A stretch of DNA of 41,935 bases from Actinomycetes bacterium (GTDB taxonomy: Bacteria > Actinomycetota > Actinomycetes > Jiangellales > Jiangellaceae), in assembly GCA_021793295.1 (NCBI GenBank), contig JAJYTA010000017.1, positions 1 to 41,935 on the forward strand. The letters are read 5' to 3'. Every line of letters begins with the position of its first letter. Positions within the stretch are counted from its first letter, which is position 1. The notes beneath the pieces were generated by a model. The model had not been told where the DNA came from, did not search any database, and saw only the letters and a program-made list of their open reading frames with translations. The translations under genes and the position numbers were made by a program. Below are positions 1-41,935 of this stretch, in pieces.

Positions 1-752
1 CACTCGAGATCTTCACCGGCGGCGACGCCCGTCAGGTGTATGAGGAGTACTTCCCGGAGCAGCCGCAGAACGAGCCGGACGAGCCGGGCCAGTTCCTCGG
101 CATGGACACCCCGGTGGCGGTGGGACTGGGTGCGGTTCTGGTCGCTGTCGTCGTCGGCGGCTGGTGGCTAGGCCGGCGGCGGCCGCGGGCCGACGTGGCA
201 CTGAAGCGGCGCGCGCTGCAACGGATCTCGTCCGCGCAGATGCGCGAGTGGCGACGGCGCGCGGAGACCGAGAGTGCTGCCCTGGGCCAGCGCATCCGTG
301 AGCTCGAAATCGGCCAGGGCGCCGACAGCCACGCCTGGGCCGCCGCGCTCGACCACTACCAGGCCGCGACGGCCGTGCTGGACGGTTCGACCGACGCCGC
401 CGACTCCATCGGCGCGCTCGTGTTGACCCAGCGCGGCGACGACGCTCTCGATCACGCCGTGGCCGGAAAACCGTGGACGCCGAAGGCGGCATGCTTCTTC
501 AACCCGCTGCACGGCACGGCGACGACGACAGCCCCGTGGTCCACGCCGGCCGGCGCTCGCGATGTGCCGTGCTGTGCCGCCTGCCGGCGCGACATCCGCA
601 AGCACCGCGAGCCTGACATCCTCGACCTGCCCACCGAGACCACCGTGGTGCACTACATGGACGCCGACGCCGAGCCGTGGGCGTCCACCGGGTACGGGTC
701 GTTGACACCAGATCTGCTCACACAGCTCCAACAGCGCGGGATCGAATCCTGA
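1..752 (+). CDS. Actinobacterial membrane protein, 5' end cut by window edge
   Basis: The reading frame is open to the left edge (from base 3 it already reads LEIFTGGDARQ) and stops at TGA 750-752, so the true start lies outside the window. What remains has an acidic Pro-rich linker, one hydrophobic segment (TPVAVGLGAVLVAVVVGGWW) followed by Arg-rich residues, a charged probably helical stretch, and a C-terminal domain with CFFNPLHG and CCAACRRDIR cysteine motifs. The positive charges after the segment suggest the C-terminal domain is cytoplasmic. I recognise the layout as common among uncharacterised actinobacterial membrane proteins; no enzymatic function can be read from it. The cysteine cluster could bind metal. 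It converges on the GntR gene with a 9-base gap. Confidence 0.7.
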   Translation, partial: LEIFTGGDARQVYEEYFPEQPQNEPDEPGQFLGMDTPVAVGLGAVLVAVVVGGWWLGRRRPRADVALKRRALQRISSAQMREWRRRAETESAALGQRIRELEIGQGADSHAWAAALDHYQAATAVLDGSTDAADSIGALVLTQRGDDALDHAVAGKPWTPKAACFFNPLHGTATTTAPWSTPAGARDVPCCAACRRDIRKHREPDILDLPTETTVVHYMDADAEPWASTGYGSLTPDLLTQLQQRGIES

Positions 753-761
753 CCGACGGCG

Positions 762-1505
762 CTACGTCGTGGTCAAGGTGAGCTCGAACGTGTACATCGA
801 CGCCCGGTAGAGGTGCGAGCCGTACTCCACCGCCCGCCCGACCTCGTCGTAGGCCACCCGGGTCATGGTCAGCAGCGGCGCGCCCGGCTTCTCGTTCAGG
901 AGCCGAGCCTCAGCGGCCTTGGCCGCTCGCCCGCCGATCGACTGGGTGGCGATCTTGAGCGTGATCCCGGCCGCACGGATCAGCTCGTACAGCCCGGTAC
1001 GCGCCAGCATCTCGGCATCGAGGTCGACCATGGTCGTCGGGATGTGGTTGGTCATGATCGACAGTGGATCGTCGCCGGCGAAGCGCAGCCGGCGCACGAC
1101 GTAGACCTCCGCCGTGTCGTCCAGGCCCAGGGCCTCGGCCACCACCTCGCTCGGCGTCTGGACGTCGAACGAGAGCACCTCGGTGCGTGGTTGCTTGCCT
1201 GCTGCGCGCAGGTCGTCGTACAGACTGGACAGCTCGACGGGGCGACGGACCTTCGGTTGCACGACCTGGGTTCCGACGCCGCGCTTGCGGACGAGCATGC
1301 CGCGGTCGACCAGATACTCGATGGCACGACGCATGGTGGGCCGGGACAGGCCGAGCTGATCGGCGAGGACGATCTCGTTGTCCAGCCGGGTACCCGGCGG
1401 ATAAGCGCCGGACTCGATGAGGTGTTCCAGGTGCTGAGCGACCTGGAAGTACAGCGGCACCGGGCTCGTGCGATCGACAACGAGCCGCGGGATCTCGTCT
1501 GCCAC
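762..1505 (-). CDS. GntR-family (HutC/UTRA) transcriptional regulator, probable inositol regulator
   Basis: 247 residues, the normal length for the HutC subfamily. Residues about 10-78 form the winged-helix GntR domain (VPLYFQVAQHLEHLIESG, then LSRPTMRRAIEYLVDRGML); residues about 95-245 form the UTRA ligand-binding domain (YVVRRLRFAGDDPLSIMTNHIP). The start is GTG at 1503-1505 behind GGAGGGG. It is transcribed away from a sugar ABC transporter. The intervening 190 bases hold two elements that match the C. glutamicum IolR motif as I recall it, one only 34 bases from this start, which suggests autoregulation. IolR of C. glutamicum is also a GntR protein, so I infer an inositol or inositol-derivative responsive repressor. 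Its effector is not determined by the sequence. Confidence 0.9.
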   Translation of the reverse strand: MADEIPRLVVDRTSPVPLYFQVAQHLEHLIESGAYPPGTRLDNEIVLADQLGLSRPTMRRAIEYLVDRGMLVRKRGVGTQVVQPKVRRPVELSSLYDDLRAAGKQPRTEVLSFDVQTPSEVVAEALGLDDTAEVYVVRRLRFAGDDPLSIMTNHIPTTMVDLDAEMLARTGLYELIRAAGITLKIATQSIGGRAAKAAEARLLNEKPGAPLLTMTRVAYDEVGRAVEYGSHLYRASMYTFELTLTTT

Positions 1506-1538
1506 CTAGCCCCTCCATTCACACATCCGGACGTCAGT

Positions 1539-1550
1539 ATGTTAGGACAT
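1539..1550. promoter_or_regulatory. IolR-like operator A (ATGTTAGGACAT)
   Basis: ATGT and ACAT arms flank TAGG. Read on the minus strand the core is TGTCCTAACA, a full match to KGWCHTRACA, the C. glutamicum IolR consensus as I remember it. It lies between the divergent GntR and importer genes, so it can control both. Confidence 0.6.
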
Positions 1551-1643
1551 TGACCACAGATGGGAGGCCTCGATGCTGCCCGCACGGTGACCGTCCACTG
1601 CGATTAGGTCACTGTTTCGTACGCGTTCTGGCATTCGTCAAGA

Positions 1644-1653
1644 GGTCATGACA
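1644..1653 (+). promoter_or_regulatory. IolR-like operator B (GGTCATGACA)
   Basis: A second full match to KGWCHTRACA, 43 bases before the binding-protein start. It contains the palindrome GTCATGAC. A paired site in the same divergent region supports cooperative or promoter-specific repression of the importer operon. Confidence 0.5.
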
Positions 1654-1695
1654 ATCTGACAGCCGGTTCACCGAAGGTTCAGCTCTGGAGGATTG

Positions 1696-3123
1696 ATGAA
1701 GCTCAACACCAGGCTGGGCGGCAGCGTCGCCGGCCTCCTCGCCGCGACCCTCGTCCTGGCCGCATGCGGCAGCGATGACGACGGCGGTTCCGGCGGTGGC
1801 GACCCCAGCCAGAACGCTGACGCCACCGAGGTGACGCTGACCATCACCGACAACGCGATCGTCGGCGGCAAGAACTCCGAAGGCGCCACCTGGGTCACCG
1901 AATGGGTGATTCCGGAGTTCACCGCGATGCAGGAAGAGAAGGGTGTCGACGTCACCGTCGAGTTCGAGGAGAACGGCGTCGACGACGAGGAGTACAAGAC
2001 CAAGATCGCCCTCGACCTGCAGTCCGGCGAGGGCGCTGACATCATCGGCATCGACGGCATCTGGACTGGCGAGTTCGCCGAGGCCGGCTACATCGCGCCG
2101 CTGAGTGACGTGGCCGGTGACGCCGTGGACGAGTGGGACGGCTGGGAGCAGATTCCCGAATCGGTGCAGCAGGCGATGTCGTTCGGCGGCGAGAAGTACG
2201 GGATCCCGCTGGGCACCGACGGCCGCGTCATCTTCTTCAACAAGGAGCTGTTCGCCCAGGCCGGGCTGCCCGAAGACTGGCAGCCGACCAGCTGGGACGA
2301 GCTTCTCGACGCCGCCCGTGCACTCCAGCAGCTCGATGGCGTCACGCCGATGCAGATCAACGCCGGAACGGCGATGGGCGAGGCCACCACCATGCAGGGC
2401 TTCCTCCCGTTCCTGGCCGGGACCGGTGAGCTCATCGAGGAGGACGGCGCCTGGCGCGGCGCCTCGGCCGGAGTCACCGAGACACTCGGTTTCTACGCCG
2501 AGGTGTACGGCGGCGACGAACCGCTCGGCGACCCGCTGATCCAGCAGGAGGCGCAGGGTCGCGATACGTCCTTCCAGATGTTCGCCGACGGTGAGCTGGG
2601 CATGCTGATCGAGAGCGACTACCTGTGGCGCTCGGTGATCAACCCCGAGGAGGGCATCGCCCCCATGCCGAACCGCGACGAGGTCGTCGGCTGGGCGAAG
2701 ATTCCCGCCCGTGAACCCGGCGCCGGCGTCAACGGCCAGGACTTCGTCAGCATGTCCGGCGGCACCGGGCGGGTGCTCAACCCGAACACCGAGTACCCGC
2801 AGCAGGCCTGGGAGCTGTTGCAGTTCATGAACTCGCCGGAGGCCTACGAGGCGATGCTGGCCGGCTCTGCCCGCATCACTCCGCGCGACGACGTCAATGC
2901 CGAGGCGCTGGCCGGCGACCCGATGCTGAGCTACATCGCTGAAGAGGTTCTGCCGATCACGTCGTACCGACCGTCGCTGGCGCTGTACCCGCAGGTGTCG
3001 GTGGCGCTGCAGGAGGCCACTGCTGCCATCGTCTCCGGTGACTCGCCGGAGGAAGCGGCCGCGTCGTACCAGAGTGAACTGGAGGACATCGTCGGCGATG
3101 ACGGCTCCGTTACAACAGACTGA
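1696..3123 (+). CDS. CUT1-type sugar ABC transporter substrate-binding lipoprotein
   Basis: The protein starts at ATG 1696, behind GGAGGA at 1687-1692; a TTG three bases upstream is a poorer start. It has a lipoprotein signal peptide ending in the lipobox LAAC (Cys about residue 25), then an acidic Gly/Ser linker and a family-1 extracellular solute-binding domain (VTLTITDNAIVGG, GIPLGTDGRVIFFNKELF, MNSPEAYEAM). At about 475 residues it is typical of COG1653 binding proteins. It is the first gene of an importer operon, and the next gene overlaps its end by 26 bases. The ligand cannot be read from the sequence; neighbours with an alpha-mannosidase and an IolE-like protein suggest a glycoside, possibly an inositol-containing one. 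Confidence 0.92.
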   Translation: MKLNTRLGGSVAGLLAATLVLAACGSDDDGGSGGGDPSQNADATEVTLTITDNAIVGGKNSEGATWVTEWVIPEFTAMQEEKGVDVTVEFEENGVDDEEYKTKIALDLQSGEGADIIGIDGIWTGEFAEAGYIAPLSDVAGDAVDEWDGWEQIPESVQQAMSFGGEKYGIPLGTDGRVIFFNKELFAQAGLPEDWQPTSWDELLDAARALQQLDGVTPMQINAGTAMGEATTMQGFLPFLAGTGELIEEDGAWRGASAGVTETLGFYAEVYGGDEPLGDPLIQQEAQGRDTSFQMFADGELGMLIESDYLWRSVINPEEGIAPMPNRDEVVGWAKIPAREPGAGVNGQDFVSMSGGTGRVLNPNTEYPQQAWELLQFMNSPEAYEAMLAGSARITPRDDVNAEALAGDPMLSYIAEEVLPITSYRPSLALYPQVSVALQEATAAIVSGDSPEEAAASYQSELEDIVGDDGSVTTD

Positions 3124-4048
3124 CGCCGCGCCGGCGGGGCAGCCCGAACAGCCCCGCCGGCGTACGGCCGTCGACGATGGCGACGCGGCCGGGCTCGGCC
3201 GGGGCCGGGCCGCCGCGTTCGTCGCCCCGGCGATGCTGCTCATCGCCGTCTTCTTGATCTTCCCGGCGATCTGGACGCTGTATCTGGGGCTGACCAACTG
3301 GCGACTGACCGGCTTGGCGGCCGCTGAGCCGGAGTTCGTCGGCGCCGACAACTACCTGGACGCGCTCAACGACCCGGCGTTTCGGACGTCGTTGATGCTC
3401 ACGTTGGCCTTCGTGTTCTTCTCCGCCGTTGTCGGTCAGTCGATTCTGGGCTTCTCGCTGGCCTGGGCGTTTCGCCGGTTGCGCCAGGGCATTCGCACGG
3501 TGGTCGAGACCGTGGTCCTGATGGCCTGGATCATTCCCGCCTCGGTCATCGCGTTCCTGTGGATCGCGCTGCTGGCTCGGCGGGACGGCACGCTCAATGC
3601 CCTCCTCGGTACCGAGGGCACCGCGTGGCTGCTCGAGTACCCGATGCAGTCGATCATCATCTTCAACATCTGGAACGGCACGGCGTTCTCGATGCTGCTG
3701 TTCAGCTCCGCGCTGGCGGCGGTTCCGCCGTCGCAGTTCGAGACGGCGAAGATGTCCGGCGCCGGCACCCTTGCGACGTTGCGCGATGTCGTCTTCCCGA
3801 ACATCCGCGGCCACGTTCTGACGAATACGCTGCTCATCACGTTGTGGACGTTCAACGTCTTTGCGCCGTACCTGATCACCGCAGGCGGACCGGAAGGGCG
3901 TACCGAGATTCTCGGCATCTACATCTACCGGGTCGCGCTCAAGGAGGGCGCTCTCGGCGAGGGAGCAGCGCTGTCGTTGATCATGATCCTGATCAATCTC
4001 GTGGTCGCCTCCGTGTACCTCCGATTGCTGCGGGAGCGAAAGACATGA
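3098..4048 (+). CDS. Sugar ABC transporter permease (MalF/UgpA type)
   Basis: Integral membrane subunit of the CUT1 importer. I choose ATG 3098, inside the end of the binding-protein gene, because the residues encoded further upstream are an Arg-rich shadow of that gene. The N-terminus is a cytoplasmic Pro/Arg-rich tail of about 40 residues. A first hydrophobic segment follows (AAAFVAPAMLLIAVFLIFPAI), then about five more. The cytoplasmic EAA-like loop that contacts the ATPase is FETAKMSGAGTLATLRDVVFPNI. Length about 316 residues. Translationally coupled to the next permease through an ATGA overlap. Confidence 0.92.
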   Translation: MTAPLQQTDAAPAGQPEQPRRRTAVDDGDAAGLGRGRAAAFVAPAMLLIAVFLIFPAIWTLYLGLTNWRLTGLAAAEPEFVGADNYLDALNDPAFRTSLMLTLAFVFFSAVVGQSILGFSLAWAFRRLRQGIRTVVETVVLMAWIIPASVIAFLWIALLARRDGTLNALLGTEGTAWLLEYPMQSIIIFNIWNGTAFSMLLFSSALAAVPPSQFETAKMSGAGTLATLRDVVFPNIRGHVLTNTLLITLWTFNVFAPYLITAGGPEGRTEILGIYIYRVALKEGALGEGAALSLIMILINLVVASVYLRLLRERKT

Positions 4049-4866
4049 CCGTGCGGCAGTCCTTGGGTTTCATCGGCCGCTACCTCTTCATCGCCTTCGT
4101 TCTGGCGTTCTTCGCCCTCCCCCTGCTGTGGCTGGCCAGCGCGCCGTTCGACCGAGCACCGTCGTTGGCGGTCTCGTGGCCCGAGTTCACCCTCGCGAAT
4201 TTCCGGACGCTCGTCGACAACCCGTACGCGCTGGAATCGTTGTGGAACTCCGTCCTGCTCGCGGCCGGCACGACCGCGATCGTGCTGGTTCTCGCCGCGC
4301 TGGCGTCGTACGCACTCTCGAGGGTGCGCATCCCCGGGCGGGATGCCCTGCTCTACACGTTGCTCCTGCTGTCGTCCGTGGTCACCGGAACCGCGGCCAT
4401 GGTGCCCACGTTCCTGCTCATCTCCGAACTCGGGCTCATCGACCGCCAACTCGGGGTCATCCTCGTGCTGGCGGGCGGGTTGTTGCCGACGGCGATCTTC
4501 ATCCTCAAGGACTTCATGGACTCCACCCCGCGCTCGTACGAGGAGTCCGCGCGGGTGTACGGGGCGTCGTCGTTGCAGATCCTGCGCCATGTGGTCGTGC
4601 CGATCGCCCGCCCGGGCCTGGCGACGATCTCGGTGTGGGCGGTCGTGCAGGTGTGGGGCAATTTCCTGGTCCCCTTCATTCTGCTGCGCTCGGCCGACAA
4701 GCGACCCGCGGCGGTGACCATGTTCACCTTCTACACCGAGGGCGGCCAGCCCGACCTCGCGCTCATCTCCACGTTCTCCCTGCTCTTCTCCATCCCGGTA
4801 GTGGCCATGTACCTGTTCGTGAACCGCCGCTACGGCTTCCGCTTCCACGGAGGGATCAAGCGCTGA
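4045..4866 (+). CDS. Sugar ABC transporter permease (MalG/UgpE type)
   Basis: Second membrane subunit of the CUT1 importer, 273 residues with about six membrane segments beginning YLFIAFVLAFFALPLLW. The EAA loop is YEESARVYGASSLQILRHVVVPIARPG. The ATG at 4045 overlaps the preceding TGA (ATGA), so the two permeases are translationally coupled. It ends with the usual MalG-type C-terminus just before the ATPase start, which overlaps its TGA by one base. Confidence 0.93.
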   Translation: MTVRQSLGFIGRYLFIAFVLAFFALPLLWLASAPFDRAPSLAVSWPEFTLANFRTLVDNPYALESLWNSVLLAAGTTAIVLVLAALASYALSRVRIPGRDALLYTLLLLSSVVTGTAAMVPTFLLISELGLIDRQLGVILVLAGGLLPTAIFILKDFMDSTPRSYEESARVYGASSLQILRHVVVPIARPGLATISVWAVVQVWGNFLVPFILLRSADKRPAAVTMFTFYTEGGQPDLALISTFSLLFSIPVVAMYLFVNRRYGFRFHGGIKR

Positions 4867-5999
4867 TGGCGGCGATCACCACGCACCACCTCGTCAAGGA
4901 GTACCCCGGCGGCGTCCGCGCCGTCGACGGACTCGATCTCACCATCGACGACGGCGAGTTCTTCGCCCTGCTCGGACCATCCGGCTGCGGCAAGACGACC
5001 CTGCTGCGCACCATCGCCGGGCTGGAGTCGGCTACCGACGGCCGGCTGCACATCGGCGACCGCGACGTCACCGACCTGCAGCCGGGGCAGCGCCAGGTCG
5101 CCATGGTGTTCCAGGACTACGCGTTGTTCCCGCACATGTCCGTCGCCGACAACATCGCCTACCCGTTGAAGATCCAGAAGGTGGACAAGGGCGAACGGCT
5201 GGCCAAGGCCGAGGACGTCGGCGCCGGGCTGTCGCTCGACGGGCTGATGGCTCGCCGCCCGGGGCAGTTGTCCGGCGGCCAGCAGCAGCGCGTGGCGCTC
5301 GCGCGGGCGGTGGCGAGCAACCCGCAGGTGTTCCTGTTCGACGAGCCGTTGTCCAACCTCGACGCCCGGCTGCGCCTCGAGGCGAGGACCTTCCTGAAGC
5401 GATTGCAGCGCGATCTCGGCGTCACGACGGTGTTCGTGACCCACGACCAGGCCGAGGCGCTGGCGCTGGCCGACCGGATGGCCATCATGCGCGACGGGCG
5501 GATTCAGCAGGTCGGCAGCCCGCGCGAGGTGTTCGCCCGGCCGGCGAACACGTTCGTGGCCGGGTTCGTCGGCTCCACCCCGATGAACCTGCACCCTGCC
5601 GTCGTCGAGGGCGGTCGCGTGTCGCTGGCCGGCACGTCGCTTTCCCTGCCTCCCGACACCGCCGGCGCGGTGACGGACGGGCAGAAGGTCATCTGGGGGG
5701 CTCGGCCGGAGTACCTGTCCTGGTCGCCATCGACGCCCGCGCCGGACGACGACGCGGTCGAGGGCGAGGTCACAGTGGCGGAGAACCTGGGCGCCTCGGT
5801 GCTCGTCACGGTCAACGCGCAGGACACCTTGATCCAGGTGGTCGTGGACGAAGAGAACGAGCCCGACATCGGGGCCCGCGGCTGGGTGCGGGCGCGGCCG
5901 GGCCGAACGCTGCTGTTCGATGCCGAGAGCGAGGAACTGCTCGGAGCGTCGCCCGGCGTGCCCACGGTGTCGGCCGGCACCGCCGGCGAGTCGGCATGA
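4866..5999 (+). CDS. Sugar ABC transporter ATP-binding protein (MalK/UgpC type)
   Basis: ATPase that energises the importer, 377 residues. Walker A GPSGCGKTT is at residues 37-45, the Q-loop FQD near 82-84, the signature LSGGQQQR near 135-142, Walker B VFLFDEP near 155-161 and the switch VTHDQ follows. The C-terminal third is a TOBE-type domain (FVGSTPMNLHPAVVE, IWGARPEYLSW), the usual regulatory part of MalK and UgpC proteins. The start overlaps the permease stop and the end overlaps the next gene by ATGA. Presence of a dedicated ATPase in the operon means the importer is self-contained rather than relying on a shared MsiK-type ATPase. Confidence 0.94.
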   Translation: MAAITTHHLVKEYPGGVRAVDGLDLTIDDGEFFALLGPSGCGKTTLLRTIAGLESATDGRLHIGDRDVTDLQPGQRQVAMVFQDYALFPHMSVADNIAYPLKIQKVDKGERLAKAEDVGAGLSLDGLMARRPGQLSGGQQQRVALARAVASNPQVFLFDEPLSNLDARLRLEARTFLKRLQRDLGVTTVFVTHDQAEALALADRMAIMRDGRIQQVGSPREVFARPANTFVAGFVGSTPMNLHPAVVEGGRVSLAGTSLSLPPDTAGAVTDGQKVIWGARPEYLSWSPSTPAPDDDAVEGEVTVAENLGASVLVTVNAQDTLIQVVVDEENEPDIGARGWVRARPGRTLLFDAESEELLGASPGVPTVSAGTAGESA

Positions 6000-7207
6000 C
6001 CGAACGCATCGAGTTGCGGCTCGGTCCGGACGAGCGCGCGGAGTCGCCCTACCTCGAAGTGCCGTTCGAGGTGCCGGCCGGCGTCGGCGCGATCCACGTA
6101 CGCCTGGCCTACGCCGCCGGCCGCGAGGCTGTCATCGACCTCGGCTGTTCCGGCCCGCAGGGCTGGCGCGGCTGGTCCGGCGGTGCCAGGTCGCGGTTCA
6201 CCATCACCGCGGACGCGGCGACGCCGGGTTATGTGCCCGGCGAGCCGGAACCGGGCGTGTGGTCGGTGGTGTTGGGGCTACATCGCGTGCCGGGCGCCGG
6301 GGTCGGCGTCGTGGTGGAGATCGAGCTCGACGGCGCCGCCCCGCTCGATCCCGAGCCGCCCGAGCCGCCGGTGCCCCAGCGACCGCCGCGCCGGGCGCTG
6401 CCCGCCGAGCCGGGCCTGACGTGGTTGGCGTGCGACTTCCACGCTCACACGTTGCATTCCGACGGCACGCTCGGCATCGGAGAGCTCGCGGCGCACGCGG
6501 TCGAGTCTGGCCTAGACGTCCTGGCCGTCACCGATCACAACACCGTCAGCCACCATGCCGCGCTCCCCCGCGTCAGCGACCGGTACGGCGTCGGTCTACT
6601 GCCGGGGCAGGAGGTCACGACCGACCGTGGCCACGCCAACGCGTTCGGCGCCATCGACTGGGTCGACTTCCGCCGCCCCGCCGCTCACTGGGTCCGCGAC
6701 GTCGACGCCGCCGGCGGTCTGCTGTCGATCAACCACCCGCTGGCCGCTGACTGCTCATGGCACCAGCCGCTGGAGGCGAACGACCGTCCGCCGCTCGCCG
6801 AGATCTGGCACTGGAGCTGGCTGGACCGCACCTGGACCGGCCCACTCGCCTGGTGGGAGGCGTGGAACCCGAGCACGGTGCCCATCAGCGGCAGCGACTT
6901 CCACAGCCCCGCGCACGGACGTCCGCTGGCCCAACCGGTGACCTGGGTGGCATGCGAGTCGGCCGCACCGGAGGACGTTCTGGACGGGTTGCGCCAGGGC
7001 CGCACGGCGGTGACGGCAGGAACCAGCGAGCCCGTTCTGCTGCGCGTCGACGACGAACTGGTCGCAGTCGACGCCGACGGGCTGGTGCTGGCCGACACCG
7101 CCGGGCGGCGTCAGGTGGTCCATGGCGACATGGTGCGGTTCCCGGGAGCGCCCGGACCGCACCGCCTCGAGACGCCGCTGGCCGCCGTCGTCGCCCTCAC
7201 GCGGTGA
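5996..7207 (+). CDS. PHP-domain metallohydrolase, CehA/McbA family
   Basis: 403 residues. The N-terminal 135 residues look like a beta-sandwich. A Pro-rich linker leads to a PHP domain with metal ligands in DFHAHTLHSDG (from residue 147), VTDHN, NHP and GSDFH near the C-terminus. CehA/McbA members hydrolyse esters or phosphodiesters; the substrate here is unknown. It has no signal peptide, so it should act in the cytosol on whatever the importer brings in. It overlaps the ATPase gene by ATGA and is the last gene of the operon. The C-terminal beta-rich tail (VLLRVDDELVAVDADG) is normal for the family. A role in removing an acyl or phosphoryl group from the imported glycoside is inference. Confidence 0.85.
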   Translation: MTERIELRLGPDERAESPYLEVPFEVPAGVGAIHVRLAYAAGREAVIDLGCSGPQGWRGWSGGARSRFTITADAATPGYVPGEPEPGVWSVVLGLHRVPGAGVGVVVEIELDGAAPLDPEPPEPPVPQRPPRRALPAEPGLTWLACDFHAHTLHSDGTLGIGELAAHAVESGLDVLAVTDHNTVSHHAALPRVSDRYGVGLLPGQEVTTDRGHANAFGAIDWVDFRRPAAHWVRDVDAAGGLLSINHPLAADCSWHQPLEANDRPPLAEIWHWSWLDRTWTGPLAWWEAWNPSTVPISGSDFHSPAHGRPLAQPVTWVACESAAPEDVLDGLRQGRTAVTAGTSEPVLLRVDDELVAVDADGLVLADTAGRRQVVHGDMVRFPGAPGPHRLETPLAAVVALTR

Positions 7208-7257
7208 TCGTTGGCGCAATCTGGCTGCCATAGCCGCCGTTTCGCGCCAACGATCAC
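7204..7257. repeat. Palindromic element, copy 1; likely bidirectional terminator
   Basis: Perfect 14-base arms GTGATCGTTGGCGC (7204-7217) and GCGCCAACGATCAC (7244-7257) enclose a 26-base centre with a smaller hairpin (GGCT/AGCC). It sits between two convergent genes and supplies both TGA stop codons. A diverged copy lies at 20424-20477. Confidence 0.75.
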
Positions 7258-9995
7258 GCGACGTGGATGGTGGCGATCTCCCACGCCTTCAGGCTGACCT
7301 CGACGCGGCCGGTCTCCCCCTCCGGCGAGTCCACGGTGAGGGTCCCCAGCGGTCGGCCCAGCAGGTCGGCGCGCCGCGCCACGTCGAACGGCCCGGTCAC
7401 CGTCGCCGTGGTGGGTAGCTCCGACATGGCCACCAGCCGCACCTCCACGCCGCCGTCACGCGACCGAATCGAGGATGCCACGACGCCGTCGCCGGTGACG
7501 GTCAGCCCAGCCGCAGGCTCCGGGAGGTCCGCTCCCCTGCTGTCGGTGCCCCGAGCCACCAACGGATCGTGGCGGAACTGCTCGGCCCAGTGCACCGCGT
7601 CCGCGCCCGCCCAGCCGGATCTGTGCGCCAGCACCGCCAGGCGAGTGCGAACCGTACGACCGAGGTACTGCGCCTCCGGCACGGCGAACTGCGACCCAGC
7701 CGGTTCGTCACGCAACGGATGCACGTTCACACTCATCCAGCCGATCGAACGCAACAGCGTCAGCGCCAGCTCCGCGCCACCGTCGACCAGCTCGTACTCG
7801 GTCACGTGATCGAGCAACACGGTCGCGTCGCCAGCGGACACGAACGCCGATGCGGGGAACGTCGGCAAGGGGTACTCGCCCCAACCGCCCTCGGACGTCA
7901 GCCCGCGCTTGGTGACGGCGAACTGCCCGTCGGCGGCCGACTCCGACACCGGCGCCGACAGCGGGACGTGCAGCCGCAGGCGGTGATCGCGCGCCGGGTT
8001 GACGAACGAGACGTCCAAGCGGACGAACGGCTCACCGGCTCGCAGCTCCACGAGCGTCGTCACCGGCACCCGAACCGTCTCGGCGCTGCGCCGATCGACG
8101 TCCTCGGACAGCGACACCGGCCAGTCGTACTCGCGCACGACTCGCAACACCCCACGCAGCGGCCCGGCCTCCAGCGCCGTGACATCGACCGTCGACGGCG
8201 TCTCGACCAGACGGTCCGCCGCGGGGGGTGCGTAGTTGTAGCTGTCGCCGCGATCGCCGCCGGACACCAGCCGCCCGACGCCGCTCAGCGTCGTCCCGTC
8301 CGAGCCATGGACCTGCAGCGTGCCGTCCATGCTGACCTCCACCCGCACGAGGTCGGAGTGCATGCCCTCGCCGTCGACGTGAACAGCGCCGGACAGGGCG
8401 GACGGCTCCGGCGCCTCCACCTCTCGGCTTTGCTGCGCGGTCCGGATCGCGACTTGACCGGACCCGTCGACCGGCGTCGTCACGAGCACCCGGCGCCGCG
8501 GTTGAGCGATGGTGCGGACTCGCCACGGCCCGGGCCGGGAAGTCGCGGCGGCTTCGAGCTCGTCGCGTAACGCCGCGAGGTCGAAGTCCGGCGTGTTGGG
8601 AACCTGCGCCACCCGGAAGTCCAGCCGTCCGGGCTCGAGTTCGTAGGACTCGATCTGCTGACCGAACAGTTCTCGGCCGTGGATACGTCGCAGGACGCGG
8701 TCCAGCTCGCCGGCCTCGATCGTCTCGTCGCCGAGCAGGGTCTCCGAACACCCCAGCTCCTGCACGGGCAGCGCCGTGCCGTCCGGGACCGTCGCCACGA
8801 CCGGCGCATCGTCGTCCGGGGCCGGTACGTCGAGCTCGACCTGGACGACGCGCCGCCACGGGACGGTGTTCACCACGATGTGAGCGTCGCCGGCCACCCC
8901 GGAGGCGACGTCGGTCAGCACCCGCCCGCGCACGGCCCGGCCGATGTGCTCGGCTTCGTTCAGTCGCGCCTGCACCTGCTCAGCGGTCTCGTCGACGCCG
9001 CAGCCGGTGACAGAATCATGGGCGGTGCATTCGACGATCTTGCGCCAGGCCAGATCGAAGAACTGGCTGAAATCGTCGTTGGAGTACTGCGCGGCCAGCG
9101 CCTCGGCCTCCCCCACCGTCCGCTCGGCCTGGGCCATGGCCTGCTTGAGTCCCACCCGCACCGAGATGACGCCGGGCAGGATGTTGCCCCTGGCGTGGCT
9201 GCGTAGCTCGCCGGCGACCGTCGGCAGCTCGGCGTCGTGCGGGTCGAACCGGTCGACGTACTCAGCCAGCGACGCGACCTCGACGCCGGCCTCCACATCG
9301 CTGCGCACCAGTTCCATGAGGTCCGACCGCGGTGCGGAATGGTCCGTGCCGAGCATGCCGAGCACCGGGGCGTCGCCGTACCAGTCGCGGGTCCGGTCCC
9401 GGTAGTCGCGGATCGCCTCGCCCAGCCGCGACGGGAACGCGAAGAGGTCCAACGCGTTGCCGTAGCCGTCGAACAGATATTCCACCCGCACGGCGCTGCC
9501 GTCCGGCGCCTCCCAGCGGAACGCGTGGTGATCCAGCCGGCCCGGCACACCGCGCCACAAGGCGGCATGCCGGATGCCGGCCCGCGCCAGGATCTGCGGC
9601 ATCTGTGCGGTGTGGCCGAACATGTCCGGCAGGTAGCCGACCGGCATCGCGCCGCCGAGCTCGGTCGCGCTCTTCCAGCCGATCTCGAGGTTGCGCACGA
9701 TCGTCTCGCCGGAGCACAGGAATTCGTCGAGCAGGATGTGCCACGGCCCGATGGCCAGTTGTCCGGCCCGTACGAGCTCCACGACGCGGTCCCGGTTCTC
9801 GGGCCGGATCTCCAGGTAGTCGTCGATGGCGGCGTATTGGCCATCGAGGGTGAACTTGAACGCCGCGTCGGCTTCAGCGCGTGCGATGACGTCGTCGATC
9901 ACGTCGGTCAGCCGCTGACGGAACACCTGAAAAGGCTCGTACCACTCACGATCCCAATGCGTGTGTGGAACCAGGACGATCTGCGTATCGTTCAC
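7254..9995 (-). CDS. Glycoside hydrolase family 38 alpha-mannosidase
   Basis: 913 residues, close to bacterial GH38 length. The N-terminal catalytic barrel opens with VPHTHWDREWY (residues 9-19, zinc-site region), and YLPDMFGHTAQMPQIL carries the probable nucleophile Asp124. Later GH38 features include LGTDHSAPR and the helical region with CTAHDSVTGCGVDETAEQV; the last ~450 residues form the beta-sandwich domains. No signal peptide, so it should act in the cytosol on imported mannosides. The GTG start overlaps the upstream dehydrogenase stop (GTGA), making it the third gene of the operon. Retaining GH38 enzymes release mannose from alpha-mannosides; the exact linkage here cannot be told. Confidence 0.93.
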   Translation of the reverse strand: MNDTQIVLVPHTHWDREWYEPFQVFRQRLTDVIDDVIARAEADAAFKFTLDGQYAAIDDYLEIRPENRDRVVELVRAGQLAIGPWHILLDEFLCSGETIVRNLEIGWKSATELGGAMPVGYLPDMFGHTAQMPQILARAGIRHAALWRGVPGRLDHHAFRWEAPDGSAVRVEYLFDGYGNALDLFAFPSRLGEAIRDYRDRTRDWYGDAPVLGMLGTDHSAPRSDLMELVRSDVEAGVEVASLAEYVDRFDPHDAELPTVAGELRSHARGNILPGVISVRVGLKQAMAQAERTVGEAEALAAQYSNDDFSQFFDLAWRKIVECTAHDSVTGCGVDETAEQVQARLNEAEHIGRAVRGRVLTDVASGVAGDAHIVVNTVPWRRVVQVELDVPAPDDDAPVVATVPDGTALPVQELGCSETLLGDETIEAGELDRVLRRIHGRELFGQQIESYELEPGRLDFRVAQVPNTPDFDLAALRDELEAAATSRPGPWRVRTIAQPRRRVLVTTPVDGSGQVAIRTAQQSREVEAPEPSALSGAVHVDGEGMHSDLVRVEVSMDGTLQVHGSDGTTLSGVGRLVSGGDRGDSYNYAPPAADRLVETPSTVDVTALEAGPLRGVLRVVREYDWPVSLSEDVDRRSAETVRVPVTTLVELRAGEPFVRLDVSFVNPARDHRLRLHVPLSAPVSESAADGQFAVTKRGLTSEGGWGEYPLPTFPASAFVSAGDATVLLDHVTEYELVDGGAELALTLLRSIGWMSVNVHPLRDEPAGSQFAVPEAQYLGRTVRTRLAVLAHRSGWAGADAVHWAEQFRHDPLVARGTDSRGADLPEPAAGLTVTGDGVVASSIRSRDGGVEVRLVAMSELPTTATVTGPFDVARRADLLGRPLGTLTVDSPEGETGRVEVSLKAWEIATIHVA

Positions 9996-11113
9996 GTCGT
10001 CACTTTCTCCCCGTACCGGTCTGCCAGGGCCCGGATGATCTGCAAACTCGTGGCGATGTCGGCCATGCCGTGGCTGATTCCCGCCCGCGGGCGGGTGCCC
10101 GCGGTCACCATGCGATGAAAGTCCACGAGCTCGTTCTCGAACGACTCGCCCGTGGAGACGAAGGTCGAGCGCAGTTCGCCGCCGTCGGCGGACTCGACGA
10201 TGTCGAGGCGGGTTTCGGCGTTCAAGACGTACGGGGTGCCGAACGTCACCTGCAACGACCCCGTCGCGTGATGGACCACGAGCGTCTCGCGGTACGCCGG
10301 ATAGTCGGGGAGGTAGTGCCAGCTCATCCGGGCCGGCACGGCTCCGCTGAGCTCACCGGTGACCTCGACCGACGGCGGGAACACGTCGTCGGGCCAGGCT
10401 CGCGCGTCGTCGATGTGGGTGAAGCCGCCGAACAACGCCCGCAGCAGGGAGGTGTCGTGGACCAGGCTGCCCAGGACGACGTCGGCATACAGCCGGCGCA
10501 ACCGTTCGGACGCATCGGTGCCCAGCGCCTGATCGAGCAGCGCGGACCGCTGCGCGCTGATCGCTTCGACGGACCCGGCGTCGACGTCGTCCGGCACCGG
10601 CCGGAGGTTGGCGAACTCCAGTTGTGACTCACCGGTCGGGTGCAGGACACAGACCTCGACCGCGCGTACGCCGTGCACGTCAGCCAACCGCTCACGCATC
10701 CGGTGTACGGCGTCGTCGTACTCCTTCATGTAGGCCAGCAGCAACGCGGGCCGGCCGAAGGCCCGCTCGGCTGCCGCGAGCCGCTGTGCCTCGTCGATGG
10801 TGAAGGCCAGGGGCTTCTCGCAGAACACCGGCACGCCAGCCTGGATGGCGCTCAACGCTGCGGCACCGTGCGAACCGGAGGTCAGCAGGACCACGCCGTC
10901 CACGCCGGACTCGGCGACCATGTGGTCGACGTCGGCGTAGCGCTGCGCCGCCGGCACGCCGTACTGGGCACCGAGCTCGTTGCGCAGACTCGGCGACAGG
11001 TCGCAGACCGCGGCCAGTTCGAACAGGTCCCAGCGGCGGGCGATCAGCGGCAGATGCACCGACTGCGCCACCGCCCCGAGGCCGGCCACGGCCAGCTTGA
11101 TCCGCGACGTCAC
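9992..11113 (-). CDS. Gfo/Idh/MocA-family oxidoreductase
   Basis: NAD(P)-dependent sugar or cyclitol dehydrogenase, 373 residues. The Rossmann motif is VAGLGAVAQSVH near the N-terminus and the family motif CEKPLA follows at about residue 95. The C-terminal part is the beta-sheet substrate domain. I choose GTG 11113 because it overlaps the upstream TGA (GTGA) and immediately precedes SRIKLAVAGLG; the longer frame is Arg/Pro-rich shadow sequence. It lies between an IolE-like isomerase and an alpha-mannosidase, so its substrate is likely the released sugar or inositol derivative. It is not closely similar to the iolG product further right in this window. Confidence 0.88.
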   Translation of the reverse strand: MTSRIKLAVAGLGAVAQSVHLPLIARRWDLFELAAVCDLSPSLRNELGAQYGVPAAQRYADVDHMVAESGVDGVVLLTSGSHGAAALSAIQAGVPVFCEKPLAFTIDEAQRLAAAERAFGRPALLLAYMKEYDDAVHRMRERLADVHGVRAVEVCVLHPTGESQLEFANLRPVPDDVDAGSVEAISAQRSALLDQALGTDASERLRRLYADVVLGSLVHDTSLLRALFGGFTHIDDARAWPDDVFPPSVEVTGELSGAVPARMSWHYLPDYPAYRETLVVHHATGSLQVTFGTPYVLNAETRLDIVESADGGELRSTFVSTGESFENELVDFHRMVTAGTRPRAGISHGMADIATSLQIIRALADRYGEKVTT

Positions 11114-12009
11114 GGCACCCACCGCCGCAATGCCTCGCGGTTGGCACGCTGGTCTTCGGCGGCGCGGCCGGGCGGGTCGGACGGCGACGGCACGACGTCC
11201 TGCTCGACGACGCACCAGCCGTCGAAGCCGTCAGCGATGACGGCATCCATGAATCCGGCGACGTCGAGGTCGCCCGCGCCGAGCTCGACGAACGCACGGC
11301 GCTCCCAGACCGCGCGCATCCCGGCACGTTCCCGGACAACCTGGGCAAGCACGTCGGTCCGCGCGTCTTTGACGTGCAGGTGGTTGATGCGGTGCCGCCA
11401 GCGTCGCCACCCGTCCACGGGGTCGCCTCCGCCGATGATCAGGTGACCGGTGTCGAGGGTCAGGCCGACATCGGTCCGGGCCAGGAACGTGTCGATCTCC
11501 GCCGGCGTCTCGACGTTGGTGCAGGCATGGTGGTGAAAGGTCGGTTCGAGCCCGGCGCGGCGGACCCGGGCAGCGGCGGTGGCCACGTTGGCCGCAAGGC
11601 GGTCCCAGCCGGCCTCGTCCAGGCCGATGCCCGGACCGCCGCCGGGATTCGCTCGGCGGGTGTCGTCGCCGGAATCGGCCAATGTCGGCAACGGCAGCCG
11701 CGACCGATCCGCCTCCGCGGCCGCGACGAAAATCTCGAGCGCCTCGTCCAATCTCGGCAGCGCCGCAGCGAAGGCGTCGTCGTCGGTGAACGGCAGATCG
11801 ACCCAGCCCCCGGCCAGCGCCATGCCGTACTCGCGCAACCGGGTCTGGATCTCACCGTCCCGGCCCATCCACCCCACCGGGCCCAGGTCGACGCCGTCGT
11901 ACCCCGCATCGCGCAGCGCAGCAAGAATCTGCTCGGGCGGCGGCAACGGCTGATCGGCGGTCAACTCGAAGACGCCGAAGCTCACCGGGGCACCGGCAAT
12001 GCCTCTCAT
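11110..12009 (-). CDS. Sugar phosphate isomerase/epimerase, IolE (inosose dehydratase)-like TIM barrel
   Basis: 299 residues of the AP-endonuclease-2 TIM-barrel family. The N-terminus GAPVSFGVFELT and the later AGYDGVDLGPVGW resemble the APDSWGVW and GPYGY layout of actinobacterial IolE proteins. Metal-site candidates include FHHHACTNVETP, LTLDTGHL and HLHVKD. The start is ATG 12009 with GAGGTG upstream; the extended frame before it is not protein-like. IolE dehydrates 2-keto-myo-inositol, and the main iol operon in this window lacks an iolE, so this gene could supply that step. It could equally act on another keto-sugar. It is the first gene of an operon with a Gfo/Idh dehydrogenase and GH38, behind an IolR-like operator. 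Confidence 0.82.
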   Translation of the reverse strand: MRGIAGAPVSFGVFELTADQPLPPPEQILAALRDAGYDGVDLGPVGWMGRDGEIQTRLREYGMALAGGWVDLPFTDDDAFAAALPRLDEALEIFVAAAEADRSRLPLPTLADSGDDTRRANPGGGPGIGLDEAGWDRLAANVATAAARVRRAGLEPTFHHHACTNVETPAEIDTFLARTDVGLTLDTGHLIIGGGDPVDGWRRWRHRINHLHVKDARTDVLAQVVRERAGMRAVWERRAFVELGAGDLDVAGFMDAVIADGFDGWCVVEQDVVPSPSDPPGRAAEDQRANREALRRWVP

Positions 12010-12080
12010 GCACACCTCACTCGTCGTGGTCACTGTCGCGGCCCGGTCGCGCCCGCGCTCCGCGGTGTCACCGCGCGACT

Positions 12081-12092
12081 TTGTCCTGACAA
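12081..12092. promoter_or_regulatory. IolR-like operator C (TTGTCCTGACAA)
   Basis: The core TGTCCTGACA matches KGWCHTRACA exactly and is identical to the core at 24293-24302. It lies 72 bases before the isomerase start and beside TATACG on the minus strand, a possible -10 of that operon. Confidence 0.6.
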
Positions 12093-12137
12093 CCGTACGT
12101 ATAGTCAGCCTGCCATGAGTCACGGGGTCCGGGCCAC

Positions 12138-12149
12138 GAAGCGCTCGCC
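12138..12149. promoter_or_regulatory. LacI-type operator candidate (GAAGCGCTCGCC)
   Basis: The palindromic core AGCGCT has the central CG typical of LacI-family sites. The same 12 bases recur at 34738-34749 in front of another minus-strand gene, in the same orientation. Confidence 0.35.
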
Positions 12150-12447
12150 CCGCCCACACGCGCACACACGCCGTCGCGTTGATCGTCATCCTGCCCGATT
12201 CATCCCGATTTGAGGAGTGCGTGGGACAGCCGTTCGCCGCTCATGAATCACCTGCCTTGGCGTCGCCTCTTGCGCAATGATCGGCACACGCACCAGAATC
12301 CGCCGCGCACGGCCGGAAATTCAGCCGAAGTCAGCTTCTCGAGCCAAGAAAGACGGCCGGACGTAGCCGGTCACGACATCGAGTGCCGGACGGGAATCAA
12401 AACCGCAAGCGCGGCGTTTCACCAGCAGACGGTTCTGGGGTAGCACC

Positions 12448-12473
12448 GTCACACCAAGACGTCACACCAAGAC
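12448..12473 (+). repeat. 13-base tandem direct repeat
   Basis: GTCACACCAAGAC occurs twice head to tail (12448-12460, 12461-12473) in the long leader region of the sigma-factor gene. It is exact and without spacer. It may be simple slippage. Confidence 0.7.
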
Positions 12474-12635
12474 AAGGACACGGAACCGGCAGGAACGGCA
12501 CGCCCATCCGCAGCCGTCGAGCCGGAATCCACCGGGTCGTGCACAGAGAATGTTGCGGCGAGAGCGCGTCTGGCTTGACCAGACTTGCGCGCGCTGAGAA
12601 GGTTGCGCGGAATCTCTGGCACGTCTCGAGCGTTG

Positions 12636-12649
12636 AGAACGTATGTTCG
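12636..12649. promoter_or_regulatory. SOS-box (LexA-site) candidate
   Basis: AGAACGTATGTTCG fits the Gram-positive LexA consensus CGAACRNRYGTTYG at all but the first base, with intact GAAC and GTTC arms. It ends 51 bases before the sigma-factor start and overlaps a possible -10 (TATGTT). Confidence 0.5.
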
Positions 12650-12653
12650 CCAG

Positions 12654-12677
12654 TTGTCCGGGTACGGTCCCGGACAA
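12654..12677. repeat. Strong inverted repeat in sigma-factor leader
   Basis: Nine-base perfect arms TTGTCCGGG and CCCGGACAA with a 6-base loop lie just before the ribosome binding site (GAGGGGGA). It could be an operator or an RNA hairpin that affects translation. Confidence 0.55.
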
Positions 12678-12699
12678 CGATACACCTCGAGGGGGACGC

Positions 12700-13692
12700 A
12701 TGGCAGCACGTACGGGCAGCGGCACCGACAGGCCGCGGCGCAATGACAGCGCGCGTTCCGAGGGCGAACCGGACCTGGTCGGCCGGTACCTCGCCCAACT
12801 CGGATCCACGCCGCTGTTGACCGCCGCGGAAGAGGTCGAGCTGGCCAAGCGTATCGAGGCCGGTGTCTACGCCGACCAGCTGCTCAAGGGCAACGTCGAC
12901 GGCGGACGGGGCAAGCGCAAGCTGAGCGACGCCGAGCGCGCCGAGCTCGAATTTCTCGTCGACGACGGAAACGCCGCCCGCGACCACATGATCCGTGCCA
13001 ACTTGCGCCTCGTCGTCTCCGTGGCACGCAAGCTGTCTGGACGCGGCCTGCCGTTCCTCGACGTCATCCAAGAAGGCAACCTGGGCCTGATCCGAGCTGT
13101 CGAGAAGTTCGACTACGCCAAGGGCTTCAAGTTCTCCACCTATGCGACGTGGTGGATTCGGCAGGCGATTCAGCGCGGTCTGGCCGAGCAGACGCGTACC
13201 GTGCGCCTTCCGGTCCACGTGTCGGAGACGGTCGCCAAGCTGCACCGGATCGACCGCGACCTGCAGCGCCTGCTCGGACGCGATCCGACGGTCGAGGAGG
13301 TCGCCGAAGAGGCCGGGCTGCCGGCCGAGAAGGTCATCGAGCTCCGGCGGGTCTCGCGTGATCCGCTCAGCCTCGACACGCCCATCGGCGACGACGGCGA
13401 GTCCAACATCGGTGAGCTCATCGAGGACGACGACGTCATCCAGGCCAGTGATCTGGTCGAACGCCAGGCGCTGACCGACCAGCTGCGCAGCGTACTGAAC
13501 TCGCTGCCGACCCGCGAAGCCAAGATCATCGGCATGCGTTACGGGCTGGAGGACGGCCACGAGCACACGCTGCAGGATGTCGCCGACGAGGTGGGGGTCT
13601 CCCGCGAGCGGGTGCGCCAGCTGGAGAAGCACGCCTTGATGCTGCTGCGCGACCCGCGCCGCAACGAGTCGTTGATGGCCTGGGCCAGCTGA
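12700..13692 (+). CDS. Group-2 RNA polymerase sigma factor (SigB/HrdD type)
   Basis: 330 residues with all sigma-70 regions but no long N-terminal extension, so group 2 rather than the housekeeping HrdB/SigA. Region 1.2 is DLVGRYLAQLGSTPLLTAAEEVELAKRI; region 2 runs through NLRLVVSVARKL, FLDVIQEGNLGLIRAVEKFDY and FSTYATWWIRQAI; region 3 follows with LPVHVSETV; region 4.2 ends with TLQDVADEVGVSRERVRQLE. It directs core polymerase to a set of -10/-35 promoters, often stress or stationary-phase genes in this group. The start is ATG 12700 behind GAGGGGGA. A LexA-like site and a hairpin in the leader suggest DNA-damage control. Single-gene unit ended by the hairpin at 13706. Confidence 0.95.
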   Translation: MAARTGSGTDRPRRNDSARSEGEPDLVGRYLAQLGSTPLLTAAEEVELAKRIEAGVYADQLLKGNVDGGRGKRKLSDAERAELEFLVDDGNAARDHMIRANLRLVVSVARKLSGRGLPFLDVIQEGNLGLIRAVEKFDYAKGFKFSTYATWWIRQAIQRGLAEQTRTVRLPVHVSETVAKLHRIDRDLQRLLGRDPTVEEVAEEAGLPAEKVIELRRVSRDPLSLDTPIGDDGESNIGELIEDDDVIQASDLVERQALTDQLRSVLNSLPTREAKIIGMRYGLEDGHEHTLQDVADEVGVSRERVRQLEKHALMLLRDPRRNESLMAWAS

Positions 13693-13705
13693 ACTGCCGG
13701 TACTC

Positions 13706-13741
13706 AACAGGGATCTGCTACGGCGCTAGCAGGTCCCTGTT
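13706..13741 (+). terminator. Hairpin terminator after sigma-factor gene
   Basis: Fifteen-base arms AACAGGGATCTGCTA and TAGCAGGTCCCTGTT with one G-U-type mismatch and a 6-base loop. It starts 14 bases after the stop and lacks a U tract, as usual in actinobacteria. It also serves the convergent remnant gene. Confidence 0.8.
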
Positions 13742-13752
13742 CGTCTGTCGGG

Positions 13753-14010
13753 TTACGCGCCGGCCAGGGGCTCGATCCTCGCCAGAGCGTCGGCCAACTT
13801 GTCCTTCTCGATCTCGAGGTCGTAGCGAGATTGCAAGCAGTCAACGATCTCGATGTCCTCCGGTCCTGCTGGTGTCCATCTGAAACAGATTCGCCACTGC
13901 TGGTTGATCCGGATGCTGTATTGCCCAGCCCGATCGCCGTGCAGCTTCTCCAGACGATCACCCGGCGGCACACGGAGATCAACGTTAATAACGTGCGGCG
14001 CTATGCCCAT
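13753..14010 (-). pseudogene. Decayed higBA toxin-antitoxin locus: HigB fragment fused to HigA tail
   Basis: The 85-residue frame contains the second half of a HigB/RelE-type toxin ([19 protein letters not shown], then [16 protein letters not shown] and [10 protein letters not shown]). The usual first ~40 residues of HigB are missing. Immediately after VDC, where HigB normally ends in VDYH, the frame continues as [19 protein letters not shown]. That resembles the end of a HigA antitoxin (typically LQ.RYDLE). I read this as two losses: the toxin 5' end, and a deletion joining toxin and antitoxin in frame. The fragment lies 24 bases downstream of the sugar ATPase gene and shares a hairpin terminator with the sigma gene. 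A small functional protein is possible but unlikely. Confidence 0.7.
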
Positions 14011-14034
14011 GGGTTTCTTCTTCCATGCCCTGCG

Positions 14035-14826
14035 TCAGCGGCGCAGTTCGTGCGCCAGCGTGTCGAGCTCATCGCCCCCAGCCATCTCCTGCGTGAGCTG
14101 TTCGAGCGTGATCTCCGAACGGTTCGCGTCCAGATTCGTCCGGCCCCGTTTGAGCACGATGAAGTGGTCGCCGACGAGATGGGCGTGGTGCGGGTTGTGC
14201 GTGATGAACACGACGCCCAGCCCCGCGTCGCGGGCCATCGCCGTGTACTTGAGCACCACGCCGGACTGTTTGACCCCCAGCGCCGCCGTCGGCTCGTCGA
14301 GGATCAGCACCCGCGCCCCGAAGTACACCGCTCGCGCGATGGCCACGCACTGGCGCTGCCCGCCGGACAGCTCCCCCACCGGCTGGTCGATGTCGGCCAG
14401 CTCGATGCCCATCTTGGCCAGTTCCTCGCGGGCGGTTCGGCGCATCAGGCCCGAATCGAGCACCTTGATCGGCCCGAAGCCTTTGCGGACCTCCGAGCCG
14501 AGGAAGAAGTTGCGCCACACCTCCATCAGCGGCACCACCGCAAGGTCCTGGTAGACCGTCGCGATCCCCCGATCGAGCGCTTCGCGCGGTGACGAGAACG
14601 TGGTCTCCTCGCCGTCCACGCGAAGCACACCCTCCGTGTGCTGATGCAGCCCGGACATGATCTTGATCAAGGTGGACTTGCCGGCGCCGTTGTCACCCAA
14701 CACGCAAGTGATCTCACCGGCATTGACCCGCAGCGACACCCCCTCCAGCGCTCGGATCGCCCCGTAGTGCTTGCCGATTCCCTCCACCTCGACCAGCGGC
14801 GTGGGCGTGCCTACGTCGTCACTCAT
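14035..14826 (-). CDS. Sugar ABC transporter ATP-binding protein (CUT2, FrcA-like single domain)
   Basis: ATPase of the ribose/inositol-type importer, 263 residues with one ATP-binding domain rather than the double domain of RbsA. Walker [10 protein letters not shown] is at about residues 44-52, followed by [10 protein letters not shown], signature LSGGQRQ, Walker B VLILDEPT and switch THN. I choose ATG 14826 with GAGGTGA upstream, five bases after the permease stop; the longer frame overlaps the permease gene. Together with the next two genes it forms a complete CUT2 importer at the tail of the iol operon, so myo-inositol is the likely cargo (inference). Confidence 0.93.
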
Positions 14827-14831
14827 CGCCG

Positions 14832-15890
14832 TCACCTCTTTGCCGCCAGGCGCCGCACGTACATGTTCATCAACGTCGCCAGCAGCAGCATCGCGCCGAG
14901 GAACGTCCAGTACCAGTCCGGGTTCCACCCGGCGAAGACGATGCCCTGCTTCGCCATGCCGAAGATGAACGCGCCAAGCCCGGCCCCCACCGCCGAGCCG
15001 TAACCGCCGGTCAGCAGGCAGCCGCCGATCACCGCGGCGATGATGTACTCGAACTCGTTGCCCACGCCCTCGCCGGCTTGCACGGTGTGCAGCGAGAACA
15101 GCAAGTGCATCCCGACGAACCAGGCAGCGAATCCGACGGTCATGTACAAGCCGATCTTCACCCGCGCGACCGGGACACCGACCGCGCGGGCGCTGTCCTT
15201 GTTCCCACCGACAGCGAAGATCCAGTTACCCACCCGCGTCCGCAGCAGCACCCACGTGGCGATGGCCACGAACAGCAGCCACCAGAGCACCAGCACCCGG
15301 ATGCGCACCCCGCCGACGGTCCACTCCGAGGCGAAGATCGCCTCCAGCGAGGCGTACCCGTCCATGTCCGAGATGCGCTGAGTCGAGACGGTACCGGTGA
15401 CCAGCCGGGTCACCGCGAGGTTCGCCCCTTGCAGCATGAGGAACGTGCCCAGCGTGACCAGAAAGCTCGGGATCCCGGTCTTGATCACCACGTAGCCGTT
15501 GAAGAACCCGACCGCGAGCGAGACGACCAGCGCGAAGAACACGCCCACCCATACGTTCAGGGTGAGCTGGTAGCTCAGAATCGCCGCGGTGATCGCGGAC
15601 GTGGTGACCGCCACCCCGGCCGACAGGTCGAACTCCCCACCGATCATCAACAGTCCCACCGCGACGGCCATGATCCCGAGAACCGCCGCGCTGTACAGCA
15701 CGGTGGCGAACGAGTCGAGCTGGCGGAACGGCGTGGCCACCGCGAAGAAGAACACGAACACCGCGACGGCGCCGACCAGCGAACCGGTCTCGGGCCGGAC
15801 GAACACCCGGCGCCACAGCGGGCGGCGGGTGTTCGTGCCCTGCTCGGGCTGCGCGGGTTCTGCGCGCACGGTGGTCATCGACCTGGTCAC
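14832..15890 (-). CDS. Sugar ABC transporter permease (RbsC/BPD type 2)
   Basis: Membrane subunit of the CUT2 importer, about 352 residues with about ten hydrophobic segments ([55 protein letters not shown]). The GEFDLSAG motif and [14 protein letters not shown] loop are typical of RbsC-like permeases. The GTG start at 15890 overlaps the binding-protein stop (GTGA); an ATG four codons later is an alternative. Function inferred from position between its binding protein and ATPase in the inositol operon. Confidence 0.93.
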
Positions 15891-16888
15891 CGCGTTCCGC
15901 GCTCGGCGTACTCAGCGATCGCGTCGATGTTCTCCGACGTGATGAACGACGGCCCGGTCAGCACCGGCTGCCCGCCGCCGATGTCGTGGCCGTTGGTCAC
16001 CTGTAGCCACAGGCCGCTGACGGCGAGGTAGCCCTGCAGGTAGGGCTGCTGATCCACCGCCCACAGCACGTCGCCGCTCTCGATGGCGCTCACCAGCTCG
16101 GCGTTGGTGTCGAACGTGACCACCTGCGCGTCGGAGCCGGCGTCGGCCACCGATTGCACCGCGGTGACGGCGAAGGGCGCGCCCAGTGTGAGCACCCGTT
16201 CGATCGACGGATCCTCGGCGAGCTTGGCCTGAATGGTCGAGCGGACCGACGGCATGTTCGTGCCGTCGACGTAGAGCTTCTCCATGGTGCCGGTGAACGT
16301 CGCGGCGGCGCCGTCGCACCGGGCCTCCAACGACACGCTGCCCTGCTCGTGGATGACACACAGCACCTGCGACACGCCTGCTTCACTCAAGCGTTCGCCC
16401 GCCGCTTGCCCGGCCACGGTCTCGTCCTGGCCGAAGAACATGATCGCGCCGGCATCCTGCCAGGCGTCTTGTCCGGCGTTCAGCGCCACCACCGGGATAC
16501 CGGCCGCGACGGCCCGTTCGACGGCCGGGCCCATGGCGTCGGGTTTGGACATGGTGACGGCGATGCCGTCGACGTCGGAGTCGATGGCGTTCTGCACGAG
16601 GTTCGCCTGCTCGGCGGCCTCGGGGCTGTTGGAGTAGGCGAGCTCGACGTTGTGGCGCGCCGCGGCTTCCTCCGCACCGTTGCGCACGATGGTCCAGAAC
16701 GTGTCGCCGGGTGCTTCGTGGGTGATGAAGGCGATGGTGTGTTCCGCCGGACCGGAACCGCCCCCGCCACCACCCTCGTCGCTGTCTTCTTCGGCCTCAC
16801 GCCCGCCAGAGCTGCTGCATGCGGCCAGCAGCGCGAGGCCTGCCAGGCCCGCGAGCATGCGGTGTGCACGGCCGTGTCGTCTCGCCAT
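15887..16888 (-). CDS. Sugar ABC transporter substrate-binding lipoprotein (RbsB type)
   Basis: 333 residues. The signal peptide MARRHGRAHRMLAG ends in lipobox LAAC, then a Ser/Gly/Glu-rich tether (GGREAEEDSDEGGGGGG) and a periplasmic-binding-protein-like fold (TIAFITHEAPGDTFW, DSDVDGIAVTMSKPDAM, GIPVVALNAGQD). The start is ATG 16888 with GGAG at the right distance; an upstream in-frame start adds a charged tail that would spoil the signal. It captures the sugar outside the cell for the next two gene products. Its place directly after mmsA makes inositol the most likely ligand; other cyclitols or ribose-like sugars cannot be excluded. Confidence 0.93.
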   Translation of the reverse strand: MARRHGRAHRMLAGLAGLALLAACSSSGGREAEEDSDEGGGGGGSGPAEHTIAFITHEAPGDTFWTIVRNGAEEAAARHNVELAYSNSPEAAEQANLVQNAIDSDVDGIAVTMSKPDAMGPAVERAVAAGIPVVALNAGQDAWQDAGAIMFFGQDETVAGQAAGERLSEAGVSQVLCVIHEQGSVSLEARCDGAAATFTGTMEKLYVDGTNMPSVRSTIQAKLAEDPSIERVLTLGAPFAVTAVQSVADAGSDAQVVTFDTNAELVSAIESGDVLWAVDQQPYLQGYLAVSGLWLQVTNGHDIGGGQPVLTGPSFITSENIDAIAEYAERGTR

Positions 16889-16933
16889 GGTGGATCTCCT
16901 CACTCGCCGGTGAACGGATACCACTGTGATGGA

Positions 16934-18430
16934 TCATGACGTCGTCGGGAAGTGGTAACTGGCACCTGCTGGATGATCCACCGACGGCCAGCGGGACGTG
17001 ACGACCTTTGCGCGGGTGTAGAAGGCGACGCCCTCGGGCCCGTGGATGTGCGATTGCCCGAACAGCGAGTCCTTCCACCCGCCGAACGAGTAATACGCCA
17101 TCGGCACCGGGATGGGCACGTTGATGCCGATCATGCCCACCTGCACACCGCGCTGGAAGCGCCGCGCCGCCGAACCGCTGGAGGTGAAGATCGCGGTGCC
17201 GTTGCCGTACGGGTTGGCGTTGATCAGCGCGATGGCGTCGTCGACGGTGTCGGCACGCACGACCGAGAGCACCGGGCCGAAGATCTCCTCACGGTAGACG
17301 TCCATCTCCGGGGTGACCTGGTCGAGGACCGTCGGCCCGACCCAGAACCCGGCGTCGTGGCCCGGCACGGTCAACCCGCGGCCGTCCACGGCCAACCGGG
17401 CTCCTTGCGCCTCGCCGGTCGCGATCAGCCCGGTGATGCGATCCCGCGCGGCTGCCGTGATGACCGGGCCCATCTCGCTCGAGTCGTCCCGCCCGGGACC
17501 CACGCGCACTTCGGCCGCCTTCGCGGCCACCGCCTCGACCACCTCGTCAGCGCCGTCCCCGACGGTGACTGCGGCCGAGATCGCCATGCAGCGCTCCCCC
17601 GCCGAGCCCATCGCCGCGGCGACGAGATGGTCCGAGACGTAGTCGACGTCGGCATCAGGCAACACGACGGCGTGGTTCTTCGCTCCACCCAGCGCCTGGA
17701 CCCGCTTTCCGGCCATGGTCGCGCGCTCGTGGATGTAGCGCGCGATCGGTGTCGAGCCCACGAACGACACCGCGTCGACGCCGTCGTGATCAAGAATCGC
17801 GTCGACCGCGGTCTTGTCGCCGTGCACGACGTTGAACACGCCGTCGGGCAAGCCCGCTTCGGCCCACAACCGGGCAACGATCACCGACGCCGACGGGTCG
17901 CGCTCACTGGGCTTGAGTACGAAGGCGTTACCGCAGGCGATGGCCACCGGATGCATCCACATCGGCACCATGACCGGGAAGTTGAACGGCGTGATGCCGG
18001 CGACCACGCCCAGCGGCTCCCGGAAGCTGAACACGTCGACCCCGGTCGACACCTGGTCGGAGTACTCGCCCTTGAGCAGCTGTGGGATGCCGCAGGCGAA
18101 CTCGACCACCTCGAGCCCGCGCTGCACCTCGCCGAGGGCGTCGGAGACGACCTTGCCGTGCTCGTCGGCGATGGTCTCAGCCAGCTCGCGCGCATGCCGG
18201 CTGACCAGGTCGCGGAAGGCGAACAGCACCTTGGTGCGCGTGCTCAGTGATGTCTGCGCCCATGCGAGACCGGCCTGCTGCGCCGAACGGACGGCGGTGT
18301 CGACGTCGGCAGGCTCGGCGAGCAGGACCTCGGCCTGCTGCTGGCCGGTCGCGGGGTTCCACACCGGCGCGGTCCGGGTGGACTCCGCCGCCGTGGGCTT
18401 GCCGTCGATCCAGTGCTCGATCGTTCTCAT
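16934..18430 (-). CDS. mmsA: CoA-acylating methylmalonate-semialdehyde dehydrogenase (MmsA/IolA)
   Basis: Oxidises malonate semialdehyde (the inositol route) or methylmalonate semialdehyde (the valine route) to acetyl-CoA or propionyl-CoA with NAD and CoA, the last step of inositol catabolism. 498 residues, the expected length. The N-terminus IEHWIDGK, TPFNFPVMVPMWM (Asn150), QALGGAKNHAVV and GSAGERCMA with catalytic Cys281 are hallmark MmsA segments, as is the C-terminal YSFGGWKDSLFGQSHIHGPEG. ATG 18430 is chosen since it opens the canonical N-terminus; the longer frame adds 13 unconserved residues. It lies 52 bases after iolD and 45 before the binding-protein gene. Confidence 0.95.
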   Translation of the reverse strand: MRTIEHWIDGKPTAAESTRTAPVWNPATGQQQAEVLLAEPADVDTAVRSAQQAGLAWAQTSLSTRTKVLFAFRDLVSRHARELAETIADEHGKVVSDALGEVQRGLEVVEFACGIPQLLKGEYSDQVSTGVDVFSFREPLGVVAGITPFNFPVMVPMWMHPVAIACGNAFVLKPSERDPSASVIVARLWAEAGLPDGVFNVVHGDKTAVDAILDHDGVDAVSFVGSTPIARYIHERATMAGKRVQALGGAKNHAVVLPDADVDYVSDHLVAAAMGSAGERCMAISAAVTVGDGADEVVEAVAAKAAEVRVGPGRDDSSEMGPVITAAARDRITGLIATGEAQGARLAVDGRGLTVPGHDAGFWVGPTVLDQVTPEMDVYREEIFGPVLSVVRADTVDDAIALINANPYGNGTAIFTSSGSAARRFQRGVQVGMIGINVPIPVPMAYYSFGGWKDSLFGQSHIHGPEGVAFYTRAKVVTSRWPSVDHPAGASYHFPTTS

Positions 18431-18482
18431 CGTCCTCGGTCCTTCCTCGACTTCTGGAGACTTGTCCACCCTTCCGAGCCCG

Positions 18483-20402
<1,920 letters not shown>

Positions 20403-20423
20403 AGCGCTCCTCCACTCTCCCCG

Positions 20424-20477
20424 GTGATCGTTGGCACCTTCTGGTCGCTATTCCAGCCAGTTCGCGCCAATGATCAC
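20424..20477. repeat. Palindromic element, copy 2
   Basis: Arms GTGATCGTTGGC (20424-20435) and GCCAATGATCAC (20466-20477) differ from perfect pairing at one position. The right half shares TTCGCGCCAA-GATCAC and a CTGG centre with the copy at 7204-7257. It lies between iolB and iolD and supplies the iolB stop codon. Confidence 0.7.
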
Positions 20478-21355
20478 GACTCGGTGCTGCTGCTCAGCGG
20501 CAGGCGCGGGTCCGGCTGCTGATGCTCCCACTCGTCGCGGACCCACGCGTGCGCCGGATCGTCGCGGATCAGCCACTCCCGGTTCTGCCCCGGTCCGGCC
20601 ATGACGTTGAGGTAGTACAGGTGGTAGCCGGGTGCGGCGACGGACGGGCCGTGCCAGCCGTGCGGAATCAGGACGACGTCGCCGGTGTGTACTTCGGCCA
20701 GGACGTCGATCGGGCGCTCCGGGGTGCCGTACACCCGGTGAAAGGCGAACCCGTCCCCGCCAGGGCCACCGCTGACCTCGAAGTAGTAGATCTCTTCCAG
20801 GTCCGACTCCACGCCCGGTACGTCCTGGTCGTGCTTGTGCGGTGGGTAGGACGACCAGTTGCCCGACGGCGTGATGACCTCCACGGCGATGAGCCGGTCG
20901 GCCTCGAACTCGCCGGCGGAGCCGAAGTTGTTCACCTGCCGGGTCGCGTTGCCGCGGCCGCGGACCTCGACCGCGATGTCCTCGGCCGCGCGATACCGTG
21001 CCGGCAACCGTCGGGTGCATCGCGCCGCGGGCAGGGCGAACCGGCCGCCGTTCTCGGAGGTGACGACGACGTCGGCGTCACGCGGGACGTACACGGTGTC
21101 GCTGACCCGGCTGAAGACGTCTCGCCGCCCCTGAATCGTGAACGGCTCGCCGTCGCAGGTCACCGTGCACGACCCGGCGAGAGGAAGGACGAACATCTCC
21201 TCCTCGCCGGTCGCGAAGGCGTGGCTGCCTCCGGCCGGTAGCTCCAGCACGCGCAGCGACGTCCACGCCCAGCCGTCGACGTTGGCCGGCGTGAGCTCGA
21301 CGGTGAACGGGCCGCTGCCGGCGCTGCCGGCCGGCCGGTAGTAGGTGTCATTCAC
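20474..21355 (-). CDS. iolB: 5-deoxy-glucuronate isomerase (IolB)
   Basis: Isomerises 5-deoxy-glucuronate to 2-deoxy-5-keto-gluconate in inositol catabolism. 293 residues, bicupin KduI/IolB fold. Recognisable segments are WTSLRVLELPAGGSH, EEEMFVLPLAGSC, SSYPPHKHDQD (metal-binding His residues), LEEIYYFEV, and VLIPHGWHGPSVAAPGY. The start is GTG 21355 (GTG AAT GAC) preceded by AAGGAGAGGG at good spacing. The C-terminal end, SSSTES, is encoded partly by a palindromic element that also gives the stop codon, so the last residues may have been altered by its insertion. Confidence 0.96.
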   Translation of the reverse strand: MNDTYYRPAGSAGSGPFTVELTPANVDGWAWTSLRVLELPAGGSHAFATGEEEMFVLPLAGSCTVTCDGEPFTIQGRRDVFSRVSDTVYVPRDADVVVTSENGGRFALPAARCTRRLPARYRAAEDIAVEVRGRGNATRQVNNFGSAGEFEADRLIAVEVITPSGNWSSYPPHKHDQDVPGVESDLEEIYYFEVSGGPGGDGFAFHRVYGTPERPIDVLAEVHTGDVVLIPHGWHGPSVAAPGYHLYYLNVMAGPGQNREWLIRDDPAHAWVRDEWEHQQPDPRLPLSSSTES

Positions 21356-21401
21356 GTGTGTCCCTCTCCTTCCGCGCCCCTTCTGGACGTGCGGTCGGTG
21401 C

Positions 21402-22289
21402 TCACAGCAGGCTCACCGCGGTGTCGACGGCGGCAGCCACGTCGCCGTCCGGCGGGTAGAGCAGGGTCCGGCCGACCATCAGGCCCTTGGCCGTCGGCAG
21501 TCGCAAGACCTTCTCCCACTGCCGGAACGCCACGTCCGGATCGTCGGGCACCTCACCGCCCAGCAGTACGGCCGGCAGCGTGGAGGCGGCCAACACCCGC
21601 TCCATACCGTCGGGATCGTCGTCGACCACCGGCAATTTCAGCCAGGTGTAGGCCGACGTGGTGGCCAGCCCGGAGGCGATGGCGACCGACCGGACGACCG
21701 CATCGGTCGACAGGTCGTTGCGTACGCGGCCGTCGACCCGTCGCGCGATGAACGGCTCGACCATCGCGGTACGACGGCGTGCGGCCAGCTCGTTCACCGC
21801 CTGCGCGCATGCGTGCAGGGCCCCCGCGGTAGCCGGGTCCTCGAAATCGATACGCAGGAGCATCTTGCCCATGTCGAAGCCCATCGCCTCGATGCCCGCG
21901 GCGTCGTAACCGGTGAACCGGTCGTCGATCTCGAACGCCGCGCCGGCCAGCCCGCCCCGGTTCATCGAGCCGACCACGACCTTGCCGTCCAAGGCGCCGA
22001 GGAGCAGCAAGTCCTCGAGGATGTCTGCCGTGGCCAGCACGCCGTTGACGCCGGGCCGTTCCAGGGCGACGAGCAGGCGGTCGAGCAGCTCGCCCCGGTC
22101 GGCCATCGCCATCGGGTCGCGGCCGGCGCCCAGCGCTCCGCGAGCCGGGTGGTCGGCGGCGATCACCAGCAACTTGCCGGAGGGGCCGACCAAGCTGTCC
22201 GGCCGGACCCGCCGGGCCGCAGCCTCGGCGATCGCCTCCGGCCGGCTGACCCGCTGCTCGACGATCGAACGGACACGTTCAGCGGACAC
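21402..22289 (-). CDS. Cgl0159-like (beta/alpha)8 aldolase, candidate IolJ function
   Basis: 295 residues of the Cgl0159/DeoC-LacD type barrel family. Family features visible are LLVIAADHPARGALG, NGVLATADILEDLLLLG, VVGSMNRGGL, GFDMGKMLLRID, a conserved-looking TWLKLPVVDD with a Lys suited to Schiff-base chemistry, and LPAVLLGGEVPDD. I choose GTG 22289 (GGAGGAG upstream, 11-base overlap with iolC); the extra frame to 22454 is shadow of iolC. Every other step of the iol route is present in this operon except the aldolase that splits 2-deoxy-5-keto-gluconate 6-phosphate, so I infer this gene supplies it. The function is not proven by motif alone. Confidence 0.8.
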   Translation of the reverse strand: MSAERVRSIVEQRVSRPEAIAEAAARRVRPDSLVGPSGKLLVIAADHPARGALGAGRDPMAMADRGELLDRLLVALERPGVNGVLATADILEDLLLLGALDGKVVVGSMNRGGLAGAAFEIDDRFTGYDAAGIEAMGFDMGKMLLRIDFEDPATAGALHACAQAVNELAARRRTAMVEPFIARRVDGRVRNDLSTDAVVRSVAIASGLATTSAYTWLKLPVVDDDPDGMERVLAASTLPAVLLGGEVPDDPDVAFRQWEKVLRLPTAKGLMVGRTLLYPPDGDVAAAVDTAVSLL

Positions 22290-23226
22290 CGGCGCTCTCC
22301 TCCAGGAACGTGGACACCTCGGCGGTGGTCGGCATGGCATCGGAGCAGGCGAGCCTGGTCGCGACGATGGCTCCGGCAGCGTTGGCGAAGCGCACACAGG
22401 CCTCCAACGGCGCGCCGGACAGCAGCATGTGGCACAGCGCTCCGCCGAAGGCATCGCCGGCGCCGAGCCCGTTGAGGACCTCGACGGTGATGGGCGGGAT
22501 GTCGTAGCTGCCGGTGTCGTCCACGGCCAGGACCCCGTGTGGACCGCGCTTCACGATGGCGGTGGCGACGCCGAGCTCGCGCAGTGCCGCAGCGGCCTGT
22601 TCAGGGTCGCGGGTGCCGACGGCGGTCTCGCATTCGTCGAGGTTGCCCACGGCGACCGTGGCGTGGCCCAGCGCGGCTCGGTAGTGGACTCGAGCGGCCT
22701 CGCGCGACTCCCAGAACATCGGGCGGTAGTCCAGGTCGAACACCGTGTGACCACGGCGCCCGCGCGCTTCCAGCGCCCCGAGCGTGGCCGAACGGCTCGG
22801 CTCCTGGCACAGCCCGGTGCCGGTCATCCAGAAGATCTGCGCTGATCGCACCGCATCCAGGTCAACCTCGCCGGGGCCGATCTGCAAGTCCGGCGCCGTG
22901 GGCGTGCGGCCGTAGAAATAGATCGGGAAGTGGTCGGGCGGAAAGATCTCGCACAGCGTCACCGGCGTCGCCAGCGACGGCACCGACGTGACGAAACGGT
23001 CGTCGACCCCATAGCCCTGCAGCGCCTGATGGACGAAGCGGCCGAGCGGGTCGTCGCCGGTGCGCGTGATGACCGCCGAACGACGCCCGTGCCGGGCTGC
23101 GGCGACTGCGACGTTGGTCGCCGAGCCGCCGAGATACTTGGTGAAGCTCGTGACATCTTCCAGCCCGACGCCACTCTGGTTCGGGTAGATGTCGACACCC
23201 ACCCGGCCCATCGTCAAGACGTCCAT
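22279..23226 (-). CDS. iolC: 5-dehydro-2-deoxygluconokinase (IolC), PfkB family
   Basis: Phosphorylates 2-deoxy-5-keto-gluconate with ATP. 315 residues. The N-terminus MGRVGVDIYPNQSGVGLEDV is the signature IolC start, and GGSATNVAVAAARHG (from residue 33) is the substrate-binding glycine loop. FDLDYRPMFW is typical for IolC. The PfkB active-site motif NGLGAGDAF ends with catalytic Asp258. ATG 23226 is chosen because it opens the conserved N-terminus after AAAGG. It overlaps the end of iolG by 13 bases and the aldolase gene by 11, indicating translational coupling. Confidence 0.96.
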   Translation of the reverse strand: MDVLTMGRVGVDIYPNQSGVGLEDVTSFTKYLGGSATNVAVAAARHGRRSAVITRTGDDPLGRFVHQALQGYGVDDRFVTSVPSLATPVTLCEIFPPDHFPIYFYGRTPTAPDLQIGPGEVDLDAVRSAQIFWMTGTGLCQEPSRSATLGALEARGRRGHTVFDLDYRPMFWESREAARVHYRAALGHATVAVGNLDECETAVGTRDPEQAAAALRELGVATAIVKRGPHGVLAVDDTGSYDIPPITVEVLNGLGAGDAFGGALCHMLLSGAPLEACVRFANAAGAIVATRLACSDAMPTTAEVSTFLEESAGVR

Positions 23227-24269
23227 GTCGCACCTTTCGAAGAATCGGGGTGGTCGGTACCGTCCCCGCTCGTTGCTCGTACCTCGTCGATGGTGACCGG
23301 GCGGCGTTCCCGCCTGGACCGGGTCGCGGCCTCGGCGACGTAGAAGCTCTCCAGGGCGTCGGCGACCGTGCACGCGCTGGCGGCAGCGCCCCGGGCCACC
23401 TGGATGAAGTGGTTGATCTCGGCCTCGTAGGCCGCCTCGAATCGCGGCCAGAACTCCCGGAACGCCGGGCCCGCGGGAAACTTCACCGCGGGCTCGGCCG
23501 ACACGAGCGGGGCGTGCTCGTCGAGCCCGACGACGTACGTGGCCGCCGTCCCGGCGATTTCCATCCGCACGTCATAGCCGGCGCCGTTGTACCGCGAGCC
23601 GGACAGGGTGGCCAAGGTGTCGTCGTCGAGCGTCAGCACCGCCGCGGACTCGTCAACGTCGTCGTTGGCCCCGAACACCTCGGCACCTCGGTTCGCGCCG
23701 GTGGCGTAGACCTCCACCACCTCGTGTCCCGTCACCCATCGCAGCATGTCGAAATCATGCACGTGGCAATCACGGAAGATGCCGCCCGAAGTCGGGACGT
23801 ACTCCGGTGGCGGCGGTGCGGCATCGGCGGTGATGACGTGGGCGCGGCGCACCTCGCCCAGCGCTCCGGACCGGACGGCTTCACGCGCGGCCACGTAGCC
23901 GGCGTCGAAGCGACGCTGGAAGCCGATCTGGTTCGGCACGCCGGCGGAGCTCACTTCGTCGAGCACTCGCAGGGTGCCCGCGACGTCGACCGCGACCGGC
24001 TTCTCGCAGAACACGGGCAGTCCCGCGCGAGCCGCGGTGATCAGCAACTCGGCATGGGCCGAGGTGTCGGCGGCGATGATCACGGCGTCGACGTCGCGGA
24101 AAACATCGTCGGAATGCTCGAGCGCCTCGGCGTCCAGCGCCTGGGCAACCGCGCGAGCCCGGGCGGGCACCGCATCGGCGATGCGCAACGTCGTGACCTG
24201 CGGGTGGCGTCGTACGACCTGAGCATGTGCGGCTCCGATCCGACCTACGCCGACCAGCCCCACCCGCAT
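23214..24269 (-). CDS. iolG: Inositol 2-dehydrogenase (IolG), Gfo/Idh/MocA family
   Basis: NAD-dependent oxidation of myo-inositol to 2-keto-myo-inositol, the first catabolic step. 351 residues. Rossmann motif GLVGVGRIGAAHA at the N-terminus, AEPV-type motif FCEKPVAVD, and the IolG active-site region QIGFQRRFDAGY and IFRDCHVHDFDMLRWVTG with Lys/Asp/His catalytic residues. Of two nearby ATGs I prefer 24269, which stands six bases after GGGAGGA; ATG 24275 touches that site. First gene of the iol operon, under a promoter whose likely -10 (TAATAT) is directly followed by the CAGGACATATGTCCTG palindrome. The extra frame upstream crosses the operator and is not real. Confidence 0.94.
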   Translation of the reverse strand: MRVGLVGVGRIGAAHAQVVRRHPQVTTLRIADAVPARARAVAQALDAEALEHSDDVFRDVDAVIIAADTSAHAELLITAARAGLPVFCEKPVAVDVAGTLRVLDEVSSAGVPNQIGFQRRFDAGYVAAREAVRSGALGEVRRAHVITADAAPPPPEYVPTSGGIFRDCHVHDFDMLRWVTGHEVVEVYATGANRGAEVFGANDDVDESAAVLTLDDDTLATLSGSRYNGAGYDVRMEIAGTAATYVVGLDEHAPLVSAEPAVKFPAGPAFREFWPRFEAAYEAEINHFIQVARGAAASACTVADALESFYVAEAATRSRRERRPVTIDEVRATSGDGTDHPDSSKGATWTS

Positions 24270-24283
24270 GTGCATTCCTCCCA

Positions 24284-24302
24284 CAGGACATATGTCCTGA
24301 CA
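24284..24302. promoter_or_regulatory. Composite operator at iolG: LacI-type palindrome overlapping IolR-like site D
   Basis: CAGGACATATGTCCTG (24284-24299) is a perfect 16-base palindrome. Its right half continues into TGTCCTGACA (24293-24302), a full KGWCHTRACA match identical to operator C. The site lies over the expected transcription start of iolG, just before its ribosome binding site. Confidence 0.65.
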
Positions 24303-24375
24303 TATTAACAACGCGTCGACAGCATATGCACCACCGCTGCCGGGCTCGGGCTATCGTGAACACATATTCACTACC

Positions 24376-24394
24376 CAGGACACGTGTCAGGACG
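24376..24394. promoter_or_regulatory. Operator before the LacI gene (CAGGACACGTGTCAGGAC)
   Basis: The palindrome GACACGTGTC at 24379-24388 sits in CAGGACA-CG-TGTC context, sharing the CAGGACA half-site with the iolG palindrome. It also contains TGTCAGGACG, a one-mismatch IolR-like site. It is 9 bases before the LacI-gene ATG, so autoregulation is likely. Confidence 0.55.
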
Positions 24395-24402
24395 GGGACG
24401 CG

Positions 24403-25446
24403 ATGACGGAGCATCACCGCGGTTCGGTCACTCTCATGGACGTCGCTGCCCGGGCAGGCGTCTCGCTGGCCACGGCCTCGCGCGCACTCAACGGCAGCAA
24501 CCGTAAGGTCGGCGACGCCCTGCGTCAGCGCGTCGTCGACGCCGCGACCAGCCTGAACTATGCCCCCAACGCCCAGGCACAGGCGATGGCACGCGGCCGG
24601 ACGAACGTCATCGGACTGGTCGTGCACGACATCGCCGACCCATACTTCTCCTCCATCGCCGCAGGCGTCATGGAGGCCGCCGAGGGTCACCATGTCCTGG
24701 TCACGCTGGCCAGCACATTACGCCGGCCCGAGCGCGAGATCGACTACGTGGTGGCGCTGCGTGGACAGCGCAGCCGGGCGGTCATCCTGGCCGGTAGCCG
24801 CGTCGACGACGAGCCGCGGGCTACCGCCTTGAAGCGTGAGCTCGAGGCCTTCGAAGACTCCGGCGGCACGGTGGTCGCGATCACGCAGAACAAGCTGCCG
24901 GTCGACACCGTGGTCATCGAGAACCGGCGCGGGGCGCGTGCGCTGGCCGCCGCCCTGGTCGGGCTGGGCTACCGCAGATTCGCCGTCCTCGCCGGACCGG
25001 ACGAGCTACTCACCGCTCGCGACCGCGTACTCGGGTTCCGCGACGGGCTGCGCAAGAACGACCTCGACCTGCCCCGCGACGCCATCGTGCACGGAGCCTT
25101 CACTCGCGACGGCGGTTACCAGGCGATGCAGGAACTGCTCCCCCGCGTCGGCGAGTTCGACTGCGTCTTCGCCGTCAACGACGTCATGGCCATGGGCGCC
25201 ATGGCGGCTTGCCGCGAGGCCGGCGTCGAGGTCCCCGGCGACGTGGGCCTGGCCGGATTCGACGACATCAGCACATTGCGCGACGTGTATCCAGCGCTGA
25301 CCACGGTGCGCCTTCCCCTCGAGAAGGTCGGCGCCACCGCCTTCGACCTGGTGCAAAGCGCCGCGGAGCGCGACAAACCCCGAACGCGGCGGATCAAGGG
25401 CGAAGTCGTCCTCCGCCAGAGCACCCGCGACACCTCGTCCGCCTGA
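24403..25446 (+). CDS. LacI-family transcriptional regulator
   Basis: 347 residues. The N-terminal helix-turn-helix and hinge are VTLMDVAARAGVSLATASRALNG (residues 9-31) followed by LNYAPNAQAQAMARGRTN. The rest is a periplasmic-binding-like effector domain (VIGLVVHDIADPYFSSIA, VFAVNDVMAMGAMAAC, GLAGFDDIST). It is divergent from iolG, with two related palindromes between them, so it probably represses iolG and itself. It may also act on the downstream Gfo/Idh-DUF993-TIM trio, which has a classic LacI-type site of a different sequence. The ligand is not readable; inositol or a pathway intermediate is the natural guess. Confidence 0.92.
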   Translation: MTEHHRGSVTLMDVAARAGVSLATASRALNGSNRKVGDALRQRVVDAATSLNYAPNAQAQAMARGRTNVIGLVVHDIADPYFSSIAAGVMEAAEGHHVLVTLASTLRRPEREIDYVVALRGQRSRAVILAGSRVDDEPRATALKRELEAFEDSGGTVVAITQNKLPVDTVVIENRRGARALAAALVGLGYRRFAVLAGPDELLTARDRVLGFRDGLRKNDLDLPRDAIVHGAFTRDGGYQAMQELLPRVGEFDCVFAVNDVMAMGAMAACREAGVEVPGDVGLAGFDDISTLRDVYPALTTVRLPLEKVGATAFDLVQSAAERDKPRTRRIKGEVVLRQSTRDTSSA

Positions 25447-25533
25447 TCAGCCCGCACAGCGACGCGGGCCGGGGGTGACACCGGCCACGCCGCTGACAGC
25501 TTGCGCCCGGACAGCGCCTGCCTCTACCGTGTG

Positions 25534-25547
25534 GGCAAGCGCTTTCC
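25534..25547. promoter_or_regulatory. LacI-type operator (GGCAAGCGCTTTCC)
   Basis: A perfect AAGCGCTT core with GC-centred symmetry, 29 bases before the dehydrogenase start. This is the classic LacI/CcpA-like half-site spacing. It differs from the CAGGACA palindromes near the LacI gene, so a different LacI protein may bind it. Confidence 0.6.
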
Positions 25548-25575
25548 GAGCGCGTGGCACACCAACGGAGGGTTC

Positions 25576-26727
25576 ATGGCAGCACTGTCGCTCGGCGTCG
25601 TGATGAACGGCGTCACCGGCCGGATGGGATACCGGCAACATCTCGTCCGCTCCTTTCTCGCTATCCGCGACCAGGGCGGCGTCGAACTGCGCGACGGCAC
25701 GCGGGTGCAGCTCGAGCCGGTTCTGGTCGGGCGAAACGAGGACAAGCTCCGCGAGATCGCCCACCGGCACGGCCTCGACACGTGGACGACAGACCTCGAC
25801 GCCGCCCTCACCGACCAGAACAACCAGATCTACTTCGACGCGCAGCTGACGTCGGTGCGCGAGAAGTCCGTCGTACGCGCCATCGACGCCGGCAAGCACG
25901 TCTACACCGAAAAACCGGTCTCCGAGACCGTCGAGGGCGCTCTCGACCTCGCCCGCCGAGCTCGCGACGCCGGCGTCAAGAACGGCGTCGTCCACGACAA
26001 GCTGTTCCTACCCGGGCTGGTCAAGCTGCGGCGGCTGATCGACGGCGGGTTCTTCGGGCGGATCCTCTCCGTACGCGGCGAGTTCGGTTACTGGGTCTTC
26101 GAGGGCGACTGGCAAGCCGCTCAGCGGCCCAGTTGGAACTATCGCAAGAGCGACGGCGGCGGCATCGTCGTCGACATGTTCTGCCACTGGGACTACGTCC
26201 TGCACAACCTGTTCGGCCGCGTCGAGGCGGTCACCGCCAAGGCCGTGACCCACATACCGCGCCGGTGGGACGAGCAGGGTGAGCCCTACGACGCCACGGC
26301 CGACGACGCCGCCTACGCGATCTTCGAGCTCGCCGGCGGGGCGATCGCGCAGTTCAACTCGTCGTGGACGGTCCGTGTCCACCGCGACGAATTGCTGGAG
26401 CTGCAGGTCGACGGCACGCACGGTAGCGCCGTCGCCGGCCTGCACGGCTGCCGCATCCAGCCGCGTGAGGTGACGCCACGTCCGACGTGGAACCCGGACC
26501 TCCCCGACACCACGCCGTACCGGGAACAGTGGCAGGAGGTCCCGGACAACACCCCGCCGGAGAACGCGTTCAAGGCCCAATGGGAGCAGTTCGTCCGCCA
26601 CGTCGTCGAAGACGCGCCGCACCCGTACGACTTCCTGGCCGGCGCGCGAGGCGTCCGGCTGGCCACTGCCGGCCTGGAGTCTTCCGCGCAGGCCCGGCGG
26701 GTCGAGCTCGCGGAGATGTCGCTATGA
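25576..26727 (+). CDS. Gfo/Idh/MocA-family oxidoreductase (DUF993-trio dehydrogenase)
   Basis: 383 residues. N-terminal dinucleotide-binding part SLGVVMNGVTGRMGYRQHL with a Gly-rich turn, family motif YTEKPVSETVEGALDLA, and the C-terminal substrate domain with HDKLFLPGLVKLRRLI, GGGIVVDMFCHWDYVL and WNYRKSDGGG. The start ATG 25576 follows GGAGGG; the longer frame runs back over the LacI-type operator. It overlaps the DUF993 gene by ATGA. This combination is recurrent in actinobacteria, as I recall, and its substrate has not been described to my knowledge. It should oxidise a sugar or cyclitol. Confidence 0.88.
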   Translation: MAALSLGVVMNGVTGRMGYRQHLVRSFLAIRDQGGVELRDGTRVQLEPVLVGRNEDKLREIAHRHGLDTWTTDLDAALTDQNNQIYFDAQLTSVREKSVVRAIDAGKHVYTEKPVSETVEGALDLARRARDAGVKNGVVHDKLFLPGLVKLRRLIDGGFFGRILSVRGEFGYWVFEGDWQAAQRPSWNYRKSDGGGIVVDMFCHWDYVLHNLFGRVEAVTAKAVTHIPRRWDEQGEPYDATADDAAYAIFELAGGAIAQFNSSWTVRVHRDELLELQVDGTHGSAVAGLHGCRIQPREVTPRPTWNPDLPDTTPYREQWQEVPDNTPPENAFKAQWEQFVRHVVEDAPHPYDFLAGARGVRLATAGLESSAQARRVELAEMSL

Positions 26728-27887
26728 GTGGTGCGACGGTGCAGCTGCCGACAACGGACGCCTCGCTGCGTGTTCACACCATGAGCGCGGCTCGCAGCTG
26801 GTCGCGCCCGGAGCAGCCGCTGCGTTCCCGGGTCGCCTTCGCGGCCGCGCACGTCGTGGCCGAACCGATGGGCGACAACCGGCCAGGCGCGCCAGCGGTC
26901 GTGGATTGGGAGCACACCCTGGGCTTCCGGCATCATCTGTGGTCGTACGGGCTCGGTGTGGCCGAGGCGATGGACACCGCCCAGCGCGGCATGGGCCTGG
27001 ATTGGGCCGCCACCCAGGAGCTGGTCCGCCGAAGTGCTGCCGAGGCACGCTCGGTCGGCGGGCGAATCGCGGCCGGTGTGGGCACCGATCACCTGGACGG
27101 TTCCGGACACTCACTGGACGACGTCGCCGCTGCATACGAGACCCAGCTCACGATGGTGCAAGAGACCGGCGCGCAAGCCATCATCATGGCCAGTCGCCAG
27201 CTCGCGGCGGTGGCCGAGCGCCCGGACGACTACCGCTACGTCTACGATCGGCTCCTCCCCCAGGCCGACGCGCCGGTCATCCTGCACTGGCTCGGGCCGA
27301 TGTTCGACCCGGCGCTGCAGGGCTACTGGGGATCCGACGATGTCACAGCCGCGACGAAGCACGTCGTGGAGTTGATTCGCGACCACGCCGACCGGATCGA
27401 CGGCATCAAGGTGTCGCTGCTCGATGCCGATCACGAACGGACGCTGCGCGTCCAGCTTCCCGACGGGGTCCGCCTGTACACCGGCGACGATTTCAACTAT
27501 CCCGAGCTGATCCGTGGTGACGGTTCACGCGCCAGCGACGCCCTGCTCGGCATCTTCGCGGCCATCGCGCCGGCGGCGTCGACGGCGTTGCAAGCGCTCG
27601 ATGCGGGCGATCTCGAGACCTACGACGACGTCCTGGCCCCGACGGTGCCGCTGGCGCGGCATGTCTTCAGCGAGCCGACGTTTCATTACAAGGCCGGTAT
27701 CGCGTTCATCTCGTGGCTGTCTGGTTTGCAGCCCGGTTTCGTCATGGTCGGCGGGATGCAGAGCGCGCGGAGCCTGCCCCACCTCGTCCGGACGTTCGAG
27801 CTGGCTGACGCCGCCGGGCTGTTTCCCGACCCACCGCTCGCGGCCCACCGGATGTCCACGCTGCTCGCCCTGTACGGAATCGGGTGA
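26724..27887 (+). CDS. DUF993 family protein (dihydrodipicolinate synthase-like barrel)
   Basis: 387 residues. I recognise the DUF993 layout: an N-terminal RSWSRPEQPLRSRVAFAAAHVV and VVDWEHTLGFRHHLWSYGLGVAEAMDTAQRGMGL, then GVGTDHLDGSG, then VILHWLGPMFDPALQGYWG, KVSLLDADHE, LYTGDDFNYPELI. These resemble a DapA-type lyase barrel, and the Lys in DGIKVSLLD is in the position of a Schiff-base lysine. An aldolase-type cleavage of a keto-acid or keto-sugar is plausible but unproven. ATG 26724 overlaps the dehydrogenase stop; a 3-base gap separates it from the next gene. Confidence 0.88.
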   Translation: MSGATVQLPTTDASLRVHTMSAARSWSRPEQPLRSRVAFAAAHVVAEPMGDNRPGAPAVVDWEHTLGFRHHLWSYGLGVAEAMDTAQRGMGLDWAATQELVRRSAAEARSVGGRIAAGVGTDHLDGSGHSLDDVAAAYETQLTMVQETGAQAIIMASRQLAAVAERPDDYRYVYDRLLPQADAPVILHWLGPMFDPALQGYWGSDDVTAATKHVVELIRDHADRIDGIKVSLLDADHERTLRVQLPDGVRLYTGDDFNYPELIRGDGSRASDALLGIFAAIAPAASTALQALDAGDLETYDDVLAPTVPLARHVFSEPTFHYKAGIAFISWLSGLQPGFVMVGGMQSARSLPHLVRTFELADAAGLFPDPPLAAHRMSTLLALYGIG

Positions 27888-27890
27888 CTC

Positions 27891-28715
27891 ATGCCTCAGC
27901 GGCTGTCCTTGAACCAGAAGACGACGAACCGCTGGTCCGTGCAGGAGGCGGTCGACGGCTGCGTGCGCGCTGAGCTCACGTCGATCGGCCTGTGGCGCGA
28001 GCCGGTCCACGAGGTCGGCGTGACCCAGGCCGCGCGGATGGTCACCGACGCCGGGTTGCGGGTGTCGTCGCTGTGCCGCGGCGGCTTCCTGACCGCCGAG
28101 CCCGGCCCTGAGCGCGACCGAGCGATCGACGACAACCGCCGGGCCATCGACGAAGCGGCCGCGCTGTCCGCGGATTGCTTGGTCATGGTGGTCGGCGGGT
28201 TGCCTGAGGGCTCGCGCGACTTGGCCGGAGCGCGAGACCGGGTCGCCGAAGCCATCGCCGCGCTGGCGCCCTACGCCGAAGAGCGTGGTGTCCAGCTGGC
28301 GTTGGAACCGATGCATCCGATGTACTGTGCCGACCGCGGTGTGCTCTCGACGCTGGACCAGTCGCTGGATATGGCCGAACCGTTCGCGCCCGACGTGGTG
28401 GGTGTCGTCGTCGACACCTTCCACGTCTGGTGGGACCCGGCGGTCGAGGCCGCGATCGCTCGCGCCGCCGAGCGGATCGCCAGCTTCCAGGTCTGTGACT
28501 GGATCACCCCGCTGCCCGCCGACACCCTGCTCTCGCGCGGCATGATGGGCGACGGCCACATCGACTTCCGGCATTTCCGCCGGCTGGTCGAAGCGGCCGG
28601 ATACGACGGCGCGATCGAAGTCGAGATCTTCAACGCCGACATCTGGGCCGCCGACCCGGACGACGTCGTCGCCCTGATGAAGAAGCGCTACGCCGAGCGC
28701 GTCCTCGAGCCGTGA
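27891..28715 (+). CDS. Sugar phosphate isomerase/epimerase (TIM barrel)
   Basis: 274 residues of the AP-endonuclease-2/xylose-isomerase-like barrel family. Visible strands and metal ligands include LALEPMHPMYCADRG (Glu, His), VVGVVVDTFHVWWDP (Asp, His), FQVCDWITPL and GAIEVEIFNADIW (Glu). It starts with MPQRLSLNQKTTNRWSVQEAVDGC, where the phrase SLNQKT is typical for this subfamily of DUF993-linked proteins. Third gene of the trio, with no spacing to speak of; a weak hairpin follows at 28721-28742. It likely isomerises or dehydrates the dehydrogenase product before DUF993 acts; this order is inference. Confidence 0.87.
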   Translation: MPQRLSLNQKTTNRWSVQEAVDGCVRAELTSIGLWREPVHEVGVTQAARMVTDAGLRVSSLCRGGFLTAEPGPERDRAIDDNRRAIDEAAALSADCLVMVVGGLPEGSRDLAGARDRVAEAIAALAPYAEERGVQLALEPMHPMYCADRGVLSTLDQSLDMAEPFAPDVVGVVVDTFHVWWDPAVEAAIARAAERIASFQVCDWITPLPADTLLSRGMMGDGHIDFRHFRRLVEAAGYDGAIEVEIFNADIWAADPDDVVALMKKRYAERVLEP

Positions 28716-28720
28716 GGCGC

Positions 28721-28742
28721 CCGGTCCGGCGACGCCGACCGG
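28721..28742 (+). terminator. Hairpin after the DUF993 trio
   Basis: CCGGTC and GACCGG arms separated by 10 GC-rich bases, 6 bases after the stop. Short, without U tract; a candidate rho-independent or pausing hairpin. Confidence 0.4.
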
Positions 28743-28755
28743 ATGCCCGCCCGGA

Positions 28756-28786
28756 TTGGGAACCCGGGGCCAGTCCCTGGTAGTCT
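28756..28786 (+). promoter_or_regulatory. Possible tRNA-Asn promoter
   Basis: TTGGGA (28756-28761) and TAGTCT (28781-28786) are separated by 19 bases, slightly long for sigma-70, and lie about 33 bases before the tRNA. Only weakly supported. Confidence 0.35.
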
Positions 28787-28818
28787 TCAGCGTCGGTTGG
28801 CCTCTTCGGCCGCGCCGG

Positions 28819-28894
28819 TCCCGCATAGCTCAATTGGCAGAGCATCTGACTGTTAATCAGAGGGTTCCTGGTTCGAGTCCAGGTGCGGGAGCCA
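28819..28894 (+). tRNA. tRNA-Asn (anticodon GTT)
   Basis: A full cloverleaf can be drawn. Acceptor arms TCCCGCA and TGCGGGA pair completely; the D arm is GCTC..GAGC. The anticodon stem TCTGA/TCAGA holds loop CTGTTAA with anticodon GTT, and the T arm CCTGG/CCAGG holds TTCGAGT. Discriminator base is G and the CCA end is encoded (28892-28894). No duplicate of its 3' end was noticed nearby, so there is no sign of an integrated element using it. Confidence 0.98.
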
Positions 28895-29550
28895 CACTCT
28901 CACCAGCCCAAAGGCGTTTCGCCTGTCAGCAACCTCTCGGTCGGCGGCTCGGAACGGATCAGGACGGGTGACACGGCGGTCAACTGTTGCCATCCATGTC
29001 ACCGGCTCAGATTCAAGCATCACGCCCTCCCACGGCGCATCAGCGGCAGAAAGGCCCTCGTCCAGCGCTTCGACGCCACCTGGACCGCGTCTGGCACGTA
29101 GATCCACATGAACAGCCAGTTGATCTAGGCAGCGACGATCTTCTGCGGCACACTCGCTTCATGGGGGGATTACAGACACGCATCATCCAGTCAATGCGAG
29201 GCGTCACAACCATGCGCGGGGACCGGTCCTGCTCCCCCGGTCGGTGGCGACCACGCGAAAGCATATGACCCACAGGCTCGAGCACCGGGCGGGGACGTCA
29301 TGTCGCAGGCAGCAGACCGCCCCGGCGCAGCCCAGCTATAGCCCGCGCCGGGGCGTCACCGGAATCGTCGGTGTTAGCCGCACCTCCGCCGGCATCTTTA
29401 AGCCTACCGGCCCTTGACGAGCTGTCACGGGGGCATGAAGCTGGTGGTCTAACACAACACTGGAGCCCACCCGGGTCAACCAGCACCATCGGTTCCCGGG
29501 TGACCGTTAGCCGCGGCATTCGGGGACCCCGAGCCCATCGGGAGGAACCG
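28895..29550. other. Gene-poor stretch after tRNA-Asn
   Basis: About 650 bases with somewhat lower GC than the neighbours. A small hairpin AGGCG-TTT-CGCCT (28912-28924) may terminate the tRNA. ORFs here are short, overlap the tRNA antisense or lack ribosome binding sites. I see no integrase, transposase or repeat. Confidence 0.5.
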
Positions 29551-29751
29551 ATGCCCAGCTACCGCGGTCGGCAACGACCCACCATCCGCCTGTACTGCGA
29601 CCCGGTCGCAGTGAGAATGGAGGTCGTAGAGAGGCGCACCGCCATCGCCGTCAGAATCGCGCGCAACGCGGCCAAGATCCTGACCATCGCGATCGGAGTC
29701 GTCATCACCGGGTTCCTGTCCCTGCACCAGGTCGTCGTGCTCTTCAGGTAG
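29551..29751 (+). CDS. Small putative membrane protein, 66 residues
   Basis: ATG 29551 stands at ideal distance from GGAGGA (29541-29546). The peptide begins MPSYRGRQRPTIRLYC, has a basic middle (RRTAIAVRIARNAAK) and ends with a hydrophobic helix ILTIAIGVVITGFLSLHQVV and LFR. This suggests a single C-terminal membrane segment with a basic cytoplasmic N-terminal part. A longer frame from 29371 lacks a good start. No family recognised. Lone gene in a gene-poor area between tRNA-Asn and a convergent reductase. Confidence 0.5.
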   Translation: MPSYRGRQRPTIRLYCDPVAVRMEVVERRTAIAVRIARNAAKILTIAIGVVITGFLSLHQVVVLFR

Positions 29752-29832
29752 ACCGACGACCCGCAGGAAACAGCGGCCCCGCTACCGGCAACGGTGACGG
29801 GGTCCCCCCATGTGTGCCCGGCGGTGAACCGC

Positions 29833-30426
29833 TCACTCACCGCGTCGGGTGTAGGTGAGGAACAACGTCCCGCTGTCGAGGACGGTGTGCTCGATCAACG
29901 TCCAGACGCGGGGGTCGAATGCGGCATTGCGACCGAACAGCGGGACACCGGTGTTGATCGTCAGTGGGCTGATCTTGAGAATCAGCTCGTCGATTTCGGC
30001 GCTGAGGGTGCCGGCCAGCTCACCGCCGCCGACCAGCCAGATGCCCCGACCGGGCCGCTGCTTCAACTCTTGCACCGTCGCGACCGGATCATCGGCCAAC
30101 TCGACGCCCGGATCGGGGCTCTCGGTCATGGAGCCAGAGATCACGATGTGGCGCAGGTGCGGGTACGCATTCGTCACGCCGGCGTCGAGGCCGACCTGGT
30201 ACGAACGCCGCCCCTCCAGGGCGGTGTCGAACCGTGTCCCTTCGGCGGTGACACCCAGCGCGTCCCTGGCCAGGCCCGGCAACGTCTCGGGGAAGGTCTC
30301 GATGAGGTGGCTGACATAGTCGTCGGCGATGGGCCAGAAGCCACCGACGCCGGTCGGGTCGGACGCGTCCGGACCGGCGATGAAGCCGTCCAGGGTCGAG
30401 GCGATGAAGTAGGTCAGCTTCCGCAT
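29833..30426 (-). CDS. Dihydrofolate reductase family protein (RibD C-terminal-like)
   Basis: 197 residues of the DHFR/RibD-C fold. Starts MRKLTYFIASTLDGFIAGPDAS, the standard opening for this family; later segments include GRRSYQVGL, IVISGSM, GRGIWLVGGGELAGTL with the nucleotide-binding Gly motif, and DELILKISPLTINTGVPLF. These proteins are NADPH-dependent reductases of mostly unknown substrate; it is not the essential folate enzyme. The start at 30426 has GGAG upstream. Single gene with no evident link to its neighbours. Confidence 0.9.
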   Translation of the reverse strand: MRKLTYFIASTLDGFIAGPDASDPTGVGGFWPIADDYVSHLIETFPETLPGLARDALGVTAEGTRFDTALEGRRSYQVGLDAGVTNAYPHLRHIVISGSMTESPDPGVELADDPVATVQELKQRPGRGIWLVGGGELAGTLSAEIDELILKISPLTINTGVPLFGRNAAFDPRVWTLIEHTVLDSGTLFLTYTRRGE

Positions 30427-30610
30427 TGGTCGATCTCCGGGCGTTGGCGCGAGTGTCTGTCAATCCGAGGCGCTGGTGCACGTGCCGTCCCCGACCACAT
30501 GGCGCCCGAGGCCGAATCGTACGTGGTCGAGTCTTGACGGCGGCGTGCCCTGCCGTGAACACTCATGCCATCATTTCGGTCAGGGCCTAAATCGAGTGAA
30601 GGGATCCTGC

Positions 30611-32935
30611 ATGCCGACCATGGCACGAGTCCTGTTCTCCGTCGCGTCAGCTGTCGCCGTTGCCGCCGGCACGGTTGGCGCGGCTTCCGGCCACCCGAGT
30701 GCCACGGGTCGCGCCGGTCACATCAGCGCCGAGGCCGCCGTCGAAGCCGACGGACCAAGCACCGACGGCCCGATCACGGATCTCGGTGAACCGGTCCACA
30801 AGACCCAGGTGCTCAGCTCCGCCATTGGGGAAGGCCCCGACGGCGAACCGCTCGGCTACTACGTCGTGTCGGGCAATCCGACCACGACCGCGGAGTTCAC
30901 CGTCGTGGACCTGCGCACCAACGAGAACGTGCTGCAGACCAGAGTCCCGTACGGCAACAGCAGCCAACGCACCCTCGGGCAGTCCCCCGTCGACGGCACG
31001 ATCTACTTCGCCACCTCCGACATCAGCCACCTCTACCGCTACGTGCCGGGCGCGGCCGAGGTGGAGTACCTCGGCCCTGCCCCGGAAGGTCAGCGGGTGT
31101 GGTCGGTAGCTGTCGGCCAGGACGACACCGTCTGGTTCGGCACCTACCCCGGCGGTCGGCTGTACTCGTTGGACCCCGAGACCGGCGACATCACCGACCA
31201 CGGCCAAGCGGCGGCCGGGGAGCAGTACATCGAAGCCATCGCACCGGCCGGCGACACCGTCTACGTCGGGACGCAGTCCAACGCCAAGCTCCTGGAGTTC
31301 GACCGCGCCACCGGTGAGTTCAGCGAGATCGCGATGCCCGACGGCCATGCGGCCACCAACGTCACGGCTATCGACCTGCGCCAGAACCTACTGTTCGTCA
31401 GCTCCGACGGAATGCACGTGCTCGACCTCGGCACCGGGCAGTGGATCGACAGTTTCCCCGGAGCCAGTGCACGGGTCTCCCCCGTCGGCCCGGACGACCC
31501 CACCGGCGTCTACCTGCGCCTGGACGGCGAGATCACCCGGTACGACCTGGAGACCGGCGAGCTGACCGGCACCGGCTGGGCGCCGAACGCCACACCGGAG
31601 GCGTGGGCGTGGATCGACCGGGACGGCACCGGACCGTGGCTGGCCCTGACGTACTGGAACGAAGGCCGCACGTACGGGTACAACCTGGCCACGAAGAAGG
31701 GCTCGTACCAGGTTCCGGACCTGTTCGGCGCCGGCGCCCAGATCATCAGCCTCGGCACCGGGCCTGACGGCAACGTCTACACCGGCGCGTACCTCAGTCC
31801 GCCCGGCATGGGCCGGTACAACCCGGACGAGGAAGGCTTCGACCTGCTGCCAGGCACCAGCCAAGTGGAGGGCTTCGGCACCTACGGCGACCAGCTCGTC
31901 TTCGGGCGGTACCCGCAGGGCGCGCTGTATCACTACGACACCACCAAGCCCTGGGAAAACGGCACCAACCCCGACGACATGCTGCCGATCGGTGACGAGC
32001 AGAGCCGGCCGCAGGCCTTCGTCGACATCAGCGACACCATTCCCGGCACCGTAGCCGTCGCGTCCGTGCCGACCGGCGGACGGCACGGCGGCGCCATCAC
32101 GTTGTGGCAACCCGATGAAGGCACCCACGAGGTGTACCGCCACGTCATCGAGAACCAGACGCCGGTGTCGCTGGTGGAGCACGACGGGATCCTGCTCGGT
32201 GGAACGTCGATCCAGGGCGGCTACGGCATCGATCCGGTGACGGAGGAGGCCCGGCTGTTCGCCTGGGACCCCGAGACCGCCGAGACCCTGTGGGACCTCT
32301 CCCCGGTCCCGGGCGAGCCGACGGTATCCGGCTTGACGCTCGACGCCGACGGTGACCTGTGGGGCATCGCAGGCAACGCCACGGTGTTCGAGTTCGACCT
32401 GGAGACGCGCGAGACGATCCGCACGATCCACATCGCGCCCGAGACCGATCCCGACGCTGATGCCGACCGGTACGGCGACGACCACCGGCTCCTGGTCGAT
32501 CACGGCCGGCTGTTCGGGTCGAGCGCCAACCGGCTGTTCGTGATCGACCAGATCACCGAAGAGGTCACCGTGTTGGCCGGCGGCGACAGCGACGAGGCGG
32601 CCGACAGTCTCCATGAGCTGGCCAGGGACCGCTACGGCGATCTGTATTACGTCGGGGCGGGCACGCACCTGATGCGCTACACGATGCCCGACGACGTCAC
32701 CGCGCCTGAGGTGTCGGCCACGGTCCGCCCGGCCGAACCGAGGCACACCGCCGTGGTGTTCCTCGGGGCTGAGGACGACACGAGCGACAACCCCACGGTG
32801 CACGTGCGCGTCGATGGCGGCGAGTGGACGGAGTACTCGCGCCCCATCGTCGTGCGCCGCGGCCAGCACCTGGAATACCGAGCGATCGACGACGCGTGGA
32901 ACTCCACGCCGGTGCAGACGTACTCGATCGACTGA
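30611..32935 (+). CDS. Secreted multi-bladed beta-propeller protein, possible polysaccharide-binding or lyase-type
   Basis: 774 residues. Signal peptide MARVLFSVASAVAVAAGTV.. ends near ASG/HPS; then the chain is built of repeated blades with motifs such as DGTIYFATSDISHLYRY, DDTVWFGTYPGGRLYSLDPETG and DTVYVGTQSNAKLLEFD, at least seven repeats. The last ~80 residues (from TAPEVSATVRPAEP) form an Ig-like domain resembling the OmpL47 type (VHVRVDGGEWTEY). ATG 30611 behind GAAGGG is chosen. I infer a role in carbohydrate binding or breakdown because the next two genes are exported enzymes. No catalytic residues identified. Confidence 0.8.
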   Translation: MPTMARVLFSVASAVAVAAGTVGAASGHPSATGRAGHISAEAAVEADGPSTDGPITDLGEPVHKTQVLSSAIGEGPDGEPLGYYVVSGNPTTTAEFTVVDLRTNENVLQTRVPYGNSSQRTLGQSPVDGTIYFATSDISHLYRYVPGAAEVEYLGPAPEGQRVWSVAVGQDDTVWFGTYPGGRLYSLDPETGDITDHGQAAAGEQYIEAIAPAGDTVYVGTQSNAKLLEFDRATGEFSEIAMPDGHAATNVTAIDLRQNLLFVSSDGMHVLDLGTGQWIDSFPGASARVSPVGPDDPTGVYLRLDGEITRYDLETGELTGTGWAPNATPEAWAWIDRDGTGPWLALTYWNEGRTYGYNLATKKGSYQVPDLFGAGAQIISLGTGPDGNVYTGAYLSPPGMGRYNPDEEGFDLLPGTSQVEGFGTYGDQLVFGRYPQGALYHYDTTKPWENGTNPDDMLPIGDEQSRPQAFVDISDTIPGTVAVASVPTGGRHGGAITLWQPDEGTHEVYRHVIENQTPVSLVEHDGILLGGTSIQGGYGIDPVTEEARLFAWDPETAETLWDLSPVPGEPTVSGLTLDADGDLWGIAGNATVFEFDLETRETIRTIHIAPETDPDADADRYGDDHRLLVDHGRLFGSSANRLFVIDQITEEVTVLAGGDSDEAADSLHELARDRYGDLYYVGAGTHLMRYTMPDDVTAPEVSATVRPAEPRHTAVVFLGAEDDTSDNPTVHVRVDGGEWTEYSRPIVVRRGQHLEYRAIDDAWNSTPVQTYSID

Positions 32936-32954
32936 CCTGGAGCCGTCCGGACGT

Positions 32955-32994
32955 ACGACGCCCCCGCAGCGCAGATCTGCTGCGGGGGCGTCGT
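32955..32994. terminator. Bidirectional hairpin terminator
   Basis: Perfect 16-base arms ACGACGCCCCCGCAGC (32955-32970) and GCTGCGGGGGCGTCGT (32979-32994) with an 8-base loop. It lies between two convergent genes. Confidence 0.88.
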
Positions 32995-33012
32995 GCTGCC
33001 GTGGTGCTCCGG

Positions 33013-34668
33013 TCAATCGCGGCGCTGGGCGTAATGCTGCAGGTGGGCGATGTTGCCGAGCAACCACCCGAAGCCGTTGCGTTCGGTGCCGATCTTCTCC
33101 GGCGTGGGCAGGTAGTGGTCGTAGATCGCTAGCGCGTGCCGGTGCACCTCGCTGTCCCACCACGCGATCGGGGCCCAGCGCGGCGCCTGATGGGCGTAGT
33201 TGGCGCTCGGGCCGCCGGTGCCGTCGACCCGGGTCCAGGCCGTCGCCGCGCCCTCGCTCGTCGTCGCGACGTTCTGGGTGAACGTACGCGCGAGTCGAGC
33301 CATGTGCTGCCCGGTGAATCCCAGGTGCCCCCGGAAGGCCAGGACGGCGAAGTCGACGCTGATGGCGGCATGAGAGATGTCTTCGTACTGGGTAGCGCGG
33401 CTGAGCATGTTCGGGTTGTACGCGGACACGTCGGTCTCCGGTGATCCGGTCTTCTCGTAGCCTCGATAGAGATGGCCGAAGGTGGGCCAGTAATGCCAGA
33501 GGTAGGCGCCGCCCGCATCCGCCGTCAGTTGACCACTGAACATCCTCGCCATCGCTTCGGCCCGGTGCCGATACGTCTGGTCTCCCGTCGCGATCGCGAG
33601 CTCAGCGATGGTCTGCCCGAGACCGAGGGTCTGGTTGATCGGCTGCTCGCAGCCGTCCCACTGCTGCGGCGAGCCCTTCAGCCAGACGTAATAGCCCTCG
33701 CCGAGATCGTTCTCCCGCCACTCGCGATCATGCACCGCCACGGCGGCGCGTACGGCGGTGAGGTACTCCTCCGCCTTGGCGCGGTAGCGAGGATTCGCTC
33801 GTAGCGTCGGGGATGCTCGTACGATCCGGACGAACGACGCCATGGGGTAGGTGATCATCCCGGTGTGAACGGCGAAGATCCCCGGCAACGACGACATCGC
33901 GTACTGGCCCTCGAGCGGGTCACCGGCCTCGTCGGGCGACGTGCGCAGATCACGCGCGGTGACCAGAACCGCACCCGGATAGGCGTCGTAGAGCCGGCGC
34001 ACCACGTAGTTGGGGCTCGCCGGATCCATGGACAGGTCGCTGAAGGTCTGCTGGCTCCCGCTCTGCTCGTGCACGACGTGCAGGTTGAACGTGCCCGGCG
34101 AACCTGCCGGACGCACCGTCACCGTGCCGGAGTCGCAGTAGACCCGGCCCATCCGGACCTCGAGCGTCGCTCGGCCCTGGGCATCGGTCAGCTCGACGGC
34201 GCCCACCGTATAGGGATGGTTGGCGCGCCAGGCGGGCAACGACTCGCCCAGATAGTTGGTCACGCCACGCTCACTGTCGCGCACCGACAGCACCAGATCG
34301 GCGTTCTCGACGAACCGGTCCAGGTAGTACGGGTCGCGGTAGGCCTCGTACATTCTGATCAGTCCGGACAGTACGTACGACTGGCCCCAGGACAACGCTC
34401 CGGATCCAGTCGCGGTCGCATCGTCGTTGGGTTCGCCCGGCTGACCCGATCCGCCTGCGGTGTGGAACTCGTGGTCCCAGTCGTCGAAGGTGCGACGAGC
34501 GAGGTAATCGACGCCGCCTGCGGCATGGGCCGGCGCACCCAGCCCGGCCACCACGGCCCCCACGGCGAGTGACGTCCAGCCGGTTCGGCGGAGGAACTCA
34601 CGGCGCGTGGCTCCGGTGAAGCGGTGGGTTGAACCGGCGTTCTCATCGATGCGGCTGATTTCGGTCAT
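33013..34668 (-). CDS. Tat-exported (alpha/alpha)6-barrel-like carbohydrate-active protein
   Basis: 551 residues. The twin-arginine signal is TRREFLRRTGWTSLAVGAVVAG followed by APAHA-AGG. The mature chain is rich in alternating helices with aromatic/His/Glu patches (ALSWGQSYVLSGLIRMYEAY, GCEQPINQTLGLGQTIAELAIATG, YLWHYWPTFGHLYRGYE, ANYAHQAPRWAPIAWWDSEVHRHALAIYDHY). This fits six-hairpin glycosidases, lyases or epimerases, but I cannot name the family. Between residues about 165 and 230 there is a beta-sheet insert (ATLEVRMGRVYCDSGTVTVRPAG). ATG 34668 is preferred because of GGAGGTG upstream; an ATG nine codons earlier is possible. A LacI-type site lies 69 bases before it. Confidence 0.75.
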   Translation of the reverse strand: MTEISRIDENAGSTHRFTGATRREFLRRTGWTSLAVGAVVAGLGAPAHAAGGVDYLARRTFDDWDHEFHTAGGSGQPGEPNDDATATGSGALSWGQSYVLSGLIRMYEAYRDPYYLDRFVENADLVLSVRDSERGVTNYLGESLPAWRANHPYTVGAVELTDAQGRATLEVRMGRVYCDSGTVTVRPAGSPGTFNLHVVHEQSGSQQTFSDLSMDPASPNYVVRRLYDAYPGAVLVTARDLRTSPDEAGDPLEGQYAMSSLPGIFAVHTGMITYPMASFVRIVRASPTLRANPRYRAKAEEYLTAVRAAVAVHDREWRENDLGEGYYVWLKGSPQQWDGCEQPINQTLGLGQTIAELAIATGDQTYRHRAEAMARMFSGQLTADAGGAYLWHYWPTFGHLYRGYEKTGSPETDVSAYNPNMLSRATQYEDISHAAISVDFAVLAFRGHLGFTGQHMARLARTFTQNVATTSEGAATAWTRVDGTGGPSANYAHQAPRWAPIAWWDSEVHRHALAIYDHYLPTPEKIGTERNGFGWLLGNIAHLQHYAQRRD

Positions 34669-34736
34669 GGTCCGGCACCTCCGGGTCTGCGTCATCGTCG
34701 CGTACACGGCGCCTCGGCTGCTCCTCGCGGAGTGGG

Positions 34737-34750
34737 TGGAAGCGCTCGCC
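34737..34750. promoter_or_regulatory. LacI-type operator (TGGAAGCGCTCGCC)
   Basis: AGCGCT core in a LacI-like frame, upstream of the Tat-exported protein gene. Twelve of its bases (GAAGCGCTCGCC) recur at 12138-12149 before the isomerase operon. Confidence 0.45.
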
Positions 34751-34772
34751 TGATTTCGGTGTCCAGCCGGCC

Positions 34773-37274
34773 TCAGCTCAGTTGCTCCACCATGTCGGCG
34801 ACGTCTTCCCTCCAGGCGCGGTAGGCCGTTGGCTCGGAGACGTACTCGAAGTTGTCGGTGACCACGTCGGTGGCGCCGAGGAGGTGCTCCGCCCGGGCGA
34901 TGAGGTCAGGGTCGGCATCGGCCGGCGCGTCGGCGATCGCCGCGCGTAGCGAGTCGAGCAGGTTGTAGTCCTCGAGTCCGTCGCGGATGTTCTCCAGCCG
35001 GATCGACGGGATCGGGCCGTCCGGTCCGGGGTAGAACAACGACCCGTCGCCGGACCAGTTGCCCCACGTGCGCGGTTCCCACGAGCTCAGGGGCCCGTCG
35101 TCGATGACGCCCTTGCCGTACCAGCGATCAACTCGGTAGTAGAGGAACCCGTCGATGTCGGCCTGGTGCGACATCGGCCCGAGCAGGTTTCGCAGCTGGC
35201 CCGGGTCGTAATTGACGAACACGTTCGGCGTCGGGTTGGCGTTGGCTTGGTGCAGGTACCACCAGGCCTCCTGTCCCGCGGCGTGGCGTTCGGCGATGAT
35301 CTGCGGGTCGTACCAGGGGACGTCGCGCACCCACCAGTCGATCAGTTCGTCCAAGCCGCTCTGACGGCCCATCTGGTCGTCGATGGCGGTCGTGAGGATG
35401 GTGACGTCGGGGAAGCGGTCCTCGAACCTGGTCAACACGAACTCGATCAGCTCGGTGTGCTCGGCACGCGTCTCGTCGCAGCAGTACAGGTATGCCTCGT
35501 CGATGAACCCAGCCGCACGGTACTGCTCGACGTAGGGCTCGATCAGGTCGAACAGTTCGTCGGCCTGTTCGGCCCATGTCTCCGGCGCGTCGAGATCGAA
35601 CAACCTGGGGTCGAAATACCAGATGTTGAACTGGCGCAGACCCCCGTACTCCTCGTCGATCTTGCGCAGGCTCTCGACCGATGGCGGCTCGTCTTCGTAG
35701 ATGCTGCGGTAGATGTTGTCGCCTTGGAGCCAGTACTCCCCCAGGAATTCGTACTTCTCGTCGGTCAGCGCCTTGACGGCATCGGGATCGGTCACGCCGT
35801 ACGGTTCGGCGTAGGCCTCGGGGTGATGCCCGATGGCCGTCCGCAATCCGGGTTCCTGGGCGATCTGAACATCCCACACCCGCACCTGCAGCATGATCTG
35901 CTGCGCGCGTGGCAGCCCGTCGGCCGTGAGCTCGAGCTTGACCGGATACACACCCGGTTTGGTCTCCGGCGTCGTCTCGACAGCGATCCAGAACGCCTGC
36001 AGGTCACCGGCCGCCACGTCCACGCTGTCGTCGGTGGTCTGGATCGGGTCCGGCGTCCATCCTTCGTAGATGCTCGGACGAAATCGCGTCGGCGTCGCGG
36101 GCCGCTGATCCACCGGCGGGGTCATGTCCAGCGACACGACCGGATGAGCGTCCACCCGAACCCCGGCCGACTGGCCCCGGGCCACGGTGGCCGTCACTTG
36201 TGTGTCGGCCAGTTCCGCACCGTAGGGGACCGCAACGAGCTGGATGCTCTCGTGCTCCCCGCGCGCCACGCCCAACTCCGCGGGCCCGAAGCTGCAGTCG
36301 CAGGGCAGCTCGCGAGGGTAGACGCGCGTCATGGAGTCGGCGAACCCCAGGCCGACCGGCGCGGACGGCCGCGCTGCCCGGGCATCGACCAACGTGGACA
36401 ACCGCTTGGTCGCCCAGTCGATGTCGCTCAGCCCGAACCAGATGTCTCGAGCTTGCTCGACATCGTCACCCAGCGAGCCGATCTGGCCGGCGTAGGTGTC
36501 CAGCTGCGCCTGCAGCTCGTCGGCCTGTTCGGCCAGTGCCTGATCGGGCTCGAACGGAGTCGGCCTGATCCCGCGCCGGGCTTCGTCCACAGACGCTGAC
36601 GCGCTCGCGAGTCCGTCCGGCAGGGCCATCAACTCGATGAGCGCCGGCGCGACGCGGGCCCGTTCTGCGGCGACATCGGTGGGCCGATCAGTGAGGCGAA
36701 TGTCGTCCACATGTATCTGCTTCGGATTGGGCGAGCGCTCGGTGCTGATCTGAATCCGGTCCAGACGGGTCATGTCGACCCCGGCAGCTGCGATGTCGGC
36801 GGTCTCGATCTGGAACACGTGGTACTCGAACGGATCAGCCCACACCGATCGCAAAAGGTATCGGCCGTCTTCGTCCCACACCACCACGTACATCTGAGCC
36901 CGCTCGATCGAGCTGTTGGCCAGTCCGAGGTGGAGATACGTTCGCTGAGTCCAGTCCACGTCCGGCAGTGTCGATCCGATGTTCAACCACACGCGCGGAA
37001 ACACCGAGCCGGCCTTGGAGTCATACGGGCCGGTGTCCAACCGCATCGACGACTCACCCGTACTGGCGAAGGCCTCGGTCAGGCTCACCCGGTCGAGGTC
37101 AGGGGCTGGCAACGTCGCCCCGTCCAGGGCGTCTGCGGACTCGAAGTCCGCCAGCACGACGTCATCGGCCGCCTGCGCCGGAGTCGTCGCGATCATGGTC
37201 GCCAAGATCGCGACCAGCCCCAGCAGCACGGGCACGATCCGCCCGATTCGTCGCCTTGCCACTGGACTCTGCAT
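34773..37274 (-). CDS. Exported DUF4091-domain glycoside-hydrolase-like protein
   Basis: 833 residues from ATG 37274, which follows GGGAGG; the longer frame adds a basic tail that hides the signal. The signal peptide ends at TPAQA-ADD. Residues 36-190 look like a carbohydrate-binding beta-sandwich (VVLADFESADALDG, KQIHVDDIRLTD). A middle beta-domain follows (QLVAVPYGAELADTQVTATV, LQAFWIAVETTPETKPGVYP). The C-terminal half is a TIM-barrel-like region with AGFIDEAYLYCCDETRAEH, DWWVRDVPWYDPQIIAERHAAGQEAWWY and the DUF4091 ending WGNWSGDGSLFYPGPDG. It probably hydrolyses an external polysaccharide; catalytic acid not assigned. LacI-like operators and an inverted repeat lie upstream. Confidence 0.82.
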   Translation of the reverse strand: MQSPVARRRIGRIVPVLLGLVAILATMIATTPAQAADDVVLADFESADALDGATLPAPDLDRVSLTEAFASTGESSMRLDTGPYDSKAGSVFPRVWLNIGSTLPDVDWTQRTYLHLGLANSSIERAQMYVVVWDEDGRYLLRSVWADPFEYHVFQIETADIAAAGVDMTRLDRIQISTERSPNPKQIHVDDIRLTDRPTDVAAERARVAPALIELMALPDGLASASASVDEARRGIRPTPFEPDQALAEQADELQAQLDTYAGQIGSLGDDVEQARDIWFGLSDIDWATKRLSTLVDARAARPSAPVGLGFADSMTRVYPRELPCDCSFGPAELGVARGEHESIQLVAVPYGAELADTQVTATVARGQSAGVRVDAHPVVSLDMTPPVDQRPATPTRFRPSIYEGWTPDPIQTTDDSVDVAAGDLQAFWIAVETTPETKPGVYPVKLELTADGLPRAQQIMLQVRVWDVQIAQEPGLRTAIGHHPEAYAEPYGVTDPDAVKALTDEKYEFLGEYWLQGDNIYRSIYEDEPPSVESLRKIDEEYGGLRQFNIWYFDPRLFDLDAPETWAEQADELFDLIEPYVEQYRAAGFIDEAYLYCCDETRAEHTELIEFVLTRFEDRFPDVTILTTAIDDQMGRQSGLDELIDWWVRDVPWYDPQIIAERHAAGQEAWWYLHQANANPTPNVFVNYDPGQLRNLLGPMSHQADIDGFLYYRVDRWYGKGVIDDGPLSSWEPRTWGNWSGDGSLFYPGPDGPIPSIRLENIRDGLEDYNLLDSLRAAIADAPADADPDLIARAEHLLGATDVVTDNFEYVSEPTAYRAWREDVADMVEQLS

Positions 37275-37302
37275 GGGACCTCCCGGGGTGAGGCGACGCG
37301 CT

Positions 37303-37320
37303 TTTCGGTTTGGGCCGAAA
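37303..37320. repeat. Inverted repeat in DUF4091 gene leader
   Basis: TTTCGG and CCGAAA arms with a 6-base spacer, 29 bases before the DUF4091 gene start. Candidate regulator site. Confidence 0.35.
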
Positions 37321-37358
37321 CTAGGGCGTTTCCGGCGCAAGGTCAAGAGGTAAACGGA

Positions 37359-37371
37359 GGAAAACGTTCGG
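37359..37371. promoter_or_regulatory. LacI-type operator candidate (GGAAAACGTTCGG)
   Basis: AACGTT core with near-symmetric flanks, central CG as in LacI-family sites. It lies 85 bases upstream of the DUF4091 gene. Confidence 0.35.
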
Positions 37372-37459
37372 ACTGTATCGATTTCGTCGTCGATCGCTCA
37401 CGAATGAGCAGAGTTTTCCGAACCTGCCTCGCGCGATCGATGCATGTGTAACTGCGCGA

Positions 37460-38119
37460 TCAGCTGGCTAGGCGCTGCCCGCCGGCTCGGGCCCAGCCGG
37501 TGAACCCGGAGTCGAGAGGGTGCGCGCGGTAGCCGTGCTCGCGCAGCAGCCGAACGGCGTTCGGCGACACGACACAATAGGGCCCTTGGCAGTACGCCAC
37601 GATCGTCGCCGCGCGCGGCAACTCGTCCAGGCGGTCGCGCAACTCCCCCATCGGCATCGACACCGCGCCGGGTACGTGCCCCTGGTCGAACTCGGCCGCC
37701 GAACGCACGTCGAGGACGACGACGTGCGGGTCGTCGAGGCGCTGGCCCAACTCCTCGGCGGTGACGGGTTGCAGCGTCTCCGGATCACCGAGGTGATCGG
37801 ACACAACCTGGCGCAGATCGGCCAGTCGTTCGCCGGCGAAGTCCTGGTAGAGACCGAGGAACGTCGACACCTGCGGGTCGGCCAGCCGGTACGACACCCG
37901 GGTGCCGTCTTTGCGACTGGTGACGAGGTTGGCCGCGCGCAAATGCTGTAGCTGCGCGGAAGTGTTTTTCAATCCGACGCCCGCCGCGGTGGCCAGTTGC
38001 TCGACGGTGAACTCACGGTGATCGAGCAAGTCGAGCAGGCGCAGCCGGACCGGGTTGGCCAGCGCTTTGCCGATCCGCGCGAGCTGGGCATAGATCGGTT
38101 CTTCGACGAACTCTGCCAT
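37460..38119 (-). CDS. ArsR-type regulator fused to rhodanese domain
   Basis: 219 residues. Residues 1-85 are an ArsR winged helix (LARIGKALANPVRLRLLDLL, FTVEQLATAAGVGLKNTSAQLQHL). Residues about 118-215 are a rhodanese domain (VVVLDVRSAAEFDQGHVPGAVSMPMGEL) with active-site loop CQGPYC (Cys177, Cys182). Such fusions sense persulfide or metal-type signals in other bacteria (family knowledge). Two cysteines in the loop, rather than one, may allow a disulfide/persulfide switch. It follows the MBL gene by 18 bases, so both are one operon, probably autoregulated through the inverted repeat at 39040-39057. The start ATG 38119 opens the canonical N-terminus. Confidence 0.9.
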   Translation of the reverse strand: MAEFVEEPIYAQLARIGKALANPVRLRLLDLLDHREFTVEQLATAAGVGLKNTSAQLQHLRAANLVTSRKDGTRVSYRLADPQVSTFLGLYQDFAGERLADLRQVVSDHLGDPETLQPVTAEELGQRLDDPHVVVLDVRSAAEFDQGHVPGAVSMPMGELRDRLDELPRAATIVAYCQGPYCVVSPNAVRLLREHGYRAHPLDSGFTGWARAGGQRLAS

Positions 38120-38137
38120 CGACGTCCTCCCCGTGGC

Positions 38138-39007
38138 TCAGGCCGGCGCGGGCGGCGGGTCGAGCACCACCTCGTCACGCAGGAACGCGATGTAGCGCTG
38201 CGCGCTGCGTTCGAGGATCGCTTTGGCATCACCATGCAAGACCGTCGTCCACCACCCGCCGTAGATGCGGTCGAACTCGAACGGCGCCGTGGCCGCCACC
38301 GCGGCACGCACCGCACGCTCAGGCAGCGGAAGACGATTCGGCGCGCTCCACATGAAGGTCACCCTGTCGCAGCCCGGTGTCACCATGATCGTGTCCCCGG
38401 TCAACAGCGCGCCACGTCCGTCGGCTGCGGCGCTCACGTGCAGCGCAGCGCTGCCCGGGAAGTGCCCGCCGCACTGGATGAGCGTGACGCCGGGAACGAT
38501 CTCGAGAGTGCCCGACCACGACCGCACAGCGCGTTCGGTGCGGAACAGCCACGCCAGGTCAGCCTCGGGCAGCACGATCTCGGCGTCGAACTCGATGGCC
38601 CAGTCGACGATCGCGCCGTACATGTGCGGATGACTCGACGTCACCGCCTGCAATCCGCCCACGGCGCGCACCGCGTCGACGGCCGACTGGTCCAGAACCG
38701 GCGGCGGATCCCACAAGACGTTGCCGGCTGGAGTAGTGACGAGCACACCCCGGTGTCCGACGCCGATCGACGGCTCCATGCCGATCCCGAGGAGGCCTGG
38801 TTCGAGCTCGGCGATCTGCGCATGCATGCCGTCGGCGATCGCCTTGGCCATCGTCGTCCATTTCTGCCCGGACGGAGGTACCCACTGCCGTTCATCGGTG
38901 CACACGCGGCACTCGGCCGGTGGTTGCGGCGCTGCTGGCACGTGCCCGCCGCACGTGACGCAGATCCAGACCGGCTCGGCGCCGGTGGACTGGTGCAGAT
39001 CGCTCAT
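38138..39007 (-). CDS. MBL-fold protein with N-terminal zinc-ribbon
   Basis: 289 residues. The first 50 hold a rubredoxin-like CVTCGG..CRVC motif pair. The metallo-beta-lactamase fold follows: VLVTTPAGNVLWDPPPV, then the metal loop TSSHPHMYGAIVDWA, CGGHFPGSAALHV and LLTGDTIMV. The metal loop reads H-P-H-M-Y-G in place of the usual HxHxDH, so the standard two-metal site is incomplete, and catalysis may differ or be absent. ATG 39007 with GGGAG upstream is chosen over the longer frame, which runs into the operator. It is first in an operon with an ArsR-rhodanese; a sulfur or redox role is a reasonable inference. Confidence 0.85.
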   Translation of the reverse strand: MSDLHQSTGAEPVWICVTCGGHVPAAPQPPAECRVCTDERQWVPPSGQKWTTMAKAIADGMHAQIAELEPGLLGIGMEPSIGVGHRGVLVTTPAGNVLWDPPPVLDQSAVDAVRAVGGLQAVTSSHPHMYGAIVDWAIEFDAEIVLPEADLAWLFRTERAVRSWSGTLEIVPGVTLIQCGGHFPGSAALHVSAAADGRGALLTGDTIMVTPGCDRVTFMWSAPNRLPLPERAVRAAVAATAPFEFDRIYGGWWTTVLHGDAKAILERSAQRYIAFLRDEVVLDPPPAPA

Positions 39008-39039
39008 GCTTCTCCCTGGCTGGACGAGGCTGCACAGAA

Positions 39040-39057
39040 TTCTAAGGAACATTAGAA
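39040..39057. promoter_or_regulatory. ArsR-type operator candidate
   Basis: TTCTAA (39040-39045) and TTAGAA (39052-39057) form a 6-base inverted repeat with 6-base spacer, 33 bases before the MBL gene. AT-rich symmetric sites of this size are usual for ArsR-family proteins, and the operon encodes one. Confidence 0.5.
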
Positions 39058-39080
39058 CATCACCCTGGGCCGGCCCACCA

Positions 39081-39096
39081 CCCCCACATGTGGGGG
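39081..39096. repeat. Perfect 16-base palindrome
   Basis: CCCCCACATGTGGGGG lies in the divergent region between the MBL-fold gene and the NDP-sugar epimerase gene. It could be an operator or a hairpin. Confidence 0.5.
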
Positions 39097-39310
39097 CCGT
39101 TGAAGGCTTGCATTCTGCGCCTGTTCCCAAGGCGAGTCACGCCTCCAGGTCGAGGGCCGCGTCACCGAACCCCTCATACCTTTTGGCCCGAACTGTCACC
39201 ATGTGCGGTAAGACCTGAAAAATCTGCCGATTGACCCTAGTCGCGCATCTGACCCGCCGTTAAAGTGAGCTGTCTCTTCACAGAGTCAACGACATCCAGA
39301 CCGGGGGGCT

Positions 39311-40444
39311 ATGGATATGACTCAGCATCATGCTGCCGGCACTCGCCGTCGCTCGACGTCGTTGCGCGCCAGTTTCACAGCGGCGCCCAACGGCAAGAAC
39401 GGGACGGCACGGACGACGTCCTTGGTCACCGGCGGCGCCGGCTTCATCGGTGGCCATCTTGTGGAGCACCTGCTCGCACAGGGCCATCACGTCATCGCAA
39501 TCGACAACCTGTCGACGGGCAACCCGGCGACCGTGGAGCGCATCGATCATCCGGAGTTCCAGTTCGCCCACGGTTCGATCTTGGACGAACCGCTGGTCGA
39601 CGAGCTCGTCAGCCAGGTCGACCAGGTCTTCCACTTGGCCGCTGCCGTCGGCGTGCAACTGGTGATCGCAGAATCGTTCGAGAGTCTGCGGACCAATGTG
39701 CGCGGAACCGAGATCATCCTCGAAAGCGCCCGTCGCCACGGCGCACGGTCGCTCATCGCCTCCACCAGTGAGGTGTACGGCAAGAACGCCGCGTGCCCGT
39801 TGAGCGAGACCACCGACCGAATCCTCGGCTCACCGGCCGTGCGGCGATGGTCCTATGCGCAGGCCAAAGCGCTCGACGAGACCATGGCGTACCTGTACCA
39901 CACCGACCTGAATTCGCCGACGGTCGTGGCTCGGCTGTTCAACGTGGCCGGCCCACGCCAGACCGGGCGCTACGGCATGGTGATCCCGCGCTTCGTCGGC
40001 CAGGCACTTCGCGGTGAGCCGCTGACGGTATTCGGCGGCGGGCAGCAGACACGCAGTTTCTGCCACGTTCTCGACGTCGTGGCCGCGCTCGCCGCTCTGA
40101 TCGACAGCCCCGCAGCCTACGGGCAGGTCTTCAACATCGGGCGGCCGCAAGAAGTGTCGATCCGGTACCTGGCCGAACGGGTCATCACGCTGACCGACTC
40201 GCTGAGCACGATTCAGGACATCCCGTACGACGAGGCGTACGGGCCTGGGTTCGAAGACACCGAGCGACGGGTCCCCGACGTCACCCGTGCGCGCGAGGTG
40301 ATCGGGTTCGATCCGCAACTGACCTTGGACGACATCATCATGAACGTCGTCGCCGAACAGCGCGAGCACATGCTCGCCTTGGAGCCCGTGAGCATCGAAG
40401 CAGTGCCGGCGACCGACCGCGTGGAGGCGGAGTATGTGGGGTGA
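39311..40444 (+). CDS. NAD-dependent epimerase/dehydratase (UDP-sugar type)
   Basis: Extended short-chain dehydrogenase, 377 residues, with an unusual basic N-terminal extension of ~35 residues before the Rossmann motif TGGAGFIGGHL. Other features: DNLSTGN, FHLAAAVGVQLV, STSEVYGK, the catalytic WSYAQAK (Tyr and Lys), and RLFNVAGPRQTGRYGMVIPRFV. It should act on a nucleotide sugar; the exact epimer cannot be told. The ATG at 39311 or 39317 could be used. Its end overlaps the PIG-L gene by 11 bases. First gene of an exported-glycan type cluster. Confidence 0.9.
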   Translation: MDMTQHHAAGTRRRSTSLRASFTAAPNGKNGTARTTSLVTGGAGFIGGHLVEHLLAQGHHVIAIDNLSTGNPATVERIDHPEFQFAHGSILDEPLVDELVSQVDQVFHLAAAVGVQLVIAESFESLRTNVRGTEIILESARRHGARSLIASTSEVYGKNAACPLSETTDRILGSPAVRRWSYAQAKALDETMAYLYHTDLNSPTVVARLFNVAGPRQTGRYGMVIPRFVGQALRGEPLTVFGGGQQTRSFCHVLDVVAALAALIDSPAAYGQVFNIGRPQEVSIRYLAERVITLTDSLSTIQDIPYDEAYGPGFEDTERRVPDVTRAREVIGFDPQLTLDDIIMNVVAEQREHMLALEPVSIEAVPATDRVEAEYVG

Positions 40445-41168
40445 CGATTTCCTCGCCCAGCAGCGTGTCCTGGTCATCACACCGCACGCCGACGACGAGA
40501 CCTATGGCTGCGCCGGCAGCATCGCCCGCATCAAATCGCTCGGTGGCGAGGTCTACGTGGTCCTCGCCACCGCCAGCGACCTGGTGCATTTCGGTGAGGA
40601 CGGCACCGGCGCGCAAACCAAACTGGTCTCGCTCGAGAAGAGGCTGAGCGAGTTCGAGGCGGTGATGCGGCTGTTGAAAGTCGACGACTGGGACGTGTTG
40701 TTCACCGACTCTCAAACGCATCTGGCGCTGGACACCGTGCCGCGTAAGGAACTGGTGCGCCTGCTGGAGAGCGAAGGCCGGCTGGCCATCGACAAGGTTC
40801 GCCCGACGATCGTCATGATTCCCGCAGTGAGCTACAACCAGGATCACGAGGCGCTGTTCCACGCCTGTATCACGGCCACCCGACCCGGCGTGCCCGAGCA
40901 ACGTCATCTGGTTCCGTTCGTGCTTTCCTACGACAATACGTCGCTGTTCTGGAACTTCGACCACGAGCGGTTCAACCCGAACCTCTACATCGACGTCTCG
41001 GAGTTCCTCGGCACGAAGATCCAGGCGATGCGCATGCACTCGTCTCAAGTTCGCCCGCCGCTTTATCACGGCAGCCCGGAAAGCCTGCAGATGGCGACCC
41101 AATTGCGTGGGCGAGAGGTGAGCGTGGAAGCCGCCGAAGGGTTCGTGGTGCACCGTGCGTTGTTCTAG
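40434..41168 (+). CDS. PIG-L family deacetylase
   Basis: 244 residues of the LmbE/PIG-L zinc deacetylase fold. The metal motif PHADDE is at residues 17-22 and a further histidine-bearing segment reads YNQDHEALFHA. Such enzymes remove N-acetyl groups from GlcNAc-linked lipids or sugars (for example MshB in mycothiol synthesis, or GPI-type lipids). Here the context of an epimerase and a WbqC-like gene suggests an acetamido-sugar in a surface glycan. ATG 40434 overlaps the epimerase stop. Confidence 0.92.
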   Translation: MWGDDFLAQQRVLVITPHADDETYGCAGSIARIKSLGGEVYVVLATASDLVHFGEDGTGAQTKLVSLEKRLSEFEAVMRLLKVDDWDVLFTDSQTHLALDTVPRKELVRLLESEGRLAIDKVRPTIVMIPAVSYNQDHEALFHACITATRPGVPEQRHLVPFVLSYDNTSLFWNFDHERFNPNLYIDVSEFLGTKIQAMRMHSSQVRPPLYHGSPESLQMATQLRGREVSVEAAEGFVVHRALF

Positions 41169-41192
41169 TTCGCCCCGGACGGAGTGCGCCCA

Positions 41193-41935
41193 TGGCTGAA
41201 ACGATCGTGTCGATTCACCAGCCGAACTTCATGCCCTGGGTCAAGCTGCTGGACAAGATTCTGGCCAGCGACGTGTACATCGCCTATGACAGCGTCGCCT
41301 ACACCAAATCCGAATACCACTCCCGGCAGAAGGTTCGGATCGACGAGGGCACGGCATGGGTGTCCGTGCCGTTGATGCACCTGCGCGGCACCCAGCAGCT
41401 GATCAAGGACATCAAGATCGAGAACAGGCAGCCATTCCGCTACCAGCACTTGCGGCGGCTGCAGATCTCGTACGGCTCGTGGCCGTACTTCGACGAGGTC
41501 TACCCGATCCTCGAAGAAGTCTATGGCCGCGACCAAGAGCAGCTGGTCGACCTCAACCTCGACCTGATCGAGGCGATCTGCACCTACCTCGACTCACCGG
41601 TGCGCATCGTGCGGGCCAGTTCACTTCCGCATGCCGGTGGCAAGACAGAACGGTTGATCCAGCTGGTCGCCGGCGTCGGTGGTGACGTGCATCTGACCAG
41701 TACGTACGGCACGACCCAACATGATGTCGACTGGCCGAGCTTCGCGGCCGCGGGTATCGCGCTGAGTTCTCAGTCGTTCGAGCATCCCGAGTACCAGCAG
41801 GGCAGCCGCACCGGCTTCGTTGCGCACCTGGCGGCCGTCGACATGCTGTTCGCCTGTGGCCGCAAGACCCGGCAGATCCTCGAAAGCCGCCGGCGTCTGA
41901 TTCCGATCATTCCTGGTAAGACCGAAACGGAGGGC
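41193..41935 (+). CDS. WbqC-like family protein, 3' end cut by window edge
   Basis: Reading frame from ATG 41193 stays open to the edge (247 codons), so it is incomplete. It begins MAETIVSIHQPNFMPWVKLL, the diagnostic WbqC start (IHQPNFMPW). Further segments: LASDVYIAYDSVAYTKSEYHSRQKVR, VPLMHLRGTQQLIKDIKI, QPFRYQHLRRLQISYG. WbqC proteins occur in O-antigen and glycan gene clusters; their activity is not settled. The third gene of a co-directional set with the epimerase and the deacetylase, 24 bases after the latter. Confidence 0.88.

What the first reader, a model, noticed from the sequence alone, without database searches (positions are those of the whole stretch)
1539..24302. One IolR-like operator sits in front of the GntR gene, the importer operon, the alpha-mannosidase operon and the iol operon
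Seen: TGTTAGGACA (1540-1549, minus read), GGTCATGACA (1644-1653), TGTCCTGACA (12082-12091) and TGTCCTGACA (24293-24302) all match KGWCHTRACA, with a one-mismatch copy at 24385-24394. I found no other full match elsewhere in the window by eye. Known (from memory): this is the binding motif of C. glutamicum IolR, a GntR repressor of inositol genes. Inference: the GntR protein at 762-1505 is the common repressor, so three operons spread over 23 kb form one inositol-responsive regulon.
Basis: partly seen in the sequence, partly recalled or inferred. Interest (0 to 1): 0.75.

Follow-up and report, generated by a model that had tools for sequence, protein, structure and literature searches.

The report
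Inositol repressor regulon with mannosidase module
A repressor of the inositol-use genes in this soil actinobacterium very likely also controls a linked import-and-mannosidase gene set, which suggests that these bacteria eat a mannose-bearing form of inositol.

Summary
The four sites exist, all upstream of genes. A matrix trained only on upstream regions of GntR orthologs from other families ranks exactly these four first in the window (27.1, 20.8, 18.9, 12.5; next 2.5). The fifth copy (24385-24394) scores -9.4 and is dropped.

The regulon claim is strongly supported by comparison, though untested by binding. Outside Jiangellaceae the GntR orthologs usually sit beside iol genes, and 38 of 54 carry the same operator. 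Within Jiangellaceae the iolG operator is kept in 20 of 20 genomes and the mannosidase-operon operator in 14 of 14 Haloactinopolyspora/Jiangella genomes. In 12 Jiangella genomes 24 of 28 TTGTCNNGACAW sites lie in those two promoters. A neighbouring LacI gene has its own box, so the rival that LacI owns the iol site is weak.

Elsewhere importer, PHP hydrolase, Gfo oxidoreductase and GH38 mannosidase form one operon, in 9 of 11 cases with the operator in front. So this looks like an IolR/SCO6974-type regulon extended to a mannosyl-inositol module. The inducer and the substrate are inferred. The C. glutamicum identity of the motif could not be checked.

The parts
762..1505 (-). gntR: GntR/UTRA (HutC-subfamily) repressor, predicted regulator of all sites below
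   Evidence: Pfam GntR 54 bits and UTRA 124 bits; best solved relative 2ra5, 278 bits; orthologs beside iol genes in other families
1539..1550 (.). Operator O1 (ATGTTAGGACAT), overlapping a TATGTT -10-like hexamer directed at the importer and lying 34 bp from the gntR start
   Evidence: matrix score 20.8; conserved upstream of gntR in Jiangellaceae
1643..1654 (.). Operator O2 (AGGTCATGACAA), the weaker site, 42 bp before the SBP start; inside a near-invariant 20-bp block GTCATGACAATCTGACAGCC
   Evidence: score 12.5; block conserved in Haloactinopolyspora and Jiangella
1696..3123 (+). CUT1 importer, solute-binding lipoprotein
   Evidence: Pfam SBP_bac_1 117 bits
3038..4048 (+). CUT1 importer, permease 1
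   Evidence: Pfam BPD_transp_1 57 bits
4045..4866 (+). CUT1 importer, permease 2
   Evidence: Pfam BPD_transp_1 53 bits; start placed by reading frame
4866..5999 (+). CUT1 importer, ATPase (UgpC/MalK type)
   Evidence: ABC_tran, OB_MalK, TOBE_2; PRK11650 UgpC 392 bits, below its cut-off of 432
5996..7207 (+). CehA/McbA-type PHP metallohydrolase, possibly a phosphoesterase
   Evidence: NF038032 133 bits, cut-off 80
7254..9995 (-). GH38 alpha-mannosidase, MngB-like
   Evidence: Glyco_hydro_38N 118 bits; PRK09819 326 bits, below its cut-off of 1138
9992..11125 (-). GfoB: Gfo/Idh/MocA oxidoreductase (start uncertain)
   Evidence: Pfam GFO_IDH_MocA 63 bits; nearest solved DgpA and inositol dehydrogenase
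11110..12009 (-). IolE-like inosose dehydratase; first gene of the mannosidase operon
   Evidence: TIGR04379 134 bits, below its cut-off of 290; nearest solved chains are IolE; ortholog lies inside the iol operon in six related genomes
12081..12092 (.). Operator O3 (TTGTCCTGACAA) of the iolE-like/gfoB/GH38 operon
   Evidence: score 18.9; conserved in 14 of 14 Haloactinopolyspora/Jiangella
14035..16924 (-). CUT2 importer genes at the end of the iol operon (ATPase, permease, solute-binding protein)
   Evidence: rhizopine-type SBP 194 bits, RbsA/YtfR-like ATPase, YjfF-like permease
16934..18469 (-). iolA-type CoA-acylating (methyl)malonate-semialdehyde dehydrogenase
   Evidence: TIGR01722 708 bits, over cut-off
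18483..20402 (-). iolD
   Evidence: TIGR04377 940 bits, over cut-off
20474..21355 (-). iolB
   Evidence: TIGR04378 301 bits, over cut-off
21402..22454 (-). Cgl0159-like protein of actinobacterial iol clusters
   Evidence: PF22649 405 bits
22279..23373 (-). iolC
   Evidence: TIGR04382 384 bits, over cut-off
23214..24275 (-). iolG, first gene of the iol operon
   Evidence: TIGR04380 303 bits, below its cut-off of 355; best iolG match of the genome
24292..24303 (.). Operator O4 (ATGTCCTGACAT, within ATATGTCCTGACATAT), just before the iolG ribosome-binding site
   Evidence: score 27.1, best of the window; conserved upstream of iolG in 20 of 20 Jiangellaceae examined
24356..24371 (.). Probable separate box of the LacI protein (GTGAACACATATTCAC; TGGAAnnCGCATTCCA-like in relatives)
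   Evidence: alignment of the divergon
24403..25446 (+). LacI-family regulator divergent from iolG (possible second regulator)
   Evidence: RbsR/LacI-type matches up to 188 bits, none over its cut-off

Best explanation
The window holds a scattered regulon of one GntR/UTRA repressor of the actinobacterial inositol type. A dimer is predicted to bind the palindrome WTGTCNNGACAW at three regions: its own divergon with a CUT1 importer (two operators), the promoter of the iolE-like/gfoB/GH38 operon, and the promoter of the iolG-C-Cgl0159-B-D-A-CUT2 operon. Each operator overlaps or directly follows the -10 region, so the protein should block transcription, its own included, until an intermediate of inositol breakdown (or inositol) binds the UTRA domain. 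The co-regulated importer, PHP hydrolase, Gfo oxidoreductase, IolE-like dehydratase and GH38 mannosidase form one conserved catabolic module. It probably takes up an inositol-containing mannoside and feeds its inositol into the iol pathway. Shown here: the sites, their conservation, the gene order. Inferred: binding, repression, inducer, substrate.
For: Sites and independent matrix. Operator upstream of 38 of 54 distant GntR orthologs, shuffle mean 0.055, most beside iol genes. iolG operator in 20 of 20 Jiangellaceae; operator before the iolE-like gene in 14 of 14 Haloactinopolyspora/Jiangella. In 12 Jiangella genomes 24 of 28 TTGTCNNGACAW sites are these two promoters, and 12 of 15 ATGTYHTRACAT sites are the gntR promoter. 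The importer-PHP-(IolE)-Gfo-GH38 operon recurs in other families, with 11 operator-like sites before the SBP gene against 0.6 expected in all the sequence scanned; two of these operons are divergent from iolC. One genome has IolE-GfoB-importer-PHP-GH38-GntR in a row. DNA contacts: NagR Arg48, which reads G-4, is kept as Arg55, while NagR Arg38, which reads G-5, is Ile45 here, in line with T at -5. The other UTRA proteins that could be aligned have PSERE-, PPERT- or PTEGE-type helices instead.
Against: No binding or expression data. O2 has only one good half-site. In the Phytoactinopolyspora-like genomes the GH38 gene is missing, so the mannosidase link is not universal. A LacI gene with its own box sits beside iolG and may share or dominate control there. 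Sixteen of 54 ortholog loci lack the operator in the tested form. IolG, the IolE-like protein and GH38 all score under their curated equivalog cut-offs.
Confidence: 0.88

Rival explanations
1. The iolG site belongs to the divergent LacI-family protein, not to GntR. In the window it overlaps a perfect palindrome, AGGACATATGTCCT (24286-24299), and LacI-type inositol repressors are known, so only the gntR/importer and mannosidase regions form the GntR regulon.
For: Palindrome seen in the sequence. LacI-family inositol regulators (7 groups) exist (PMC4052901).
Against: The AGGACATATGTCCT palindrome is not conserved in Haloactinopolyspora alba or Jiangella, whereas TTGTCNNGACAW is. LacI has its own conserved TGGAAnnCGCATTCC box next to its start. 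Operators of the same type stand before iolG in the six Phytoactinopolyspora-like genomes, where no LacI match was found in the fetched stretch.
Confidence: 0.06
2. Dual control: GntR acts at 24292-24303 and LacI acts as a second, perhaps substrate-specific, regulator of the same iol promoter and of the genes behind lacI. (This adds to the best explanation rather than excluding it.)
For: Both boxes lie in the same 130-bp divergon and both are conserved. C. glutamicum also has a GntR (IolR) and a LacI (IpsA) protein around inositol, and S. coelicolor has two GntR proteins on inositol genes (SCO6974, SCO6256; references cited in PMC6608401).
Against: The LacI box lies nearer to lacI than to iolG and may serve only lacI. 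It is degenerate in the window.
Confidence: 0.45
3. Another UTRA/GntR protein of the genome owns these operators.
For: Nine UTRA matches in the genome.
Against: Only the window protein matches at E <= 1e-60. The others that could be aligned are 28-34% identical and have helices resembling NagR or DasR type, not DNEI/SRPT. Orthologs of the window protein carry this operator before their own genes.
Confidence: 0.03
4. Chance: a ten-base motif found by eye that happens to lie between genes.
For: KGWCHTRACA alone is common in the genome (52 hits).
Against: The independent matrix and the conservation across 20 family members and other families rule this out.
Confidence: 0.01

Closest known systems
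SCO6974 and SCO6256 of Streptomyces coelicolor (GntR regulators of myo-inositol catabolism; Yu et al. 2015 and 2016, known here only as references cited in PMC6608401)
   Same: GntR proteins acting on inositol catabolic genes. The window protein is about 57% identical over 237 residues to the protein of PDB 2ra5; from memory 2ra5 is SCO6256.
   Different: In the window the repressor gene lies 23 kb from iolG and is divergent from a sugar importer; its predicted regulon includes a mannosidase/importer module. The SCO sequences themselves were not compared by name.
IolR of Corynebacterium glutamicum (GntR-type repressor of inositol genes; Klaffl et al. 2013)
   Different: C. glutamicum uses the secondary transporters IolT1/IolT2. 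Sequence orthology and motif could not be tested (paper not held; motif string found in no held paper).
NagR (YvoA) and DasR, GntR/HutC repressors of GlcNAc use
   Same: Same fold and subfamily (126 and 103 bits), and the same GTC-NN-GAC core with GT and AC four bases apart (PMC4494728).
   Different: T instead of G at operator position -5, matched by Ile45 in place of NagR Arg38; different target genes.
IpsA and LacI-type inositol regulators
   Same: The adjacent LacI gene could be functionally similar; IpsA dissociates from DNA with myo-inositol (PMC3899939).
   Different: Different fold and different box; IpsA controls inositol-lipid synthesis rather than breakdown.

Membership tests
GntR superfamily, HutC subfamily | N-terminal GntR winged helix plus C-terminal UTRA domain | tested here: met
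   PF00392 54 bits and PF07702 124 bits, both over cut-off
GntR superfamily, HutC subfamily | Palindromic operator with GT and AC four bases apart | tested here: met
   WTGTYNNRACAW upstream of 38 of 54 distant orthologs and at O1, O3 and O4; subfamily spacing from PMC4494728
Actinobacterial GntR-type inositol repressor (IolR/SCO6974 kind) | Gene linked to iol genes in most genomes | tested here: met
   47 of 54 loci outside Jiangellaceae have iol genes within the fetched flank; in the window the gene is 23 kb from iolG
Actinobacterial GntR-type inositol repressor (IolR/SCO6974 kind) | Operator in the promoter of the iol operon | tested here: met
   24292-24303, conserved in 20 of 20 Jiangellaceae
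Actinobacterial GntR-type inositol repressor (IolR/SCO6974 kind) | Represses iol genes and is released by inositol or an intermediate | not testable with these tools
   needs binding assays and expression data
C. glutamicum IolR, strict orthology | Reciprocal best match with Cg0196 and the motif KGWCHTRACA from its footprints | not tested
   protein and paper not available by name
Operator of the divergent LacI protein (rival) | The palindrome AGGACATATGTCCT conserved at iolG/lacI | tested here: not met
   absent in Haloactinopolyspora alba and Jiangella, where a different LacI-like box is conserved
IolE (inosose dehydratase) for the first gene of the mannosidase operon | Passes the curated TIGR04379 cut-off | tested here: not met
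   134 bits against 290; but the nearest solved chains are IolE and the ortholog takes the iolE place in related iol operons
Mannosylglycerate hydrolase MngB | Passes the curated PRK09819 cut-off | tested here: not met
   326 bits against 1138: a GH38 mannosidase, but not MngB itself

The most novel reading that the evidence does not exclude
The importer, PHP hydrolase, IolE-like dehydratase, Gfo oxidoreductase and GH38 mannosidase make up an undescribed actinobacterial pathway for mannosylated (phospho)inositols, such as headgroups of phosphatidylinositol mannosides or of fungal mannosyl-inositol-phosphoceramides. They would be imported whole, dephosphorylated, cut to mannose and inositol, and the inositol passed to the iol pathway, all under one inositol repressor.
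Probability: 0.35. Interest if true: 0.7.

Novelty: new variant of a known kind. Interest (0 to 1): 0.52.

Why it matters
GntR-type control of inositol genes is known in a few actinobacteria. Here the operator is defined from dozens of genomes and shown to cover a conserved importer/mannosidase module that the first-stage title listed as separate operons. This gives a testable substrate class for an uncharacterised CUT1 importer, CehA/McbA hydrolase and GH38 enzyme, and it explains where the iolE step missing from this iol operon is encoded. It also shows a case where the repressor gene has moved away from the genes it controls while the operators stayed.

Tried and rejected
Considered first that the iolG site was the LacI operator, because of the perfect palindrome AGGACATATGTCCT; rejected after alignment of relatives. 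The fifth copy at 24385 was rejected (score -9.4). Extra regulon members in the own genome: ten further WTGTYNNRACAW sites. Five are inside ORFs as called. Of the rest, the one at C200:72590 (17.1) precedes another sugar-binding protein with its own UTRA regulator 4 kb away, and none of the sites whose neighbours were examined has an evident inositol link. Site C139:376 (21.5) stays unexplained. The C. glutamicum motif paper was not held and the motif string is in no held paper. Literature searches for inositol with mannosidase gave nothing relevant.

Full report
What is there. The window is one contig of a Jiangellaceae genome, very near Haloactinopolyspora alba (GntR 88% identical over the best segment; a same-genus genome G027). 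Left to right: gntR (762-1505, -), divergent from a CUT1 importer (SBP, two permeases, ATPase) and a CehA/McbA-type PHP hydrolase (1696-7207, +); then, on the minus strand, an operon read from 12009 down to 7254: IolE-like dehydratase, Gfo/Idh/MocA oxidoreductase, GH38 mannosidase; a SigB-like sigma factor (+); the iol operon, read from iolG at 24275 down through iolC, the Cgl0159-like gene, iolB, iolD, iolA and a CUT2 importer to 14035; and a LacI gene (24403-25446, +) divergent from iolG.

The sites. All four KGWCHTRACA matches are real and are the only exact ones in the window. The motif as written is too loose for the genome (52 hits, reversed control 25). I therefore built an independent matrix. 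Orthologs of the GntR protein were collected from outside Jiangellaceae (54 loci, 45-67% identity; two of them are second copies from Phytoactinopolyspora-like genomes). The palindrome WTGTYNNRACAW lies within 350 bp upstream of 38 of them; shuffles give 0.055 and never more than 1. The next best has 2.5. The mismatched copy at 24385 scores -9.4.

Conservation in the family. gntR/importer: O1 is kept as ATGTYNTAACAT in 11 of 12 relatives (L032 has ATCTCTTAACAT), and O2 lies in a near-invariant block GTCATGACAATCTGACAGCC in Haloactinopolyspora and Jiangella. The iolE-like operon: TTGTCAGGACAA (once TTGTCATGACAA) in 14 of 14 Haloactinopolyspora/Jiangella genomes. iolG: TTGTCNNGACAW (the window has ATGTCCTGACAT) in 14 of 14 of these, and TTGTCNTGACAT or, once, TTGTCATTACAT in the six Phytoactinopolyspora-like genomes. 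Genome-wide, 12 Jiangella genomes of 5.6-7.9 Mb hold 28 TTGTCNNGACAW sites, 24 of them at iolG and the iolE-like gene, and 15 ATGTYHTRACAT sites, 12 of them at gntR.

Why GntR and not something else. Outside the family the GntR gene itself usually stands beside iol genes (47 of 54 loci), as expected of the known GntR-type inositol repressors (C. glutamicum IolR: PMC9603128; SCO6974 and SCO6256: references in PMC6608401). The helix LSRPTxR is nearly invariant. In the NagR-DNA structure Arg48 reads G-4 and Arg38 reads G-5 (PMC4333415). Aligned, Arg48 corresponds to Arg55 (kept) and Arg38 to Ile45. The operator keeps G at -4 and has T at -5, in line with this change; that is inference by analogy. 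The other UTRA proteins of the genome that could be aligned have different helices. The LacI rival: the window's perfect palindrome AGGACATATGTCCT is not conserved, and the LacI gene has its own conserved box. A shared role of LacI is still open.

What the module is. In Phytoactinopolyspora-like genomes the ortholog of the IolE-like protein (73-77% identical) lies inside the iol operon. The window's iol operon lacks an iolE, although iolE is one of the core genes in actinobacterial clusters (PMC9430895). So the 'mannosidase operon' most likely carries the iolE step; the genome has a second IolE-like gene at a contig end (C182), so this is likely rather than certain. A search of 395 genomes of the class for the GH38 protein found 17 genomes outside the family. 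In 14 of them the gene is linked to Gfo, PHP and/or importer genes, mostly in one operon in the order SBP-permease-ATPase-PHP-(IolE)-Gfo-GH38. Of the 11 such loci that include the SBP promoter, 9 carry an operator-like site there (11 sites in all; 0.6 expected in all the sequence scanned). In L259 and L261 this promoter is divergent from iolC with two sites of 23-24 bits. In L253 IolE, GfoB, importer, PHP, GH38 and GntR follow each other. So the three regions of the window look like a broken-up version of a unit that is contiguous elsewhere.

How it works, step by step. Shown by sequence: operators, their positions at or next to -10-like hexamers, their conservation, the gene content. Inferred: the dimer of GntR blocks the three promoters and its own; a ligand in the UTRA domain releases it; the importer brings in an inositol-bearing mannoside; PHP and GH38 free the inositol; IolG/Gfo, IolE and the rest of the iol enzymes break it down. 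The inducer is not known. A direct mannosidase-inositol link is inferred from co-regulation and gene order only.

Verdict. Observation confirmed (four of four sites; the fifth dropped). Interpretation supported, with the C. glutamicum orthology and the inducer left open. As a regulator this is a new member of a known kind; with the importer/mannosidase module it is a new variant.

Noticed in passing
13753-14010 (-): A HigB-like (RelE-type) toxin gene (PF05015, 42.5 bits) between the sigma factor and the CUT2 ATPase; no partner antitoxin was looked for.
   Followed up: no
24403-28715 (+): LacI gene followed by a Gfo/Idh oxidoreductase, a DUF993 protein (605 bits) and an IolO/sugar-isomerase-like TIM barrel; conserved behind lacI in Jiangella (L160). 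Probably the LacI-regulated sugar or polyol pathway.
   Followed up: partly
1645-1664: A near-invariant 20-bp block GTCATGACAATCTGACAGCC before the importer, longer than the operator alone; it may hold a second promoter or another protein's site.
   Followed up: no
G000:C139:376 (L114): An operator-like site of 21.5 bits elsewhere in the genome with no evident inositol gene nearby.
   Followed up: partly
L157:9215 (G037:C238): A third perfect TTGTCCTGACAA in one Jiangella genome, 75 bp before a 660-aa secreted-looking protein; a possible further regulon member.
   Followed up: partly
L034-L041, about 118-131 bp upstream of gntR: Most Jiangella genomes have an extra AGGTCTAGACCT palindrome between O1 and O2, close to a DasR/NagR-type dre core.
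   Followed up: no
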